Shown here one piece after another: positions 1-64,000 of a stretch of 64,000 nt of DNA (its first letter is position 1; every line of letters begins with the position of its first letter). Below the pieces are notes generated by a model. That model saw nothing but the letters and a program-made list of their open reading frames with translations. It was not told the DNA's origin and made no database searches. The DNA comes from Microbacterium soli. Lineage in GTDB: Bacteria; Actinomycetota; Actinomycetes; Actinomycetales; Microbacteriaceae. The position numbers were made by a program, and so were the translations under genes. The stretch is taken from contig NZ_BAABCP010000001.1 of NCBI RefSeq assembly GCF_039539005.1, positions 1,674,001-1,738,000 of the forward strand, given 5' to 3'.

Positions 1-1038
1 GCCGAGTGCGGTCCCTGTCATGTCGACGAGGGTGCGCTCGAGGAAATGCGGATCTGACACGATGTCACGGGAATCGTTCACCGGTGCGGCGACCACCTCA
101 AAATCCTGGAGAGTCGCCAAAGCCTGATCGCGAGTGCGCCCGTGCACCCACTCTCGCACGATGTCCTGGAGTGCATCGTTGTTGCGCATCCGGGCTTCGT
201 TCGTCGCATAGCGATCATCCGTCTTGAGATCCGGACGCCCCATCGCGTCGAACAGGCGCATGGCTATCGTCTGCGCCGAGGCCGCGATCGAAAGCCAGCT
301 GCCGTCCGCCGCCTCGTAGATTCCTCGGGGGGAGGCCGCGCCGGAGGCATTGCCGTGGCGCGTCATCACTGTTCCCGTCGCTGTGTAGTTCAGGAGCGCA
401 TCGCCGAGGATGAACATGAGCGGCTCGTACAGGGCGATGTCGATGACCTCACCGCGTCCGGTGACCTCGCGGCGATACAGTGCCATGGCCACTCCGTAGG
501 CGGCTGAGATCCCCGCGATCGAGTCGGCGAACCCGAAGGGAGGGGCCGTGGGAGGAGTCTCCGGCCAGCCGTTGAGATGCGCGAATCCGCTGGCGGTCTC
601 CGCGACGGTGCCGAACCCGGGTCGATCCCGGTATGGCCCGGTCTGGCCGAATCCGCTGACGCGGGCGAGGATGAGACCGGGATGTTCGCCCGCCAACTCG
701 TCGTAACCGAGGCCCCACTTCTCCAGACGGCCCGGGCGGAACGACTCGATGACGACGTCGGAGTCGGCGATGAGCCTGCGCACCAGATCGCGCCCCGCGG
801 CGGTGCGGAGGTCGATGCCGACGGAGCGCTTGCCGGCGTTGAGACGGACGAACCCGAGCGAGAGTCCGTCCTTCTGGGGCTGCCAATGCCGGGCCGTGTC
901 ACCGCGCAGGGGATCCTCGACCTTGACGACCTCCGCCCCGAAGTCGCGCAGCATGCGCCCCGCGGTGGGTGCGGCGTACATCGTGCCGAGTTCGAGGACG
1001 CGTACGCCGTCGAGAGGAGCGGAGGGGAGGTCTGGCAT
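1..1038 (-). CDS. CaiB/BaiF family CoA transferase (3' end beyond window)
   Basis: Family III CoA transferase that moves CoA between a donor acyl-CoA and a free acid. The reverse strand reads from the ATG at 1038 without a stop to base 1, 346 codons against about 390-400 for the family, so the C-terminus is missing. Visible family features are the N-terminal LDGVRVLELGTMYAAPTAGR, then DFGAEVVKVEDP and LNAGKRSVGIDL. The catalytic Asp of this family normally follows about 170 residues in, in the stretch reading EVIDIALYEPL. I chose the ATG at 1038 because GGAG lies just upstream; an in-frame ATG at 1050 has no such site. It is divergent from the dehydrogenase at 1111 across a 72-bp AT-rich gap. 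In this context it probably activates a dicarboxylic or branched acid intermediate of the island. Confidence 0.9.
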   Translation of the reverse strand, partial: MPDLPSAPLDGVRVLELGTMYAAPTAGRMLRDFGAEVVKVEDPLRGDTARHWQPQKDGLSLGFVRLNAGKRSVGIDLRTAAGRDLVRRLIADSDVVIESFRPGRLEKWGLGYDELAGEHPGLILARVSGFGQTGPYRDRPGFGTVAETASGFAHLNGWPETPPTAPPFGFADSIAGISAAYGVAMALYRREVTGRGEVIDIALYEPLMFILGDALLNYTATGTVMTRHGNASGAASPRGIYEAADGSWLSIAASAQTIAMRLFDAMGRPDLKTDDRYATNEARMRNNDALQDIVREWVHGRTRDQALATLQDFEVVAAPVNDSRDIVSDPHFLERTLVDMTGTALG

Positions 1039-1059
1039 TGTGTACTCCATCGTTCACCG

Positions 1060-1100
1060 TGGCCGAAGACAGATAATAATGATAGTAATGGATTAAATGC
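1060..1100. promoter_or_regulatory. AT-rich divergent promoter/operator region (site A)
   Basis: The gap between the divergent CoA transferase and dehydrogenase genes holds an AT-rich island at about 1073-1096 containing AATGATAGTAATGGATT. Its reverse complement begins AATCCAT and agrees at 15 of 23 positions with the perfect palindrome at 19368-19388, by eye. It is taken as a binding site for a regulator not encoded in the window, overlapping the promoters of both genes. Confidence 0.45.
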
Positions 1101-1110
1101 GAGGAGGCCA

Positions 1111-1869
1111 ATGATGCACAACGTCTTCGACCTGTCGGGCAGGACGTCCCTGGTGACCGGCGGAAGTCGTGGCCTGGGGCTGGCGATGGCCGAGGCCTTC
1201 GCCGAAGCCGGATCCGACGTGGTCATCGCCAGCCGGGACCGCACGGCATGCGAGGCCGCGGCGGACACGATCGCGGCGCGGACGGGTCGTCGTGTCGTCG
1301 GTCTCTCTGCGCACGTCGGGCACTGGGATGAGCTCTCCGATCTGGTCGACGCCGTGTACGAGAGGTTCGGCCGAGTCGATGTGCTGGTGAACAATGCGGG
1401 CATGTCGCCGCTGTATGACACATTGGGGAGTGTCACCGAGGCGCTCTTCGACAAGGTCGTCGACGTGAACCTCAAAGGGCCGTTCCGGCTCTCCGCACTC
1501 GTCGGCGAGCGGATGCTCGCAGACGGCCGGGGCGGGTCGATCGTCAACATCTCCAGCGCGGCGTCCCTCAGGCCGCGAAGCCATACTCTCCCATACGCCA
1601 TGGCCAAAGCGGGACTGAACGCCATGACCGTGGGGCTGGCGCATGCGCTCGGACCGAAGGTTCGCGTCAACGCGATCATCGCAGGGACCTTCCTCACGGA
1701 CGTGTCCAAGGCATGGGACATGGATGCCTTCGAGCATCGTGCGCAGACGTTCGCGCTGCAGCGGGGCGGTCGGCCGGACGAGATCGTCGGTGCCGCGCTC
1801 TTTCTCGCCGGCGACGCCTCCTCTTACGCGACGGGCTCGATGCTCACCGTGGACGGCGGGCAGCCATGA
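1111..1869 (+). CDS. Short-chain dehydrogenase/reductase (SDR)
   Basis: Classical SDR of 252 residues, the normal length, probably an NAD(P)-dependent alcohol dehydrogenase or 3-hydroxyacyl-CoA dehydrogenase. The nucleotide-binding TGGSRGLG motif lies near residues 16-23, NNAG follows in VDVLVNNAG, and the catalytic Ser-Tyr-Lys set appears as NISSAAS and YAMAKAG. The C-terminus ends in the usual SMLTVDGG. GAGGAGG stands five bases before the ATG at 1111; a second ATG follows at 1114. It overlaps the next gene by 4 bp (ATGA), so the two are co-transcribed and probably consecutive in hydration and oxidation of an acyl-CoA or alcohol. The open frame runs further upstream, but that part lies inside the opposite-strand CoA transferase. 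Confidence 0.93.
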   Translation: MMHNVFDLSGRTSLVTGGSRGLGLAMAEAFAEAGSDVVIASRDRTACEAAADTIAARTGRRVVGLSAHVGHWDELSDLVDAVYERFGRVDVLVNNAGMSPLYDTLGSVTEALFDKVVDVNLKGPFRLSALVGERMLADGRGGSIVNISSAASLRPRSHTLPYAMAKAGLNAMTVGLAHALGPKVRVNAIIAGTFLTDVSKAWDMDAFEHRAQTFALQRGGRPDEIVGAALFLAGDASSYATGSMLTVDGGQP

Positions 1870-2624
1870 CGGAGGTCGAGCTCTCTTACGAGGGCGATTC
1901 AGCTCGGCTCACGCTCAATCGTCCTGCACGCCTCAACGCGTTCGACCTCGCGCTGGCGGCGCAGCTCCTGTCGGCCGTCGAAGAGGTGTCGGCCTCGGAG
2001 TGCTCGAGCCTCGTCATCCAGTCCACCGGTCGTGCCTTCTGCGCAGGGGGAGATGTGCGTGCGATGTCGGACTCGGGATCACCGGATGAGTATCTGCGCA
2101 GACTGACCGATGATGTGCACGCCGCGATCACCGTGATCCGTGCGCTGCCGATGACGGTGATCGCGCGAGTGCAGGGCCCTGTGGCCGGCGGTGGACTGGG
2201 GCTCATGCTCGCCGCCGATGTCTCGATCGCCAGTGATCTGGCGACGTTCACAGCCGGATACGGCGCTCTCGGCCTCTCGCCGGACTGCGGAGTCTCCCTG
2301 CAGCTGCCGGCGGCGATCGGAGCGCAACGCGCTCGGTCCTTCCTGCTCGGCATGACACCCGTCGACGCGCAGACGGCCGGCGACTGGGGGCTGGTCTCCC
2401 GAGTCGTCGCACATGATGCGCTCGACACCGCTGTGGAGGAGGCCGTGGCCCGCGCGAGGCTGATCGGGGCGGCGGCGGCCGGGGCGACGAAGCGCCTGCT
2501 CGACCACACGCGCTGGGCCGATGGGCTGGAGCGAGAGGCCGAGCTCATCTCTCATCTGGCAGCGACGACAGCGCGGCATCGCATCGACCGATACGGCGCC
2601 CGCCGAGTGAGAAGCGGTCGCTGA
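1866..2624 (+). CDS. Enoyl-CoA hydratase/isomerase family protein
   Basis: Crotonase-fold protein of 252 residues acting on acyl-CoA thioesters. Features seen are the N-terminal LTLNRPARLNAFD, the first oxyanion-hole segment FCAGGDVRAM, and the second in GPVAGGGLGLMLAADV. The segment LGLSPDCGVSLQLP resembles PaaG/isomerase-like members, with Asp where hydratases often carry the second Glu, so isomerase or another crotonase chemistry is possible. The start ATG at 1866 overlaps the stop of the upstream dehydrogenase. The gene ends 39 bp from the convergent acyl-CoA dehydrogenase. Role in the island: beta-oxidation-like processing of a CoA ester; the substrate is unknown. Confidence 0.9.
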   Translation: MTEVELSYEGDSARLTLNRPARLNAFDLALAAQLLSAVEEVSASECSSLVIQSTGRAFCAGGDVRAMSDSGSPDEYLRRLTDDVHAAITVIRALPMTVIARVQGPVAGGGLGLMLAADVSIASDLATFTAGYGALGLSPDCGVSLQLPAAIGAQRARSFLLGMTPVDAQTAGDWGLVSRVVAHDALDTAVEEAVARARLIGAAAAGATKRLLDHTRWADGLEREAELISHLAATTARHRIDRYGARRVRSGR

Positions 2625-2663
2625 GCCGGGACTCCGGTCGACCGCCTCGACCTCGTCCTCCGG

Positions 2664-3836
2664 TCAGTAGGATCGGGGCAGTCCGAGCACCTTCTCGCCG
2701 AGGAACGCGAGGACCAGTTCATTGCTGATCGGGGCGATGCGCTCGACCCGGACCTCCCGCCAGTACCGTTCGACGTGGTACTCCTTCGTGTAACCGTAGC
2801 CGCCGTGGACCTGCATGGCGCGATCGGCGGACTCGAAGGCCCATTCGCTGGCCAGGTATTTCGCCTCGTTCGCCTCCTTCGCGCACGCGAGTCCCGCGTC
2901 GTAGAGGACGGCGGCTCTGCGGACGAGCAGTTCGACGGCATCGAGCTTGGCGAGCGAGTCCGCGAGCGGGAACTGCACGCCCTGATTCTGCCCGATCGGA
3001 CGGGAGAACACGACGCGCTGCTTCGCATACTCGACCGCTCTGCGCAGCGCGGCCCGTCCGATGCCGAGACAGAGGGCGGCGACGATGATCCGCTCGGCGT
3101 TCAACCCGCTGAGCAGGTAGGAGAAACCTCGACCCTCCTCCCCGATGCGGTCCTCTTCGGGTACGAACAGATCGTCGATGACGAGCTCATTGGTGGCGAT
3201 CGCATTCCGCCCGAGTTTCGGGATCGGGTTGATCGAGACATGCTCCCGGTCGACAGCGGTGAAGAAGAGCGTCATGCCGTCGGTGGCCTTCGCGCCGGCA
3301 TCGCGGGGAGCCGTGCGTGTGATCAGGAGCATGCGATCAGCTTCCAGCGCACGGGAGATGAACACTTTGCGTCCGTTGACGCGATACCCGCCCGGGACCC
3401 TCTGCGCGAAGGTCGTGATGGCTGTGGTCTCCGTGCCCGCATCGGGCTCGGTGATCGCGAAGCACACCTGCAGCTCGCCGGCGATCGCGGCAGGGAGATA
3501 CTGTCGTCGCTGCTCCTCGGAACCGTGCTTCAGGACGGGTTCCAGACCGAACAGCGCGACCTGGACCGTCGTGGCGGCGTTGAGACCGCCGCCGTTCCCC
3601 GCGACCTCCTGCATCAGAATCGACGCGGCCTGCACACCCGCGCCGCCGCCGCCGTACTCCTCAGGAGTGGTGATGCCCAGCCAGCCCTCGTCGGCCATGG
3701 CGCGATAGAACTCCCAGGGGAAGGACTGCGTCTCATCGGCGTTCGCCCAGTACTCGTCGGGGAACCTCTGACACAGGGCGCGCACGGCCTGGCGGATCTC
3801 GTTCTCGTCCTCCGCGGTGAGCTCGTCCATGAACAT
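2664..3836 (-). CDS. Acyl-CoA dehydrogenase
   Basis: FAD enzyme of 390 residues, full length for the family, that introduces a 2,3-double bond into an acyl-CoA. The FAD-binding middle region shows CFAITEPDAGTETTAITTFA. The C-terminal signature VHGGYGYTKEYHVERYWRE carries the likely catalytic base Glu352 (the Glu of KEYHVE), in the position used by medium-chain enzymes. The N-terminal part contains GWLGITTPEEYGGGG. The ATG at 3836 is preceded by GAGGAGA. It is transcribed divergently from the CoA-ester lyase/MaoC operon across a 117-bp gap with AT-rich site B. An acyl-CoA dehydrogenase next to CitE-like and MaoC genes also occurs in the mycobacterial Rv2498c-Rv2500c neighbourhood, which supports degradation of a methyl-branched acyl-CoA. 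Confidence 0.95.
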   Translation of the reverse strand: MFMDELTAEDENEIRQAVRALCQRFPDEYWANADETQSFPWEFYRAMADEGWLGITTPEEYGGGGAGVQAASILMQEVAGNGGGLNAATTVQVALFGLEPVLKHGSEEQRRQYLPAAIAGELQVCFAITEPDAGTETTAITTFAQRVPGGYRVNGRKVFISRALEADRMLLITRTAPRDAGAKATDGMTLFFTAVDREHVSINPIPKLGRNAIATNELVIDDLFVPEEDRIGEEGRGFSYLLSGLNAERIIVAALCLGIGRAALRRAVEYAKQRVVFSRPIGQNQGVQFPLADSLAKLDAVELLVRRAAVLYDAGLACAKEANEAKYLASEWAFESADRAMQVHGGYGYTKEYHVERYWREVRVERIAPISNELVLAFLGEKVLGLPRSY

Positions 3837-3844
3837 CTCCTCTG

Positions 3845-3890
3845 AATTAATCTATGTGTATGATATCCATTGATTTAGTGATTCGGGAAC
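3845..3890. promoter_or_regulatory. AT-rich divergent promoter/operator region (site B)
   Basis: Between the divergent acyl-CoA dehydrogenase and CoA-ester lyase genes. It contains GTATGATATC at 3858-3867, an exact 10-mer also found in the livK promoter at 8560-8569. Its reverse complement agrees with the palindrome at 19368-19388 at 15 of 24 positions by eye. TATGAT at 3859-3864 could act as a -10 element. Confidence 0.45.
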
Positions 3891-3953
3891 CGGCAGGATG
3901 GGAGGCGTCCGGTCACGCGGATCACAGTGCACACGTCGCGAGGAAGAGACCAT

Positions 3954-4844
3954 ATGCATCCGTACCGCTCCATGCTCTTCGTCCCGGGTCACCGGGCGTC
4001 GTGGGTCGACAAGGCCGTGGCGTCGGGGGCAGACGCCATCACCCTCGATCTCGAGGACTCCGTCCCACAGGACCTCAAACAGGACGCACGCCGCATCGTG
4101 CGGGAGTCGATCGAGCGCCTTCGCACCGAGAACGTGAAGATCGGCGTTCTCGTGCGAGTCAACGGGCTGGCGACGGGTCAGACGGGGTTCGATCTGGAAG
4201 CCGTCGTGGGCCCCGGCGTCGACGCGATCTTCGCTCCGAAGGTGGAGTCCGCCCTCGACGCCCAGAGGTTCGAGACGCTCATCGACTATTTCGAAGCACG
4301 CAACGGTGGAAAGGAGATCCGCCTGGTCATCCCCATGGAGACGGCCCGTGCCGTCGCGCGGTGCGAAGAGATCGCATCATCGACTCCGCGAGTCGGCGGG
4401 ATTCTCGGTTCGACGGCGGAGCACGCCGACATCGCGCGCGAGATCGGATTCGAATGGACTCCCGAGGGGTTGGAGACCCTGGCGCTGAGGGCCCGCGTGC
4501 AAGTGGCGGCCAGGGCCGCGGGCGTGCATCCCATGACGGGCCTGTGGGAACGGATCCATGACCTGTCTGGCTTGAGAGAGTTCGCCCTCCAGGGCCGGCG
4601 GCTCGGTTTCCTGGGTCAGATCGCGATCCACCCGAGTCACGTGCCGATCATCAATGAGGTGTACGGGCCGAGTCCGGAGAGGCGTCGCTTCTTCGAGGGG
4701 TTGATCCAGGCATACACGGAAGCGGCGGCGCGGGGTGAGGGAGCCGTCGTCTACGAGGGCAGCCACATCGACAAGGCACATCTGGACAAGGCCCGTGAAT
4801 GGCTCGCGCACGCCGACCTCGTCGAGGGTCTGAGGGATCACTGA
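3954..4844 (+). CDS. CitE-like HpcH/HpaI-family CoA-ester lyase
   Basis: Lyase of the CitE/malyl-CoA lyase family, 296 residues, predicted to split a beta-hydroxy-acyl-CoA such as citramalyl-, malyl- or beta-methylmalyl-CoA in a Mg-dependent retro-Claisen reaction. Family marks are the N-terminal PYRSMLFVPGHRASWVDKA, the acidic LDLEDSVP, the metal-binding Glu in LVIPMETARAV, and the C-terminal IHPSHVPIINEVYGPSP. GAGGAAGAG precedes the ATG at 3954; longer in-frame starts lie in the promoter region. The MaoC hydratase follows after 37 bp. The pairing resembles mycobacterial Rv2498c/Rv2499c and the itaconate-degradation genes Ccl/Ich. The exact substrate is inference. Confidence 0.9.
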   Translation: MHPYRSMLFVPGHRASWVDKAVASGADAITLDLEDSVPQDLKQDARRIVRESIERLRTENVKIGVLVRVNGLATGQTGFDLEAVVGPGVDAIFAPKVESALDAQRFETLIDYFEARNGGKEIRLVIPMETARAVARCEEIASSTPRVGGILGSTAEHADIAREIGFEWTPEGLETLALRARVQVAARAAGVHPMTGLWERIHDLSGLREFALQGRRLGFLGQIAIHPSHVPIINEVYGPSPERRRFFEGLIQAYTEAAARGEGAVVYEGSHIDKAHLDKAREWLAHADLVEGLRDH

Positions 4845-4881
4845 GTGCCGGACGGCGCAGCGGGAGAGAGGGGACGGAGCG

Positions 4882-5343
4882 ATGAGAGGGCTGTATTTCG
4901 AGGAGATGGAGCCGGGGGCGATCGTCCGGCACGTGCTGACGCGCACCGTCACGGAGATGGACAACGTGCTGTTCACGTCGATCACCATGAACGTGGCACC
5001 GATCCACCTCGACGTCGAGTACGCGAAGACGCTCCCCTACGGTCGCCCCCTGGTCAACAGCCTCTTCACCATGGGACTCATCGGAGGCATGATCGTGCCG
5101 GAGCTGGTGTTCCGGACGTCGCTCGGGAATCTCGGCTACGAAGAGGTGAAGTTCCCCAACCCGGTGTTCGTCGGCGACACACTGCGTGCGGAGACGACGA
5201 TCCTCGACAAGCGACTGTCCCGGAGCGACTCGTCCCGAGGGATCGTGTGGTTCGAGCACCGTGGCCTCAATCAGCGGGATGAGCTCGTCATGACGTGCCG
5301 TCGAGCAGGGATGGCGATGCGCCGTCCCGCTGGGGAGGGCTGA
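4882..5343 (+). CDS. MaoC-family acyl-CoA hydratase (mesaconyl/itaconyl-CoA hydratase-like)
   Basis: Single hot-dog-domain (R)-hydratase of 153 residues. The hydratase signature reads MNVAPIHLDVEYAKTLPYGRP, with the catalytic His in APIHLD. The position of the usual catalytic Asp (GDxNPIH in MaoC/PhaJ) is Asn here; from memory, proteins of the mesaconyl-CoA hydratase-like branch often carry Asn at this position. The gene sits between a CitE-like lyase and an acyl-CoA synthetase, and a hydratase feeding the lyase would form its beta-hydroxyacyl-CoA substrate. The ATG at 4882 has GAGAGGGGACGGAGCG upstream. It is probably in one operon with its neighbours, with gaps of 37 and 34 bp. Confidence 0.87.
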   Translation: MRGLYFEEMEPGAIVRHVLTRTVTEMDNVLFTSITMNVAPIHLDVEYAKTLPYGRPLVNSLFTMGLIGGMIVPELVFRTSLGNLGYEEVKFPNPVFVGDTLRAETTILDKRLSRSDSSRGIVWFEHRGLNQRDELVMTCRRAGMAMRRPAGEG

Positions 5344-5377
5344 TGAGCCTCAGAGGCCGTGGGCGGGGACGCGTCCG

Positions 5378-7480
5378 ATGAGTCTGCAGGAGACTGAACG
5401 CCCCTCGCTGGACCTCCGGTCGCTGCTCGCGCCTCGGAGTATCGCCGTGGTGGGCGCATCGGCGGATCAGGGCAGGCACAACGGGCGCCCCATCGCCAAC
5501 CTGCTTCGCACGGGATACGACGGACGGATCTACCCCGTCACCCCGCGGGAGGGCGACGTCCGCGGCCTTTCCTCCTTCCGCACGGTCCTGCAGGTGCCGG
5601 AACAGGTGGACCTGGCAATCGTCCTGGTCCGGGCGGACAGGGTGCTCGGAGTCCTCCGGGAGTGCGCGGAGGCCGGCGTGCGCAACGTCGTGGTCAATGC
5701 GTCCGGATTCGCGGAGGAGGGTGAGGAGGGGCGCCGCGCGCAGGAGGAGATCCGCAGCATCGCGCGACAGAGTGGGATGCGCGTGATCGGGCCGAACTGC
5801 ATCGGGGTGCTGTCGGTCACCGATGGCGTCCTGCCCGTGACGACCCTGAATGTGACGGTGGAGCAGACACCGGGCGATGTCGCGATCGTCAGCCAGTCGG
5901 GCGGGATGGCGGCGAACATCTTCAACAGGGCGCAGGCCGACGGGGTCGGGGTGCGCGCGGCGCTGAGCCTGGGCAACGAGGCGGACGTGGATGTCGCGGA
6001 TGCGGTCGCCGCACTCGCCGATGACGCAGCCACCGAGACGATCCTGATGTATGTGGAGCAGCTGCGCGACATCCCGCGGTTCCGCCGAGCCATGGCCCGC
6101 GTTCGCGCGGCGGGCAAGGCCGTCCTGTGCGTCAAAGCGGGCCGATCGGATGCGGGGATGCGCAGCGCGCAGAGCCACACCGGTGCGATGGCCGGAGCAT
6201 TCGCCGTGTTCCGGGATCTCGTCGAGGGGATGGGCGTACGCGTCCTGGACGGGCTGGACGAGATGATCGACACGGCGAGGATCCGTCAGCGGTTCGGCTC
6301 CGTCGCCGGGAGGCGCGTTCTCGTGGTCTCGCCCTCGGGCGGTGAGTGCGGGTATGTCGCCGATCTCGCTGAGGAGTCCGGGCTCATCCTCCCGGAACTC
6401 TCGGAGGGCCTCGGACAGCGACTCGGCGAGTTGATGAGGTTCGGAGCCCCGTCGAATCCACTCGATCTGACCGGCCAGGTCATCGGAGATGACGCGTTGC
6501 TGGACGGTGTCTTCCACGCGATCGCAGACGGACCGGAGTTCGATGCCGTCGTGGTCGCTCTGCCGACGTGGGGAGACTTCGACTCTCAGCGGCTCATGCC
6601 GCGCATCACCGCCGCGGTGCAGGCGCTCGAGATCCCTGCGGTCGTCACAGCCTGGTCCTCCCACGGGCTGACCGAGTGGCGCGACGGATATCTCCGAAGC
6701 AGTCCGCTGCTGGCCTTCGACAGCCCCGGTCGCGCCGTCCGCGCCCTCGCATTCGCTGCGTCGCTCGACGGGGTGGGCGCGGCGTCCGAGTCGGCGGCAC
6801 GGGTCCTCTCACCAGTCCATTGGGATGCTGAAGCGGTGCGGGACGAGGCGTCCGCGAAGAGGTGGCTGCACGGGCTGGGAGTTCCCGTGAGCGAGGAACT
6901 GGTCCTGCCGCTCGGCGAGAGCGAGGCGCCGCCGTTCGGCTACCCGGTCGTGGTCAAGGGGGTTGCACCCGGTGTCGCGCACAAGTCGGAACTGGGACTC
7001 GTCGAAGCCGACGTGCGCGACGAGCGTGACTTCAAACGGGCGGTCGCACGAATCCGTCAGTCGGCGACTGTGCACGCGGTGGACCTCGCCGGGATGCTCG
7101 TCGCGCGCAGGTATGCGGGTGTGGAGCTCATCGCCGGGATCACCAGGGACCGTGCTTTCGGGCCGGTGATGATGGTCGGTGCGGGCGGGGTGCTCGCGGA
7201 ACTGCTCGACGACACGGCGTTCCTCGCATGTCCGGCTTCTCCGGCGCAGGTGCGATCGACGCTTGAGCGCCTGCGGATCACGCGGCTGCTCAGCGGATTC
7301 CGGGGCGGCCGAGCGGATGTGGATGCCCTTGTGGCACTGCTCGTGCGCGTATCGGAGGTCGCCGCGGGCTGCCCGGAGCTCGGCGAGCTCGATCTCAATC
7401 CCATCATCGTCGGCGAGCCCGGCGAGGGCGCCGTGGTCGTCGATGCTCTGGTGCGGTACCGACGAGATGACCGGGAATGA
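5378..7480 (+). CDS. ADP-forming acyl-CoA synthetase (acetate-CoA ligase family)
   Basis: NDP-forming acid-CoA ligase with fused alpha and beta parts, 700 residues. It makes acyl-CoA from acid, ATP and CoA through a phosphohistidine intermediate. The CoA-binding domain begins LLAPRSIAVVGASADQGRHN; the ligase domain carries QSHTGAMAGAF with the likely phosphorylated His. A C-terminal ATP-grasp domain shows YPVVVKGVAPGVAHKSELG and ends ELDLNPIIVGEPGEG. It lies downstream of the MaoC gene and 16 bp before the flavin oxidoreductase. It gives the island a second CoA-activating enzyme beside the CaiB transferase, likely for the ring-opened or imported acid. The start at 5378 follows GGACGCGTCCG, a weak ribosome site. 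Confidence 0.9.
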   Translation: MSLQETERPSLDLRSLLAPRSIAVVGASADQGRHNGRPIANLLRTGYDGRIYPVTPREGDVRGLSSFRTVLQVPEQVDLAIVLVRADRVLGVLRECAEAGVRNVVVNASGFAEEGEEGRRAQEEIRSIARQSGMRVIGPNCIGVLSVTDGVLPVTTLNVTVEQTPGDVAIVSQSGGMAANIFNRAQADGVGVRAALSLGNEADVDVADAVAALADDAATETILMYVEQLRDIPRFRRAMARVRAAGKAVLCVKAGRSDAGMRSAQSHTGAMAGAFAVFRDLVEGMGVRVLDGLDEMIDTARIRQRFGSVAGRRVLVVSPSGGECGYVADLAEESGLILPELSEGLGQRLGELMRFGAPSNPLDLTGQVIGDDALLDGVFHAIADGPEFDAVVVALPTWGDFDSQRLMPRITAAVQALEIPAVVTAWSSHGLTEWRDGYLRSSPLLAFDSPGRAVRALAFAASLDGVGAASESAARVLSPVHWDAEAVRDEASAKRWLHGLGVPVSEELVLPLGESEAPPFGYPVVVKGVAPGVAHKSELGLVEADVRDERDFKRAVARIRQSATVHAVDLAGMLVARRYAGVELIAGITRDRAFGPVMMVGAGGVLAELLDDTAFLACPASPAQVRSTLERLRITRLLSGFRGGRADVDALVALLVRVSEVAAGCPELGELDLNPIIVGEPGEGAVVVDALVRYRRDDRE

Positions 7481-7496
7481 ACCATCTGGAGGCGAC

Positions 7497-8525
7497 ATGA
7501 CATTGAGGTTCGGGCTGGCTCTGCAGAATGACTTCCCACCGGGCGAGGACCCCGTGCGGCGCATGGCGATGCTGCGTGAGCAGGCGCGTGCGGCCGCAGA
7601 GAGCGGTATCGACTCGCTGTGGGTGCTGCAGCACTACCTCGGCTCGATGCCGACGCTTCAGCCCCTTCCGCTGCTGGCCGCGCTCGCCGCCGACTCCGGT
7701 GATCTGAAGCTCGGCACGAACATGTACATCCTCCCGCTGCGTCATCCCGTGGGGATCGCAGAGGAGTTCTCGACCCTGGACAACATCTCCGGTGGCCGCG
7801 CCGTGGCGGGGTTCGGCATGGGGTACCGCGAGAACGAGTTCGCCGCGTTCGGCATACCTCTGGAGGAGAGAGTCGCCCGCTTCGCGGAGTCGATCGACAT
7901 CGTGCGTGCGCTGTGGCGCGGGGAGCGGGTCACCCGTTCCGGTGCCCACTTCTCGCTGGATGGAGAGCGACTCAGTCTGCCCCCCGTGCAGCCCGATGGT
8001 CCTCCGATCTTCGTCGGTGCCGGCGCGCACCGTGCCGGCATCGAGCGCGCGGCGAAGCTGGGCGATGCATGGATCGTCCCTCCTCACGTCACCGGTGACA
8101 GACTGAACCGCGCGGTCACGATGTATCGTGCTGCGCGCGAACGATTCGCGTCCGGACGTGCCGAGCGGTTCATCGTGCGTAGGGAGCTGGTTCTGCATCC
8201 CGACCGCGCGCGCGCTTTCGAGGAGGGCGTATCGGCACGCTCGCGGCTCACGGCGGAGTACGGCAAGTACAACGCACCGGACCGGACCGCCGACTATGCT
8301 CAGCTGACCGATGCGAGAGTGGCCGTGCAGAAGGCGCGCGATGCGTACATCTTCAGCGATCCCGATGGTGCTGTCGATCATCTTCACGCACTGGAGGACC
8401 AGGGTGTGACCGACGTGGTGCTGCGGATGCAGTGGTTCGATCTCCCCCAGGAACGGATGTTGGAGACTCTGCGTCTGTTCCGCGATGAGGTGCTTCCCCG
8501 CCTCTCGTCGCAGCATTCGGCGTAG
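7497..8525 (+). CDS. LLM-class flavin-dependent oxidoreductase
   Basis: Luciferase-like TIM-barrel monooxygenase or dehydrogenase of 342 residues using FMNH2 or F420. It begins MTLRFGLALQ and carries typical barrel segments: ESGIDSLWVLQHY, LGTNMYILPLRHPVGIAEEFSTLDNISGGRAVAGFGMGYRENEF (separate motifs within residues 60-120) and GPPIFVGAGAHRAGIERAAKLGDAW. The ATG at 7497 has TGGAGGCGAC directly upstream; the frame is open further 5' but overlaps the synthetase. In camphor catabolism, enzymes of this superfamily are type II Baeyer-Villiger monooxygenases. With a P450 and dehydrogenases nearby, oxygen insertion into a ketone is a reasonable but unproven role. Last gene of the lyase operon. Confidence 0.85.
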   Translation: MTLRFGLALQNDFPPGEDPVRRMAMLREQARAAAESGIDSLWVLQHYLGSMPTLQPLPLLAALAADSGDLKLGTNMYILPLRHPVGIAEEFSTLDNISGGRAVAGFGMGYRENEFAAFGIPLEERVARFAESIDIVRALWRGERVTRSGAHFSLDGERLSLPPVQPDGPPIFVGAGAHRAGIERAAKLGDAWIVPPHVTGDRLNRAVTMYRAARERFASGRAERFIVRRELVLHPDRARAFEEGVSARSRLTAEYGKYNAPDRTADYAQLTDARVAVQKARDAYIFSDPDGAVDHLHALEDQGVTDVVLRMQWFDLPQERMLETLRLFRDEVLPRLSSQHSA

Positions 8526-8535
8526 CCGGAAGGTC

Positions 8536-8572
8536 TTGACTAATTTGTAATCATCATTGGTATGATATCTGT
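8536..8572 (+). promoter_or_regulatory. Promoter and operator of the liv operon (site C)
   Basis: TTGACT at 8536-8541 and TATGAT at 8561-8566 form a plausible -35/-10 pair with a long 19-bp spacer. The inverted repeat ATCAT-N7-ATGAT (8550-8566) covers the -10 box, as expected for repression. GTATGATATC (8560-8569) is repeated exactly at site B. Confidence 0.5.
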
Positions 8573-8623
8573 ACCCGACGGTTCGAAGTCGACCGTCACA
8601 GCTCACGCGTCGAAGAGGACGCG

Positions 8624-9838
8624 ATGATCACAGCGAAAGGCACTCTCATGCTCATAGTCAGTAGACAACTGGTGAGGACGGCCGGAGCGGCCTCGGTCAT
8701 GGCGCTGGGCGCGTTCGCGCTTGTCGCGTGCAGTGCGGATCCAGCGGAACCGGAGCCCGCCGCCTCCGGTGACGATCAGTGCGTGATCGCGGATGAGGTG
8801 ATCGTCGGAGTCGTGAACGAGCAGAGCGGTCCGGTCTCCTATGCCGGAGTCGGCCCGAGTGACGGTGCGCAGGTCGCGATCGATGAACTCGCGGAGTCGG
8901 ACTTCTTCGGCAACGGAACGACGCTGAAGCTGAAGATCGCGGACATGGCGGGTGATATCGAGCGGGCATCGAGTGAGATGACGAAGATGGTGAACGACCC
9001 GTCCGTCTCGGTCATCATCGGACCGGCATCCAGCGGTCCCGCCTCGGCCGTCGCACCGCTGGTGGAGCAGAGCAAGGTGCCCACGGTGTTCACCCAGGCC
9101 GGTTCCGACGGAGTCGTCATCGGAGACTGGACCTTCCGCACCACGCCGCCGACGGAGACGTACTACTCGGCGGGTCTGGATTGGCTGAAGGATCACGGCT
9201 ACGAGGATGCGGCGCTCATCTACGATGCCACGCTGCCGACGTTCCAGCATCTCGCTCAGGAGGGCATCCCCGCTTTCGCCTCGGAACGGGGGATCGACAT
9301 CGTTTCGACCCAGGAGGTGCAGTCCACGACGCAGGAGTTCAGCAGTCAGGCACAGGTCATCGCCTCTGAGAACCCGTCCGCTGTGATCATGCTCATCACC
9401 GCCACTCCGTCGATCACCTTCCTCAATCAGCTGCGTGACAGCGGCTACGAGGGCCAGGTGCTGGCCACTCCCTCCCAGTCCGGACAGAACATGGCAGCCG
9501 GTGGCCCGAACGTCGACGGGATCGTGTATCCGGTTCCGTTCTCGCCTGCGGCGACGTCGGGTGTCGCGGCGTCCTTCATCGAGAGGTTCCAGGCCACGTT
9601 CGACAGGACTCCCGACACGTACAACGCGGAGGGCTACGACGGACTGATGTGGATCGCCAATGCGATCAAGGAAGTCGGATGCTCGACGCCGGCCGCCATC
9701 CGCGACGGTCTCGCAGCCGTGGGCGCGAAGGGCTTCGAGGGAGCTCAGGGCCCGTTGACATTCGAAAACGGCAATGATGTCCGCGTGGCCGGCACCATGA
9801 TCGAGTGGTCCGACGGCGCGGAGCATCTCGCAGACTGA
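8624..9838 (+). CDS. Branched-chain-amino-acid-type ABC transporter substrate-binding lipoprotein (LivK family)
   Basis: Periplasmic-binding-protein type I lipoprotein, 404 residues, capturing the substrate outside the membrane for LivHMGF. The N-terminus has a basic start, a hydrophobic segment and the lipobox FALVAC with Cys at about residue 37. The mature part shows VGVVNEQSGPVSYAGVGPSDG, typical of LivK/HAAT-type binders. AGAGGA precedes the ATG at 8624; an alternative ATG at 8648 is preceded by AAAGG. In catabolic clusters, LivK-like binders often take aromatic or alicyclic acids rather than leucine, and the neighbours here favour that. It is the first gene of the liv operon, 9 bp before livH. 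Confidence 0.92.
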   Translation: MITAKGTLMLIVSRQLVRTAGAASVMALGAFALVACSADPAEPEPAASGDDQCVIADEVIVGVVNEQSGPVSYAGVGPSDGAQVAIDELAESDFFGNGTTLKLKIADMAGDIERASSEMTKMVNDPSVSVIIGPASSGPASAVAPLVEQSKVPTVFTQAGSDGVVIGDWTFRTTPPTETYYSAGLDWLKDHGYEDAALIYDATLPTFQHLAQEGIPAFASERGIDIVSTQEVQSTTQEFSSQAQVIASENPSAVIMLITATPSITFLNQLRDSGYEGQVLATPSQSGQNMAAGGPNVDGIVYPVPFSPAATSGVAASFIERFQATFDRTPDTYNAEGYDGLMWIANAIKEVGCSTPAAIRDGLAAVGAKGFEGAQGPLTFENGNDVRVAGTMIEWSDGAEHLAD

Positions 9839-9847
9839 GGGTTCGCC

Positions 9848-10732
9848 ATGCAGGAGCTCCTCAACACCGCCACGCTCGGTTCGATCTATCTTCTCTTCGC
9901 GCTCGGCATGGCGCTCGCGTGGGGCACGATCGGCATCCTGAACTTCGCCCACGGGGCGACGTTCATGTTCTCAGTGTTCGTGGTCTATCTGATCACCGGA
10001 GCTGTCGAGCTGTCGATGATCGGGGTGCTCCTGCTGGCGGCTCTCATCGGTGCGGCCATCTCCCTGTTGACTCAGCTGCTCGTCTTTCAGCCGATCGTCA
10101 GGAGAGCGCGATCGCATTCCTCGGCTGAGCTGCGGATAATCCTCGGCGGTATCGGTGTGGCCGCGATTCCGCTCGCGATCGCGGAGCGAGTGACCAACAG
10201 TGCACCATTCGCGATCAGGAGTTCATACGAGGCCACTGTGTTCTCGATCGGCGGTGTGCGACTGAGCTCGACGTCGTTGATCGTCATCATCGTCGGTCTG
10301 ACGATCGGGATCGGCCTCACGCTCTGGATCCGGCGGTCGAAGCAGGGCCTCGCGCTCAGAGCCATCGGCACGGACGCGGAGACCGCCGAGGGCATGGGTG
10401 TGCATCGCGAACTGCTCGCCCTGGGGACGATGGCCGTCGCGGGCGCGCTCGCCGGTCTGGCGGGCGGACTTCTCGCCTTCCAGCTGTCTGCGATGGCGCC
10501 GGAATCCGGAGACACGCTGCTCATCAAGGCATTCGCGATGATCGTGCTCGGTGGACTCGGATCGATGGGAGGCGCGGTGATCGGAGCGTACGTCCTGGCC
10601 GGCGCTGAGATGCTCATGACGATCCTGGGGCAGGGGACCTGGGTCGATGCGGTCTCCTTCGGGCTGATCTTCCTCATCCTGCTCTTCAGGCCCCAGGGGC
10701 TCTTCGGACGGAAGGAGGTGCGTCGCGCATGA
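9848..10732 (+). CDS. livH: Branched-chain-type ABC transporter permease LivH
   Basis: Integral membrane permease of 294 residues with about eight hydrophobic segments. It shows the LivH signatures LALGMALAWGTIGILNFAHGATFM near the N-terminus, GMGVHRELLALGTMAVAGALAGLAGGLLA in the middle, and LIKAFAMIVLGGLGSMGGAVIGA before the C-terminus (read as separate stretches). It pairs with LivM to form the channel of the importer. The start ATG at 9848 follows GAGGGTTCGCC. It overlaps livM by 4 bp. Its substrate is unknown and is set by the upstream binding protein. Confidence 0.93.
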   Translation: MQELLNTATLGSIYLLFALGMALAWGTIGILNFAHGATFMFSVFVVYLITGAVELSMIGVLLLAALIGAAISLLTQLLVFQPIVRRARSHSSAELRIILGGIGVAAIPLAIAERVTNSAPFAIRSSYEATVFSIGGVRLSSTSLIVIIVGLTIGIGLTLWIRRSKQGLALRAIGTDAETAEGMGVHRELLALGTMAVAGALAGLAGGLLAFQLSAMAPESGDTLLIKAFAMIVLGGLGSMGGAVIGAYVLAGAEMLMTILGQGTWVDAVSFGLIFLILLFRPQGLFGRKEVRRA

Positions 10733-11679
10733 CCGGCTGGTTCGCGTCCAACGTCATCCTCATCCAGACGACGCTGACAACGACTCTGCTGGCGCTGAGC
10801 CTGCAGATCCCGATCCGGCTCGGTGTGTTCTCCTTCGCCGGAATCGGAGCATTCGGCATCGGGGGATACACGGCTGCGATCGCCATGGTTCATCTCGGCT
10901 GGCCGACCTATCCGGCGATACTCCTCGGGGTCGTCGTGGCCGCGGTGGCCACGTACATCCTCGGAGTGATCGTGCAACGACTGAGTGGACTGTATCTCGG
11001 AATGGCGACGCTGGCGTTCACTCTGATCATCTCCGTGCTGGCGGTCAACGGCGGTTCTCTGACCGGAGGCGCGGCCGGACTGTTCGGTGCGGTCGGCACG
11101 ATCGACGTCCCACAGATCCTGTTGATCGTCGTCGGCGTCGTCCTCGTCGTGTCCTATTTCGAGACGGGGAGCCGAGGGCGTCGAGCCGACGCTGTGCGTG
11201 AAGACCCTTCCCTGGCGGCCGCCATGGGCATTCATGTCTCCCGGTACCGATTGATGGCGTTCCTGGCGTCCGGGGCGATCGGCGGACTGGCGGGTGCGAT
11301 CACGACCCTTCGCCGCACGGCGATCAGCCCCGCGGAGGTGAACTTCGGCCTGATCGTACTGGCGCTGACGGTGATCATCGTCGGCGGTATCGGATCCTGG
11401 GTGGGAGTGCTGATCGGGGCCGTCGTCTTCGTCTGGCTGCCGACGTGGGTCGCGTTCGTGGGGCAGTGGGAGGATCTGATCTACGGGACGATCGTCGTGC
11501 TCGCCGCCGTCTTCATGCCCGATGGCGCCCATGGGGTCATCAAGATGCTCATCAGAAGGCTGCGCGTGCGGATATCGAGAGAACCGCGGACGTTCGAGAC
11601 GGCGGCTCTCCCATCGATTCGGGCCGTGCGTGATCGGCCCGACTCTCGAGGGCTCGTCAGAGACGGGGTCGACTCATGA
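10729..11679 (+). CDS. livM: Branched-chain-type ABC transporter permease LivM
   Basis: Second membrane permease, 316 residues, hydrophobic through most of its length. Family stretches are FSFAGIGAFGIGGYTAAI, AAAMGIHVSRYRLMAFLASG and the ending IIVGGIGSWVGVLIGAVVF. It follows livH with an ATGA overlap and overlaps livG by 4 bp. The last 50 or so residues, from RRLRVRIS, form a charged cytoplasmic tail that looks longer than necessary for the fold. Confidence 0.92.
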   Translation: MTGWFASNVILIQTTLTTTLLALSLQIPIRLGVFSFAGIGAFGIGGYTAAIAMVHLGWPTYPAILLGVVVAAVATYILGVIVQRLSGLYLGMATLAFTLIISVLAVNGGSLTGGAAGLFGAVGTIDVPQILLIVVGVVLVVSYFETGSRGRRADAVREDPSLAAAMGIHVSRYRLMAFLASGAIGGLAGAITTLRRTAISPAEVNFGLIVLALTVIIVGGIGSWVGVLIGAVVFVWLPTWVAFVGQWEDLIYGTIVVLAAVFMPDGAHGVIKMLIRRLRVRISREPRTFETAALPSIRAVRDRPDSRGLVRDGVDS

Positions 11680-12440
11680 GCACCGCGCCTGTGCAGGATG
11701 AACGCGCTCCGATCCTGGAGATTCACGACGTCGCCGTCCACTTCGGCGGGGTGAAGGCGGTCGACGGCGTGTCCATGACGCTGCACGAAGGGCTCATCTA
11801 CGGGATCATCGGTGCGAACGGGTCGGGCAAGTCGACGCTCTTCGGAGCGATCAGCAGACTGGTACCGCTCGTGAGCGGGACGATGATGCTCGACGGTACG
11901 CGTTTCGACCGCAATCCACCGCATCGCGTACCGCACCTCGGTGTCGCGCGCAGCTTCCAGACGGTGCGTCTGCTCGACGATCGCACCGTGCGCGATAACA
12001 TCAGGCTCGGACACGATGCGGTGGGGTCGGTACCTCGCAGGGAGATCGAGCAGAGGGTCGAGCACGTGCTCACGCGTCTCGCGCTGCACGACGTGGCACG
12101 CCGGTATCCGAGTGAGCTGTCATACGGCATCCAGCGCCGCGTCGAGATCGCCAGAGCGATCGTGACGAGGCCTCGGCTGCTTCTTCTCGATGAACCGACA
12201 GCCGGCATGAACAGGCATGAACGGGATGAGGTCAGTGAGCTGATGCTGTCTCTGAAGGGCGAGGGCCTGACCCAGTTCATCGTCGAGCACGATGTGCAGA
12301 TGATGGTGGACACGTGCGATTACATCTTCGCGATGAACACCGGTCAGTTGATCGCCGAAGGCTCTCCGGCGGATGTGATCGCTGACAAGCGCGTACGCGA
12401 GTCGTACCTGGGAGGGGGCGATGATGCTCGAGATCAATGA
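11676..12440 (+). CDS. livG: Branched-chain-type ABC transporter ATP-binding protein LivG
   Basis: ATPase subunit of 254 residues. The Walker A motif GANGSGKST lies near residues 48-56. The ABC signature is the divergent ELSYGIQRRVEIARA, and Walker B is LLLLDEPTAGMN. The usual LivG segment for the coupling region, GVARSFQTVRLLDDRTVRDNI, is present. It overlaps livM at the start and livF by about 20 bp at the end, so translation is coupled. Confidence 0.93.
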   Translation: MSTAPVQDERAPILEIHDVAVHFGGVKAVDGVSMTLHEGLIYGIIGANGSGKSTLFGAISRLVPLVSGTMMLDGTRFDRNPPHRVPHLGVARSFQTVRLLDDRTVRDNIRLGHDAVGSVPRREIEQRVEHVLTRLALHDVARRYPSELSYGIQRRVEIARAIVTRPRLLLLDEPTAGMNRHERDEVSELMLSLKGEGLTQFIVEHDVQMMVDTCDYIFAMNTGQLIAEGSPADVIADKRVRESYLGGGDDARDQ

Positions 12441-13131
12441 CCTGGAAGTGCACTACGGCGCGGTGCGCGCGGTGCGCGGAGTGTCGCTCGTGGCAGCCGC
12501 GGGCCGAGTGGCGCTCGTCCTCGGCGCCAACGGCGCGGGCAAGTCCAGCACGCTGCGCACGGCTGCCGGTTTCCTGCACGGGGAGAGCGGCTCCATCGTC
12601 GTCGATGGCGAGGAGATGAGGGGGAAACGTGCGCATGCGATGGTGCGTCGCGGTGTCGTCCTCGTGCCCGAAGGGCGCAAGATCTTCGCGCCGCTCACCG
12701 TGGAGGAGAACCTGCGCCTCGGGGGCTACCGTGCGTCTCGTCGCGACGTCAGCCGTGCTATCGGCGAGGTGTACGAGCAGTTCCCGATACTCGGCGAACG
12801 ACGCAAGGGCATGGCGGGCCTGCTCAGCGGTGGTGAGCAGCAGATGCTCGCTTTCGGGCGCGCGCTGATGTCGAAGCCGCGAGTGATGCTGATGGACGAG
12901 CCGTCGATGGGATTGGCGCCGTCCATCGTGCAGACCGTGATGGACGGCGCTCGCAGCATCGCTGACTCCGGCGTGGCGGTCCTCATGGTGGAGCAGAACG
13001 CCGAGGCCGCACTGCGGATCGCAGATGATGTCTCGGTCATGACCCGTGGCTCGATCACGTGGACAGGCGTCGCCGCGGAGGCGAGCCTGCACGCGGTTCA
13101 CGCCGTGTTGGGAGACACCGCCCTGGAGTGA
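12421..13131 (+). CDS. livF: Branched-chain-type ABC transporter ATP-binding protein LivF
   Basis: Second ATPase subunit, 236 residues. Walker A GANGAGKSST is near residues 38-47, the signature LLSGGEQQMLAFGRALM near 135, and Walker B VMLMDEPSMGL follows. LivF-type features include LVPEGRKIFAPLTVEENLRLG. ATG codons at 12421 and 12424 both follow GGGAGGGGGCG; either may be used. This is the last gene of the liv operon, converging on the 3Fe-4S ferredoxin gene 125 bp away. Confidence 0.93.
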   Translation: MMLEINDLEVHYGAVRAVRGVSLVAAAGRVALVLGANGAGKSSTLRTAAGFLHGESGSIVVDGEEMRGKRAHAMVRRGVVLVPEGRKIFAPLTVEENLRLGGYRASRRDVSRAIGEVYEQFPILGERRKGMAGLLSGGEQQMLAFGRALMSKPRVMLMDEPSMGLAPSIVQTVMDGARSIADSGVAVLMVEQNAEAALRIADDVSVMTRGSITWTGVAAEASLHAVHAVLGDTALE

Positions 13132-13215
13132 TGTGCGCGCGGTGCCGGCATCCTCGGGAACTCCGCGACAGCAGTGCCGCCGCCTCGCGACCTCCCTTCA
13201 GGGGCGACGCCGCGC

Positions 13216-13231
13216 CGGTACGGGAGTACCG
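13216..13231. terminator. Short hairpin between convergent livF and ferredoxin genes
   Basis: CGGTAC and GTACCG flank a 4-base loop between two convergent genes. It has no T-run; it may serve as a weak bidirectional terminator. Confidence 0.3.
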
Positions 13232-13256
13232 TGCCGCCTCAGGAATCCTCGTTGCC

Positions 13257-13469
13257 CTACGGGGACTCCGCGTCGTCGTCGATGATCCGTATCGCTCGCT
13301 CCGGACAGTTGCCGCGAGCAGCCAGGGCCGCTCTGCGCTCTTCTTCGGTCACGGGCTGCTTCATGACGTAGGACAGGCCCGTCTCGTCATCGATATCGAA
13401 GATCCCGGGCGCCATCATCAGGCACACTCCGTGACCTTGGCACACCTTCTGATCGACACGCACCTGCAT
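13257..13469 (-). CDS. 3Fe-4S ferredoxin (P450-associated type)
   Basis: Small acidic ferredoxin of 70 residues. The cluster ligands visible are Cys10, Cys16 and Cys55 in VCQGHGVC and GNCPERAI. His13 stands where four-cysteine ferredoxins have the second Cys, giving the CxxHxxC pattern typical of 3Fe-4S or His-ligated ferredoxins that feed electrons to actinobacterial P450s. It is transcribed divergently from the P450 gene, sharing AT-rich site E. This gives the P450 two possible electron donors, since a 2Fe-2S ferredoxin lies in the P450 operon. AGGAGAATCCC precedes the ATG at 13469. Confidence 0.92.
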   Translation of the reverse strand: MQVRVDQKVCQGHGVCLMMAPGIFDIDDETGLSYVMKQPVTEEERRAALAARGNCPERAIRIIDDDAESP

Positions 13470-13535
13470 GGGATTCTCCTCAGCATTGAGATCAACCTGC
13501 GAGATTTACGCGGAGTCTGAAGCTCCGTCCTGTGC

Positions 13536-13570
13536 AAGACTATGATAAATGTTATGCTAGATGCAACACC
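13536..13570. promoter_or_regulatory. AT-rich divergent promoter/operator region (site E)
   Basis: Gap between the divergent 3Fe-4S ferredoxin and P450 genes. It contains CTATGATAAATGTTATGCTAG (split here as CTATGATAAAT and GTTATGCTAG), with ATAA-ATG-TTAT as a small palindrome at about 13545-13555. TATGAT at 13541-13546 can act as a -10 element. It resembles the other AT-rich sites of the island in composition and half-sites. Confidence 0.4.
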
Positions 13571-13625
13571 CAAGGCGAGGCATTGAAGCTGCTTCCCGGT
13601 GACACGATGGAGTGGAGTTATCACG

Positions 13626-14891
13626 ATGAACACCGGCGTTCGCGAACCGATGGTCGATTTCGATCACAACTCACCCGAGCACAGTGCGGACACCGTCGCC
13701 AGCTATAGGGCGCTGCGCGACAAGGCTCCTGTCGCGTGGACAGAGGCCTGGGGCGGATACTGGGTCCTCAGCGGATACGACCCTGTGTTCGACGCAGCGC
13801 GCGACGATGATCTGTTCAGCTCGGCGCGGCATGAAGACCTGGGCGTGACGGGGCAGGCGATCACGCTGCCGCAGAAGCCGATGCACATCCATCTTCCGAT
13901 CGAACTCGATCCGCCGGAGTCTCAGAAGTACCGCTCGATCATGAACAAGCTGATCACTCCGAGGCGGGTGTCCACGCTCATGCCGATGATCGAGAAGTAC
14001 GTGGACATGTTCATCGATGAGCTCATCGAGTCCGGTGAGGCGGACTTCTCCACGCTCACCGGTGTGCCGGCGATCGTGACGATCACGTGGCTCGGCGCCC
14101 CATTGAAGGACTGGCGCAGGCATGCGATGTTCCATCGGGCTCTGCTCGCGGAGCCGGTCGGCAGCGAGGGATATCGACACGCCATCGAGGAAGAACTCCC
14201 CTATCTCACCGCACAGGTGAAGAGGACCATCGCAGAGCGGCGGAGGGAGCCGAGGGAGGACGGCATCAGCTTCGTCGTCAATCAGAAGATCGACGGTCGC
14301 GAGATGACCGACGAAGAGGCCTTCGGCATGATCGAGCTGCTCATCTCCGGCGGGGTCGGAACGACCGCGTCGCTCACCGGTCAGGCACTGGTCTGGCTCT
14401 CGGAGCATCCCGACCAGAGGGAGCTGCTGCGGAAGAACCCCGAGATGATGCAGACGGCGCTGGAGGAGTTCCTGCGCGTGTTCAGTCCCACTCAGGCTCT
14501 CTCACGGACAGTCATGGCCGACACGGAGTTCCACGGTGTGAAGATGAGACGAGGCGATCGTGCTCTGCTCGCTTGGGCGTCCGCCAACCGTGACGGTGCG
14601 GATGCGGGCGACAGCCCCGATGACGTCGACATCACGCGCTCTCCGAATCGTCACCTCGCGTTCGGCGTGGGCAGTCACCGTTGCGCGGGCTCGCACCTGG
14701 CTCGTCCGATGGCCCGTACGATCCTCTCCAAGATCATCGAGCGGATGCCGGACTACACGGTGGACCTCGAGCGCACGGTGCGCTTCAGCGCGCAGGGCGT
14801 GAACACCGGGTACCTGAGTGTGCCGGCCAGATTCACACCGGGCGAAAAGGTCTATCCGAATGAGTCGCTCAGCGAGCTCGAGCGGGACTGA
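13626..14891 (+). CDS. Cytochrome P450 monooxygenase
   Basis: Soluble class I bacterial P450 of 421 residues, expected to hydroxylate the substrate with two ferredoxin-delivered electrons. The ExxR pair is in EEFLRVF at about residues 280-283. The haem-binding loop HLAFGVGSHRCAG places the ligand Cys at about residue 353. The I-helix reads LISGGVGTTAS (residues 239-249). The acid that normally precedes the catalytic Thr (Asp251 in P450cam) is Gly245 here, while Thr246 is kept. I chose ATG 13626, with GGAG eight bases upstream, over an upstream GTG at 13599. It is followed directly by the HtaA-like, ferredoxin and reductase genes in one operon. Placement in a CYP family cannot be made from sequence alone. 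Confidence 0.95.
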   Translation: MNTGVREPMVDFDHNSPEHSADTVASYRALRDKAPVAWTEAWGGYWVLSGYDPVFDAARDDDLFSSARHEDLGVTGQAITLPQKPMHIHLPIELDPPESQKYRSIMNKLITPRRVSTLMPMIEKYVDMFIDELIESGEADFSTLTGVPAIVTITWLGAPLKDWRRHAMFHRALLAEPVGSEGYRHAIEEELPYLTAQVKRTIAERRREPREDGISFVVNQKIDGREMTDEEAFGMIELLISGGVGTTASLTGQALVWLSEHPDQRELLRKNPEMMQTALEEFLRVFSPTQALSRTVMADTEFHGVKMRRGDRALLAWASANRDGADAGDSPDDVDITRSPNRHLAFGVGSHRCAGSHLARPMARTILSKIIERMPDYTVDLERTVRFSAQGVNTGYLSVPARFTPGEKVYPNESLSELERD

Positions 14892-14903
14892 GAGAACGCT
14901 GCG

Positions 14904-15392
14904 ATGGCCGAGGCCGCCGACGCGCCGGGCCTCCGGTGGGCCGTCAAGGCCAGCTTTCTGTCCTATGTGGCGAGTCTCTCCGACGGGGCGATGTCCGTGA
15001 CTTCAGGGGCTCTGGAGGTCCCCGAGGGCTTCCTCTTCCCCGTGCGGGACCACCGGCGATTCGATGCGCGCACGGGCATCGGCACACTCTGCTTCGCCGG
15101 GGACGTGCGCTTCCGCGCCTATCGGGGGATGCTCCAATTGAGGATCGCCGACCCGCAGCTTCATGCGGATGAGGACGGAGCAGTGCTCACCGTCGAGGAC
15201 GCGGCCGCCGAGCGCGTCGTCATCGCAGATCTCGACACCCCTCGTCGCGCTCGCGGGGGTGGTCTCGAGGTGCCGGCCAGTCTGGCTCCGGGAGCGGAGC
15301 ACTACTTCAACAATGCCTATCCGGAGGGAACGGTGCTCGACCCACTCGTGATCCGCGGCATCTGGGATCCTCCGGCTCGGAAGACGGATTGA
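14904..15392 (+). CDS. Cytosolic single-domain HtaA-like protein
   Basis: Protein of 162 residues resembling the HtaA domain, which binds haem in corynebacterial cell-surface proteins. Matching stretches are LRWAVKASFLSYV near the N-terminus (with the Tyr that binds haem in HtaA at about residue 21), then TGIGTLCFAGDVRFRAYRG and LQLRIADPQLHADEDG. Near the C-terminus is AYPEGTVLDPLVI, like the closing strand of that domain. The His next in importance in HtaA appears to be Tyr (FRAYRGML). There is no signal peptide, lipobox or membrane anchor, so it should be cytoplasmic, unlike known HtaA proteins. It lies 12 bp after the P450 and 16 bp before the ferredoxin. A role in haem handling for the P450 or in binding a hydrophobic substrate is speculation. 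Confidence 0.65.
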   Translation: MAEAADAPGLRWAVKASFLSYVASLSDGAMSVTSGALEVPEGFLFPVRDHRRFDARTGIGTLCFAGDVRFRAYRGMLQLRIADPQLHADEDGAVLTVEDAAAERVVIADLDTPRRARGGGLEVPASLAPGAEHYFNNAYPEGTVLDPLVIRGIWDPPARKTD

Positions 15393-15408
15393 CGAAAGGA
15401 GAGTCACC

Positions 15409-15732
15409 ATGTCAGCACAGGTGACCTACGTCTCAGCCTCGGGCGAGGAGATGACGTTCGAGGGTGAAGCGGGCGATTCGGTGATGGCGGTCGCGGTGAG
15501 GAACGGCCTGTCGACGATCGTCGCGGAGTGCGGAGGGTCGATGTCCTGCTCGACCTGTCACGTCTTCGTCGATGAGAAGGACCTGGCGCTCTTCGATCCG
15601 ATCTCCGAGGTGGAGGATGAGATGCTCGATACGACTGCGGTGGACCGCGAGCCGAACTCGCGCCTGTCATGTCAACTCGTGTTGCGCGAGGACTGCGCGG
15701 TTCGCGTGACCACTCCTGAAACGCAGATGTGA
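15409..15732 (+). CDS. 2Fe-2S ferredoxin (adrenodoxin/putidaredoxin type)
   Basis: Electron carrier of 107 residues between the reductase and the P450. Cluster ligands are Cys41, Cys47 and Cys50 in ECGGSMSCSTCHVF, and Cys88 in RLSCQL. The spacing (C-X5-C-X2-C-X37-C) is that of vertebrate-type ferredoxins serving P450s. Acidic residues around EVEDEML would face the partner. AAAGGAGAG precedes the ATG. Its TGA overlaps the ATG of the reductase gene by one base, so the two are translated together. Confidence 0.95.
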   Translation: MSAQVTYVSASGEEMTFEGEAGDSVMAVAVRNGLSTIVAECGGSMSCSTCHVFVDEKDLALFDPISEVEDEMLDTTAVDREPNSRLSCQLVLREDCAVRVTTPETQM

Positions 15733-16979
15733 TGGGCGCCGGGACAGTCGTCGTCGGCGCGTCACAGGCGGGGGTCCAGCTCGCTGTGTCTCTGCGGGAC
15801 GGCGGATACGAGGAGCCGATCACGCTGATCGACGCTGCGCCGCACGAGCCCTATCAGCGGCCGCCGCTGTCGAAGGACTATCTGTCCGGCGAGGTGCAGG
15901 TCCACGGTCTGCGCTTCCGTCAGGAGACCTATTACCGTGCGCAGCAGATCGACCTCGTGCTCGGTTCGGCGGTGACGTCGGTGCGACGGCAGGGCAGCGG
16001 AGGTGTCGCCGTGGGATCGGATGGCGTCGAGCGCTCGTACGATCGACTCGTCATCGCCACGGGGGCCGAGCCCCGTCGACTCCGGCTCCCCGGTGCCGAC
16101 CTGGACGGGATCCTGGTGCTGCGGGACGCAGAGGATGCCGGTCGGGTGAAGGAGGCGCTGGACAGCGCGCGGGATCTCGTCGTGATCGGCGGTGGTTTCA
16201 TCGGTCTCGAGGTGGCGTCCGCGGGAAGGAAGCGGGGTCTGAACGTCACGGTGCTGGAGGCGGCGCCGCGCATCATCGGTCGTGCGGTGGGAGAGCTGAC
16301 GAGTTCGTGGTTCCTGCAGGCGCACCGCGCGCGCGGCACGCGGGTCGAGCTCGGGGTTCAGCTTGCGGGATTCCACGGCAATGACGGAAAGGTCGAGTCG
16401 GTGGAGCTCGCGGACGGAACGCATGTACCGGCGGACATCGTCGTCGTGGGGATCGGAGTCATCCCGCGCACCGGATTGGCAGAGCAGCTCGGCCTGGCTG
16501 TCGACAACGGGATCGTGGTCGACCAGCACATGCTGGCCTCGGACGGTCGGACGATCGCCATCGGCGACGTCGCGAATGTGCCGAATCCGTTCGCGCGTAC
16601 GGCCGACGCGATGAGGCGCATGCGGTTCGAAGGTGTGAACACCGCGATCGAGCAGGCGCGCAGCGCGGCATCGACGATTCTCGGATCCCCGCAGCCGTAT
16701 TGCGCCGTTCCGTGGTTCTGGTCGAATCAAGGGGATCTCCGACTCCAGATGGTCGGTCTCAACGCCGGGTATGACGATGCCATCGTTCGAGGGGACCCGG
16801 AATCCGACAAGTTCACCGTGCTCTATTACCGCGGAGAGATGCTCCTCGGCGCGGACTGCATCAACTCCCCGGTGGATTTCATGGCGGCGAAGATCACGTT
16901 GAACAGCGGGAGGAACATCCGTCCTGCCTCGGCGACTGCCGACGGACCGCTCAAGGCGCAGATCGTGGAGCTGGTCTGA
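15732..16979 (+). CDS. FAD-dependent ferredoxin reductase (putidaredoxin-reductase type)
   Basis: NADH-dependent flavoprotein of 415 residues that reduces the ferredoxin. The FAD-binding motif GTVVVGASQAGVQLA lies at the N-terminus. PYQRPPLSKDYL is the hallmark of this reductase group. The NADH-binding motif VVIGGGFIGLEVASAG lies near residue 153, and TIAIGDVANVPNP is the second flavin-contact motif. ATG 15732 overlaps the ferredoxin stop; a GTG at 15729 is an alternative. With the P450 and 2Fe-2S ferredoxin it forms a complete three-component class I P450 system like the CamABC set for camphor. Confidence 0.94.
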   Translation: MGAGTVVVGASQAGVQLAVSLRDGGYEEPITLIDAAPHEPYQRPPLSKDYLSGEVQVHGLRFRQETYYRAQQIDLVLGSAVTSVRRQGSGGVAVGSDGVERSYDRLVIATGAEPRRLRLPGADLDGILVLRDAEDAGRVKEALDSARDLVVIGGGFIGLEVASAGRKRGLNVTVLEAAPRIIGRAVGELTSSWFLQAHRARGTRVELGVQLAGFHGNDGKVESVELADGTHVPADIVVVGIGVIPRTGLAEQLGLAVDNGIVVDQHMLASDGRTIAIGDVANVPNPFARTADAMRRMRFEGVNTAIEQARSAASTILGSPQPYCAVPWFWSNQGDLRLQMVGLNAGYDDAIVRGDPESDKFTVLYYRGEMLLGADCINSPVDFMAAKITLNSGRNIRPASATADGPLKAQIVELV

Positions 16980-16986
16980 GCGATGA

Positions 16987-17035
16987 GAAGGGGTTCGGGG
17001 CAAGACCGACAAGGCCTCGTCCCGAACCCCTCCTT
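16987..17035. terminator. Bidirectional terminator hairpin
   Basis: AGGGGTTCGGG (16989-16999) and CCCGAACCCCT (17021-17031) form an 11-bp perfect stem between the convergent reductase and aldehyde dehydrogenase genes. TCCTTT follows on the plus side. Confidence 0.75.
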
Positions 17036-17043
17036 TCCGCCGT

Positions 17044-18561
17044 CTAGCGGATCGGCCACTGGATGTGCTTCACCTGGAAGAACTCCTGGAAGCCGTCCTC
17101 ACCCATCTCCCTGCCGTATCCGGAGAGCTTGAAACCGCCCCACGGGCCGTCCGGGCGCATGTAGCCCCCGCCGTTGATCGACACGGATCCGGCTCGTATT
17201 CGCGATGCCAGCTCCAGCGCCTCGGCGGGATCCCCGTACACCGCGGCGTGCAATCCGTACGGCGAATCGTGGGCGATGCCGATCGCATCCTCCACACTGT
17301 CGTACGGGATGAGGACGCCGACCGGGCCGAACAGCTCCTCGCGCGATATCTCCCAGGTGTTATCGACTCCTCCCACGACGGTCGGATTGTAGAAGTACCC
17401 GCTCAGCCCGTCGGTGTAGCCGCCTCCTGCGATGATCTCGGCTCCCTGATCGACAGCGCGGTCGACGAACCCCGCGACGAACTCGCGCTGCTCTTCTCGG
17501 ATGAGCGGGCCGAGGTCGTTGGACTCCTCCCACGGCACCCCCACGGAGAGTCCGGAGACGAAGCGCTGGACGCTCGCGGCGAAGTCATCGTACTGCGAAC
17601 GGGGAACGAGCATGCGAGTGGTGGAGCCGCACCCCTGTCCGGAGTTGCGTGCGAAGCGCATGATGGAGGGCTGAACCACGGAGTCGAAGTCTGTGATGCT
17701 CGGAAGGAGGATGTTCGCCGATTTCCCGCCGAGCTCGAGGATGGTCTTCTTGACGGTGTCGGCGGCGGCCCGTTGGATGGCCTTGCCGACTTTCAGGGAT
17801 CCGGTGAACATCACCATGTCCACGGCGGCGTGTGTCGTGATGACCTCTCCGACGTCGCCGAGGCCCGATACGAAGTTCACCACGCCGGCTGGGACGCCGG
17901 CCATCTCCGTGAGCTTCATCAGAGCCCGAGTCGACAGCGGCGTCCGCTCGGATGACTTGAACACGAGGGTGCAGCCGGCCGCGAGTCCGGGGCCCAGCTT
18001 CCACACCACCGAGTTGATCGGGAAGTTGTACCCGGTGATCCCCGCGACCACCCCGGCGGGAACCCGCTGCAGCACGGAACTCGACGGAGGTGTGTGCAGA
18101 TCCGGCGCGAGGGGCTGCTCATAGCCGCCCATGGGTCCCTTGAGAGCCATTCCGGCCGCCCAGCGCACGTTCTCGATGGGCATGGCCACCTGCATCGCAC
18201 GCGCGAGTGCGATCGGGGTGCCCACCTCGGCGATGATGATCTCGACGAGCGCATCGAAGTGCGATTCGAGCAGGTCGGCGAGCCGCTGGAGGACCGCTGA
18301 CCTTTCGGCAGGGGAGGTCCGCCCCCAGGGCCCCTCATCGAAGGCTCGCCGGGCGGCGATGACCGCCCGCTCCGCCTGACTCGGGGTGGCATGGGGTGCC
18401 GTGTGCAGGACTTCGCCGGTCGACGGGTTCCAGATGGTGTTCGTGTGCTCGGACTGACCGTCCTCCCACTCTCCACCGATCCAGTTCATGGGCCCGGAGA
18501 TCAGTTCGCGGGCCGCGGAGCTCAGCCTGTCGAGGGATGTCAGGGCGGGAATGGTGCTCAT
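17044..18561 (-). CDS. Aldehyde dehydrogenase (NAD(P)-dependent)
   Basis: ALDH superfamily enzyme of 505 residues, normal length, converting an aldehyde to the acid. Motifs seen are ITGYNFPINSVVWKLGPGLAAGC, the catalytic Glu in ILELGGKSANILL, and the catalytic Cys in FARNSGQGCGSTTRML. ARIRAGSVSINGG stands near the C-terminus. The ATG at 18561 overlaps the stop of the preceding dehydrogenase gene by 4 bp, so alcohol-to-aldehyde-to-acid oxidation by this pair is likely. The resulting acid would go to the CoA synthetase or the CoA transferase. Its operon promoter carries the perfect palindrome at 19368-19388. Confidence 0.95.
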   Translation of the reverse strand: MSTIPALTSLDRLSSAARELISGPMNWIGGEWEDGQSEHTNTIWNPSTGEVLHTAPHATPSQAERAVIAARRAFDEGPWGRTSPAERSAVLQRLADLLESHFDALVEIIIAEVGTPIALARAMQVAMPIENVRWAAGMALKGPMGGYEQPLAPDLHTPPSSSVLQRVPAGVVAGITGYNFPINSVVWKLGPGLAAGCTLVFKSSERTPLSTRALMKLTEMAGVPAGVVNFVSGLGDVGEVITTHAAVDMVMFTGSLKVGKAIQRAAADTVKKTILELGGKSANILLPSITDFDSVVQPSIMRFARNSGQGCGSTTRMLVPRSQYDDFAASVQRFVSGLSVGVPWEESNDLGPLIREEQREFVAGFVDRAVDQGAEIIAGGGYTDGLSGYFYNPTVVGGVDNTWEISREELFGPVGVLIPYDSVEDAIGIAHDSPYGLHAAVYGDPAEALELASRIRAGSVSINGGGYMRPDGPWGGFKLSGYGREMGEDGFQEFFQVKHIQWPIR

Positions 18562-19325
18562 GCCAGGAGCCCCCCGTCCAGGGGAAGAGCCGTGCCGGTG
18601 ATCCAGCTGGCGTCGTCACTGGCCAGGAAGGCGGCCGCAGCGGCGACTTCATCCGGAGATCCGGCACGGCCGAGGGGGACGTTCTGCGCGAAGGCGCTCT
18701 TGGCCTCCTCGATGTCGGCACCGGGCTCGCGCCCGAAGAACTGAGACAGCATGGGGGTCTCGATCATCGCGGGGAGCAGCGCATTCGAGCGGATCCCGTC
18801 CGGCCCCAGTCGCTTCGCAACGGCCTTCATGAAGATGGTGATGCCGCCCTTCGCCAGAGAATACAGCGGGCTGAAGGGTGATCCGACCATTCCCGAGGTG
18901 GAGGAGGTGAAGATGATGGATGCATGGGGCGCGGCCTTGCGCAGCAGCGGGACCGCGTACTGTGTGGCGAAGAAGGCGCTGCGCAGGTTGATGTCCATCG
19001 TCTTCGCGTACTGCTCGGGCGAGACCTCCAGCCCGGCGGCACCGGGGACGCCCGCGTGGTTGTAGAGCACGTGGAGGAGGCCGTGGTCCTGCTCGATCTG
19101 GTCGAAGACGTCTTTCAGAGCGTTCAGATCGCTCACGTCGAGCTGGCGGGCCGTCGCCGATCCACCTGAGGCCGAGATCTCGGCGACGACTTTCTCCGCG
19201 GCCGCGCCATCGAGGTCGCTGACGATGACGTGGGCACCCTCCTGGGCGAAACGCAGTGCGCCTGCTCGGCCCATGCCTGAGCCGGCTGCGGTTATCAGGG
19301 CGATGCGCCCCTCGAGCCTCTTCAT
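18558..19325 (-). CDS. Short-chain dehydrogenase/reductase (SDR)
   Basis: Classical SDR of 255 residues. The nucleotide-binding motif AAGSGMGRAGA is near residues 13-23. The NNAG-like motif reads YNHAG, with His in place of the second Asn. The catalytic set appears as TSSTSGM and YSLAKGG. The C-terminus ends WITGTALPLDGG. It is the first gene of a two-gene operon with the aldehyde dehydrogenase (ATGA overlap) and probably oxidises an alcohol made by the P450 or formed after ring opening. AGGAGACATCA precedes the ATG. Confidence 0.92.
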   Translation of the reverse strand: MKRLEGRIALITAAGSGMGRAGALRFAQEGAHVIVSDLDGAAAEKVVAEISASGGSATARQLDVSDLNALKDVFDQIEQDHGLLHVLYNHAGVPGAAGLEVSPEQYAKTMDINLRSAFFATQYAVPLLRKAAPHASIIFTSSTSGMVGSPFSPLYSLAKGGITIFMKAVAKRLGPDGIRSNALLPAMIETPMLSQFFGREPGADIEEAKSAFAQNVPLGRAGSPDEVAAAAAFLASDDASWITGTALPLDGGLLA

Positions 19326-19367
19326 TGATGTCTCCTCTGCGGATGAGCCGACGCTGGCTCACCTAAT

Positions 19368-19388
19368 CCATGATTATAGAAATCATGG
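19368..19388. promoter_or_regulatory. Perfect palindromic operator (CCATGATT-N5-AATCATGG)
   Basis: Eight-base arms CCATGATT (19368-19375) and AATCATGG (19381-19388) are separated by ATAGA. It lies 42 bp upstream of the SDR-aldehyde dehydrogenase operon. It is the best-conserved member of the AT-rich sites A, B, C, D and E and probably the binding site of a dimeric repressor that is not encoded in the window. Confidence 0.65.
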
Positions 19389-19413
19389 TATTTGCCCCAT
19401 GGGGGGAGCGCAA

Positions 19414-19444
19414 GGGCTCGCCAGGGCGGGCGGATGCCGAGCCC
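19414..19444 (-). terminator. Hairpin downstream of the MFS gene
   Basis: GGGCTCG (19414-19420) and CGAGCCC (19438-19444) form a 7-bp stem just after the MFS permease stop. It lacks a T-run and is a weak candidate. Confidence 0.35.
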
Positions 19445-19469
19445 GGTCGCAGAGAGAACGGTGCGGGCT

Positions 19470-20714
19470 TCACTGGGGGGAGTCCCAGGGGCCGTGCCGT
19501 CGCTCCCACTGCTCCTCCAGGGTTTCCTGTCTGCCCAGTGCGATACCTGCTGGAATGGCGAGTACGGAAGCGGCGGCGAGGATCCAGATCGTCGAGTCCC
19601 AATGGCCCGTCATGTCGTGCAGGATGCCGGCGATCAGGGGAAACACGGCGGCGCTCCCATAGCCGAAGCTCTGTACGAAGCTGCTCAGTGCGACTGAGGT
19701 CGGGTGAGCGCGAGTGCGGATGCCGAAGAGGGCCATGGTGGTGGAGAACAGGAGCGGTGGGCCGAGGCCCAGTAGCGCCGTCCAGAGCCAAGGTGCAGCG
19801 CTCGGCGCGAGAAGCAGGCCCAGGCATCCCAGCGCACTCGGTGCGCAGGAGCCGACGAAGAGCACCCGTTCCGCCCGCATTCTCGCCACGAGAAGCGGGA
19901 CCACCAGGGAGCAGGGCAGGCTGACGAGACCGAAGAGGGCCAGGAGTGCACCGGCGGCGTCAGGCGTGACCCCTGCGCGGTCGATCAGGATCGTCGGCAG
20001 CCAGCTGAAGCCCGTATAGGCGATGGCTGATGAGATGGTGAACCCGAGGGTGATGGCCCAGGTGACGCGCAGGCGCCCCAGCCTGCGCAGGGGCCGCGAG
20101 CTGACGACGTCTGCGATCGCGTCGGCATTCTCGCCCCGCTGTGCGATGAGCTGCCATACCCAGGGGATCAGCGCGAGCAGGGCGAACACGGCCCACACTC
20201 CGATTGAGAATCGCCAGCCGGCAGCGTCAGCGAGCGGAACCGCGACCCCCGGCGGCAGGAAGGTCGAGATCGACAGCATCGTGGCGTACATCGTCGTCAC
20301 TGTGCCGATATGCCGGGGGAAGTACCGTTTGGCCAGTGCAGGAGTCAGGATGTTCCCCGTGCCGAGCGCGGCGAAGATCAACACGGTGGTGGCGAGCAGA
20401 GTCGGCGCGTCGGGGGCGCACGCGCGCAGGGTCAGTCCGAGCGTCGTCACGCCGAGGACGGCGACCGTCATCCGTTCGAGTCCGAATCGCCGCGTCCAGG
20501 CGGGGGTCATGATCCCGAATGCCGCGTAGCACACCATGGGGCTCGCCCCGATGACACCGATGACCGTCGCGGGCACGGTGAGATCCCGCTGGATGAGGTG
20601 GAGCAGGGGGGAGAGGGAGGCGACGGCTGTGCGCAGCGAGAAGGCGAACAGCGTGATGCCGCTCAAGAGGAATGCGCTGCGGAACACTGCGCGGCGGTGG
20701 GTGGAGGGCATCAT
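19470..20714 (-). CDS. MFS transporter, CynX/NimT-like
   Basis: Major facilitator permease of 414 residues with twelve hydrophobic segments. The first segments read LFAFSLRTAVASLSPLL and the cytoplasmic loop PAWTRRFGLERM, like CynX/NimT-type permeases. ATGs occur at 20714 and 20711, with AGGAG about eleven bases upstream of the first. It is transcribed towards the SDR/aldehyde dehydrogenase pair but separated by 144 bp with a separate operator. Its own upstream region carries AT-rich site D, so it belongs to the catabolic island. It may take up or expel the starting compound or an intermediate, alongside the Liv importer. Confidence 0.88.
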   Translation of the reverse strand: MMPSTHRRAVFRSAFLLSGITLFAFSLRTAVASLSPLLHLIQRDLTVPATVIGVIGASPMVCYAAFGIMTPAWTRRFGLERMTVAVLGVTTLGLTLRACAPDAPTLLATTVLIFAALGTGNILTPALAKRYFPRHIGTVTTMYATMLSISTFLPPGVAVPLADAAGWRFSIGVWAVFALLALIPWVWQLIAQRGENADAIADVVSSRPLRRLGRLRVTWAITLGFTISSAIAYTGFSWLPTILIDRAGVTPDAAGALLALFGLVSLPCSLVVPLLVARMRAERVLFVGSCAPSALGCLGLLLAPSAAPWLWTALLGLGPPLLFSTTMALFGIRTRAHPTSVALSSFVQSFGYGSAAVFPLIAGILHDMTGHWDSTIWILAAASVLAIPAGIALGRQETLEEQWERRHGPWDSPQ

Positions 20715-21018
20715 CGATGGTGCGCTCCTGTCTGCGCGGCTCCGGTGGTGTGATGCTGCTGTGGTGACGGGTCTCCAGGCTGAGAAAATCTCTTATCACT
20801 ATAACCATTGATCCGTGCCGTTCGCTCGCCGGAACGCGGGGAGGCGCAGGGGATCGGACCGAGCTTCCCTGCGCGCGGCAGGTCACGATCACGTAACGGC
20901 CCTTGCTCGATTGGAAATGTTTACGTGATCATTCAGGTGTCGCCTGTGACATCGAACGTCACGGCACGACCGCAGATTCGCTCCGCGGCCACGTGAACCA
21001 CCGAGAGGACATGCTTCG
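20715..21018. promoter_or_regulatory. Divergent control region: site D and lactose-operon operator pair
   Basis: This 304-bp gap has no credible gene. At 20788-20813 lies AT-rich site D; its reverse complement contains CAATGGTTATAGTGATAAG and agrees at 16 of 24 positions with the 19368 palindrome. It would control the MFS gene. Nearer the sugar operon, GATCACGTAA (20887-20896) and TTACGTGATC (20921-20930) form a perfect 10-bp inverted repeat with centres 34 bp apart. The second arm sits in an imperfect palindrome ATGTTTACGTGATCAT, typical of LacI-family sites with a central CG. The likely regulator is the LacI protein at 27415-28497. This gap also marks the border between the catabolic island and the sugar operons. 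Confidence 0.55.
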
Positions 21019-22317
21019 ATGAAGCGCATGACCAAGGTCGCGGCGCTGGCCGCCGTGACGATCCTTCCGCTTTTCGCCCTCACTGCATGCTCGGGAGGAG
21101 ACAGCGGTGATGCCGACTCGAGCGACGGCAGCACGCTGACGGTGTGGGCGTGGGATCCGGCGTTCAACATCTATGCGCTGCAGGAGGCCGAGAAGATCTA
21201 CCAGAAGGGTCACCCTGACTTCTCCCTGAAGATCGTCGAGACGCCCTGGGAGGACCTGCAGGCCAAACTCACCACCATCGCACAGTCGCAGCAGACCGAC
21301 GAGCTGCCGGACATCTTCTTGATGCAGAACAATGCGTTCCAGAAGAACGCGATCAACTACCCCGATCTGTTCAGTGACTTCTCCGACTCCGGCATCGACT
21401 TCGCGCAGTTCCCGAAGGGGGTGACGGACTACTCCGTGATCGACGGCATCGACTACGGCGTGCCCTTCGACTCCGGCACGGCGGTCACCGCTCTGCGCAC
21501 CGATGTGCTTGAACAGGCCGGGTACACCCTCGACGACTTCACGGACATCACCTGGGACGAGTATCTGGAGAAGGGCGAGGACGTCCTGGCCAAGACCGGC
21601 AAGCCGCTGCTGTCGGGGCAGGCGGGCTCGGCGGACCTCCCGGTGATGATGCTGCAGTCCGCCGGCGCGAGCCTGTTCGATGCGGACGGCGAGCCCACCA
21701 TTGCCGACAACGATGTTCTCACCGAGGCGATCGGCGTCTACACGGACCTCGTCACCTCGGGCGTACTCGTCGAGGTGAACTCCTGGGACGAGTACATCGG
21801 GACCTTCGTGAACGACTCCGTCGCCGGGACGATCAACGGCATCTGGATCGTCGGATCCATCCAGACCGCGACCGATCAGTCCGGGAACTGGGGCATCACG
21901 AACCTGCCGAGGCTCGACGGCGTCTCCGGCGCGACGAACTACTCCGCCAACGGCGGCTCATCGTGGGCGATCAGCTCGAGCGGGGACGCCGAACTGGCGG
22001 CGGACTTCCTCGCGGCGACGTTCGCCGGATCCACGGAGCTGTACGACACGATCCTGCCGACGTCCGGCGCGGTGGCGAACTGGATCCCTGCAGGGGAGAG
22101 CGACGTGTACGCGCAGCCCAACGAGTTCTTCGGCGGTCAGCCGATCTTCCAGCAGGTCGTCGAGTACGGCGCACAGGTGCCCAGTAACAACACGGGCGTC
22201 TACTACTACGAGGGCCGTGACGCGGTCAGTGCCGCGCTGACGAAGATCATCGACGGCGCGGACATCTCGGATGCCCTGGGCGAGGCGCAGGCGAACGTCG
22301 AGTTCGCCATGGGTTGA
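21019..22317 (+). CDS. Sugar ABC transporter substrate-binding lipoprotein (CUT1)
   Basis: Extracellular solute-binding protein of family 1, 432 residues, tethered as a lipoprotein. The signal peptide ends at the lipobox FALTAC with Cys at about residue 24. The mature part begins with a Gly/Ser/Asp linker, then LTVWAWDPAFNIYALQEAEK, typical of maltose-type binders. AGAGGA lies upstream of the ATG at 21019. It is the first gene of an operon with two permeases and a GH2 beta-galactosidase, so the ligand is probably a galactoside or galacto-oligosaccharide. No ATPase gene is present, so a shared MsiK-type ATPase is expected. Confidence 0.92.
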   Translation: MKRMTKVAALAAVTILPLFALTACSGGDSGDADSSDGSTLTVWAWDPAFNIYALQEAEKIYQKGHPDFSLKIVETPWEDLQAKLTTIAQSQQTDELPDIFLMQNNAFQKNAINYPDLFSDFSDSGIDFAQFPKGVTDYSVIDGIDYGVPFDSGTAVTALRTDVLEQAGYTLDDFTDITWDEYLEKGEDVLAKTGKPLLSGQAGSADLPVMMLQSAGASLFDADGEPTIADNDVLTEAIGVYTDLVTSGVLVEVNSWDEYIGTFVNDSVAGTINGIWIVGSIQTATDQSGNWGITNLPRLDGVSGATNYSANGGSSWAISSSGDAELAADFLAATFAGSTELYDTILPTSGAVANWIPAGESDVYAQPNEFFGGQPIFQQVVEYGAQVPSNNTGVYYYEGRDAVSAALTKIIDGADISDALGEAQANVEFAMG

Positions 22318-22323
22318 GCGGAT

Positions 22324-22355
22324 GCCCCGGGCGGGCGTACGAACCCGCCCGGGGC
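22324..22355 (+). other. Intercistronic hairpin after binding-protein gene
   Basis: GCCCCGGGCGGG (22324-22335) and CCCGCCCGGGGC (22344-22355) form a 12-bp perfect stem with an 8-base loop between the binding-protein and permease genes. Such hairpins commonly stabilise or attenuate the mRNA so that binding protein exceeds permease. Confidence 0.65.
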
Positions 22356-22404
22356 TCCGCAACCCGCACACGTCCCTCTCCCCTCAGGAAAGCGAGCGCG
22401 CACT

Positions 22405-23376
22405 GTGGCGACTCAAGCGATCGTGACCTCTGACGGTGCCCGGCGTCGCCGTCGGGACAGTCCACCGCCCGACTTCACCCCGCGGACGGGGCCCTGGCTC
22501 AGCACCGCCAGACGTCGGAACCTCACCGGCTGGGGCTTCCTGCTCCCCGCCGCGCTGTTGATAACGCTGTTCAGCTTCGTCCCCATGATCCAGGCCTTCG
22601 TCCTGGCGCTGCAGACAGGTCGCGGCGCGCGGCTGGGCTGGGCGGAGCCGTTGTGGATGAACTTCGAGCGGCTGCTGCATGACGAGATCTTCAAGCTCAC
22701 CATGTTCAACACGGTGTTCTACCTCGTCATCCAGGTGCCGATCATGCTGATCCTGGCCATGGTACTGGCCAATCTGCTCAACGACCCGAAGCTCAGGTTC
22801 AAGGCCGCGTGGCGGACGATGATCTTCCTGCCGTGCGCGGTCTCCCTGGTCTCGTACTCGCTCGTGTTCCGGACGATGTTCGCCACCGACGGGCTGGTCA
22901 ACGACGCGCTCATGGGCATCGGGCTGATGCAGGAGCCGTTGAACTGGCTCGGCGAGCCGTGGACCGCGCGGTTCGTCATCATCATCGGGCTGCTGTGGAG
23001 GTGGACCGGCTACAACATGATCTTCTTCCTCGCCGCACTGCAGAACATCGATCCGTCCAGTCTCGAGGCGGCGCGCATCGATGGAGCCGGCTCCTTCAAG
23101 ACCTTCTGGTACGTCACCATGCCGCAGCTGCGGCCGATGATCGTGCTCACCGGCATCCTGTCCATCAACGGCACCCTCCAGCTCTTCGACGAGTCCTGGG
23201 CGCTGACCAAGGGCGGTCCCGCCTACACCTCGATGTCGATGTCGCACTACCTGTACGAGCTGGCGTTCCTGAAGAACCCGAATGTCGGCTACGCGTCTGC
23301 GATCTCCTATGTGATCCTCATCCTCGTCGCGGTGCTCGCGTTCATCCAGATGAGAGCGGGGGACAGGCGTGACTGA
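22405..23376 (+). CDS. Sugar ABC transporter permease (CUT1, MalF-like)
   Basis: Membrane permease of 323 residues with six main hydrophobic segments after a basic N-terminal tail. The cytoplasmic EAA loop reads EAARIDGAGSFKTFWYVTMP, which contacts the ATPase. The start is a GTG at 22405 after AGGAAAGCGAG. It follows the binding-protein gene and overlaps the second permease by 8 bp. Together they form the channel for a galactoside. Confidence 0.92.
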   Translation: MATQAIVTSDGARRRRRDSPPPDFTPRTGPWLSTARRRNLTGWGFLLPAALLITLFSFVPMIQAFVLALQTGRGARLGWAEPLWMNFERLLHDEIFKLTMFNTVFYLVIQVPIMLILAMVLANLLNDPKLRFKAAWRTMIFLPCAVSLVSYSLVFRTMFATDGLVNDALMGIGLMQEPLNWLGEPWTARFVIIIGLLWRWTGYNMIFFLAALQNIDPSSLEAARIDGAGSFKTFWYVTMPQLRPMIVLTGILSINGTLQLFDESWALTKGGPAYTSMSMSHYLYELAFLKNPNVGYASAISYVILILVAVLAFIQMRAGDRRD

Positions 23377-24208
23377 CATGATGATGCGGGCGCCGAGGCG
23401 CCGCACGAGCTGGCGACGTGCGCCCCGATATGCGTTCCTGTCCGTGTTCGCGTTGTTCTCGGTCTTCCCTCTGTACTTCATGCTCGTCTCCGCGACGAAC
23501 TCCACCCAGGACGTCCTGGCTTCGCGGCTGACGCCGGGCGGTCACCTCCTCGACAACGCCGCCGCGCTCGTGGCGCAGCAGGACATCGGTGCGGCGATGA
23601 CCAGCTCCTCCGTCATCGCGATCGGCACCACCGTGCTCGCCCTGGCAGTGTGCGCCGTCGCCGGCTATGGATTCGAGATATACCATTCCCGGGGCAAGGA
23701 CATCGTGATGGCGATCATCATGCTCGCGATGATGATCCCGTTCGCGGCCGTCATGATCCCCCTGTTCCGCCTGTTCGCGCGGGTCGGCATGGTCAACTCG
23801 CTCGGTGCCGTGATCATCCCTGCGATCTCCACACCGCTGCTGATCCTGCTCTTCCGTCAGTCGTCCAGGTCGTTCCCGCACGAGATCATCGAGGCCGCGC
23901 GCATCGACGGCCTCGGGGAGCTGTCCATCTTCGCCCGCATCTACGTGCCGACCATGAAATCCACGTTCGCGGCCGCGGCGGTGATCACGTTCATGACCTC
24001 GTGGAACAATTTCCTGTGGCCGCGCGTGATCCTCCTCGACAACGCCGTCCAGACCATGCCCATGCTCATCGCGAACCTCACGGCAGGGTACGTCACCGAC
24101 TACGGTGTGCTCATGCTCGCCGTGCTGCTGACCTCGCTGCCCACGATTCTCGTCTTCTTCATCCTGCAGCGCGCGTTCGCCCAGGGGATCACCGGAGCCA
24201 TCAAGTGA
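23369..24208 (+). CDS. Sugar ABC transporter permease (CUT1, MalG-like)
   Basis: Second permease, 279 residues, with the EAA loop EIIEAARIDGLGELSIFARI at about residues 171-190 and six hydrophobic segments. The ATG at 23369 lies inside the end of the first permease gene. The stop TGA overlaps the GTG start of the beta-galactosidase gene (GTGA), so transport and hydrolysis are translationally coupled. Confidence 0.92.
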   Translation: MTDMMMRAPRRRTSWRRAPRYAFLSVFALFSVFPLYFMLVSATNSTQDVLASRLTPGGHLLDNAAALVAQQDIGAAMTSSSVIAIGTTVLALAVCAVAGYGFEIYHSRGKDIVMAIIMLAMMIPFAAVMIPLFRLFARVGMVNSLGAVIIPAISTPLLILLFRQSSRSFPHEIIEAARIDGLGELSIFARIYVPTMKSTFAAAAVITFMTSWNNFLWPRVILLDNAVQTMPMLIANLTAGYVTDYGVLMLAVLLTSLPTILVFFILQRAFAQGITGAIK

Positions 24209-27200
24209 CATTCGACATCACCCGCATCGACGACCCGACGTTCATCGCCGAGAACCGCATGCCCGCGCACTCGGATCACCGCTGGTTCGCCGGCCCCGAG
24301 GAGGCGCGCTCGGGGGTCAGCTCCTTCGAGCAGTCCCTCAGCGGCGTGTGGAAGTTCCACTGCGCGAGGAACCGGGGACAGCTGATCCCCGGATTCGAGC
24401 AGCCGCAGACCGACGTCTCCGGCTGGGACGACATCCCCGTGCCCTCCCACCTGCAGCTCGAGGGGTACGACCGCCCGCAGTACGTCAACGTCGGCTACGC
24501 CTGGGACGGACGGGAGGAGCTCGAACCCGGGCAGGCACCCGCGCTCGACAACCCCATCGGGTCCTATGTGCGCACGTTCGCTCTCGAGCATCCGCTGCGG
24601 GAGGGGGAACGGCTGAGCGTCACGTTCCACGGCGCGGAGAGCGCCATCGCGGTCTGGTTGAACGGCCGGTACATCGGGTACAGCACCGACAGCTTCACCC
24701 CCGCAGAGTTCGACCTGACCGACGCGCTCGTCGAGGGTGAGAACCGCATCGCCGTGCAGGTGTTCACCTACAGCTCCGGCTCCTGGATGGAGGACCAGGA
24801 CTTCTTCCGCTTCTCCGGGATCTTCCGCGACGTCGTGCTGCGCCGGCGCGCGGCCGTGCACGCCGAGGACATCCGCGTGACCACGGTCGTCTCCGACGAC
24901 CTGGCCTCCGCCGAGGTCGTGCTGCGCGTCGCGCTCGCCGGGGCAGGCGGAGAGGGCGTCGGCGGGGGCGGCTCGGTCACGGCCCGGCTCGAGGGCGCCG
25001 GTGACCTGAGTACCCGCTCCGACGGCGCCCTCGCGGTGCGCATGGACGCGCCGAGGCTGTGGAGTCCGGAGGACCCGCATCTGCACGACCTCGTCATCGA
25101 GGTCCGGGACGCGACGGGTGCGCTGTGCGAGGTGATCCCCCAGCGCGTCGGCATCCGCCGCTTCGGCATCGAGAACGGCGTGCTCTCCCTCAACGGCGCA
25201 CGCGTGGTGTTCAAGGGCATCAACCGGCACGAGTTCGGACCGGACGGACGGGTCGCGTCGCCGCAGCTCGCCGAGTCCGACATCCGGATGCTGAAGGCGC
25301 ACGGCGTCAACGCGGTGCGCACCAGCCACTACCCCAACGACTCGGCGTTCTACGCGCTCGCCGACGAGTACGGGCTGCTCGTGATCGACGAGGCGAACAT
25401 CGAGACGCACGGCCCGTGGACCCGCATCCGCAACTTCGGGGAACCGCTGGAGTCCGCGATCCCCGGCGACAGCGAGCAGTGGCGCCCGGCGGCGCTGGAC
25501 CGTGCGCGCAGCATGCTCGAGCGCGACAAGAACCATCCGAGCGTGGTGATCTGGTCCTGCGGCAACGAGTCCTACGGCGGGACCGTGCTGCGCGATGTCG
25601 CCGACTGGTTCCGATCGGTCGACGACCGCCCGGTGCACTACGAGGGGGTGCACTGGGATCCGCGCTACCCGGAGACCACCGACATCACCAGCAGGATGTA
25701 CACTCCGGCCGCGGAGGTCGCGGAATACCTGCAGGAGAATCGCGACAAGCCGTTCCTGCTGTGCGAGTACGCGCATGCGATGGGCAACTCCTTCGGCGGT
25801 GTGGGCGACTACATCGAACTCGCCTACCGTGACGAGCTGTTCCAGGGCGGGTTCATCTGGGACTTCGCCGACCAGGCCGTCCGGATGACCGATCGCTACG
25901 GCCGCGAATTCTTCGGCTACGGCGGAGACAGCGGCGAGGCGCCGCACGACCACGACTTCAGCGGCAACGGCATCTTCTTCGCCGACCACGCGCCCACGCC
26001 CAAGGCGCAGGAGATGAAGCGGCTCTACCAGGGCTTCGTCGTCGACGTCTCGGCATCCGTCTTCACCATCACCAACCGGATGCTGTTCACCTCGTCGGCC
26101 GCGTACGAGACCCGCGTGACGATCGCCCGGGAGGGCCGCGTCGTCTCCACCGGCGTCGTGCCCACCGACGTCGCCCCGGGGGAGACGGGGACCTTCGCCC
26201 TGCCGCATCCGATCCCCGCCGCACCGGGTGAGTACGCCGTCGTCGTCTCCCTGCACCTGCGGGCGGAGACGGCGTGGGCGCCGGCGGGCCACGAGGTCGC
26301 CTGGGGCGAGCATGTGCTGCAGGTGGGGGAGCCGCCCGCACGGGCGGCGGCGCCGATGCCGCGTCTCGTCGAGGGGACGCTGAGCATCGGCGTGCACGGG
26401 CCGGGCTTCCACGCGCTGTTCTCCCGGATCTTCAACGGCCTCGGCTCCTACCAGTTCGGCCAGACGAGCACCGGCGGGCGGGAGCTGCTCTCCGGCGTCG
26501 TCACACCGAACTTCTGGCACGCTCCCACGGCCAACGAGCGCGGCTGGAACGGGCCCTTCGAGGAGGGCCAATGGCTGCTGGCCAGCCGTTACGGGAGGGC
26601 CAGCCGCTTCCATGAGCCGGCCGACGTCGTCGTGGCGGTCGAGGAGCGCGGCGTGCGCATCGGCTACCGCTACGAGCTGCCCACGAGCCCCGCCACGCAC
26701 TGCCAGCTCAGTTATCTCATCGACGGGTCGGGGCGCGTGGAGGTCACGCAGCGGATGCACGTGCCGGAGGGGATGCCGCAGATGCCGGAGTTCGCGACCA
26801 TGCTCGCGATGCCGGCGGACTACGACCGCGTGCGGTGGTACGGGCGGGGCCCCGAGGAGTGCTACATCGACCGTCAGGAGGGGGCACGGCTGGGCGTCCA
26901 CGATCGGCGGGTCGTCGACATGCTCACCCCGTACATCCGCCCGCAGGAGGCCGGCAACCGGACCGGGGTGCGCTGGGCGGAGGTGACGGACGCCCGTGGC
27001 GCGGGGCTGCGGTTCGAAGGCGACCCGACGATGGAGTTCTCGGCCCTGAGCTGGACGCCCGACGAGATCGAGAGCGCCCGGCACCCCAACGAGCTGCCGC
27101 CCGTGCACCGCACGATCGTGCGCCCCGCGCTCATGCGTCGCGGCGTGGGCGGGGACGACTCGTGGGGCGCCCGGCCGCTGGACCGGTACCTCCTGCCGAC

Positions 27201-27240
27201 GGGCGACCTCGAGTTCCGCTTCGCGTTCCGGGGCATCTGA
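24205..27240 (+). CDS. lacZ: Beta-galactosidase, glycoside hydrolase family 2
   Basis: Large cytoplasmic beta-galactosidase of 1011 residues, close to the 1020-1040 of LacZ-type enzymes, splitting lactose or galacto-oligosaccharides. The acid/base Glu is about residue 455 in WSCGNESYGG and the nucleophile Glu about 521 in LLCEYAHAMGNS. The N-terminal sugar-binding domain shows PSHLQLEGYDRPQYVN. The second domain starts near residue 230; GINRHEFGPDGR precedes the barrel. The C-terminal beta-gal small-chain domain contains WYGRGPEECYIDR. I chose the GTG at 24205, which overlaps the upstream stop; the frame is open further 5' only within the permease gene. There is no signal peptide. Confidence 0.96.
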   Translation: MTFDITRIDDPTFIAENRMPAHSDHRWFAGPEEARSGVSSFEQSLSGVWKFHCARNRGQLIPGFEQPQTDVSGWDDIPVPSHLQLEGYDRPQYVNVGYAWDGREELEPGQAPALDNPIGSYVRTFALEHPLREGERLSVTFHGAESAIAVWLNGRYIGYSTDSFTPAEFDLTDALVEGENRIAVQVFTYSSGSWMEDQDFFRFSGIFRDVVLRRRAAVHAEDIRVTTVVSDDLASAEVVLRVALAGAGGEGVGGGGSVTARLEGAGDLSTRSDGALAVRMDAPRLWSPEDPHLHDLVIEVRDATGALCEVIPQRVGIRRFGIENGVLSLNGARVVFKGINRHEFGPDGRVASPQLAESDIRMLKAHGVNAVRTSHYPNDSAFYALADEYGLLVIDEANIETHGPWTRIRNFGEPLESAIPGDSEQWRPAALDRARSMLERDKNHPSVVIWSCGNESYGGTVLRDVADWFRSVDDRPVHYEGVHWDPRYPETTDITSRMYTPAAEVAEYLQENRDKPFLLCEYAHAMGNSFGGVGDYIELAYRDELFQGGFIWDFADQAVRMTDRYGREFFGYGGDSGEAPHDHDFSGNGIFFADHAPTPKAQEMKRLYQGFVVDVSASVFTITNRMLFTSSAAYETRVTIAREGRVVSTGVVPTDVAPGETGTFALPHPIPAAPGEYAVVVSLHLRAETAWAPAGHEVAWGEHVLQVGEPPARAAAPMPRLVEGTLSIGVHGPGFHALFSRIFNGLGSYQFGQTSTGGRELLSGVVTPNFWHAPTANERGWNGPFEEGQWLLASRYGRASRFHEPADVVVAVEERGVRIGYRYELPTSPATHCQLSYLIDGSGRVEVTQRMHVPEGMPQMPEFATMLAMPADYDRVRWYGRGPEECYIDRQEGARLGVHDRRVVDMLTPYIRPQEAGNRTGVRWAEVTDARGAGLRFEGDPTMEFSALSWTPDEIESARHPNELPPVHRTIVRPALMRRGVGGDDSWGARPLDRYLLPTGDLEFRFAFRGI

Positions 27241-27255
27241 CTCCGGCGGCCCACG

Positions 27256-27293
27256 TCGGGTTCCGTCCTGTCGGATTCACTCCGGTCGGGTTC
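27256..27293. repeat. Short degenerate tandem repeat, 15-nt period, three units
   Basis: TCGGGTTC or TCGGATTC recurs at 27256, 27271 and 27286, exactly 15 bases apart, just after the beta-galactosidase stop and before the 56-bp palindrome. Confidence 0.5.
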
Positions 27294-27311
27294 TGCCCTG
27301 CCCCTCTCGCT

Positions 27312-27367
27312 CCCGTCGCACTTTCTGTCGCCTCGAGGACCCTCGAAGCGACACAAAGTGCGACGGG
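27312..27367. repeat. 56-bp palindromic repeat, copy 1 (imperfect)
   Basis: Left arm begins CCCGTCGCACTTTCTGTCGC and the right arm ends AAAGTGCGACGGG. This copy differs from copies 2 and 3 by a few bases (GAGGACCCTCGAAGCGACAC in the centre-right). It lies between the convergent beta-galactosidase and LacI genes, where a bidirectional terminator is expected. Confidence 0.85.
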
Positions 27368-27414
27368 AACGGGGTGGATGGGGTGGATGGGCTGGGTGGG
27401 CCGTCAGAGCCGCA

Positions 27415-28497
27415 TCAGTCGCTTCCGCATTCGAATCCCGGCATCGAGCCCGCGCGCGACTGACCGGATGGCGGGCACGGCGGCGCGGTGCTGGCTCGGA
27501 CGACGAGCGTCGTCGTCACCGGACCCGGGGTGCGGCTGTCGCGACCCTCGATCTGATCGACGAGCATGCCGACCGCCGTCGTTCCGACTCTGTCGAACGG
27601 CTGGTGGATCGTGGTCAGCGGCGGCTGGAACTGGGCGGAAATCTCCATGTCGTCGAAGCCGACGACGCTGACCGAACCGGGTACGTCGCGGCCGGCATCG
27701 TGCAGAGCGCGGATCGCCCCGAGCGCCATCTCGTCGTTGGCCGCGAACACGGCGGTGACGGCGGGGTCGTCGGCCAGCCGTCGACCGGCGGCATGACCGG
27801 ATGCCGGACTCCAATCTCCGTGGAGGAGCGGCGGGACGACGCGACCATGCGCGCGCAGGGTCGCGGCCCAGGACTCGGCGCGGTCGTGCCCGGAGAACGA
27901 GTCCTCCGGGCCGCGGATGTGCCATACCGTCCGGTGGCCGAGTTCGAGCAGATGCTCCGTGGCCAGGCGAGCCCCCTGGGCCTGGTCGATGTCGATGGTG
28001 GGGAAGGGATGCGCATCGCCCGCCGTGACGACGACCGTGGGGATGCCGGCGAGAGGGACCAGGTCGGATGCGCGGATCTCGTGTGCCTCGAGCACCACGA
28101 GCACACCATCGACGGCCTGTTCCGCGATCCTCACGAAGGCTCCGGAGAACCCCGCCCGGGCGATGGTCCACAGCGGCGACAGCGCCAGCGAGTACCCGGA
28201 TTTCGCCGACTCGTTGGCGATGGCCTCGAGCGTGCGCATGTTGCCGAAGCTGGACAACCCGGACATGACCACGCCGATCGTGCGGAACCGACCGGTCTTC
28301 AGCGCACGGGCTGCGGAGTTGGGACGGTATCCGAGCCGTCCCATCGCGGCGAGCACCTTGTCGCGGGTGGCCGGACGGACGATGTCCATGCCGTTCGCGA
28401 CGCGGGACACCGTCTGAGCGGAGACGCCTGCCTCGCGCGCGACGTCGATGATCGACGGCGCGCGCCGCCCGCGCACTTCATCCGATCGATCCGTCAC
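27415..28497 (-). CDS. LacI-family transcriptional regulator (beta-galactoside operon)
   Basis: Repressor of 360 residues. The N-terminal helix-turn-helix reads PSIIDVAREAGVSAQTVSRV, followed by the hinge region RPNSAARALKTGR and the type I periplasmic-binding-like sensor domain with FAANDEMALGAIRAL and VSVVGFDDMEIS. I chose the GTG at 28497 with GAGGAGG upstream; a longer frame would start within the palindromic repeat. It is convergent with the beta-galactosidase gene and probably binds the inverted repeat upstream of 21019. The C-terminal tail of about 25 residues, rich in Pro, Ser and Gly, is unusual for the family. Confidence 0.9.
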   Translation of the reverse strand: MTDRSDEVRGRRAPSIIDVAREAGVSAQTVSRVANGMDIVRPATRDKVLAAMGRLGYRPNSAARALKTGRFRTIGVVMSGLSSFGNMRTLEAIANESAKSGYSLALSPLWTIARAGFSGAFVRIAEQAVDGVLVVLEAHEIRASDLVPLAGIPTVVVTAGDAHPFPTIDIDQAQGARLATEHLLELGHRTVWHIRGPEDSFSGHDRAESWAATLRAHGRVVPPLLHGDWSPASGHAAGRRLADDPAVTAVFAANDEMALGAIRALHDAGRDVPGSVSVVGFDDMEISAQFQPPLTTIHQPFDRVGTTAVGMLVDQIEGRDSRTPGPVTTTLVVRASTAPPCPPSGQSRAGSMPGFECGSD

Positions 28498-28613
28498 CAG
28501 GCCTCCTCGCCGCCTCCTGAACGATATCAATCGGCCCGTGGCCCTCGACGCCGCTCTCGAGGCCTCTGAGCCCAGCGCCCGCCCCGTGCGCCCGGCCCGG
28601 CCGAGGTTTCCTT

Positions 28614-28669
28614 CCCGTCGCACTTTCTGTCGCCTCGAGGGCCCTCGAGGCGACAGAAAGTGCGACGGG
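28614..28669. repeat. 56-bp palindromic repeat, copy 2 (perfect)
   Basis: Perfect palindrome: arm CCCGTCGCACTTTCTGTCGC then CTCGAGGG meets its reverse complement. It lies 24 bp after the GH127 stop and upstream of the LacI gene on the same strand. Bases 28613 and 28670 extend the pairing by one. Confidence 0.9.
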
Positions 28670-28692
28670 AGCGGGGAACGGGGTGGGAGTGG

Positions 28693-30534
28693 TCAGGTCG
28701 TCGGGATCCACACCCGCATCGTCGAGGGACCGCGCTGCGCCCAGGAATGGTAGGGGACGAGGGCGATCTCGCGGGATTCACCGGTGTCGCGGAGCGTGAT
28801 GCGCACGCGTGCATGCCCACCCGCCTCGACGGGGGCGGATGCCGTGTCCACGACGGCTTCGGCGACATCGGCGCCGAGGTCAGTGGACTCCAGGGCCATC
28901 ACCTCGGGCCCGCGCTCGACGGCCACGCAGCCGCGCACGGCGTCCACGCGCGGATCCGGCGCCGTGAACCGCGGCGTCACCGGCAGGTCGAGCTCGATGA
29001 CGTCCCCCGCGCCGAACGCGCGGCGGATCGTCACCATCCCGGGGGCCGCCTCCACAGCGGGCTCCGTGTTCACGCGCACGGCGGCGCCGTGCGCCCAGGC
29101 CGGCACGCGCAGACCGAGCGTCCATTCGCCGTCCTCGACGATCGTGATGCGGATGCGACCGTCCGCCGGGTACGCGGTGGCCGTCTCGAAAGCGACCATT
29201 GTGCCGTCGGGCAGCACGGTGCGCACCGTGCACGACGCGTACTGGTGCACCTGCACGCCGTCGTCATCCGCGGTCGCGATGTAGCCGGCCAGACTCGCGA
29301 AGGTGCGGGCGAGGTTCGGCGGGCAGCAGGAGACGTCGAACCACGGCGCGCGCAGCGACGACGACGCCCGCGGCGAGGTCGCATCGGGATCCATCGCCTG
29401 CGCCGGGGTGCGCCGATGCAGTGTGTTGGCGTAGAAGAACGCGCGGCCGTCGGGAGAGGGGGAGGTCGCCACCACGTTGTACAGGGTGCGCTCGATGAGA
29501 TCCGCACGGCGCTCGTCGCCGTCGGCCAGCAGCAGGCGCCACGAGAACATGATCGACCCGATCCCCGCGCAGGTCTCCGAGTAGGCCCGGTCGGGCGGCA
29601 GCTCCCAGTCCTCGCCGAACGCCTCGTCCTGGTGGTGCGCGCCCTGCCCGCCGGTCAGATAGGTGCGGCGCTCGACGGTGCGCTCCCATTGACCGCGCAG
29701 CGCGTGCAGCAGCTCGTCGTCCCCGCTCTCGACAGCCACGTCGACCGCCGAGGCGGCCAGGTAGTTGGCGCGCACCGCATGGCCGCGCAGGGCCTCCGCG
29801 GCCCTGACGGGCACGTCGTCCTGGAAGTAGCCGCGGCCCCACTCGATGTCGCCCAGCAGGCCGCGGCCGTGCCGCTGGACGAACAGGGCGGCCTGGGCGA
29901 CGTACTCCGGCCGCCCGGCGGCTCGGCCGAGCTCGGCCAGACCGACCTCGACCTCGGCGTGCCCGCAGATGGCATCCCGCCCCCGGGCGCCGAACTCCCG
30001 GCACACCAGGTCCGCGGCGCGCAGCGCCGTCTCGCGCAGGCCGTCATCGGCATCCGGTCGGGTGCGGATGCGGGCGACGGCGGCCTGGAAGAGATGGCCC
30101 AGGCAGTACAGCTCGTGGCCCCACTGCAGCTGCGACCAGCGCTCGCCCTGTCCGGGCCGGCCGAATCTCGTGTTCAGGTAGCCGTCGGGCTCCTGTGCGG
30201 CGGCGACCCGCCGCACGATCGCCCGGAACCGGGCCTCCAGCTCCTCATCGTCCGTGCGCCCGATCTCCCAGGCCATGGCCTCGAGCAGCTTGTACACCTC
30301 GGAGTCGGAGAACTCGCGCCCGCGACGGCCGGCGGGCAGCGTGCCGGCGGCGGCGAGATCGAAGTTCGGCAGCCAGCCCTCCGACTCGAGCCGCGACTGG
30401 ATGTGCGTGAGCGTGGCCTGTCCGTTGATGCGCTGACGTCGTGCCCAGAACCCGTCGGTGATCCGCACCTCGTCGATGCCGAGCGGGCGCAGCCGTCCGC
30501 TCGAGGGCAAGACGGGAGAAGCCGTGGAGGTCAT
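28693..30534 (-). CDS. Beta-L-arabinofuranosidase, glycoside hydrolase family 127
   Basis: GH127 enzyme of 613 residues that releases beta-linked L-arabinofuranose, as in HypBA1. Family marks seen are WGHELYCLGHLFQAAVA, TYLTGGQGAHHQDEAFGEDW, the conserved AYSETCAGIGSIMF with a probable catalytic-site Glu, and the paired cysteines 403-404 in DVSCCPPNLAR, equivalent to the zinc-binding nucleophile region. There is no signal peptide, so it acts in the cytoplasm on imported oligosaccharides. The start is uncertain: ATGs occur at 30543 (overlapping the upstream stop), 30540 and 30534. AAGGG is best spaced for 30534. It is the last gene of a binding-protein/permease/GH127 operon. Confidence 0.92.
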   Translation of the reverse strand: MTSTASPVLPSSGRLRPLGIDEVRITDGFWARRQRINGQATLTHIQSRLESEGWLPNFDLAAAGTLPAGRRGREFSDSEVYKLLEAMAWEIGRTDDEELEARFRAIVRRVAAAQEPDGYLNTRFGRPGQGERWSQLQWGHELYCLGHLFQAAVARIRTRPDADDGLRETALRAADLVCREFGARGRDAICGHAEVEVGLAELGRAAGRPEYVAQAALFVQRHGRGLLGDIEWGRGYFQDDVPVRAAEALRGHAVRANYLAASAVDVAVESGDDELLHALRGQWERTVERRTYLTGGQGAHHQDEAFGEDWELPPDRAYSETCAGIGSIMFSWRLLLADGDERRADLIERTLYNVVATSPSPDGRAFFYANTLHRRTPAQAMDPDATSPRASSSLRAPWFDVSCCPPNLARTFASLAGYIATADDDGVQVHQYASCTVRTVLPDGTMVAFETATAYPADGRIRITIVEDGEWTLGLRVPAWAHGAAVRVNTEPAVEAAPGMVTIRRAFGAGDVIELDLPVTPRFTAPDPRVDAVRGCVAVERGPEVMALESTDLGADVAEAVVDTASAPVEAGGHARVRITLRDTGESREIALVPYHSWAQRGPSTMRVWIPTT

Positions 30535-30539
30535 GATCA

Positions 30540-31433
30540 TCATCCCTTGAACGCGCCGGACATGAAGCCGCGGACGTAATGCCGCTGCAGGATGAGGAAC
30601 AGGACGATGCACGGCAGCGCGAGCACCACCACCCCGGCCTCCGTCGCCCCGTAGTCGACCACGCCCTGCACCTGACCGCGCAGATTCGCCACCGCCAGGG
30701 GCAGCGTCATCCGATTCGTGTCGTTGATGAGGATCAGGGGTGCGAAGAAGTCGTTCCACGCGGTGAGGAAGGCGAACAGGCCGACGGTGATCATCCCGGG
30801 CTTGACCGCGGGGAGCATCACCCGCCACAGCGCGCCCCAGCTGGAGCATCCGTCCACGAGGGCGGCTTCGTCCAGCTCCCGGGGGACGGACTCGAACGAG
30901 ATCCTCATCATGAACATCGAGAACGGCAGCTGGAACATCGTCACCACGAGGGCCACGCCCACCAGCGAGTTCTGCAGACCGACGGCGTTGAGGATGACGT
31001 ACAGCGGGATCAGGAGGGTCGCGTACGGCACCATCAGGATCGCGAGCACGAGCAGGAACAGCGCGTTCTTGCCGGGGAAGCGGAAGCGGGCGAACGCGTA
31101 ACCGCCCAGCAGGGAGATGGTCAGCGTCAGCACCACGGTCAGCAGCGCGAGGAACAGGGTGTTCCACAGGTACACCCAGATGCCCGCCTGGTAGTCGCCG
31201 AGCGCGGCGTAGTTGCCGAAGCCCCAGCCGTCGGTCTGGCTCGTGCCCGCCATCGGGCTGACGCTGGACACGCCCGTCCAGATCAGCGGGTAGAGGAAGA
31301 TCACCGCCAGCGCGGTCGTGAACACCCAGTACGGGATGCCGTAGACGAGCCTCTTCGCGGTCGAGCGGTGCCGGGGCGCCGTCGGCCGCGCGTTCGGGGC
31401 GACGAGGGCGCGGGTCAGGGTCTGCGAGGACAT
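30540..31433 (-). CDS. Sugar ABC transporter permease (CUT1, MalG-like)
   Basis: Permease of 297 residues with six hydrophobic segments. The EAA loop reads ELDEAALVDGCSSWGALWRV in the expected position. It begins one base after the stop of the upstream permease and ends next to the GH127 start codons. It forms the channel with the preceding gene for an arabinose-containing oligosaccharide. Confidence 0.92.
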   Translation of the reverse strand: MSSQTLTRALVAPNARPTAPRHRSTAKRLVYGIPYWVFTTALAVIFLYPLIWTGVSSVSPMAGTSQTDGWGFGNYAALGDYQAGIWVYLWNTLFLALLTVVLTLTISLLGGYAFARFRFPGKNALFLLVLAILMVPYATLLIPLYVILNAVGLQNSLVGVALVVTMFQLPFSMFMMRISFESVPRELDEAALVDGCSSWGALWRVMLPAVKPGMITVGLFAFLTAWNDFFAPLILINDTNRMTLPLAVANLRGQVQGVVDYGATEAGVVVLALPCIVLFLILQRHYVRGFMSGAFKG

Positions 31434-31434
31434 G

Positions 31435-32343
31435 TCAGCTCTCCTCGGGGCGGCGGAAGGCGCGCAGCTGGAAGATGTTGATGATGATGAGAGCGGCCAG
31501 GACGAGCACCGAGATGGCGCCGGCGATGCCGAGGCTGTTCTGCCCCTGGAAGGCGACGTTGTAGATGAGCTGCACGACGGTCAGCGTGCTGTTGTCGGGG
31601 CCGCCCTTGGTGAGGATGTAGAACTGCTCGAAGGCCAGCAGCGAGCCGGTCACGCACATGATCGTGGTCAGCGCGAACGTGGGACGCAGCAGGGGGACGG
31701 TGACATCCCGGAAGGTCTGCCATCGACTCGCGCCGTCGATGCGGGCGGCCTCGTACACGTCGTCCGGGATGCCCTGCAGGCCGACGAGCATGAGCAGCAT
31801 GTAGAAGCCCGCGTACCGCCAGACGATGAGGAAGATGGTCGACCACAGCGCGCCGGACGGCGAGCCGAGGAAGGTGATCCCCCACGAGTTCATCAGATCG
31901 GCGAAGGGACCTGCGATCGGCGAGTACAGCACGTAGAACAGCAGGGAGGCGGATGCGAGGCCCAGGGCGCTGGGGACGAGGAAGGCCGTTCGCAGGAAGC
32001 CCTTCCATCGGGTCGATTCCTGCACGAGCAGGGCCAGCCCCAGGCCCAGGGCGATGAGGATGACGGTCGTGATGACCGTGTACAGCAGGGTGAAGCGGAT
32101 GGAATCCCAGAACAGTCGGTGGCCGACCGCATCGACGTAGTTGTCCGGCAGGTTCACGCCGCGGTTCCCACCCAGCAGCGGCCAGTCGGATGCCGACATC
32201 TGGAACACCACCACGAGCGGCACGATGAACAGCAGCGCGACGAAGACCGCGGTGGGCGCGGCGTAGAGCCAGCCCTGCAACGGGCCGCCGAGTCCGCTGC
32301 GGGTCCGGTGGCGGCGCCGGGGCGGGGCGATGGTCGTGGTCAT
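31435..32343 (-). CDS. Sugar ABC transporter permease (CUT1, MalF-like)
   Basis: Permease of 302 residues with six hydrophobic segments and the EAA loop VYEAARIDGASRWQTFRDV. I chose the ATG at 32343, with AGGAG four bases before it; an upstream start would add 17 charged residues. It follows the binding-protein gene after an 88-bp gap containing an 11-bp hairpin. Confidence 0.92.
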   Translation of the reverse strand: MTTTIAPPRRRHRTRSGLGGPLQGWLYAAPTAVFVALLFIVPLVVVFQMSASDWPLLGGNRGVNLPDNYVDAVGHRLFWDSIRFTLLYTVITTVILIALGLGLALLVQESTRWKGFLRTAFLVPSALGLASASLLFYVLYSPIAGPFADLMNSWGITFLGSPSGALWSTIFLIVWRYAGFYMLLMLVGLQGIPDDVYEAARIDGASRWQTFRDVTVPLLRPTFALTTIMCVTGSLLAFEQFYILTKGGPDNSTLTVVQLIYNVAFQGQNSLGIAGAISVLVLAALIIINIFQLRAFRRPEES

Positions 32344-32377
32344 GATTCTCCTGCGTATGGCCTGCGGGTCGTCCGGG

Positions 32378-32420
32378 CGCGGGTTCCGCCGCATCCGTGC
32401 AGTGCGCGACGGAACCCGCG
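32378..32420 (-). other. Intercistronic hairpin after binding-protein gene
   Basis: CGCGGGTTCCG (32378-32388) and CGGAACCCGCG (32410-32420) form an 11-bp perfect stem between the binding-protein and permease genes, as in two other importers of this window. Confidence 0.6.
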
Positions 32421-32431
32421 ACGGATGACCG

Positions 32432-33727
32432 CTACTGCGCGAGGATCGCGGTGATCTCGTCGTTGTCGGCCTCGACCGTGCCGGTGTCGTTGAGGACGGC
32501 GTTCCGGATCAGCGTCAGCCACGGGCTGCCCGGGGCGTTGAACGCCTGCTGGAAGTTCGCCGACACGGGCGTGTGGCCCTGACCGGCGACCTCGTTGATG
32601 GTGACGATGCGCGGGTCGTCGGCGTAGGCGTTGTCGGCGAGATCGGTGCGCGAGACCGCGTTGCCGTCCTTGGCGAGGACCTCCACCTGAGCCTCTTCCG
32701 ACATCATCCAGCTGAGGAAGTTCCACGCCTGGTCGGCCTTGGTGGAGTCCTTCGAGATGCCGATCCCGTCACCGCCGTTGAAGGTGGAGACGCCGCCGTC
32801 GACTCCGGGCAGTCCGGCCACGCCGGCGTCGAAGTCGAGGGAGGGGAGCAGCGTGGCGGGGAAGGGCATGATGCCGATCCGTCCCTCGCTGAACGCGGCG
32901 GTCCAGGTCGGGCCGGTCTCATCCGCGGAGCCGGGCAGGACGGCGCCCGCCTGCTCGAGCTCGCGCCAGGTGTCGAAGACGGCCTGCGCCGCGTCGCCGT
33001 CGAGCAGCGCCTCGGTGCCCTCCGGGTTCATGACCTCGTCGCCGGAGGCCCAGATGGACGGGAACCAGGTGAACACGAGGCATCCGCCGCAGTTCAGGCC
33101 GCTGGCCGTGCCGTAGATGTCGGGCTTGTTCAGAGCCTGGACGGCGAGGGCGGCGTCCTTGAACTCCTCGAGCGTTGCCGGTGCGGTGTTCGGATCCAGC
33201 CCCGCCTCGGCGAACAGGTCCTTGTTCCAGAACAGCATCGACAGGTCGAGCACGAAGGGGAGGACGTACTCCTTGCCGTCCAGCGTCCCCGCCGCGAGGT
33301 GTCCGGGGTTGATGGCGTCCTTGTAGTCGAGTCCGTCGATCTGCTCGCTGATGTCGGCGAACAGACCTTGTCCCGCCCAGTTGGGCACGTACACGATGTC
33401 GGCGGCGAACAGGTCGGGCAGTCCGCCCGACCCCGCCGCGGCACCGACCTTCGCGACGTAGTCGTCGTTGGGGACGACGGTCAGCTCGACCTGATTCTCG
33501 TGGGAGGCGTTGTAGGCGTCCACCAGCAGGTTGGCCTGCCGTTCCAATGGCGCTCTGGTCCACAGGGTGAGCGTCGACCCGTCGTCGGCGCCGGTCGCGG
33601 AGATGGGCTCGGCGGGGGTGCTGTCGTCCTCGGCCGGGGTGCAGGCGGCGAGGCCGCCCGCGATCATCGCCGCTGCCAGTGCAACGGCGCCCGCGCGTCG
33701 CGCGGTGCGGTGTCGTGTGATGTGCAT
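32432..33727 (-). CDS. Sugar ABC transporter substrate-binding lipoprotein (CUT1)
   Basis: Solute-binding lipoprotein of 431 residues. The signal peptide has a basic start, a hydrophobic core and the lipobox GLAAC with Cys at about residue 29. The mature protein begins STLTLWTRAPLERQANLLVD. A pair of cysteines close together in LNCGGCLVF might form a disulfide near the ligand site, an unusual mark for the family. GAGGAG precedes the ATG at 33727. Being first in the GH127 operon, it probably binds beta-arabino-oligosaccharides. It is divergent from its LacI regulator. Confidence 0.92.
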   Translation of the reverse strand: MHITRHRTARRAGAVALAAAMIAGGLAACTPAEDDSTPAEPISATGADDGSTLTLWTRAPLERQANLLVDAYNASHENQVELTVVPNDDYVAKVGAAAGSGGLPDLFAADIVYVPNWAGQGLFADISEQIDGLDYKDAINPGHLAAGTLDGKEYVLPFVLDLSMLFWNKDLFAEAGLDPNTAPATLEEFKDAALAVQALNKPDIYGTASGLNCGGCLVFTWFPSIWASGDEVMNPEGTEALLDGDAAQAVFDTWRELEQAGAVLPGSADETGPTWTAAFSEGRIGIMPFPATLLPSLDFDAGVAGLPGVDGGVSTFNGGDGIGISKDSTKADQAWNFLSWMMSEEAQVEVLAKDGNAVSRTDLADNAYADDPRIVTINEVAGQGHTPVSANFQQAFNAPGSPWLTLIRNAVLNDTGTVEADNDEITAILAQ

Positions 33728-33766
33728 GGGGGCTCCTCTGACTCTCCTTTGAGTGGCTCCTGGTTC

Positions 33767-33856
33767 TTCGAAAGTGAACGAAAAGCCTTTCGAACAGGTA
33801 TATCGTGAGTGTCGCCAGGACGTCAAGAGGTCGAATCGATAACCTTTGCCGAAAGG
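33767..33856. promoter_or_regulatory. LacI-type operators in divergent GH127-operon promoter
   Basis: TTCGAAAG (33767-33774) and CTTTCGAA (33787-33794) form an inverted repeat, and CGAAA-AGCC-TTTCG lies at 33779-33792. A related element CCTTT-GCCG-AAAGG (33843-33856) overlaps the ribosome site of the regulator gene, suggesting autoregulation. Confidence 0.55.
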
Positions 33857-33865
33857 GGAGGGCGC

Positions 33866-34888
33866 ATGGGTGAGAACACGGGCACGAAGGCGGTCACGTT
33901 GAGCGACGTCGCCGCACGTGCGGGTGTGTCGATCGCCACGGCCTCGAAGGCCCTCAACGGACGCGGGGACGTCGCGGCGACGACGCGGGCCCGCGTCCGC
34001 GCGGTCGCCGAGGAGCTGTCCTTCACGCCGAACGCCATGGCGCGCGGGCTGTTGGCGGGCAGGACGGGCACGGTGGGACTGCTCACCAGCGACCTCGAGG
34101 GCCGCTTCATGCTGCCGATCCTGATGGGGGCGGAGGACGCGTTCGGCGCCGGCCGCGTCAACGTCTTCCTGTGCGATGCGCGAGGAGACGCGATCCGCGA
34201 GCAGCATCACCTCCGCGAGCTGTTGAGCAGGCGTGTGGACGGCATCATCGTCGTCGGACGGCAGACCGACCCGCGCAGCTCCCTCGGACAGGGCATCTCC
34301 GTCCCCGTCGTCTACGCCTACGCGCCGTCGGACGACCCGCGGGACCTGTCCCTCACGCCCGACAACGTCGCGGGCGGCCGCATGGCGATCGAGCACCTGC
34401 TGGCCTGCGGGCGCACCCGCATCGCCCACGTCAGCGGCGACCCGTCCTACGCCGCCGCGCAGGACCGGCTCACCGGTGCGCGCCAGGCCCTGGCGGATGC
34501 CGGGCTGCAGCTGGTCGGCGACCCCATGTTCGCGGAATGGAGCGAGCACTGGGGACGGGATGCCACCGCACTGCTGCTGCAGCGCCACCCGGACATCGAT
34601 GCGATCTTCTGCGGCTCGGATCAGATCGCCCGCGGAGCGCTGGACTCGGCGCGGGATCTCGGACGCGCCGTTCCCGACGACCTGGCCGTCATCGGATACG
34701 ACAACTGGGAGGTGCTGGCCGAGAACTCCCGCCCCGAGCTGACCAGCATCGACGCGAACCTGCAGCAGCTCGGGCGGCAGGCGGCGCAGAAGGTGTTCGA
34801 GGCCATCGACGGCATCGACGTCGGCGCCGGGGTGCGCCATCTCCCGGTGCGGCTCGCGATCCGCGGGTCCACGATCGCCCGCCGATGA
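33866..34888 (+). CDS. LacI-family transcriptional regulator (GH127 operon)
   Basis: Repressor of 340 residues. The helix-turn-helix reads VTLSDVAARAGVSIATASKALN, the hinge FTPNAMARGLLAGRTGTVGL, and the sensor domain contains IFCGSDQIARGAL and LAVIGYDNWEVL. ATG 33866 has GGGGAGG directly upstream. It is divergent from the binding-protein operon for GH127, with CTTTCGAA-type elements between them. It ends 24 bp before the third copy of the 56-bp palindrome. Confidence 0.92.
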   Translation: MGENTGTKAVTLSDVAARAGVSIATASKALNGRGDVAATTRARVRAVAEELSFTPNAMARGLLAGRTGTVGLLTSDLEGRFMLPILMGAEDAFGAGRVNVFLCDARGDAIREQHHLRELLSRRVDGIIVVGRQTDPRSSLGQGISVPVVYAYAPSDDPRDLSLTPDNVAGGRMAIEHLLACGRTRIAHVSGDPSYAAAQDRLTGARQALADAGLQLVGDPMFAEWSEHWGRDATALLLQRHPDIDAIFCGSDQIARGALDSARDLGRAVPDDLAVIGYDNWEVLAENSRPELTSIDANLQQLGRQAAQKVFEAIDGIDVGAGVRHLPVRLAIRGSTIARR

Positions 34889-34912
34889 CCCGCCCCACTC
34901 CACCTCGCTGCT

Positions 34913-34968
34913 CCCGTCGCACTTTCTGTCGCCTCGAGGGCCCTCGAGGCGACAGAAAGTGCGACGGG
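34913..34968. repeat. 56-bp palindromic repeat, copy 3 (perfect)
   Basis: Identical to copy 2 over the full 56 bases. It lies between the convergent LacI and helix-turn-helix regulator genes, where a bidirectional terminator would be expected. Confidence 0.9.
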
Positions 34969-34998
34969 AACGGGAAACGGGGAACGGGTTCCGAGGGG

Positions 34999-35922
34999 TC
35001 AGACGGCGACCGGCTCCTCGACGGCGAGCCGTGCGAGCGCGGCCTCCTCGGGCGAGCCGGCCTCGGGGTGGAACATCACGAGAGTCATGTCCTCCACGCC
35101 GTCGATGACGAGTCGCTCGCGGTGCAGGTTCAGCTCGCCGAGCCGGGGATGGGCGAAGCGCAGCGTCGTGGCGCGCTGCCCTCGCACCTCATGGCGGCTC
35201 CACAGCATCCGGAAGCGCGGACTGAGCGCCTGCAGACCCGTGACCAGTTCGAGGAGCCGAGGATCCTCGATGTCCGCCCCCGCGGTCTGGCGCAGGTTCG
35301 CCACGAGGCACTCGGTGATGGTCTCCCATTCCGGCAGCAGTGACTGCTCCGCGGGATCCAGGAACAGATCGCGCAGCTGGTTGCGCCCCGCGGCGAGCCT
35401 CGGGGAGAGCGCCGTGGCGTGCGCGTTGGCGGCGAGGATGCCGAAGTACCTGTCCTCGACGAAGGCCGGCAGAGACAGCGCGTGCAGCAGGTTCAGGGTG
35501 CTCGCCGGCGGGGTGAGCACGGAGAGCCGCCGATGCCCGCCGTGCCCGGAGGTCGCGGCCAGCAGATGCAGATGGACGACGCTCTCCTCGTCGAGCCGGA
35601 GCGCACGGGCTATCGCGTCCAGCACCTGCGCGGACGGGTTGCGGTCGCGGCCGCGCTCGAGACGCAGGTAGTAGTCGGCGCTGATGCCGGCCAGCAGTGC
35701 CACCTCCTCCCGCCGGAGCCCGGGGACGCGGCGCACCCCCGTGCGGGACAGCCCGGCCTGCTCCGGGGTGATGCGCGCCCGCCGCGCGCGCAGGTAGGAG
35801 CCCAGCGGGTTGCGCGCCTCCCGCAGCAGCTCTGCGGACGGATGCGGGCGGTTGCGCGGGGTGGCGGGTCTTGTCGGGGCCAGGGACAGACGGGGCCCTG
35901 GCTGATGCTGATCGGCGTGCAT
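34999..35922 (-). CDS. XRE-type helix-turn-helix regulator with MmyB-like ligand-binding domain
   Basis: Regulator of about 307 residues. The DNA-binding part contains LGSYLRARRARITPEQAG, RRVPGLRREEVALLAGISADYYLRLERGRD, the hallmark of this actinobacterial group. The rest matches the MmyB-like PAS-related domain, with FGILAANAHATALSP and TTLRFAHPRLGELNLHRERLVIDG. Start is uncertain: ATG 35922 or an upstream GTG at 35949, neither with a strong ribosome site. It is divergent from an SDR gene 47 bp away, the usual partner of these regulators, which it probably represses. Confidence 0.88.
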   Translation of the reverse strand: MHADQHQPGPRLSLAPTRPATPRNRPHPSAELLREARNPLGSYLRARRARITPEQAGLSRTGVRRVPGLRREEVALLAGISADYYLRLERGRDRNPSAQVLDAIARALRLDEESVVHLHLLAATSGHGGHRRLSVLTPPASTLNLLHALSLPAFVEDRYFGILAANAHATALSPRLAAGRNQLRDLFLDPAEQSLLPEWETITECLVANLRQTAGADIEDPRLLELVTGLQALSPRFRMLWSRHEVRGQRATTLRFAHPRLGELNLHRERLVIDGVEDMTLVMFHPEAGSPEEAALARLAVEEPVAV

Positions 35923-35969
35923 ACCGTTGCCAACAGGGTGCGCATGCACGCTATTTCGGAAGGATGGTC

Positions 35970-36653
35970 ATGACCGTAACACTCATCACCGGGGCCACCC
36001 GCGGCATCGGACTCGAGACCGCTCGGCAGCTCGTGGCGGCCGGGCACGTGGTCTACGTGGGTGCTCGCGACGCGGAGCAGGGGAGGAGGGTCGCGGAGGA
36101 CATCGGTGCACGCACCGTGCAGCTCGATGTGACCGATGACGCATCCGTGGCGGCGGCGCTCGCCGCGATCGAGGCTGAGCAGGGCTTGCTGGACGTGCTG
36201 GTCAACAACGCGGGCGTGCTGGAGACCGGCTGGGACCCTGCGGCCGCGACGCGCTCCTTCGAGGTCAACGTCATCGGGGTGCTGCGCGTGACCGAGGCGG
36301 CCCTCCCGCTGCTGCGCAGGTCGGACAGCGCCAGCGTGGTCACCGTCTCCAGCAGCGCCGGGTCGTTCTGGGCCGCCACCACGCCGGAGCGCCCGGAGTA
36401 CGGCCTGTCGGTGCCGCTCTACTCGGCGTCGAAGGCGGCGGCCAGCATGCTGACCCTGCAGTACGCGAAGGCGAACCCCGGCATCCGGTTCAACGCCCTC
36501 GAGCCGGGATCGACGGCCACCGACATGACGGCGGCGTTCGGCATCGGCCGCCCCGTCGCCGAGAGCGCGCAGGTGGTCGTCCGCCTGGCGACCCAGGGCC
36601 CGGACGGCCCGACCGGGACGCTCCAGGACGAGCACGGCGTGCTGGCCTGGTGA
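35970..36653 (+). CDS. Short-chain dehydrogenase/reductase (SDR)
   Basis: SDR of 227 residues, slightly short. The nucleotide-binding motif TGATRGIG is at residues 7-14, NNAG in LLDVLVNNAGVL, and the catalytic residues in SSSAGSFWA and YSASKAA. It contains the stretch TGTLQDEHGVLAW at the C-terminus, seen in carbonyl-reductase-like members paired with HTH regulators. GGAAGG precedes the ATG at 35970 by six bases. The divergent MmyB-type regulator probably controls it. A role in detoxifying a carbonyl compound is inference. Confidence 0.9.
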   Translation: MTVTLITGATRGIGLETARQLVAAGHVVYVGARDAEQGRRVAEDIGARTVQLDVTDDASVAAALAAIEAEQGLLDVLVNNAGVLETGWDPAAATRSFEVNVIGVLRVTEAALPLLRRSDSASVVTVSSSAGSFWAATTPERPEYGLSVPLYSASKAAASMLTLQYAKANPGIRFNALEPGSTATDMTAAFGIGRPVAESAQVVVRLATQGPDGPTGTLQDEHGVLAW

Positions 36654-36661
36654 GGGGGCGA

Positions 36662-36695
36662 CCTCCCCGGCCCGCGCGATGAGCGGTCGGGGAGG
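36662..36695. terminator. Terminator hairpin between convergent SDR and epimerase genes
   Basis: CCTCCCCG (36662-36669) and CGGGGAGG (36688-36695) form an 8-bp stem in the 75-bp gap between two converging genes. Confidence 0.5.
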
Positions 36696-36728
36696 ACGCC
36701 GGCGAGGCGGACGGCGGCGTCGTCCGCC

Positions 36729-37574
36729 TCACACGTGGTCGCGCCAGGTGTGCCGGGGCTCGAACCCCAGCACCTCCCTGGCGTGATCGATCGAGAGCAG
36801 CGTCTCGTGCTCGCCCACCTCGCGCGTGACGGGGACGTCGGGGAAAACCTCCGCGATGAGCTCGCCGTTCGGGCGGGACATGACGGTGTCGGCGGCGGCG
36901 ATGATGAACCGGTCGAAGCCGGGGCCCGCCACCTGCAGCGCGCGCTCCACGGCCTGCGCACCGTCCCGTGCGTCGATGTACCCCCACAGGTTCCACTTGC
37001 GCCGCAACGGGTCGGCGTCGAAGGACGGGAACTGCGCGTAGTCCTCGGGCACCATGACGTTCGAGAAGCGCAGCGCGGTGATCGACAGGTCCGGATGCCA
37101 GCGCACGAGCTCCCTCGCCAGCTGCTCCTCCAGGGCCTTCACGAGCGAGTACACGGATTCCGGTCGCGCCGGATACTCCTCGTCGACGGGGATGTACGGC
37201 GGCGGGACGTCGAACGGCAGGCCCAGCACCGTCTCGCTGGACGCGTAGACGATGCGTCGGATGCCGAGCCTGGCCGCCGCCCAGAACACGTTGAAGGTGG
37301 CCGGCATGTTGTTGTGGAACGTGGCCACGTCGCTACGGATGCCGGGGGCGGGGATCGCGCCGAGGTGCACCACGGCGTCGATGCCGTCATGGAGGTCGCC
37401 CACGGCGGTGAGCGCGTCGACGACCTGCCCGTAGTCGGTGAGGTCGACCTGCACGAAGTCCGGGCCGCGGGCGCCCACGACGTCCATCCCGATCACATCC
37501 CAGCCGTTCGCGCGCAGCTCGCGGGCGACCACGCTGCCGAGCTTGCCGGATGATCCTGTCAGTGCGATGCGCAT
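36729..37574 (-). CDS. NAD-dependent epimerase/dehydratase family protein
   Basis: Extended SDR of 281 residues. The N-terminal TGSSGKLGSVVARELRANGW binds the dinucleotide, HLGAIPAP follows near residue 70, and the catalytic YSLVK lies near residue 143 with an upstream Ser in YASSETV. Its length and pattern resemble uronate-dehydrogenase-like and sugar-epimerase-like members. It lies downstream of the GH51 gene on the same strand, separated by a strong hairpin, so it may be a separate unit or weakly co-transcribed. A sugar or sugar-acid substrate is likely from context; which one cannot be read. Confidence 0.88.
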   Translation of the reverse strand: MRIALTGSSGKLGSVVARELRANGWDVIGMDVVGARGPDFVQVDLTDYGQVVDALTAVGDLHDGIDAVVHLGAIPAPGIRSDVATFHNNMPATFNVFWAAARLGIRRIVYASSETVLGLPFDVPPPYIPVDEEYPARPESVYSLVKALEEQLARELVRWHPDLSITALRFSNVMVPEDYAQFPSFDADPLRRKWNLWGYIDARDGAQAVERALQVAGPGFDRFIIAAADTVMSRPNGELIAEVFPDVPVTREVGEHETLLSIDHAREVLGFEPRHTWRDHV

Positions 37575-37619
37575 GCGTCCTGCCTTCCCCGTGCTCCGAT
37601 CGCAACGCTACCGGTGCGG

Positions 37620-37643
37620 GAGCACCGGCGGCAGCCGGTGCTC
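37620..37643 (-). terminator. Terminator hairpin at the end of the GH51 gene
   Basis: GAGCACCGGC (37620-37629) and GCCGGTGCTC (37634-37643) form a 10-bp perfect stem with a 4-base loop. The stem reaches into the GH51 stop codon. Confidence 0.7.
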
Positions 37644-39165
37644 ATCCCAGTTCGATGACCGACCACGACAGCGCAGGCAGGGTCGCGCGCACAGCGCCGT
37701 CGACGACCTCGGCGGCGGTCAGCGGCACCATGTGCACGGCATCCGGAGCCGCCTCGAGATTGGCCGTATGACGGTCCCCGCCCTCGGGAATCGTCAGCGT
37801 CTCCGCCTTCAGCAGCCGCAGGTCGCTGAACCCGTGCAGATCGACCGTCAGATCCGACGCGTCGACCAGCGACCGGTTGGCGACGAACACGACGACCCGC
37901 CCGGACTCCTCGTCCCACGTGGCGGCCGCATCCACCGCATCCACGTCGCCGTAGCGCTTCGTGGTGATCTGCGATGCCGACACGGCGGTCTGCAGGATGC
38001 GTCCGCGGGCCAGCCGCGCCATGCGCTCGAAGGGCCAGAAGCTCGTCTGCCGCCAGGCGGACCCGCCCTCCTCCGAGCGGATCGGGGCGATGACGTTGAC
38101 CAGCTGCGCCTGGTTGGCGATCTTCACCCGGTCCCCGTGCCGCAGCAGGCTGTTCAGGAAGGTGCCCACGACCACGGCATCCGTGACCGAGTAGGTGTCC
38201 TCGATGAGCCGCGGGTGCTCGCGCCACGTCTTCGAGACCCGGTGCGGCTGGTCGTCGGTGTCGAGCCCGGACTGATACCAGACGTTCCATTCGTCGAAGG
38301 AGATGTCCACCTGCTTGGTGTGCTTGCCTGCGGCCCTGACGGCATCGATGGTGGCCACGACGCCGTCGATGAAGGCGTCCATCTCCACGGCCTCGGCGAG
38401 GAACGACTCCGCGTCGCCGTCGTGCTCCTGGTAGTAGGCGTGCATCGAGATGTAGTCGACCTCGTCGTAGGCATGGGTGAGCACCGTGTGCTCCCAGGAG
38501 CCGAACGTCGGCATCGAGCGGCCCGAGGACCCGACCGCGACCAGCTCGATGGAATCGTCGACGAGCTTCATGGCCTTGGCGGCCTCCTGCGCCAGCCGGC
38601 CGTACTCGTGCGCGGTCTTGTGACCGATCTGCCAGGGGCCGTCGAGCTCGTTGCCCAAGCACCAGAGCTTGATGTCGAACGGATCGGCGGCTCCGTTGCG
38701 TCGCCGCAGGTCGGACCAGTGCGTTCCGCCGGGGTGGTTGGCGTACTCGACCAGCGCACGCGCGGCCTCCACACCGCGGGTGCCCAGGTTCACGGCCTCC
38801 ATCACCTCGACGTCGGCCTCGCGCGCCCAGTCGACGAACTCGTGCAGACCGAACGCGTTGGTCTCGATCGTGTGCCAGGCGCCGTCGATCCGCACCGGGC
38901 GATCGGCGGCCGGGCCGATTCCGTCCTCCCAGCGGTACCCGGAGACGAAGTTGCCGCCCGGGTAGCGCACGACGGTCGGACCCATCTCCCGCACCAGAGC
39001 CAGCACATCCTTCCGGAAGCCGCGCTCATCGGCCTGGGGATGCCCGGGCTCGAAGATCCCGGTGTAGACGCAGCGTCCCATGTGCTCGACGAACGAGCCG
39101 AACAGGCGTCGGGGGACGTCGGCGATCGTGAAGTCGCGGTCGATGGTGATGCGGGCGTGGGTCAT
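37642..39165 (-). CDS. Alpha-L-arabinofuranosidase, glycoside hydrolase family 51
   Basis: GH51 enzyme of 507 residues, the normal length, releasing alpha-linked L-arabinose from oligosaccharides in the cytoplasm. The acid/base Glu173 is in CLGNELDGPW and the nucleophile Glu292 in SFDEWNVWY. Other family stretches are VRYPGGNFVSGYRWEDGIGP and SMHAYYQ. There is no signal peptide. It follows two permease genes and a binding-protein gene and is the last gene of that operon. With the GH127 enzyme nearby, the cell can remove both anomers of arabinofuranose, and the araBAD genes downstream use the released sugar. Confidence 0.96.
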   Translation of the reverse strand: MTHARITIDRDFTIADVPRRLFGSFVEHMGRCVYTGIFEPGHPQADERGFRKDVLALVREMGPTVVRYPGGNFVSGYRWEDGIGPAADRPVRIDGAWHTIETNAFGLHEFVDWAREADVEVMEAVNLGTRGVEAARALVEYANHPGGTHWSDLRRRNGAADPFDIKLWCLGNELDGPWQIGHKTAHEYGRLAQEAAKAMKLVDDSIELVAVGSSGRSMPTFGSWEHTVLTHAYDEVDYISMHAYYQEHDGDAESFLAEAVEMDAFIDGVVATIDAVRAAGKHTKQVDISFDEWNVWYQSGLDTDDQPHRVSKTWREHPRLIEDTYSVTDAVVVGTFLNSLLRHGDRVKIANQAQLVNVIAPIRSEEGGSAWRQTSFWPFERMARLARGRILQTAVSASQITTKRYGDVDAVDAAATWDEESGRVVVFVANRSLVDASDLTVDLHGFSDLRLLKAETLTIPEGGDRHTANLEAAPDAVHMVPLTAAEVVDGAVRATLPALSWSVIELG

Positions 39166-39249
39166 GGTTCTCCTTGCGGTGCGGTCTCGAGGTCTCAGGA
39201 CGGGTCGGAATCTCGGGGGTGTGGCGGCGAACGTCGCTCGGCGGACCGG

Positions 39250-40161
39250 CTACTGGCCGCCGAAGCCGCTGGTGGCGACGCCCTTGACGATCTGCTTCTG
39301 GAAGATCAGGAAGATGATGATCAGCGGCAGGGCTGCCAGCACGGCCTGCGCCATGACCTGCGCGTACTGCACACCGTACGCGCTGATCACCGTCTGCAGG
39401 CCCACCGGCAGCGTCATCAGCGTGGTGTCGTTGATGACGAGGAACGGCCAGAGGAAGTTGTTCCAGGCGCCGATGAAGACGAAGATCGCGACGGATGCCA
39501 GGATCGGCCGTGACAGCGGGAGCGCGATCGACCAGAAGATGCGGAACCTGTTCGCGCCGTCCACGCGCGCGGCGTCCTCCAGCTCGATGGGGACCGCGTC
39601 GAAGAACTTCTTCAGGATGAACACCATCGCCGGCGCCACCACCTGGGGCAGGATGAGTCCCCAGTAGGTGTCGACCATGTTGAAGGCCAGCATCTCGTAG
39701 AACAGCGGGATGATCAGCACCTGGGGCGGTACGACGATCGACGCGATGATCGTGACGAACAGCCAGCGGCGCCCGCGGAAGTCCAGGCGCGAGAACGCAT
39801 AGGCGGCGCCTGCGGAGATCGCCACGGTGATGACCGTGATCGCGACCGAGGTGAGCAGGCTGTTCCAGGCCCAGATGTACACGTTGCCCTGGGACAGGAT
39901 CGCGGAGAACGCGTCGAGGGTCGGTCCGCTCGCACCGATCCACGAGGGATCGCCGGAGGCGGCATCCGTCTCGGTCTTGAATCCTGTCGCCACGGCCCAC
40001 AGGAACGGCAGCAGCCAGCCCACCGCGAGCACGGCGAGGATGAGGAACGCCACCACCCGCAGCGGGGCGAACGGCTTCCCTCCCGGCAGGTGCGCACGGC
40101 GCGCGCGGCGCGGTCGGGCGACGGTGACGGCTTCGGTCGGCGAGAGCGTTGCGGTGGACAT
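39250..40161 (-). CDS. Sugar ABC transporter permease (CUT1, MalG-like)
   Basis: Permease of 303 residues with six hydrophobic segments. The EAA loop reads ELEDAARVDGANRFRIFWSI. AAGGAG lies five bases before ATG 40161, which shares one base with the upstream stop. It forms the channel with the preceding permease for arabino-oligosaccharides. Confidence 0.92.
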   Translation of the reverse strand: MSTATLSPTEAVTVARPRRARRAHLPGGKPFAPLRVVAFLILAVLAVGWLLPFLWAVATGFKTETDAASGDPSWIGASGPTLDAFSAILSQGNVYIWAWNSLLTSVAITVITVAISAGAAYAFSRLDFRGRRWLFVTIIASIVVPPQVLIIPLFYEMLAFNMVDTYWGLILPQVVAPAMVFILKKFFDAVPIELEDAARVDGANRFRIFWSIALPLSRPILASVAIFVFIGAWNNFLWPFLVINDTTLMTLPVGLQTVISAYGVQYAQVMAQAVLAALPLIIIFLIFQKQIVKGVATSGFGGQ

Positions 40162-41102
40162 CACAGCTCCTTCTTGCGGCGGGTCACGACGGCCTGGGCG
40201 ACGCCGACGATGACGATCAGGGCGAAGAACACGTAGGAGATGGCGGCGGAGAAGCCGAACCGGTAGCTGACGAACCCGGCCTCGTAGATGTACTGGACGA
40301 TCGAGCGGGTGGTGTCGCTCGCGACTCCGCCGAGCATCTGATACGCCTGGTCGAACAGCTTCAACGATGCGAGGATCTGCAGGATCAGGATGAGCACCGT
40401 CGCCGGACCCAGCTGGGGCAGCGTGATCGACCAGAACTGGCGCCATCCTCCTGCGCCGTCCAGCGATGCCGCCTCATACTGCTGGGAGGGGATGTTCTGC
40501 ATGGCGGCGAGGTACAGCAGGAAGTTGAAGCCGACCGTCCACCACACGGTGGCGATCACGATCGACAGCATGTTCGTGTCGGGGTTCTGCAGCCAGGCGA
40601 TCGGCTCCAGCCCCACCGCCTCGAGGATGCTGTTGGCGGCACCGATCTGCGGGTTGAAGATCCACACCCAGATCTGGGAGATGACGGTGGATGCCAGCAG
40701 GTACGGCATGAAGAACGACAGGCGCCACAGCCACTGGCCGGGCAGCCCGCGATCGACGAGCGCGGCCATGAGCAGGGCGAGGACGACGAGCGGCACGGTC
40801 GACAGCACGGTGAACCACACCGTGTTCCACAGCGACTGCCACATCACCGGGTCGCCCAGCGCCTCGGCGTAGTTGGCGAAGCCGACGAACCCGCCGCCCT
40901 GACCGGTCAGCGATTGATCGGTGAAGCTCAGGTAGACGCCGTGCACGATGGGCCAGACGAGGAACAGCACGAAGGCGATGAGGAACGGCGCGAGGAACGC
41001 CCAGCTGACCAGCTGCTCGTGACGTGCGGGGCCGGTCGTGCGCAGCGCCGCGCCGCCACTGCGGCCGGTGACGACCGCATGGGTGTCCGCGATGGCGGTC
41101 AT
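40161..41102 (-). CDS. Sugar ABC transporter permease (CUT1, MalF-like)
   Basis: Permease of 313 residues with six hydrophobic segments and the EAA loop YEAASLDGAGGWRQFWSITL. ATG 41102 shares one base with the stop of the binding-protein gene (TGATG), which decides the start over a GTG at 41111. Confidence 0.92.
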   Translation of the reverse strand: MTAIADTHAVVTGRSGGAALRTTGPARHEQLVSWAFLAPFLIAFVLFLVWPIVHGVYLSFTDQSLTGQGGGFVGFANYAEALGDPVMWQSLWNTVWFTVLSTVPLVVLALLMAALVDRGLPGQWLWRLSFFMPYLLASTVISQIWVWIFNPQIGAANSILEAVGLEPIAWLQNPDTNMLSIVIATVWWTVGFNFLLYLAAMQNIPSQQYEAASLDGAGGWRQFWSITLPQLGPATVLILILQILASLKLFDQAYQMLGGVASDTTRSIVQYIYEAGFVSYRFGFSAAISYVFFALIVIVGVAQAVVTRRKKEL

Positions 41103-42436
41103 CACTGCCACCTTCCTTCCGGGTCGGCGGGGTTGGGCTGGGCGAGCAGCGTGTTCACGCGGTCGGTGAACCTGTCGATCGCCGCGCCGGGATCATCGCC
41201 GCTGAGCAGCACGCCCTGCACGGCCGCGCCGAACTCGCCCTGGAAGTTGGAGCCGGAGCCGGTGAACCAGGCCTCGGGGTCGTAGACCACGTGCTCCGCA
41301 GCCTCCGCGTAGTGCGCCTGCGGCAGCAGCCCCGCGTACTCGGAGGACTCGGTCACGGGCAGGTACGCCGGGATGTGCCCGGCCTCCGCCCAGCCGAACG
41401 AGCCCTGGAGCATGTCGGCGACGAACCGGTAGGTCAGATCGCGGCGGTGCGCGTCGGCGTCCGCCTGGTGGGGGAGCACGAAGGAGTGGGAGTCGGCGTA
41501 CACCGCGGGCGTGCCGTAGATCGTCGGGATCATCGTGGCGTCGAACGGCAGGCCGGCGTTCTGCATGGTGCGCAGCTCCCACACGCCGGTCATCAGCATG
41601 CCGCTCTCCCCGGTCGCGAACTCCGCGATCGCGGTTCCGTAGTCGTTCTGCGCGGCGGCGATCTCGCCGTCCAGCAGCGACTGCATGAACATGAGCGTCT
41701 CGACCGCGGCATCCCTGTCGATGCCCATCTCACCGCCCACCGGCAGGTCGATGGCCATCCCGTGCTGTGCGTACAGGCCGTAGAACAGCCGCCACATCTG
41801 CGCGCCGTCGCCGAGGTAGCCGTACGACAGCGCGTGGCCGCCGGCCACCGCGCCGACCTCGCGCAGCTGATCGAGGAACTGCTCGGGCGTGGAGGCCGGC
41901 TTCAGCCGGCCGTCGGAGTCGAGCACGCCCGCGGCATCGCAGATGTCGGTGTTGAACATGAGCACGAACGGATGCGCGTCCAGGGCGACGCTGAAACGCC
42001 GCCCGCCGACGATGCCCTTCTGCCAGATCGGTGCGGGGAAGGTCGACTCGTCCACGCCGAGCTCGGCGAGTCGGTCGAGATCCCAGTCGTCCAGAAGCCC
42101 GCCCGGCGCCCACCCCGCCACGCGCGTCGCGTGCATGATCGCGATGTCGGGAGCGCGCCCCCCTGCTCCCGCCATCGCGAGCTTCGTGTAGTAGGGCGTC
42201 CCCCACGCCAGCACCGTGGGGCGAATGCGGTAGGCGTCCTGGGCGGCGTTGGCGGCGTCCAGCAGCTGCGACATGGTGACGCCGTCACCGCCGGAGAGCA
42301 GATGCCAGAACTGGAGGGTCTGGGCGGTGGAGCCGGATGCGGATGCCGGTGCGCAGCCGGCCAGTGCGGCCGTGCCCGCCAGCAGAGAGGCGGCGGTGAG
42401 GAACTGCCTGCGGGTCAGATCGGGTGGGGGCGTCAT
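41102..42436 (-). CDS. Sugar ABC transporter substrate-binding lipoprotein with Tat-type signal
   Basis: Solute-binding protein of 444 residues. The N-terminus carries TRRQFLTAASLLAG, a twin-arginine signal, with the lipobox ALAGC, so it is probably exported folded by Tat and then lipidated. The mature protein starts with LQFWHLLSGGDGVTM. AAAGGAG precedes ATG 42436; an upstream TTG is less likely. It is first in the operon with two permeases and the GH51 enzyme. The ligand is probably an arabino-oligosaccharide. Tat export sets it apart from the other binding proteins here, which have Sec-type signals. Confidence 0.9.
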   Translation of the reverse strand: MTPPPDLTRRQFLTAASLLAGTAALAGCAPASASGSTAQTLQFWHLLSGGDGVTMSQLLDAANAAQDAYRIRPTVLAWGTPYYTKLAMAGAGGRAPDIAIMHATRVAGWAPGGLLDDWDLDRLAELGVDESTFPAPIWQKGIVGGRRFSVALDAHPFVLMFNTDICDAAGVLDSDGRLKPASTPEQFLDQLREVGAVAGGHALSYGYLGDGAQMWRLFYGLYAQHGMAIDLPVGGEMGIDRDAAVETLMFMQSLLDGEIAAAQNDYGTAIAEFATGESGMLMTGVWELRTMQNAGLPFDATMIPTIYGTPAVYADSHSFVLPHQADADAHRRDLTYRFVADMLQGSFGWAEAGHIPAYLPVTESSEYAGLLPQAHYAEAAEHVVYDPEAWFTGSGSNFQGEFGAAVQGVLLSGDDPGAAIDRFTDRVNTLLAQPNPADPEGRWQ

Positions 42437-42464
42437 CAATCACTCCTTTGTGAACGGCACCATC

Positions 42465-42480
42465 ATTACATCGTGGTAAT
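42465..42480. promoter_or_regulatory. LacI-type operator upstream of the GH51 operon
   Basis: ATTAC (42465-42469) and GTAAT (42476-42480) flank ATCGTG in the 105-bp gap between the LacI gene and its downstream binding-protein gene. AT-rich for its surroundings and placed where a repressor of the operon would act. Confidence 0.5.
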
Positions 42481-42541
42481 CGTGTGCACAAGACCTCATC
42501 GGGAGAAGGTCGCTGCAAGGGTGCGGAGCTCGTGCTCGGAG

Positions 42542-43588
42542 TCAGTGCGGTCGGCCGCGCGGAACGGCAGCCGTACTGTCGCGCTCATGGAGCCGGTGGG
42601 GGATCGTCATCGACCGCGGTGCCGCGGTGGGATCGTCGATGCGCGAGACGAGCAGGTCGAGCGCGGATTCCGCGAGCGCATCACGGTCGAACGCCACGGT
42701 GGTCAGTGACGGGGTCGTGAAGGCCGAGAGCTCGACGTCGTCGAACCCCGCCAGCAGGACGTCCTCGGGCACCCGGATGCCGGCTTCCGCGAGCGCGTGC
42801 AGTGCGCCGAACGCCAAGGAGTCGGTGAAGGCGATCACGGCATCGATCTCGACGCCGCGGTCCAGCAGCTCCCGCATGGCCTCGGCTCCGGAGGCCATCG
42901 ACCAGGGCATCCGGTAGACCTCCCTGCGCGGGTCGCTGTCGATCCCCGCCTCCGCGAGCGCATCGTGCACGCCCTCCAGTCGCAGTCGGCTGGTGGCCGT
43001 CGCCTCCGTGCGAGCCGTGGCGCCGCCGATCACCGCGATGCGTCGCGCACCGCGGGAGAGGACGTGCCGCGCGATCTCGGCGGCGGCGAGCCGACTGTCT
43101 ATGCCGGCGTGGTCCGCGCGCTGCTGCTCCACCTCGCCGATCACCACCAGCGGCGGCAGATCATCGGCATCGTGCAGCACGCTGTCCTCGAGACGGACCG
43201 GGTTGAGGATCAGGCCGTCGACCTGGCGCCGGCGAGCACGGGCCAGCAGCTCGCCCTCCCGCTCCGGCGACTGTGCGGTCTCCTCGAACTGCACCGCGAG
43301 GCCGCGCCGGTGCGCGGCGGCGACGAGGCTGTGCACCAGCTCCGCCGAATACGCGGTCGCGAGGTCCGGCAGCGCCACGGCGATCGTGCCCGACCGGCCG
43401 GTGCGCATCCCTCGCGCGCTGAGATTGGGCACGAAGTCCAGTTGCGCCATCGCACGATCGACGCGCGCCCGTGTCTCCTCACTGACCGCGAACGCCCCCG
43501 TCACGACGTTCGACACCGTCTTGGGCGATACGCCGGCCAGCGCGGCGACGTCCTTCATCGTCGCGCGACGCCGAGGCCGTGCAGTCAT
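42542..43588 (-). CDS. LacI-family transcriptional regulator (GH51 operon)
   Basis: Repressor of 348 residues with the helix-turn-helix ATMKDVAALAGVSPKTVSNVV and hinge LSARGMRTGRSGTIAV. The sensor domain contains AVIAFTDSLAFGALHAL and DVLLAGFDDVELS. It lies upstream of, and on the same strand as, the GH51 importer operon, and is divergent from the ChvE importer. Its target is most likely the ATTAC-N6-GTAAT element at 42465. Confidence 0.92.
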   Translation of the reverse strand: MTARPRRRATMKDVAALAGVSPKTVSNVVTGAFAVSEETRARVDRAMAQLDFVPNLSARGMRTGRSGTIAVALPDLATAYSAELVHSLVAAAHRRGLAVQFEETAQSPEREGELLARARRRQVDGLILNPVRLEDSVLHDADDLPPLVVIGEVEQQRADHAGIDSRLAAAEIARHVLSRGARRIAVIGGATARTEATATSRLRLEGVHDALAEAGIDSDPRREVYRMPWSMASGAEAMRELLDRGVEIDAVIAFTDSLAFGALHALAEAGIRVPEDVLLAGFDDVELSAFTTPSLTTVAFDRDALAESALDLLVSRIDDPTAAPRSMTIPHRLHERDSTAAVPRGRPH

Positions 43589-43706
43589 GCGCGTCAGCCT
43601 AGTCGGCCGCCGCCGCGCACCGTCGCGTGCGGGGAGGCGCCGTCGACCATGCGGTAAGGATGTGGACGGAGAAGGTCACGAAACCGCAACGCATTCCCCG
43701 AGCCGG

Positions 43707-43752
43707 TTGACACGATTCACTGCCGGTTGGAAGTCTTGTGTGACCGGTCACA
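43707..43752 (+). promoter_or_regulatory. chvE promoter with GTGACCGGTCAC operator
   Basis: TTGACA at 43707-43712 is a good -35 element, though no clear -10 follows. TGTGACCGGTCACA at 43739-43752 is a perfect 14-bp palindrome with central CG, as LacI-family proteins prefer. The same 12-bp core stands upstream of araD at 48963-48974. Confidence 0.7.
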
Positions 43753-43862
43753 GTCGGGGTGCATGAAACCCGAGGAAGAGCGTGACCGGGAACCGATGGC
43801 CCATTCGGCACCGCGGGCGACATGTCCGCGGACGCCGGACTCGACGATGAGGAGACTTCACG

Positions 43863-45017
43863 ATGAAGCGGAACCTTCTGCGCACGATCGCACTGTCCGG
43901 GGCGGTGGCACTCGGGCTCGGGCTCACGGCCTGCGGCTCGGACTCCACGGAGCCCGCTGCGGATGGCGGGGACAGCACGGCCGAGGAGCTCCTGGTCGGC
44001 GTCGCGATGCCGACGGAGACCTCGGAGCGCTGGATCGCCGACGGCGACGCCGTCAAGTCCCAGCTCGAGGAGGCCGGCTACGAGGTCGACCTGCAGTTCG
44101 CCAACGACGACATCCCGCGTCAGCAGCAGCAGCTGGACCAGATGATCACCAACGGTGCGGACATCCTCATCGTCGCGTCGATCGACGGCACAGCACTGGC
44201 GACCCAGCTGGAGAACGCCGCCAGCAAGGGCATCCCGGTCATCGCCTACGACCGGCTCATCAACGGCACGGAGGATGTCGACTTCTACGTCACCTTCGAC
44301 AACTTCCAGGTCGGTGTCCAGCAGGCCCAGTCGCTGCTGCGCGGACTCGGGTACCTCGATGAGAACTACGAGGAGACGGGGCTCGACGAGAACAAGACCA
44401 TCGAGCTGTTCGCCGGATCGCCCGATGACAACAACGCGACCTTCTTCTACAACGGCGCGATGGAGACGCTGCAGCCGTACTTCGACGACGGCCGTCTGAC
44501 GGTCGGCTCCGGTCAGACCGACTTCGACACCATCTCCACGCTGCGCTGGGACCAGGCCATCGCGCAGAAGCGCATGGAGGACCTCATCACCAGCACCTAT
44601 GACGGCGGAGCGAAGGCGCTCGACGGCGTCCTCTCGCCGTTCGACGGCATCTCCCGCGGCGTGATCACGGCGCTGGAGAACGCCGGATACGGCTCGACGC
44701 TCGAGGAGGGGCTGCCGATCGTCTCCGGTCAGGATGCCGATGTCGCGTCGGTCAAGATGATCAACGAGGGCGTGCAGTACGCCACGATCTTCAAGGACAC
44801 CCGCAAGCTCGCGACCCAGGCCGCGGCTGCGGCGGAGGCCTTCGCCGCGGGTGAGGACCCGGAGCCCAACGACACCGAGTCGTACGACAACGGTGTGAAG
44901 GTCGTCCCGTCGTACCTGCTGGAGTCGGACATCGTCGTGGCCGACAACATCCAGAGCCTGCTGATCGACTCGGGGTACTGGACCGAGGCCGAGGTCGCCT
45001 CCGGCGTCGCCGAGTAA
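43863..45017 (+). CDS. chvE: Monosaccharide ABC transporter substrate-binding lipoprotein ChvE
   Basis: Type I periplasmic-binding lipoprotein of 384 residues (CUT2 family). The lipobox is LGLTAC with Cys at about residue 24. The mature part reads VGVAMPTETSERWIADGDAVKSQL and DDIPRQQQQLDQMITNGADI, typical of ChvE/multiple-sugar binders for arabinose, xylose, galactose and glucose. GAGGAGACTTCACG precedes the ATG. It is the first gene of the operon chvE-mmsA-mmsB; araDBA and their LacI regulator lie just downstream, so L-arabinose is the likely main ligand. Confidence 0.92.
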   Translation: MKRNLLRTIALSGAVALGLGLTACGSDSTEPAADGGDSTAEELLVGVAMPTETSERWIADGDAVKSQLEEAGYEVDLQFANDDIPRQQQQLDQMITNGADILIVASIDGTALATQLENAASKGIPVIAYDRLINGTEDVDFYVTFDNFQVGVQQAQSLLRGLGYLDENYEETGLDENKTIELFAGSPDDNNATFFYNGAMETLQPYFDDGRLTVGSGQTDFDTISTLRWDQAIAQKRMEDLITSTYDGGAKALDGVLSPFDGISRGVITALENAGYGSTLEEGLPIVSGQDADVASVKMINEGVQYATIFKDTRKLATQAAAAAEAFAAGEDPEPNDTESYDNGVKVVPSYLLESDIVVADNIQSLLIDSGYWTEAEVASGVAE

Positions 45018-45029
45018 GGACCCGAACCC

Positions 45030-45062
45030 GGGTGCGCCGGCCACGCATCGGCCGGCGCACCC
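45030..45062 (+). other. Intercistronic hairpin after chvE
   Basis: GGGTGCGCCGGCC (45030-45042) and GGCCGGCGCACCC (45050-45062) form a 13-bp perfect stem with a 7-base loop between the binding-protein and ATPase genes. It is likely to raise chvE mRNA relative to the downstream part. Confidence 0.7.
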
Positions 45063-45098
45063 GCATCGGGTCGCAGGACTGCAATGACAGGAGCAGAG

Positions 45099-46643
45099 AT
45101 GTCCGACGTCATCCTCGAGATGCGCAGCATCACCAAGAACTTCCCCGGCGTGAAGGTGCTCGATCAGGTGAGCCTGCGTGTCGAGCGCGGTGAGATCCAC
45201 GCCATCTGCGGCGAGAACGGCGCCGGGAAGTCGACCCTGATGAAGGTCCTCTCCGGCGTGTACCCCTACGGCAGCTACGACGGCGAGATCGTCTTCAACG
45301 GCGAGGGCCAGAGGTTCGACGCGATCAAGGACTCCGAGCGGGCCGGGATCGTCATCATCCACCAGGAACTCGCACTGGTCCCGTATCTGTCGATCGGAGA
45401 GAACATCTTCCTCGGCAATGAGGTCGTCCGCCGCGGACTCATCAACTGGCACGAGGTGAACGCCCACGCCTCCGCGCTGATGGAGCGGATCGGTCTGAGC
45501 GAGAACCCGACCACTCTCGTCGGCCAACTCGGCGTGGGCAAGCAGCAGCTGGTGGAGATCGCCAAGGCGCTGACCAAGGACGTCAAGCTGCTCATCCTCG
45601 ACGAGCCGACAGCCGCGCTGAACGACACCGACTCGGCGCACCTGCTCGGCCTGCTCCGAGAGCTGCGCGACCAGGGCATCACCTGCATCATCATCAGCCA
45701 CAAGCTCGGGGAGATCGTCGACATCGCGGATTCGACGACGATCATCCGCGACGGCAGGACGATCGAGACGATCGACATGCACGGCCCGGATGCCACGCAG
45801 GAGCGCATCATCCGCGGGATGGTGGGCCGCGAGCTGGCCAGCCGGTTCCCCCCGCGCACCCCGGAGGTCGGCGAGGAGATCTTCCGCGTCGAGGACTGGA
45901 CGGTCATGCATCCGACCCAGGCCGACCGCGTCGTCGTCGACGGCGCGTCGATCTCCGTCCGCGCGGGTGAGATCGTCGGCATCGCCGGGCTCATGGGCGC
46001 CGGACGCACGGAGTTCATGATGAGCGTCTTCGGGCGCAGCTACGGCCGGGACGCGCGGGGACGGGTGCTCCTGCGCGGCGAGGAGATCTCCACCCGAACC
46101 GTGAAGGAGGCGATCGGCAACCGGATCGCCTACGTGTCGGAGGACCGCAAGCAGTACGGGCTCAACCTCATCAGCGACATCAAGACGAACATCTCCTCCT
46201 CCGCGCTGGGCAAGCTCGCCACCGCCTCGATCTTCGTCAACGGCAATGAGGAGATCCGGGTCGCCGAGCAGTTCCGGCAGGACCTGAACATCAAGTCCCC
46301 CACCGTCGCGCAGGTCGTGGGCAACCTCTCCGGCGGGAACCAGCAGAAGGTCGTCCTGTCGAAATGGCTGTACACCGATCCGGACGTGCTCATCCTCGAT
46401 GAGCCGACGCGAGGCATCGACGTCGGAGCGAAGTACGAGATCTACGAGATCATCGGCGCCCTGGCGGCGGCCGGGAAGGCGATCATCGTGGTCTCCAGCG
46501 AGCTGCCCGAGCTGCTCGGGCTCTCCGACCGCATCTACACACTGGCCTATGGGCGCATCACGGGCGAGCTTCCCCGCGCGCAGGCGACGCAGGAGAAGCT
46601 CATGTCCCTCATGACGATCGAGACGAAGGAGGCCGTTGCATGA
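45099..46643 (+). CDS. mmsA: Monosaccharide ABC transporter ATP-binding protein (two ABC domains)
   Basis: CUT2-type ATPase of 514 residues with two fused nucleotide-binding domains. The first has Walker [10 protein letters not shown] near residues 37-45 and Walker [13 protein letters not shown]. The second has the degenerate P-loop GLMGAGRTE and the signature [10 protein letters not shown] with [14 protein letters not shown]. That asymmetry is usual for the family. AGGAG lies five bases before ATG 45099; an ATG at 45084 is less well placed. It overlaps mmsB by 4 bp. Confidence 0.93.
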
Positions 46644-47863
46644 GCAACGTCTTCACCGAGGTCACCGACCTCATCAAGCACAATCTGCGCACCTCCGGCA
46701 TCTACATCGCGTTCATCGCGATCGTCGTGATCTTCACGATCACGACAGGGGGAACGCTGCTGAACCCCGAGAACGTGACCAACCTCGTGCTGCAGAACGC
46801 GCACATCCTCATCATGGCGCTCGGGATGATCCTGATGATCGTGGGCGGGCACATCGACCTGTCCGTCGGTTCCGTCCTCGCCTTCGCCTCCGCGGTGTCC
46901 GCGGTGCTGGTCATCCGGATGGGCATGCCCTGGTGGGTCGGGATCACCGCCGCGATCATCACCGGCATCCTCGTCGGAGTCTGGCAGGGGTTCTGGGTGG
47001 CGTACGTGGGCATCCCCGCGTTCATCGTGACCCTGGCCGGAATGCTGCTGTTCCGCGGCCTGACCTGGCTGGTGCTCGACAACGTCTCGCTGTCGCCGTT
47101 CCCCCGCGGATACCGCGAGGTCGCCAGCGGATTCATCCCCTCCGTGCTCGGGGAGATCACAGTCGGTCAGGGACAGGGCCTGAAGAGCGTCGCGCAGACC
47201 GTCGACATCTTCACGCTTCTCATCGGCGTCGTGGCCGTGATCGGGCTGATCGCCGCGGCCTGGCGCAGTCGCCGCGCCCGTCTGGGCTACAACCAGCCGG
47301 TCGAGTCGATGGCGCTGTTCGTCATCAAGCTCGTCGTGCTCTCCGCCGTGATCCTCGCCTTCGCCTGGGCGATGGCGTACAACCGCGGTTTCCCCATCGT
47401 GCTGATCATCGTGGCGGTGCTGATCCTCGTCTACAACGTGGTGACCAATCGCACCGTGTTCGGCCGCCACGTGTACGCCGTGGGCGGGAACCTGTCCGCC
47501 GCGCGCCTGTCCGGGGTGAACGTGCGCAGCACGAACTTCTGGATCATGACCAACATGGGTTTCCTCACCGGTGTGGCCGCCGCCGTGTTCTCCGCGCGAT
47601 CCAACGGCGCGCAGCCGGGCATGGGGAACATGTTCGAGCTCGACGTGATCGCGGCGTGCTTCATCGGCGGTGCGTCCACCATGGGCGGCGTCGGCCGCGT
47701 CGGCGGAGCCCTGGTGGGAGGTCTGGTCATGGCGGTGATCTCCAACGGCATGCAGCTGATGGGCGTTCCGCAGTCCGCGCAGCAGATCATCAAGGGTCTG
47801 GTGCTTCTGCTGGCCGTCGCCTTCGACATCTACAACAAGCGTCGTGCGGGTGCGACCCGATGA
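46640..47863 (+). CDS. mmsB: Monosaccharide ABC transporter permease
   Basis: CUT2 permease of 407 residues with about ten to eleven hydrophobic segments. Typical stretches are [60 protein letters not shown] and [20 protein letters not shown]. It overlaps the ATPase gene (ATGA) and is followed 51 bp later by the LacI regulator gene. It completes the importer. Confidence 0.93.
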
Positions 47864-47914
47864 CGGCGGTCCGCCTGGCACGCCGTCCTGAGACGGGGCA
47901 ATAGGCTCCTGCTC

Positions 47915-48940
47915 ATGGGTGATACCGAGGGTTCTCGTACGCATGCGGCCGGTGTCCGCGACGTCGCGGCACTGGCCGGCGTGTCCCGCCAGACCGTGTC
48001 CCGCGTGCTCAACGAGCATCCCGACGTCGCTCCGGCCACCCGGGAGAAGGTGCTCGCGGCGATGAGCCGTCTGGACTACCGCGTCAACACCGCCGCCCGG
48101 GCACTGGGCACGCGACGCTCGTGGACGATCGGGGTGCTGGCCTCCGACGTGCTGCAGTTCGGACCGCTGCGCAGCCTGGCCGCCCTCGAGGCGTCGGCAC
48201 GCGAGGCCGGCTACTGGGTGTCCACGGCGTTCGCGGATGCCGGGGACCCGGCCTCGGTGCTCCGTGCCATCGACCATCTGCGCACCCAGGCCGTCGACGG
48301 GCTCGTCGTCTTCGCCCCGCACGCCCGCACCCTCGATGCGCTGGAGGCGCTCGACATCGAGATCCCCCGCGTCCTGCTGCACACCGCCGGGCGGGACCGT
48401 CCCGCGTTCACCGTGGACCAGATCGCCGGGGCACGGATGGCCGTCGCCGCGCTCGCCGAGCGCGGACACGAGCGGATCGCGCACCTGTCCGGACCGGCGG
48501 ACTGGCTCGAGGCCGAGGCCCGCGTGACGGGGTTCCGCGCCGAGCTGGCGGCGCGCGGCCTCCCGGAGGGCGTCGTGCTCCCCGGTGACTGGACGCCGCG
48601 CGCGGGCTTCGCTGCGGCCCGTGCGGTGCACGGATCCGGCGTCACGGGCGTCTTCGCCGCGAATGATCAGATGGCGCTGGCGCTGATGTCGGGGCTCAGG
48701 TCTCTGGGGATCGCGGTCCCGGAGGACGTCAGCGTCGTCGGCTTCGACGACATCCCGGACGCGGAGTACTCGTGGCCGTCGCTGACGACCGTCAGACAGG
48801 ACTTCGAGGAGCTCGCCCGCCGCGCCGTCGCGGTGCTGACAGGGAGCTCCTCCGGTGAGGAGGATCCGGTGCAGCCGGTGCTGATCACCCGTGAATCCGT
48901 GGTCCCGCCCGGCCGTGATCCGCGCAGGATTGCGACGTGA
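47915..48940 (+). CDS. LacI-family transcriptional regulator (arabinose genes)
   Basis: Repressor of 341 residues. The helix-turn-helix is VRDVAALAGVSRQTVSRVLNEHP, the hinge NTAARALGTRRSWTIGVL, and the sensor domain shows GVFAANDQMALALMSGL and VSVVGFDDIPDAEY. It lies between the chvE-mmsAB and araDBA genes. The palindrome GTGACCGGTCAC precedes both chvE and araD, so this protein is the best candidate for controlling both units. The ribosome site (ATAGGCTCC) is weak. Confidence 0.9.
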   Translation: MGDTEGSRTHAAGVRDVAALAGVSRQTVSRVLNEHPDVAPATREKVLAAMSRLDYRVNTAARALGTRRSWTIGVLASDVLQFGPLRSLAALEASAREAGYWVSTAFADAGDPASVLRAIDHLRTQAVDGLVVFAPHARTLDALEALDIEIPRVLLHTAGRDRPAFTVDQIAGARMAVAALAERGHERIAHLSGPADWLEAEARVTGFRAELAARGLPEGVVLPGDWTPRAGFAAARAVHGSGVTGVFAANDQMALALMSGLRSLGIAVPEDVSVVGFDDIPDAEYSWPSLTTVRQDFEELARRAVAVLTGSSSGEEDPVQPVLITRESVVPPGRDPRRIAT

Positions 48941-48962
48941 AAGAGTTCTTGAGACAATGACC

Positions 48963-48974
48963 GTGACCGGTCAC
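48963..48974 (+). promoter_or_regulatory. GTGACCGGTCAC operator upstream of araD
   Basis: Perfect 12-bp palindrome, identical to the core of the chvE operator at 43740-43751, 24 bp before the araD start. Confidence 0.7.
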
Positions 48975-48997
48975 ACCTTCACAGAGGAGTAAGGCGC

Positions 48998-49705
48998 ATG
49001 GTGGCATTCAGCCCGGAGATCGAGGACGCGATCGTCGCCGTCCGTGCCGACGTCGCCCGCCTGCACGGCGAGCTCGTGCGCTACGGCCTGGTGGTGTGGA
49101 CCGGCGGGAACGTGTCCGGTCGGGTGCCCGGCGCCGACCTGTTCGTCATCAAGCCGTCCGGCGTGAGCTATGACGACCTCGCGCCGGAGAACATGATCCT
49201 CTGCGATCTGGACGGGAACGTCGTCCCCGGGACCTCGGGCAGCGACCGGTCCCCCTCCAGCGACACCGCCGCGCACGCCTATGTGTACCGGAACATGCTC
49301 GAGGTCGGGGGCGTCGTGCACACGCACTCCACGTACGCCGTGGCGTGGGCCGCGCGCGGTGAGGAGATCCCCTGCGTCATCACGGCGATGGCCGACGAGT
49401 TCGGGGGACCGATCCCGATCGGCCCCTTCGCGATCATCGGCGACGACTCCATCGGCCGCGGGATCGTCTCCACCCTGCGCGGCCACCGCTCCAGGGCCGT
49501 GCTCATGCAGAACCACGGCCCGTTCACGATCGGCGCGGATGCGAAGGACGCGGTCAAGGCCGCCGTCATGGTCGAGGACGTGGCGCGCACCGTCCACCTC
49601 GCCCGTGAAGCGGGCCCGCTGGTCCCCATCCCGCAGGAGGCGATCGACAGCCTGTACGACCGGTACCAGAACGTGTACGGCCAGAGCACGGACGCGCGGC
49701 GATGA
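48998..49705 (+). CDS. araD: L-ribulose-5-phosphate 4-epimerase
   Basis: Class II aldolase-fold epimerase of 235 residues, normal length, converting L-ribulose-5-phosphate to D-xylulose-5-phosphate. The substrate-binding motif WTGGNVSGRVPG lies near residues 35-46, KPSGVSYDDL follows, and the zinc-binding His pair is in VVHTHSTYAVAW. GAGGAGTAAGG precedes the ATG. It overlaps araB by 4 bp and is the first gene of araDBA. Confidence 0.94.
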   Translation: MVAFSPEIEDAIVAVRADVARLHGELVRYGLVVWTGGNVSGRVPGADLFVIKPSGVSYDDLAPENMILCDLDGNVVPGTSGSDRSPSSDTAAHAYVYRNMLEVGGVVHTHSTYAVAWAARGEEIPCVITAMADEFGGPIPIGPFAIIGDDSIGRGIVSTLRGHRSRAVLMQNHGPFTIGADAKDAVKAAVMVEDVARTVHLAREAGPLVPIPQEAIDSLYDRYQNVYGQSTDARR

Positions 49706-51270
49706 GCGGCCCGGAGGACGCGATCCGCGAGGGTCGCACCGCGCTCGGCATCGAGTTCGGCTCGACGCGCATCAAAGCCTGTCTGATCGACGCGACCACC
49801 CACGAGGTCCTGGCCACCGGATTCCACGACTGGGAGAACAGCTTCCAGGACCGACTGTGGACCTACCCCCTCGACGCCGTGTGGACGGGGCTGCAGACGG
49901 CGTATGCCGGCGTCGTCGCCGACGCCGAGGACCGGCACGGCGTGCGTCCGGAGACGTTCGGCGCCATCGGCATCTCGGCGATGATGCACGGGTACCTCGC
50001 CCTCGACGACGCCGGTGACCTGCTCGCGCCGTTCCGCACCTGGCGGAACACCAACACGGGCCCGGCCGCCGCGGAGCTCACCGAGCTGCTGGGCGTGAAC
50101 ATCCCCCTGCGGTGGTCGGTCGCGCACCTGCGCCAGGCGCAGCTGGACGCGGAGCCGCACGTCTCCCGGGTGGCGTCGATCACCACCCTCGCCGGGTATG
50201 TGCACGGGAAGCTCACCGGCCGGCGCGTCCTCGGCATCGGCGACGCCTCCGGCATGTTCCCCATCGACTCCGCCGCGCACGACTACGACCAGGAGCTCAT
50301 CGACCGCTACGACGCCCATGTCGGCGGCGACCTGCGTGCGCTGCTGCCCGAGGTGCTCGTCGCCGGTGCCGACGCCGGCGAGCTGACGGCGGACGGTGCG
50401 GCGCTGCTCGATCCGTCCGGCGCGCTGCAGCCGGGCATCCCGCTGTGTCCGCCGGAGGGCGATGCCGGAACCGGCATGGTCGCGACGGGCGCCGTCGCAC
50501 CGCGCACCGGGAACGTGAGCGCCGGCACGAGCATCTTCGCGATGGTCGTGCTCGAGCATCCGCTCGCCGAGGTGCATCCCGAGCTCGACCTGGTCACCAC
50601 CCCGGCGGGAGACCCCGTCGCGATGGTGCACTGCAACAACGGGGCCAGCGAGCTGGCGGCCTGGGTGGGGCTGTTCGCCCGGTTCGCCGAGGCATCCGGC
50701 GTCCCCGGCACCGCGGATGCCGTGTACGAGACCCTCTTCCGCGAGGCGCTGGACGGCGACGCCGACGCCGGCGGCCTGCTCGCGTACAACCATCTCGCCG
50801 GCGAGCCGATCGCGGGTCTCGAGGAGGGTCGTCCGCTGTTCGTGCGCACGCCCGACAGCCGTCTCACCCTCGCCAACGTCATGCGCGCCCAGCTGTACGG
50901 CGTGTTCGGAACGCTGAGCCTGGGCATGCGCGTGCTGAGCGCGGAGGGCGTCCGGCTGGACCGGATGCTCGCGCACGGCGGCATGTTCCGCACGGCCGGT
51001 GTCGCTCAGCGCCTGCTGGCCGGAGCGCTGAACGCGCCGGTGGCCGTCGGCGAGACGGCATCCGAGGGCGGCGCGTGGGGGATGGCGGTGCTCGCGGCCT
51101 ACCTCGGCGCGGACCGGAGTCTGGTCGACCACCTCGCCGAGCGCGTGTTCGCCGATGCCGACATCCGCGTCGTCGAGCCCGACCCCGCCGACGTCGCCGG
51201 CTACGCGGACTACCTGGACCGCTACCGTGCGGGCCTGGCGGTCGAGGCCGCCGCCGTCTCGGTCCTCTGA
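49702..51270 (+). CDS. araB: FGGY-family kinase, probable ribulokinase
   Basis: Sugar kinase of 522 residues that phosphorylates L-ribulose. The N-terminal ATP-binding turn reads [16 protein letters not shown]. The middle shows [20 protein letters not shown], and the C-terminal half [12 protein letters not shown] and [19 protein letters not shown]. It differs from the E. coli enzyme in detail but has the right length and context, between araD and araA. ATGA overlap with araD. A D-xylulokinase or other ketopentose kinase cannot be fully excluded on sequence alone. Confidence 0.85.
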
Positions 51271-51311
51271 CCCCGGCACTCCTCCCGCATCGGACAACGA
51301 AGGAACGACTC

Positions 51312-52835
51312 ATGACCCGCACACCTCTGACCACCTCGCTCGACGGCTACGAGGTCTGGTTCCTCACCGGCAGTCAGCACCTGTACGGGCCCGAGACGCT
51401 CGCACAGGTCGCCGAGCAGTCCCGGGCCATCGCGGATGCCCTGGACGCGGCATCCGAGACACCGGTCCGCATCGTCTGGAAGCCGGTGCTCACCGATTCC
51501 GCCGCCATCCGGCGCATCGTGCTGGAGGCCAACGCCGATGACCGTGTGATCGGCCTCGTCGCCTGGATGCACACCTTCAGCCCCGCCAAGATGTGGATCG
51601 CGGGCCTGGACGCACTGCAGAAGCCGCTCGCGCACCTGCACACGCAGGCCAACGTGGAGCTGCCCTGGGCCGACATCGACTTCGACTTCATGAACCTCAA
51701 CCAGGCCGCGCACGGCGACCGCGAGTTCGGGTACATCCAGACCCGGCTGGGCGTCCCGCGCAAGACCATCGTCGGCCACGCCTCCGACCCGCGGGTGCGG
51801 GCGGAGTTGGGCACCTGGCAGCGCGCGGCGGCGGGCCTGGCGGCCTCGCGCTCGCTCAGGCTCGCCCGCTTCGGCGACAACATGCGCTTCGTCGCCGTCA
51901 CCGAGGGGGACAAGACCGAGGCCGAACTGCGCCTGGGCGTGCAGGTGAACACGTGGGGGGTCAACGACCTGGCGGATGCCGTGGCCGCGGCGTCCTCCGC
52001 CGAGGTCGACGCGCTCGTGGCCGAGTACGAGGAGCTCTACGACGTCGTCCCCGAGCTGCGGCGCGGGGGAGAGCGGCACCAGTCGCTGCGCGACGGCGCG
52101 GCCATCGAGGTCGGGCTGCGCTCGTTCCTGGAGTCCGGCGGGTTCGGCGCGTTCACGACGTCGTTCGAGGATCTCGGCGCGCTCACGCAGCTGCCGGGTC
52201 TGGCCGTGCAGCGCCTCATGGCGGAGGGCTACGGCTTCGGCGCGGAGGGCGACTGGAAGACCGCCGTGCTCGTGCGCATCGCGAACGTCATGGGCGCGGG
52301 CCTGCCGGGAGGTGCGAGCCTCATGGAGGACTACACCTACGACATGACCCCGGGCGATGAGCTGATCCTCGGCGCGCACATGCTGGAGGTCTCGCCCTCG
52401 CTGACCACGGCGAAGCCGAGCCTCGAGGTGCACCCGCTGGGCATCGGCGGCAGGGAGGACCCGGTGCGTCTGGTCTTCACGGCCGATCCCGGCCCCGCCG
52501 TCGTCGTCGCGCTCAGCGACATGCGCGATCGCTTCCGCCTCACCGCCAACGTCGTCGAGAACGTCGAGCCGCGTGCGGCGCTGCCCAAGCTGCCCGTGGG
52601 CCGTGCGGTCTGGAAGCCGGCGCCCGACTTCACCACGAGCGCGGCGGCGTGGCTGACCGCCGGCGCCGCGCACCACACGGTGATGTCCACGGCCGTCGGC
52701 ATCGAGGCGTTCCGCGACTTCGCCGAGATGGCGCAGCTGGAGCTGCTGGTCATCGACGAGTCGACGACCCTGCCGGAGTTCCAGAAGCAGGTGCGCTGGA
52801 ATCAGGCGTACTACCGCCTCGCCCAGGGGCTCTGA
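51312..52835 (+). CDS. araA: L-arabinose isomerase
   Basis: Isomerase of 507 residues, normal length, converting L-arabinose to L-ribulose with Mn2+. It starts with [18 protein letters not shown] and includes [42 protein letters not shown] and a C-terminal HHTVMS segment, all strongly conserved in AraA. AAGGAACGACTC precedes the ATG at 51312; the frame is open further 5' within araB only. It ends araDBA, and its stop lies in a palindrome shared with the convergent DeoR gene. Confidence 0.97.
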
Positions 52836-52844
52836 GACGTCTCA
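52833..52844. terminator. Palindrome spanning both stop codons of convergent araA and deoR
   Basis: TGAGACGTCTCA is a perfect 12-bp palindrome. Its first TGA ends araA and its last TCA is the stop of the DeoR gene on the other strand, with only 6 bp between the genes. It may act as a minimal bidirectional terminator, or be coincidental. Confidence 0.35.
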
Positions 52845-53645
52845 GCCGGTGGCGGACGCGTCGACGACGACGATCTCGACGCCGTCCGCCCGCAGCGCGT
52901 CGAGGACGTCGCGTGGTGCTGAGGCATCGGTGACCAGCGTCCACGGCTTCGGCAGCGGAAGCCAGGCGTTGAACGGACTCGCCCCGATCTTGGGGCCGTG
53001 GGCGAGCACGTACACATGCCTCGCACGGCGGACCATGAGCTCTTTGAGCCGGATCTGTCCGAGGTCGGCCTCGCAGATCGCGCCCCGGGCGGAGACGCCG
53101 TCCGTGCCGAGGAAGAGCCGGTCGCAGCTCATCCGCTCCACCGCGGCTTCGGTGAGAGGGCCGATGAATCCCTGGCTCAGCGGACGCAGCCGCCCGCCGA
53201 GGTTGATGAGGTCGACGCCTGCGGAGTTCGACAGGATGTTCAGCACGGCCAGACTCGCCGTGCACACCGTGACATCGCGGGCGGCGATCAGTGCTTCGGC
53301 GACCGCGCTGACGGTCGAACCGGAATCCAGCAGGGCCACCTCGCCCGCGCCGATGCGTCCCGCCGCCCATCTTCCGATCGCGGCCTTCGCCTCGTGCCCC
53401 TCGCCGAGACGCTGCTGCAGGGACGCCTCGATGTGTCTCGTCGCCGGCATGACCCCGCCGAACGTCCTCGTGATGCGATCCTCGCTCGTCAGCCGGGCGA
53501 GGTCACGACGTATCGTCGATTCGGTCACGCCGAAGCGCCTCACCAGGTCCTCGACCCGGGTGGTGCCCTCGGCGCGGACGAGCTCGACGATCTCGTTCCG
53601 ACGAACATCCGAAGCCCGCATCTTCATGCCGCTATCTTGTCTCAT
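52842..53645 (-). CDS. DeoR/GlpR-family transcriptional regulator
   Basis: Regulator of 267 residues. The helix-turn-helix reads EIVELVRAEGTTRVEDLVRRFGVTESTIRRDL (read as two parts near residues 18-49), and the sensor domain, related to sugar-phosphate isomerases, contains LDSGSTVSAVAEAL and INLGGRLRPLSQGFIGP. The start is uncertain among ATGs at 53645, 53627 and 53621; the first overlaps pdxA2 by 14 bp. It is the last gene of dtnK-pdxA2-deoR and probably controls them through the TTGCGCG palindrome upstream of dtnK. The ligand is probably a phosphorylated four-carbon acid. Confidence 0.92.
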   Translation of the reverse strand: MRQDSGMKMRASDVRRNEIVELVRAEGTTRVEDLVRRFGVTESTIRRDLARLTSEDRITRTFGGVMPATRHIEASLQQRLGEGHEAKAAIGRWAAGRIGAGEVALLDSGSTVSAVAEALIAARDVTVCTASLAVLNILSNSAGVDLINLGGRLRPLSQGFIGPLTEAAVERMSCDRLFLGTDGVSARGAICEADLGQIRLKELMVRRARHVYVLAHGPKIGASPFNAWLPLPKPWTLVTDASAPRDVLDALRADGVEIVVVDASATG

Positions 53646-54639
53646 GTTCGGGTCGAGGGGCGACTTCGATCGCCTGGCGCACCGCTTCGATCATGCTGCG
53701 CGAATCGACTCTGCCCGTCCCGGCGATGTCGAACGCCGTACCGTGATCCACGGACGTGCGCGGTACGGGCAGGCCCACCGTGATGTTGACGCCGGCTTCG
53801 ATCCCGAGGACCTTGATCGGTCCATGGCCCTGGTCGTGGTACATGGCGACGACCAGATCGTAGTCGCCTCGGCCTGCGAGGAAGAACAGCGTGTCGGCGG
53901 GGAGTGGGCCGTGCGCGTCGATGCCGTCCCGCTGCGCGGCCCGGACCCCGGGGAGGATCTTGAGCTCCTCCTCGCCGTTGCCGAAGAGCCCGCCCTCGCC
54001 TGCGTGCGGGTTGATCGCGGCGACTCCGATCCGCGGGCGAGGATTGCCGGCCGCGACGAGAGCCTGGTGACCGCGACGGATGGTCCGCTCCACGATTCCG
54101 GGTTCGATCGCGGCGATGGCGTCGACCAGACCGATGTGCGTGGTGACGTGGATGACGCGCAGGGTCGGCGTGGCGAGCATCATCGACACCTCCGCGGTGT
54201 CCAGCAGCTCGGCGAGCAGCTCCGTGTGGCCGGGGTACGGGTGTCCCGCCAGGTGCAGCGCCTCCTTGTTGAGAGGCGCCGTGCAGATCGCCTGCACTTC
54301 CCCCCGGCGGGCCAGTTCGCATGCACGAACGATGTACTGGTACGCGGCTTCTCCCGCTGCGGCGGACAGCTCGCCCCACGGCAGGTCGGAGGGGACCTGC
54401 CCGAGATCGATCACGTTGATCCTGCCGGGTTCGAAGACGGCGTCCTCGACTCCGTCCACCGGCGCGACCTGCACGTCGATGCCCTGCACGGCCGCTCCCT
54501 GGCGGAGGCGCTCGGCGTCCCCGATGACGATCGCGCGGGAATCCGCCACGATCTGAGGGTCGGCCAGGGCGGCGGCGACGATCTCCGGGCCGACGCCGGC
54601 GGGATCGCCCATGGTCACGGCGATAAGTGGTCTGTTCAT
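53632..54639 (-). CDS. pdxA2: PdxA-family dehydrogenase, probable 4-phospho-D-threonate 3-dehydrogenase
   Basis: PdxA-like NAD-dependent oxidative decarboxylase of 335 residues. Metal-site histidines are visible in GHPYPGHTELLAELL, in VIHVTTHIGLVDAI and in YHDQGHGPIKVLG. The N-terminus reads AVTMGDPAGVGPEIVAAAL. Biosynthetic PdxA acts in pyridoxal phosphate synthesis, but pairing with a DUF1537 kinase marks the PdxA2 group, which converts 4-phospho-D-threonate or -erythronate to dihydroxyacetone phosphate and CO2. ATGA overlap with dtnK. Confidence 0.85.
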   Translation of the reverse strand: MNRPLIAVTMGDPAGVGPEIVAAALADPQIVADSRAIVIGDAERLRQGAAVQGIDVQVAPVDGVEDAVFEPGRINVIDLGQVPSDLPWGELSAAAGEAAYQYIVRACELARRGEVQAICTAPLNKEALHLAGHPYPGHTELLAELLDTAEVSMMLATPTLRVIHVTTHIGLVDAIAAIEPGIVERTIRRGHQALVAAGNPRPRIGVAAINPHAGEGGLFGNGEEELKILPGVRAAQRDGIDAHGPLPADTLFFLAGRGDYDLVVAMYHDQGHGPIKVLGIEAGVNITVGLPVPRTSVDHGTAFDIAGTGRVDSRSMIEAVRQAIEVAPRPEHETR

Positions 54640-55898
54640 GCGTGATTTCCCTTCGAGACGGCGCGTGCCGTCAAGTCGTCGACCAGGACGGTCAGGCTGT
54701 CCTCGCGTCCGTAGCTGCCGGGCCGAGTGATGATCAGCCGTCCGCCGGGCGTGCGCATGCGCACCGCACCGGGCTCGACCTCACCGGTGCGTCGATGCAC
54801 GCTTCCAAGGACGTCGACGTGTGACACACTCATGGCGTCGAGTGCCCTCCGGGCCGTCTCACCGCCGATGAGGATCAAGGAGAGGTCCGGGTCGTCTCCC
54901 GCGAGTGCGGCGGTGACTCGTGCGAGCTGGGCGCTCACGAGAGATGTGCCGTCCTCGACGACCGCGGACACGGCCGCGATTCCGCCGGCCAGGGCCGCCC
55001 GAACGGTCTTGGCCGTCCTCTCCGGGTGCGCCAGATCCTGCGCGCTCGCACGGATGACCGGGATCCCATCGGAGAGTGCCGCGAGCTGTGCCTGCGCGAT
55101 CGGCTCCGCGCTGCCGACGATGATCAGAGCGGGCCTCTCCGCGTCGGAGGGAAGCCGGGACACGTGCTCGGGGCCGCGGATGGCGTGGTCCGACGCGGGT
55201 GCACCCGTCGCGATGCTCATTCCCACAGCACGGGCCAAGGACGCCGAACCCGCCAGGGCCGGCCGTGGGAGGACCGACAGCGCCGCGGCGGCGATCCGCA
55301 CGAGGTCGTTCTCGTCGACGGCATCGCAGAGGACGGTCCGACCGGAGCGGACCGCGGTCGTGATCGATGAACGGATGCTCTGCGGGTCGCGGACCACCGT
55401 CAGATCCAGAGGTGACCAGAGCCGGTCCCCGATCGCATCCGCGACCGTGCGCGGGGCATCCGTGCGTTCGTGCCGCCAGGCATCAGTCTCCGACAGGGGT
55501 CGCCCGGCCACCGTCACGACGGATCCTTCCACTGTGCGGCGAAGGCGTGGGGATGCCGGGCAGAGCACGACTCCCTGCGTGGGAAGTGCGGACAGAACCA
55601 GGTCGATCCTCCCCCGCAGCAGCGAGTCGACCTTGATGAAGAGAAGATCATGCGGAGTCCCGAGCGTGGCTCGGCGGACTCTCGGAGCGATCGCCGCCGG
55701 TTCCGCGCTGCGCGTGTCGAGGTCGAGCACGACGGCGCTGGATGCGCTGACCGCATGCGATCCGACTGACGTGTCCTCGTCCGGCTCCTCGGTGAGATCG
55801 GCGTCGAGCAGAAGCGTGACATTGGTGACCGTTTCGCGCAGTGCGGCTGCAGTCTCTGCCGCGCCGGTCAGATCATCGGCGATGGCGAGTACGCGCAT
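54636..55898 (-). CDS. Four-carbon acid sugar kinase (DUF1537, DtnK/OtnK family)
   Basis: Kinase of 420 residues that phosphorylates D-threonate, D-erythronate or a similar acid. The N-terminal domain starts MRVLAIADDLTGAAETAAAL, the hallmark of the family, with the middle KVDSLLRGRIDLVL. The C-terminal nucleotide-binding domain shows LILIGGETARRALDAMSVSH and PGSYGREDSLTVLVDDL. AGGAGTCACC precedes the ATG. It is the first gene of the dtnK-pdxA2-deoR operon. The exact substrate (D-threonate versus L- or D-erythronate) depends on a third gene that is absent here, which favours the two-gene D-threonate route. Confidence 0.88.
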   Translation of the reverse strand: MRVLAIADDLTGAAETAAALRETVTNVTLLLDADLTEEPDEDTSVGSHAVSASSAVVLDLDTRSAEPAAIAPRVRRATLGTPHDLLFIKVDSLLRGRIDLVLSALPTQGVVLCPASPRLRRTVEGSVVTVAGRPLSETDAWRHERTDAPRTVADAIGDRLWSPLDLTVVRDPQSIRSSITTAVRSGRTVLCDAVDENDLVRIAAAALSVLPRPALAGSASLARAVGMSIATGAPASDHAIRGPEHVSRLPSDAERPALIIVGSAEPIAQAQLAALSDGIPVIRASAQDLAHPERTAKTVRAALAGGIAAVSAVVEDGTSLVSAQLARVTAALAGDDPDLSLILIGGETARRALDAMSVSHVDVLGSVHRRTGEVEPGAVRMRTPGGRLIITRPGSYGREDSLTVLVDDLTARAVSKGNHA

Positions 55899-56332
55899 GG
55901 TGACTCCTGACGTCGAGGTCGAATCGGGGCGGAGGTGAGTGGGCGGGGCGTCCGGGGGCGGACACGTGTTGTGAATTACTTGCGGATTTCAAGCTAATAC
56001 CATTGCGCGAAACGCGCAACTATGGTTCTGCCTCGCGTGCGGCGCCTCAGTGGACCGTACACGGTGGTTGAGGCCGACAGCGACCGGAGACCTGGCACCG
56101 CGCCTGTGGGCGTTCGTTCCGGATGCCGTCTTTGCCCGACGCGACAGCGTTCTGGGCATCGGCCTGCTGCCCATCGACTCGAGACGCCATGCACCTGCAC
56201 CCGCGGCTATCCGGCTCAGCCGCTGAGAAACCACATTCCGTGTGAGACATCACGCCTGAGCGCGTGCGTCTCAGGCGGAATATGGTTTCTCGACGGGACG
56301 CGTGCCGGGGGAGCGCAGGGCGGGCAGGGGAG
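55899..56332. promoter_or_regulatory. Control region upstream of dtnK and downstream of xylB; no gene seen
   Basis: This 434-bp gap contains the perfect palindrome TTGCGCG-AAA-CGCGCAA (56003-56019), a candidate operator for the DeoR regulator, about 105 bp upstream of dtnK. The stretch 56040-56220 shows nothing I can interpret. The right part holds the large inverted repeat described separately. Open frames crossing it have poor ribosome sites and no recognisable protein. Confidence 0.55.
56225..56291 (-). terminator. Large inverted repeat after xylB
   Basis: GAGAAACCACATTCCG (56225-56240) pairs with CGGAATATGGTTTCTC (56276-56291) with one mismatch. Inside, GCCTGAG (56254-56260) pairs with CTCAGGC (56270-56276), and TGAGAC (56243-56248) offers an alternative pairing with GTCTCA (56268-56273). 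It lies 42 bp past the xylB stop and probably ends transcription of xylAB. Competing folds make a small structured RNA possible. Confidence 0.55.
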
Positions 56333-57625
56333 TCAGCGCGGAGGGAGGACGGATGCGGCCTGGCGGGCCGCACCGAGGGCGACGTACTCGGCGGGGGCGG
56401 GGACCTCGACGGGGATGCCGAGCACGAGCGGCGCGATCTCACGCACGGCCTGCGACTGCGCGCCACCGCCGATCAGCAGGGCGCGTCGCAGTGGGACGCC
56501 CTGCTCCCGCAGGGCATCCAGTCCCGCGCCGAGGCCCGACAGCATCCCCTCCACGGCCGCACGCGCGAGGTTCTCGCGGGTGGTGGAGGCCAGCGTCATG
56601 CCGGACAGCGTGGCGGTGGCGTCGGGCAGGTTCGGGGTGCGCTCTCCCTCGAAGTACGGCTGCAGCGTGAGGCCGTCGGCGCCGGCGGATGCCGTGAGCG
56701 CCAGCTGCGAGAGGCCGTCGTGGTCCACGCCCAGCAGGCGCGCGATGGCGTCGAGCACGCGCGCCGCGTTGAGGGTCGCGACCAGCGGGAGGAAGCGCCC
56801 CGAGGCGTCGGCGAAGCCCGCGACCGTCCCGGTCTCATCGTGCACGGCCCGCTCGCTGACGGCGAAGACGGTGCCGCTCGTGCCGATCGACACGACCGCG
56901 TCGCCGACGGCCGCGCCGACGCCCAGCGCGGCGCCCGCGTTGTCGCCGGCACCGGGAGCCACGAGCCTGCCGTCGGCATCCGTCACCGACTCGGCGGGGT
57001 CCAGCACACGCGGCAGCACGGCGTCGTGTCCGAGCGCCGCGGAGAGCAGCTCGCGGTCGTATTCCCCGGTCTCCGGGTTCCAGTAGCCGGTCCCGCTGGC
57101 ATCCGACCGGTCGGTCACCAGCTCCTCGAGGTCGGGGCGCTCGGGGCCGAACCCGCGCAGCCGCCAGGTCAGCCAGTCGTGCGGGAGGGCGACGGCGGCG
57201 ACGCGCGCGGCGTGCTCCGGCTCGGCGTCGCGCAGCCAGCGCAGCTTCGTGATCGTGAACGACGCCACCGGTACGAGCCCCGTGCGCCGCGCGAGCTCGG
57301 CCGCGCCGAACTCCGCGATGAGGTCCGTCGCCGCCCCTGCGGAGCGGGTGTCGTTCCACAGCAGGGCATCGCGGATGACGGCGCCCGAGGCGTCCAGCGC
57401 GACCATGCCGTGCTGCTGCCCGCCGATCGACCAGGCCCGCACATCGGCCATGCCACCGGCATCCGTGATCGCCGACTGCAGCGCCGCCCACCACGCCTGC
57501 GGGTCGACGGAGGTGCCGTCGGGGTGCGACGCGCGACCGGTCCTCACGACGGCGCCGGTGTCGGCGTCCGTGATCACGACCTTGCAGGACTGCGTCGACG
57601 AGTCGACGCCCATCACCAGTGCCAT
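56333..57625 (-). CDS. xylB: Xylulokinase
   Basis: FGGY kinase of 430 residues, a short actinobacterial xylulokinase. It begins [20 protein letters not shown] and has [37 protein letters not shown] and [20 protein letters not shown], all usual for XylB. AGAGGA precedes the ATG at 57625, which decides it over an upstream ATG. It follows xylA on the same strand after 105 bp with a strong hairpin in between. It makes xylulose 5-phosphate, joining the arabinose route. Confidence 0.95.
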
Positions 57626-57675
57626 GTGCGGCATCCTCTCATCTGCGCCGTGCGGTCATGCACGGAGGTTGTGCG

Positions 57676-57712
57676 GCCGAGACCCCGTCCCTGTGCGGGG
57701 CGGGGTCTCGGC
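57676..57712 (-). terminator. Hairpin between xylA and xylB
   Basis: GCCGAGACCCCG (57676-57687) and CGGGGTCTCGGC (57701-57712) form a 12-bp perfect stem 19 bp after the xylA stop. No T-run follows, so it may reduce rather than end readthrough into xylB. Confidence 0.6.
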
Positions 57713-57730
57713 GTACGGGAAGGGTGCGGC

Positions 57731-58921
57731 TCAGCGCGCGCCCAGCAGGTGCTCGGTGGCCAGCTGCTGCAGGCGCACGAACCCGAAGCCCCTGCCGCCG
57801 AAGTACGCGGAGGCGTCGAAGTCCTCGTACGCGCTGCGGTCGGCGAGAAGTGCGTCGTACGTCTCGCCCTCGCCGAGCGTGGGCTCGCGGAGCTCGGCGA
57901 CCTTGGCCGCTGCCAGTGCTTCCTGCACCTCGGGGTCGGCGCGGAACGCGGCAGCGCGCTCCTTGAGGAGCAGGTAGGTGCGCATGTTCGCGCTCGCGGA
58001 GTCCCAGACGCCGTTCTCGTCCTCGGTGCGGCTGGGCTTGTAGTCGAAGTGGCGGGGGCCGTCGTAGGCCGGTCCGCCCTGGGGGCCGCCGTGCTCGAGC
58101 AGGTCGACGAGCGCGAACGCGTTGTGCAGGTCGCCGTGGCCGAACACGAGGTCCTGGTCGTACTTGATGCCGCGCTGGCCGTTGAGGTCGATGTGGAACA
58201 GCTTGCCGTGATACAGCGCCTGGGCGATGCCGGCGGCGAAGTTGAGCCCCGCCATCTGCTCGTGGCCGACCTCGGGGTTCAGGCCCACCAGCTCGGGGCG
58301 CTCCAGGGAGTCGATGAACGCCAGCGCGTGGCCGACCGTGGGCAGCAGGATGTCGCCGCGGGGCTCGTTGGGCTTCGGCTCGATCGCGAAGCGGATGTCG
58401 TACCCCTTGTCGGTGACGTACTCGCCGAGCAGGTTCACGGCCTCGCGGTAGCGCTCCAGGGCCGCCTGGATGTCCTTGGCGGAGTCGTACTCGGCGCCCT
58501 CGCGCCCGCCCCACATGACGAACGTCTTCGCACCCAGCTCGACGCCGAGCTCCAGCTGGCGCAGCACCTTGCGCAGGGCGTAGCGACGCACCTGGCGGTC
58601 GTTGGAGGTGAAGCCGCCGTCCTTGAACACGGGCGCGCTGAAGAGGTTGGTGGTGACCATCGGCACGACCAGGCCGGTGTCGGCCAGGGCGCCCTTGAGT
58701 CGGTCGATCTGCTTCTGCCGCTCGGCGTCCGTCGAGCCGAACGCGAACAGGTCGTCGTCGTGGAAGGTGAGACCGTACGCCCCGAGCTCCGCGAGCTTCT
58801 CGACGGCGTGCACGACGTCGAGCTGCGGCCGGGTCGGTCCGCCGAACGGGTCGGTGCCGTTGTATCCGATGGTCCAGAGGCCGAACGAGAACCGGTCGGC
58901 CTTGGTGGGAGTGAGTGCCAT
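57731..58921 (-). CDS. xylA: Xylose isomerase
   Basis: Isomerase of 396 residues, typical of the actinobacterial class I enzyme (about 390), converting D-xylose to D-xylulose with Mg2+ or Co2+. The catalytic His54 lies in LTFHDDDLF, the metal-binding Glu181 and Lys183 in [10 protein letters not shown]. The start [17 protein letters not shown] is conserved in Streptomyces-type enzymes. The ATG at 58921 is preceded by GAAGGCGGATC. The inverted repeat ATGTT-N9-AACAT lies 30 bp upstream. Released xylose from the neighbouring GH3/transport operon is the expected substrate. Confidence 0.97.
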
Positions 58922-58950
58922 GATGATCCGCCTTCAGCGACGTCGTTGAA

Positions 58951-58969
58951 ATGTTGTAGGTCAGAACAT
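58951..58969. promoter_or_regulatory. Candidate operator upstream of xylA
   Basis: ATGTT (58951-58955) and AACAT (58965-58969) flank nine bases in the 95-bp gap before xylA. It is AT-rich for its surroundings. Which regulator binds is unclear. Confidence 0.4.
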
Positions 58970-59016
58970 ATCAAGATGAGGCGACGGATGCAATGCCCTG
59001 AGCGGGCATTCTTCGA

Positions 59017-60015
59017 TCAGCGCGACGGCGCCGCCGTCGACCGGCGAGCGCGCAGCTCCGCCGGCATCCGGACGTCCTCCCGCCCGCCCCCCGCCAGCAT
59101 GGACAGCAGCACTCGCACGGCGGCCGCTCCCATCTCGGTCAGCGGCTGGCGCACAGTGGAGAGCTGCGGCACGTGCGAGGCGGCCTCGGGGATGTCGTCG
59201 AAGCCGATGACCGAGAGGTCGTCGGGGACGCGCAGCCCCCGCTCGCCGGCGACACGCATCATCTCCAGCGCCGACAGGTCGTTGGCGGCGAACACCGCCG
59301 TCGGCGGGTCGGCGAGCGCCAGCAGCGCGTGGGCTCCGGCCGTGGAGTCCGCCGTCCGGTAGCCGCCGTCGGCGACCAGGGCGGCGTCGAACGGGAGGCC
59401 CGCCGCGGCCAGCGCGCTGCGATACCCCTCCTCGCGCTGCCGGGCGGAGATGAGGTCGGTGCGTCCGCGCAGATGGCCGATGCGGGTATGACCGAGGGAG
59501 ATGAGGTGCTCGGTGGCCGCCCGAGCGCCGTCGGTGTTGATGACGCTCACCGTCGACGGCCATTCCGGACCCTCGTGCGGGTCGATGGCGACGATCGGCA
59601 CCGAGGCCGCGGGGGGAGTGGAGGTCGGGGTGACGACGATGGCGCCGTCGATGAGCGTCCCGCCCAGGCGGGACAGCGACCGACGCTCCCAGCCCCTGTG
59701 GTCGCCGGCGGAGATGCTCCCGGCGTAGGCGAGCACGTCGTACTCCGTGCCCTGCAGCGCTGTGGAGACGCCCTGGAGCAGCTGCAGTGCGAAGGGCTCG
59801 AACTCCGCGACCAGCACTCCGATCACCCCGGTGCGCTGCCGCCGCATCGAGGTCGCCACCAGTGAGCTCTCGTATCCCAGCTCGTCCACCACGCGCATCA
59901 CGTGGCTCATGGTCGATGGCGCGACGCCGTCGCGCCCGTTGATCGCCTTGGACACGGTGGCGACGGAGACGCCGGCGGCCTGAGCGACATCGTGAATGGT
60001 GATGCGACGCGTCAT
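59017..60015 (-). CDS. LacI-family transcriptional regulator (xylan/xylose genes)
   Basis: Repressor of 332 residues with the helix-turn-helix ITIHDVAQAAGVSVATVSKAIN, hinge SSLVATSMRRQRTGVIGVL and sensor segments AVFAANDLSALEMM and LSVIGFDDIPEAASHVPQL. It is divergent from the binding-protein/permease/GH3 operon and upstream of xylA on its own strand, the position of BxlR in the streptomycete bxl cluster. The palindrome CGTTATCGATAACG in the divergent gap is its likely site. Confidence 0.92.
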   Translation of the reverse strand: MTRRITIHDVAQAAGVSVATVSKAINGRDGVAPSTMSHVMRVVDELGYESSLVATSMRRQRTGVIGVLVAEFEPFALQLLQGVSTALQGTEYDVLAYAGSISAGDHRGWERRSLSRLGGTLIDGAIVVTPTSTPPAASVPIVAIDPHEGPEWPSTVSVINTDGARAATEHLISLGHTRIGHLRGRTDLISARQREEGYRSALAAAGLPFDAALVADGGYRTADSTAGAHALLALADPPTAVFAANDLSALEMMRVAGERGLRVPDDLSVIGFDDIPEAASHVPQLSTVRQPLTEMGAAAVRVLLSMLAGGGREDVRMPAELRARRSTAAPSR

Positions 60016-60038
60016 GCGTTCACTCTACTGTTAGAAAA

Positions 60039-60059
60039 CGTTATCGATAACGATTGACA
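60039..60059 (+). promoter_or_regulatory. LacI-type operator abutting the -35 box of the bxl-like operon
   Basis: CGTTATCGATAACG (60039-60052) is a perfect 14-bp palindrome with central CG. TTGACA (60054-60059) follows after one base as a consensus -35 element, so bound repressor would block the polymerase. Confidence 0.7.
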
Positions 60060-60156
60060 CATCGGCCTCGACCTGTCAGAGTGGGCCGAAAGCACATTGG
60101 GTGGAGTCGGCAACAAATGCGGTCGACCCGCTGAAAACTCGAAGAGGAGACGCAGC

Positions 60157-61452
60157 ATGAAGATCCGAAAGGCTTTGGTCGCCGTCGGCGTGGCCGCCGC
60201 GACCCTGGGAATGCTCGGGCTCACCGCCTGTTCCGGCGGTGCGGATGAGCCGAGCGCAGACGGCAAGACCACGCTCACGATGTGGCACAACTCCACCACG
60301 GGCCCCGGCAAGGCTTACTGGGACGACGCGGCCGCCGCGTTCCACGAGGAGAACCCCGATATCACGATCGAGGTGACGTCGATCCAGAACGAGGACATGG
60401 ACGGCAAGCTGCAGACCGCGGTGAACTCCGGTGACATGCCCGACATCTTCATGGCACGTGGGGGCGGCAAGCTCGCCGACATCGTCAGCGCCGACAAGGT
60501 CAAGGACCTCACGGACCTCATCGACCCGGACGTGAAGAGCGCGTTCGGAGAGGCGCCGTTCAGCGCCTTCACCGTCGACGGCAAGATCTACGGGATGCCC
60601 TCCGCCGTGCTCCCCGGCGGATTCTTCTACAGCAAGGACCTGTTCGAGCAGGCCGGGATCACCTCCGAGCCCACCACCCTCGATGAGCTCAGCGACGCCG
60701 TCACCAAGCTCAAGGCCGCCGGCATCGAGCCCATCGCGCTCGGCGCGAAGGCGGCATGGCCGGCCGCGCACTGGTACTACTTCTTCTCGCTGCGCGCCTG
60801 CGGGCAGGAGCTGATCGAGAACCTCGCCACCGACCCCGACTTCTCCGACCCGTGCTGGCTGGAGGCCGCGGAGAACTTCGAGAAGTTCGCCGCCACCGAA
60901 CCCTTCGCCAAGGGCTTCCTGACCACCGACCCGCAGGAGGGCGCCAACTCCTCCGCCGGCCTCATCGCCAACCACAAGGCCGCCATGGAGCTCATGGGCG
61001 CCTGGGACGTGGGCGTGATCGCCAGCCTGACCCCCGACGAGAAGCCGCTGCCCGACCTGGGCTGGTTCCCGTTCCCCGACCTGGCTGACGGCGCCGGTGC
61101 TGACGGCGCCATGATGGGCGGCGTCGACGGCTACGCGTGCGCCAAGGACTCGCCGACCGCGTGCGAGGACTTCCTGAACTTCGTCTCGTCGAAGGAGTGG
61201 CAGGAGAAGTACGCGGTCGCCTTCCAGACCATCCCCGCCTCGCAGGAGGCCACGGGCGCGGTCACCGATCCGTCACTGATGCCGCTGATGGAGGCCTACC
61301 AGAAGGCGCCGTACGTGGCGCTGTGGCTCGACACCGCCCTCGGCCAGAACGTCGGAAACGCGCTGAACACCAGCGTCGTCGAGATGCTCGCCGGCCAGGG
61401 CAGCCCCGAGAAGCTCGTCGAGACCGTCACCGCGGCCCAGGCGAGGGGCTGA
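60157..61452 (+). CDS. Sugar ABC transporter substrate-binding lipoprotein (BxlE-like)
   Basis: CUT1 binding lipoprotein of 431 residues with the lipobox LGLTAC near residue 25 and mature start LTMWHNSTTGPGKAYWDDAAAAF. Several cysteines (RACGQ, SDPCWL, GYACAK, TACEDF) could form disulfides, as in streptomycete xylobiose binders. AGAGGAGA precedes the ATG at 60157. The order regulator, binding protein, two permeases, GH3 matches bxlR-bxlEFGA, so xylobiose or other xylo-oligosaccharides are the likely ligand. Confidence 0.9.
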   Translation: MKIRKALVAVGVAAATLGMLGLTACSGGADEPSADGKTTLTMWHNSTTGPGKAYWDDAAAAFHEENPDITIEVTSIQNEDMDGKLQTAVNSGDMPDIFMARGGGKLADIVSADKVKDLTDLIDPDVKSAFGEAPFSAFTVDGKIYGMPSAVLPGGFFYSKDLFEQAGITSEPTTLDELSDAVTKLKAAGIEPIALGAKAAWPAAHWYYFFSLRACGQELIENLATDPDFSDPCWLEAAENFEKFAATEPFAKGFLTTDPQEGANSSAGLIANHKAAMELMGAWDVGVIASLTPDEKPLPDLGWFPFPDLADGAGADGAMMGGVDGYACAKDSPTACEDFLNFVSSKEWQEKYAVAFQTIPASQEATGAVTDPSLMPLMEAYQKAPYVALWLDTALGQNVGNALNTSVVEMLAGQGSPEKLVETVTAAQARG

Positions 61453-61459
61453 CCATCTG

Positions 61460-62470
61460 ATGCACACCCAGGCACTGCAGAGCACGTCGGTGCCTGAGAG
61501 GGGCGCCGTCACCGGGACGGGCGCGCAGCCCGCCCCGGTGCGGCGGTCGCCGCGGGCCGATTGGCGCAAGCGCGGCGAGATCGCGCTCCTCTCGGGCCCC
61601 GCACTGATCATGTTCGTCGGCTTCGTCATCTTCCCCGTGGTGATGGCCGCCTTCTACGGCTTCTTCAAGTGGAACGGCTTCGGCTGGCCCACCGAGTTCG
61701 TCGGACTCGACAACTACATCCTCATGTGGCAGGACGAGACATTCCGCGAGGCGGTGTGGCACAACGGGATCATCGTCGTGCTGTCGCTGGTCCTGCAGGG
61801 GCCGATCGCCATCCTCTTCGCGCTGCTGATGAATCAGAAGATCCACGGGCGCTCGATCATCCGCATCCTGATCTTCGTCCCCTATGTCATCTCCGAGGTG
61901 ATCGTCGGCGTCGGCTGGAGCCTGATGCTGCAGGACTCCGGTGCACTGAACTCCCTGCTGGAGAAATGGGGTCTGGGCGCCCTCCAGCAGTCCTGGATCG
62001 CCGACCCGGCCATCGCGATGACGTCCCTGATGATCATCATCACGTGGAAGTACCTCGGCTTCGCCGTCATCCTCATGCTGGCCGGGATGCAGTCCATCCC
62101 CGAGGAGCTCTACGAGGCCGCCGCCATCGACGGCGCCGGCTTCTGGAAGATCCAGTGGACCATCACCGTCCCGCTGCTGGGGCCGACCATCAGGATCTGG
62201 GCGTTCCTGTCGATCATCGGATCGTTGCAGCTCTTCGACCTCGTCAACATCATCTGGGGCCAGTACATCGCCGCGACGGCGGGCACCTCGACGATGGCGA
62301 CCTACATGTACCAGAACGGCCACCTGGCCGGCAGCTACGGATACGGCAACGCCGTGGCCGTGATGCTGTTCATCATCACGCTGATCGTCGCGCTGTTCTA
62401 TCAGCGCTTCGTGCTGCGCCGCGACACCGACGGCGCGCTGACAGGCGATGGCGGAAGGAGGCGCAAGTGA
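61460..62470 (+). CDS. Sugar ABC transporter permease (BxlF-like)
   Basis: CUT1 permease of 336 residues with a charged N-terminal tail of about 40 residues and six hydrophobic segments. The EAA loop reads ELYEAAAIDGAGFWKIQWTI. It starts 7 bp after the binding-protein gene and overlaps the next permease by 4 bp (GTGA). It would form the xylo-oligosaccharide channel; no ATPase is encoded, so a shared MsiK is expected. Confidence 0.92.
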   Translation: MHTQALQSTSVPERGAVTGTGAQPAPVRRSPRADWRKRGEIALLSGPALIMFVGFVIFPVVMAAFYGFFKWNGFGWPTEFVGLDNYILMWQDETFREAVWHNGIIVVLSLVLQGPIAILFALLMNQKIHGRSIIRILIFVPYVISEVIVGVGWSLMLQDSGALNSLLEKWGLGALQQSWIADPAIAMTSLMIIITWKYLGFAVILMLAGMQSIPEELYEAAAIDGAGFWKIQWTITVPLLGPTIRIWAFLSIIGSLQLFDLVNIIWGQYIAATAGTSTMATYMYQNGHLAGSYGYGNAVAVMLFIITLIVALFYQRFVLRRDTDGALTGDGGRRRK

Positions 62471-63366
62471 GCGCCGAGACGCTGAACACGAAGATCGCCA
62501 TCCGGGCGATCACCCCCCAGGGGCGCCGCCGCCGCGTGCGCGATTCCGGAGTGAAATGGGGCAGCCCCGCGGTCTACCTCGCCGCCCTCGTGCTGGTCAC
62601 CGTCTGCATCACGCCGGTGCTGTACGTGATCATCGGCGGATTCCGCACCAACTCGCAGATCACCCTCGACCCTTCCGGGTTCCCCGCGCCGTGGCAGCTC
62701 AGCAACTACGGCGACGTGCTGATGAGCTCGGAGTTCTGGGTCGCGATGCTGAACTCCACGATCTCCGCGGTGGCCACCACGGCCGGTGCGGTCATCCTCG
62801 GGGTCATGGCCGGCTACGTCATCGCACGGTACGACTTCGGCGGCCGCGGCGTGATGTACTCGCTGTTCGCGGCGGGGCTGATGTTCCCCGTGACCGTCGC
62901 CATCACGCCGCTGTACATCCTCGTCCGCAACCTCGGACTGGTGAACTCGCTGGCCGGCATCATCCTGCCGCAGATCGCGTTCGCCCTGCCGATGACGATC
63001 ATCATCCTCGTTCCGTTCCTGCGGGCCATCCCGAAGGAGCTCGAGGAGGCGGCGTCGATCGACGGCGCCTCGCGACTGGGCTTCTTCTGGCGCATGGTCA
63101 TCCCGCTGAGCCTGCCCGGCGTCATCACGGTCGGCATCCTCGCCTTCGTCGGCGCGTGGAACGGCTACATGCTGCCGCTGTTCATCCTCAACGACCAGGC
63201 GCTGTTCACCCTGCCGCTGGGTGTGCAGGACTTCGCCTCGCAGTACTCGGTCGACACCGCACGAGTGCTCGCATACACCTCGCTGTCGATGCTCCCCGCG
63301 CTGATCTTCTTCAGCCTGTTCGAGCGTCGCATCGTGGGTGGACTGACCGGAGCGGTGAAAGGCTGA
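62467..63366 (+). CDS. Sugar ABC transporter permease (BxlG-like)
   Basis: CUT1 permease of 299 residues with six hydrophobic segments and the EAA loop ELEEAASIDGASRLGFFWRM. The start is a GTG at 62467 overlapping the upstream stop. The GH3 gene begins 2 bp after its stop. Confidence 0.92.
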   Translation: MSAETLNTKIAIRAITPQGRRRRVRDSGVKWGSPAVYLAALVLVTVCITPVLYVIIGGFRTNSQITLDPSGFPAPWQLSNYGDVLMSSEFWVAMLNSTISAVATTAGAVILGVMAGYVIARYDFGGRGVMYSLFAAGLMFPVTVAITPLYILVRNLGLVNSLAGIILPQIAFALPMTIIILVPFLRAIPKELEEAASIDGASRLGFFWRMVIPLSLPGVITVGILAFVGAWNGYMLPLFILNDQALFTLPLGVQDFASQYSVDTARVLAYTSLSMLPALIFFSLFERRIVGGLTGAVKG

Positions 63367-63368
63367 GA

Positions 63369-64000
63369 ATGACCCACGAAGCACCCACAGCGACCGTTTC
63401 CACGGATGCCGGGATTCCGGCGCTCCCCATCGTCTCCGAGCGCGTCAGCGCCCTGCTGGCGGAGATGACGCTGGAGGAGAAGGCCGCGCAGCTCGTCGGC
63501 TATTGGCTCGACAGGGGCGGCGAGGTGGTGGCGCCCATGCAGAACGAGATGGGCGCGTCACAGGCATCCGGCGCCCTGGCCGAGATCACCCGCGACGGCA
63601 TCGGGCACTACACCCGCGTGTACGGCACGCGCCCCGTCGACCCCGCCGAGCGCGCGGAGTGGCTGTGGGCCGAGCAGCGCCGACTCCAGCGCGAGACGAG
63701 GCTGGGGATCCCGGCGCTCGTGCACGAGGAGTGCCTGACCGGGCTCGCCGCGTGGAAGGCCGCGACCTTCCCCACGCCGCTGGCGTGGGGGGCGTCCTTC
63801 GACCCCGAGCTCGTCGCCCGGATGGGGGCGCTGATCGGCGGCTCCATGCGACAGCTGGGCATCCACCAGGGTCTCGCGCCCGTGCTCGACGTCGTGCGCG
63901 ACCCCCGTTGGGGTCGCGTCGACGAGTGCATCGGCGAGGACCCGTACCTGGTCGGCACGGTCGGCACGGCCTACGTGCGGGGTCTGCAGTCGGAGGGCGT
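63369..64000 (+). CDS. Glycoside hydrolase family 3 protein, beta-xylosidase-like (5' part, cut by window edge)
   Basis: N-terminal 210 residues of a GH3 enzyme; the rest lies beyond the window. It begins without a signal peptide and has VSERVSALLAEMTLEEKAAQL, then IPALVHEECLTGLAAW, TPLAWGASFDPELV, and LAPVLDVVRDPRWGR-x-DECIGEDPYL, all typical of bacterial beta-xylosidases of the BxlA type. The catalytic Asp nucleophile (usually about residue 290) is not included. It is the last known gene of the divergent operon. A beta-glucosidase function cannot be ruled out. Confidence 0.9.
   Translation, partial: MTHEAPTATVSTDAGIPALPIVSERVSALLAEMTLEEKAAQLVGYWLDRGGEVVAPMQNEMGASQASGALAEITRDGIGHYTRVYGTRPVDPAERAEWLWAEQRRLQRETRLGIPALVHEECLTGLAAWKAATFPTPLAWGASFDPELVARMGALIGGSMRQLGIHQGLAPVLDVVRDPRWGRVDECIGEDPYLVGTVGTAYVRGLQSEG

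Follow-up and report, generated by a model that had tools for sequence, protein, structure and literature searches.

A CYP222-type cytochrome P450 in a putative catabolic gene block that is co-inherited across many actinobacteria

The window analyzed here, a stretch of 64,000 nucleotides from Microbacterium soli, carries a cytochrome P450 gene among genes for CoA-dependent enzymes and transporters, which raises the question of whether these genes constitute one pathway and, if so, what chemistry it performs. A first-pass annotation had described positions 1 to 20714 as a complete catabolic island resembling no published cluster. Each enzyme and transporter class that it named is present, at the coordinates given below, and a search of the open-licence PMC literature likewise found no paper describing the gene set. 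The island is not complete, because a class III (CaiB-type) CoA-transferase gene (−170..1050, minus strand, of which 1..1050 lies in the window) crosses the window edge and nine further genes lie outside the window to the left, encoding an AMP-ligase, two crotonases, an SDR, a thiolase, two acyl-CoA dehydrogenases, an amidohydrolase, and a FadR-type regulator. These nine have the same GC3 class and belong to the same conserved set. The block thus comprises 30 genes and reaches ~9.5 kb to the left of the window start. Its GC3 is 0.82, versus 0.92 in 30 flanking genes (reading frames were checked, one flank gene was excluded, and the start of the AMP-ligase gene was shifted).

Over 411 residues, the P450 (13626..14891, plus strand) shares 58% identity with CYP222A1 of Thermobifida fusca, above the 40% identity that by convention places two P450s in the same CYP family. 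This 58% identity was the one ground on which we set aside a PipA/MorA identity, considered in the light of PMC9477822. The I-helix motif of the window P450, GGVGTT, lacks the acid, which occurs in 0 of 67 CYP222-type P450s and in all 31 more distant P450s (distinct sequences counted). Among the best 60 of 418 matches of solved structure, a reconstructed CYP125 ranks first (192 bits), followed by P450cin, CYP130, CYP142, P450cam, and P450terp; biosynthetic P450s such as PksS score similarly within the same 60. The camphor and cineole P450s, CYP101 and CYP176, are both far from the window protein (about 150 and 173 bits) and, in contrast to it, have the I-helix acid. Their pathways, in which a class I P450 and dehydrogenases feed later catabolism, share that arrangement with the window block.

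Gene neighborhoods were compared in 76 distinct loci representing the best 80 of 104 relatives (L004 and L080 are apparently one genome, G367/G208, and some loci were retrieved a second time with genomes mapped separately), with an identity limit of 45% in general and lower limits for ferredoxin, LivK, reductase, LLM, ALDH, and SDR2; all counts out of 60 CYP222-type loci refer to these best 80 relatives. A single-cluster ferredoxin gene, [3Fe-4S]-type by motif (13257..13469, minus strand), is divergent from the P450 gene, and in 50 of the 60 loci a small ferredoxin gene is likewise divergent and within 600 bp. Downstream of the P450 lie genes for a [2Fe-2S] ferredoxin (15409..15732, plus strand; PF00111), found at ≥45% identity in 3 of the 60 loci (L004, L005, and L006), and for a ferredoxin reductase (15729..16979, plus strand; assigned by family search). 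The presence of a small [3Fe-4S]-type ferredoxin and a reductase beside the P450 matches the CYP222A1-Fdx8-FdR9 system of T. fusca (Tfu_1274/1275/1273), in which both adjoin the P450 as they do here. PDB 6tuk is matched by the reductase of locus L008 along all 393 of its residues, at 880 bits, and 6tuk is, according to the part of PMC7397466 available, the deposited FdR9 structure. That part of the paper terms the CYP222A1 system putative and does not name its substrate, nor was a substrate found elsewhere in the open-licence PMC literature, in which it was the sole relevant match for CYP222, a second match concerning CYP2220. The T. fusca system differs in that the window reductase is only 34% identical to that of L008 and in that the window has the additional [2Fe-2S] ferredoxin and an HtaA protein.

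The gene for this HtaA protein (14904..15392, plus strand), between the P450 and [2Fe-2S] ferredoxin genes, was overlooked in the first-pass inventory, which otherwise stood. It encodes a single-domain protein of the HtaA heme-binding type (PF04213, E = 1e-20; 75 bits against a cut-off of 24), 162 amino acids long and starting MAEAADAPGLRW, with the domain beginning near the N terminus. All of the best 16 Foldseek matches of its structure model (pLDDT 85.5) are HtaA, HtaB, or ChtA domains, headed by 6jsc, 6jsa, 8smu, and 9o0k, so that both profile score and predicted fold indicate an HtaA domain. Tyr21, which aligns with the heme-ligand position of HtaA domains, is invariant in 16 of 16 aligned proteins; the position of 6jsa His434 is His in 14 of the 16 and Tyr in the window protein. 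HtaA heme-uptake proteins are secreted or surface anchored. Although it shares the fold and the aligned Tyr with the corynebacterial HtaA, HtaB, and ChtA uptake domains, the window protein is only about 160 amino acids long, is encoded in an oxygenase operon, and has no signal peptide or other sign of secretion or surface anchoring that is evident when the sequence is read by eye. Relatives adjoin unrelated P450s (5 loci) or Rieske oxygenases (2 loci) in 7 of 11 other loci; of nine HtaA matches outside CYP222 loci, six are covered by this comparison, and the other three, whose open frames are 412, 412, and 823 amino acids long, were left out. A profile search with the 16 proteins returned only 16 proteins at E ≤ 1e-10, which means either that the family has few members or that such a search misses many of them. 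We suggest, tentatively and with more doubt than conviction, that cytosolic single-domain HtaA proteins are an unrecognized class of oxygenase partners, in which a heme-uptake domain has been recruited to the cell interior and may load, protect, or service P450s, the acid-less CYP222 being one client; they may even act as peroxide scavengers or oxygen sensors for oxygenases in general.

Do the 30 genes belong together? A CYP222-type P450 occurs in 8 of 394 genomes sampled across the class, and exactly the same 8 have a CitE at ≥56% identity (next best, 51%) and a MaoC at ≥60% (next best, 57%), these limits having been taken from the observed gap. The chance of a 7-of-7 co-occurrence among 393 genomes is about one in 2.7e14, with thresholds chosen after the gap was seen. 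In 6 of the 7 non-self genomes the P450 and CitE genes are on one contig, 3 to 33 kb apart. Within the genus, the P450 is present in 2 of 366 genomes and a CitE at ≥70% in the same 2; this checked for genes scattered through relatives that lack the P450, which the first-pass annotation had named as a refuting condition. In Gulosibacter chungangensis, 23 of the 30 genes lie within 37 kb. The co-occurrence, the linkage, and the Gulosibacter island together therefore point to one co-inherited pathway, and the proposal of a single functional catabolic unit, with the P450 at its start and CoA chemistry at its end, is supported.

Gene order, which had been thought special to a one-off island, is not: other actinobacterial genera carry the same set in a rearranged order. 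Six further islands were mapped beyond Gulosibacter (mapped islands span about 26 to 41 kb). Of the 6, G447, G628, and G474 have the entire run CaiB-ALDH-MaoC-CitE-ACAD1-AMP-ligase-LLM, and G536 has part of it, in a stretch that lacks AMP-ligase and LLM; thiolase-SDR3-crotonase3 is found in 5 of 6. The G628 stretch is without thiolase, SDR3, crotonase3, amidohydrolase, and Liv permeases and ATPases, that of G447 is without ACAD3, amidohydrolase, SDR1, and a close ACAD2, and SDR1 is only 33 to 35% identical in G536 and G728. CaiB-type homologs at 63 to 72% identity occur in all 7 other islands mapped. CitE lies within ±10 kb in 13 of 41 full-flank loci among the best 80 of 104 relatives, many loci show part of the set, and the CYP222-type loci of Rhodococcus and Geodermatophilus have different neighbors. 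In 16 loci of more distant P450s, used as an internal control, each island gene was found in 0 or 1 and a small ferredoxin in 4. We conclude that many actinobacteria inherit twenty to thirty of these genes as a single block and that the core of the block is found together in unrelated actinobacterial families.

The transporters are a looser part. The first-pass annotation gave the block its own LivKHMGF importer, and the genes are indeed there, encoding a LivK-type binding protein (8648..9838; family search), the permeases LivH (9848..10732) and LivM (10729..11679), and the ATPases LivG (11676..12440) and LivF (12421..13131), all on the plus strand; CaiB and LivHMGF were named by translation and homolog mapping in the islands, with LivH homologs at 53 to 66% identity in 5 of 6. 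They are not a fixed part of the set: at least three of LivHMGF at ≥45% lie within 10 kb in 10 of the 60 loci, and Gulosibacter has no LivKHMGF in the 80 kb examined. LivKHMGF is optional to the pathway. The last low-GC3 gene of the block encodes an MFS permease (19470..20714, minus strand; CynX/NimT subfamily, below cut-off), and because an MFS gene at ≥45% is found in 0 of the 60 loci, its membership rests on GC3 and position.

With moderate confidence, we propose that the block encodes a single, horizontally inherited catabolic pathway with the CYP222-type P450 at its center. The substrate would enter through LivKHMGF or the MFS protein and be hydroxylated at an unactivated carbon by the P450, supplied by reductase and ferredoxin. 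SDR2 (18558..19325, minus strand; 83% in Gulosibacter) and the aldehyde dehydrogenase whose gene it overlaps (17044..18561, minus strand; 80% in Gulosibacter) would convert the alcohol to an acid, and either the AMP-ligase or a 700-amino-acid ADP-forming acyl-CoA synthetase (5378..7480, plus strand; family search), found at ≥45% in 2 of the 60 loci (L003 and L004), would form the thioester. Desaturation by ACAD1 (2664..3836, minus strand), which adjoins CitE and MaoC, could then be followed by hydration by a short MaoC hydratase (4882..5343, plus strand) and cleavage by a CitE/HpcH-type lyase (3954..4844, plus strand; PF03328). An aldehyde dehydrogenase and the CaiB-type transferase may reactivate the cleaved half, a role assigned because their genes form one run in other genera; it is weakly based here, since the window ALDH is instead paired with SDR2, an arrangement also seen in L047 and G728, and the ALDH of the CitE run elsewhere is only 43% identical to it. 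ACAD2 and ACAD3, the crotonases, SDR3, and thiolase would complete the breakdown by β-oxidation under the FadR-type regulator. No common operator for this regulator was found; the search, made without statistics, yielded one perfect palindrome upstream of SDR2 and otherwise only AT-rich pieces. The block also encodes SDR1 (1111..1869, plus strand; 75% in Gulosibacter) and a crotonase (1866..2624, plus strand; 46% in Gulosibacter), the latter at ≥45% in 0 of the 60 loci. The upstream crotonase2 has BadI (164 bits) and MenB as its nearest relatives, and we rejected membership in either group: the BadI cut-off is 468 bits, and Pro143 stands where MenB has, after V-G-S-x, its catalytic Asp. This Pro is invariant in 13 sequences and present in all 29 rows of a wider alignment. 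Judging only by enzyme-family resemblance, the most likely substrate is a hydrophobic compound of the terpenoid type, either alicyclic or methyl-branched; among the specific routes weighed, those for abscisic acid, limonene, cineole, menthol, and steroids, the results favored none.

The closest contender, possible but less probable than the scheme above, concerns the ending. ACAD1, MaoC, and CitE might desaturate and hydrate a substituted succinyl-CoA and cleave it, in an ending of the citramalyl type, to pyruvate or glyoxylate and an acyl-CoA, with ALDH and CoA-transferase acting elsewhere. Among curated models, RipB/Ich comes closest to the hydratase, and citE (TIGR01588), followed by RipC/Ccl, to the lyase; β-methylmalyl-CoA dehydratase is among the solved MaoC relatives; the acidic and Arg residues D32, E34, D35, R68, E129, and D159 of CitE, functional positions in such lyases, do not vary among the 19 sequences aligned; and the pairing of the window ALDH with SDR2 rather than with CitE fits as well. 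However, MaoC scores 129 of 340 bits against RipB/Ich and CitE 126 of 375 against RipC/Ccl, far below the NCBIfam cut-offs, and the presence of ALDH and CoA-transferase in the same run in three other islands is left unexplained. On these scores we rejected membership in the itaconate Rip pathway itself, which shares the adjoining MaoC hydratase and CitE-type lyase, whereas the window pair is embedded with an acyl-CoA dehydrogenase and a P450.

We consider unlikely a camphor-like route of the kind proposed in the first-pass annotation, in which P450 hydroxylation and SDR oxidation to a cyclic ketone would be followed by Baeyer-Villiger oxygenation by the luciferase-like (LLM) oxidoreductase (7497..8525, plus strand; PF00296), opening of the lactone by the amidohydrolase, and CoA steps. 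The best solved P450 matches listed above include P450cin and P450cam, the block does contain an amidohydrolase_2 gene, and the LLM protein is conserved at 73 to 74% in Gulosibacter and Microbacterium CPCC 204701. In the draft genome of the latter, CofD is without a match and CofG is matched only below cut-off (18.7 bits), which favors flavin over F420 there. Against this, CofH scores 275 bits there, also below cut-off, and CofD is present, with no CofG or CofH match, in both the window genome and Gulosibacter. None of the 40 solved LLM matches (E ≤ 0.001) is named a diketocamphane monooxygenase and many are F420 enzymes, the top-scoring NCBIfam model, itself below cut-off, describes an F420 subfamily, and the LLM proteins that other genera encode at this locus are 32 to 33% identical. 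The AlphaFold model of the LLM protein (pLDDT 53) is too poor for use.

Degradation of steroid or sterol side chains, with CYP222 taking the place of CYP125, is improbable: the reconstructed CYP125 is the top solved match of the P450 and the ACAD-MaoC-lyase-ALDH logic resembles aldolytic removal of steroid side chains, but no ring-degradation genes were recognized among the 30 and the crotonases, thiolase, and ligase fall below the cut-offs of steroid models. That unrelated catabolic operons are neighbors by chance, as reshuffled order and the absence of several genes within ±10 kb in many loci might suggest, we reject as very improbable, given the threefold co-occurrence in the same 8 genomes with linkage on one contig.

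If the proposal of a single CYP222-centered pathway holds true, an orphan P450 family for which a reductase structure, FdR9, is solved would gain a defined pathway and some 20 candidate enzymes, and the substrate could be sought directly by experiment in actinobacteria that can be cultured. All 67 CYP222-type P450s examined have an acid-less I-helix, which offers a clean natural test of O2 activation without the conserved Asp or Glu. Should the association with HtaA hold, it would point to a bacterial helper protein for P450s or oxygenases that would be useful in P450 biotechnology.

All of the genes that the first-pass annotation listed for its P450 catabolic island are found in the window (G000:C1:1674001-1738000), and the 3.12-Mb Microbacterium soli genome (G000) has one P450 in total, encoded at 13626-14891. 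The ferredoxins are of two different kinds: a small, single-cluster ferredoxin of 70 amino acids (PF13370/PF13459), encoded on the minus strand and divergent from the P450, and a [2Fe-2S] ferredoxin (PF00111) encoded downstream of it. Between the P450 and the [2Fe-2S] ferredoxin, at 14904-15392, lies a gene for a 162-amino-acid HtaA-domain protein that had been overlooked. The island was also described as complete, but the block continues past the window edge, where genes for an AMP-ligase, two crotonases (crotonase2 and crotonase3), a short-chain dehydrogenase (SDR3), a thiolase, two acyl-CoA dehydrogenases (ACAD2 and ACAD3), an amidohydrolase_2 protein, and a GntR/FCD (FadR-type) regulator are found upstream. 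GC3 is 0.78 to 0.87 (mean, 0.82) in the 30 block genes versus 0.80 to 0.97 (mean, 0.92) in 30 flanking genes (Mann-Whitney, 6e-10; 30 versus 30 genes), and because of this lower GC3 the block looks like acquired DNA. An inverted repeat at 19368-19388 (CCATGATTATAGAAATCATGG; arms of 8 with no mismatch), upstream of SDR2, is a candidate operator. Judged by eye from its translations, the remainder of the window (21019-64000) seems to encode sugar ABC transport and pentose catabolism.

The block is one co-inherited unit. Across the genus, the P450 occurs in 2 of 366 genomes, and the CitE-like lyase, found in 5 of 366 at E ≤ 1e-40, reaches at least 70% identity only in those 2 (the remaining 3 matches are 40 to 45% identical). 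A sample of 394 genomes from across the class has the P450 (E ≤ 1e-110) in 8, counting that of the window; the other seven are 50 to 59% identical. CitE at E ≤ 1e-80 occurs in 11 of these 394 genomes, with exactly the 8 P450 genomes at ≥56% and three more at 49 to 51%, and MaoC at E ≤ 1e-40 occurs in 47, with exactly the same 8 at ≥60% and the rest at ≤57%. In 6 of the 7 non-self genomes, P450 and CitE lie on one contig, separated by 3 to 33 kb; in the seventh (G478) they are on two contigs, with the P450 at a contig edge. In six islands from this survey, mapped over 40 to 60 kb each, the run LLM (luciferase-like oxidoreductase)-AMP-ligase-ACAD1-CitE-MaoC-ALDH-CaiB (class III CoA-transferase) is intact in three (genomes G447, G628, and G474), and thiolase-SDR3-crotonase3 is present in five. 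The window ALDH shares only 43% identity with the one in those runs and instead overlaps SDR2; the SDR2-ALDH pairing recurs in genome G728 and locus L047. Gulosibacter chungangensis carries 23 of the 30 block genes at 46 to 85% identity (C1:525265 to 561787), with no LivKHMGF, [2Fe-2S] ferredoxin, or MFS gene in the 80 kb fetched. The Gulosibacter version (L003) adds an old-yellow-enzyme-type protein (7539-9572, minus strand), a second class III CoA-transferase (14084-15205, minus strand), and a two-domain MaoC protein (15181-16143, minus strand).

A scan of genome contigs yielded 76 distinct loci from the best 80 of 104 relatives; in 60 the P450 is ≥48% identical to that of the window (CYP222 type), and in 16 it is more distant. 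In the 16 distant-P450 loci, which serve as the control, each island gene occurs in 0 or 1, except the small ferredoxin (4/16). Against the one-unit reading counts that many of the 60 loci have an incomplete set within ±10 kb (FadR in 22, crotonase2 in 26, CitE in 15, and CaiB in 1), an effect due in part to short flanks and contig ends. The ADP-forming synthetase and the window-type LLM were seen only in Microbacterium and Gulosibacter loci. CYP222-type loci of Rhodococcus and Geodermatophilus have different neighbor genes, and therefore the P450s of this clade may not all belong to a single pathway. In the Rhodococcus aetherivorans locus L031, the CYP222-type P450 is accompanied by an FAD protein that by eye resembles ketosteroid dehydrogenase (its cluster occurs in 9 loci), by SDRs, and by another P450 (53%); given this gene company, the P450 may serve a different substrate there. 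The first-pass observation was right and its interpretation correct in outline, but the island is not unique, since the gene set recurs in the islands of other genomes and in Gulosibacter.

Among named relatives, the nearest found is Thermobifida fusca CYP222A1 (locus L008), which is 58% identical to the window P450 and has a neighbor that matches PDB 6tuk over 393/393 residues. The only on-topic paper on CYP222 found in the open-licence literature (PMC7397466; the one further match is to CYP2220) states that the gene for FdR9, deposited as 6tuk, adjoins those for the [3Fe-4S] ferredoxin Fdx8 and CYP222A1. It terms the CYP222A1-Fdx8-FdR9 system putative. The I-helix of the window P450 reads SGGVGTT (GGVGTT codons at 14349-14366). 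At the acid position, 67 distinct P450s at ≥48% identity have Gly (65), Ala (1), or Ser (1) and never an acid, while all 31 distinct P450 stretches below 48% have Asp or Glu. Loss of the I-helix acid is a mark of the CYP222-type clade.

The camphor-like chemistry proposed for the block is unproven. We infer the order of steps, the roles that ALDH and the CoA-transferase would play after CitE, and the class of the substrate. CitE resembles RipC and MaoC resembles RipB, yet they score far under curated cut-offs; CitE scores higher on a general citE model than on RipC, still under the cut-off. Curated models therefore do not settle the pathway steps. For crotonase2, the nearest models are BadI (164 of 468 bits) and MenB, but Pro stands at the position of the catalytic Asp of MenB; because of the low BadI score and this replacement, ring hydrolysis by crotonase2 is no more than a hint. 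The LLM protein may act as a flavin oxygenase or may instead depend on F420. A search of the M. soli genome found CofD (G000:C1:1344585) and no CofG/CofH match, and the same holds for Gulosibacter, which may mean that both salvage the deazaflavin Fo. A gene that is CofE-like by eye lies at about C1:1653773-1654621, with several LLM genes adjoining.

The AlphaFold model of the HtaA protein has a pLDDT of 85.5, and its 16 best Foldseek matches are all corynebacterial HtaA, HtaB, or ChtA domains; a genome search found no second HtaA domain in M. soli. Tyr21 is conserved in 16/16 aligned HtaA proteins; where 6jsa has His434, the residue mutated in 6jsc, 14/16 have His and the window protein has Tyr. 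Two HtaA papers among those listed (PMC10060970 and PMC8027190) deal with heme transport or uptake.

An HtaA gene follows the P450 in all 4 other Micrococcales-branch loci (L003 to L006). HtaA matches not selected for a P450 (six of nine in CYP222-island genomes plus eight on plasmids) include eleven single-domain proteins with a readable neighborhood. Five of these (L103, L104, L107, L108, and L137) have a P450 in the same operon or divergent; these P450s are ≤31% identical to that of the window, and those of L103, L108, and L137 are 38 to 79% identical to one another. In two more (L131 and L135), HtaA comes immediately after genes for a Rieske oxygenase and its reductase, and a P450 lies about 3 kb further on; in L132, a P450-like stretch is found at a distance of about 3.3 kb; and L130, L133, and L134 have no P450 within the stretch examined. 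Outside the eleven, L105 is without an adjacent P450, and P450s lie about 5 kb off in L106 and about 4 kb off in the unannotated L136. The single-domain proteins of the window and of the five P450 and two Rieske loci have no evident signal peptide. A contrast set of 20 other HtaA matches, from about 13 sites in 10 genomes and each within an open frame of ≥486 amino acids, gave no P450 match in stretches reaching ≤1.5 kb on each side, a weak control because three of the five P450 cases would escape such short stretches: in L104, L107, and L137, about 1.5 to 1.6 kb separate HtaA from the closer end of the P450 gene. The Rieske cases speak against a function confined to P450 heme loading. An orphan P450 family gains a defined, co-inherited pathway, and the link between HtaA and oxygenases is worth testing.
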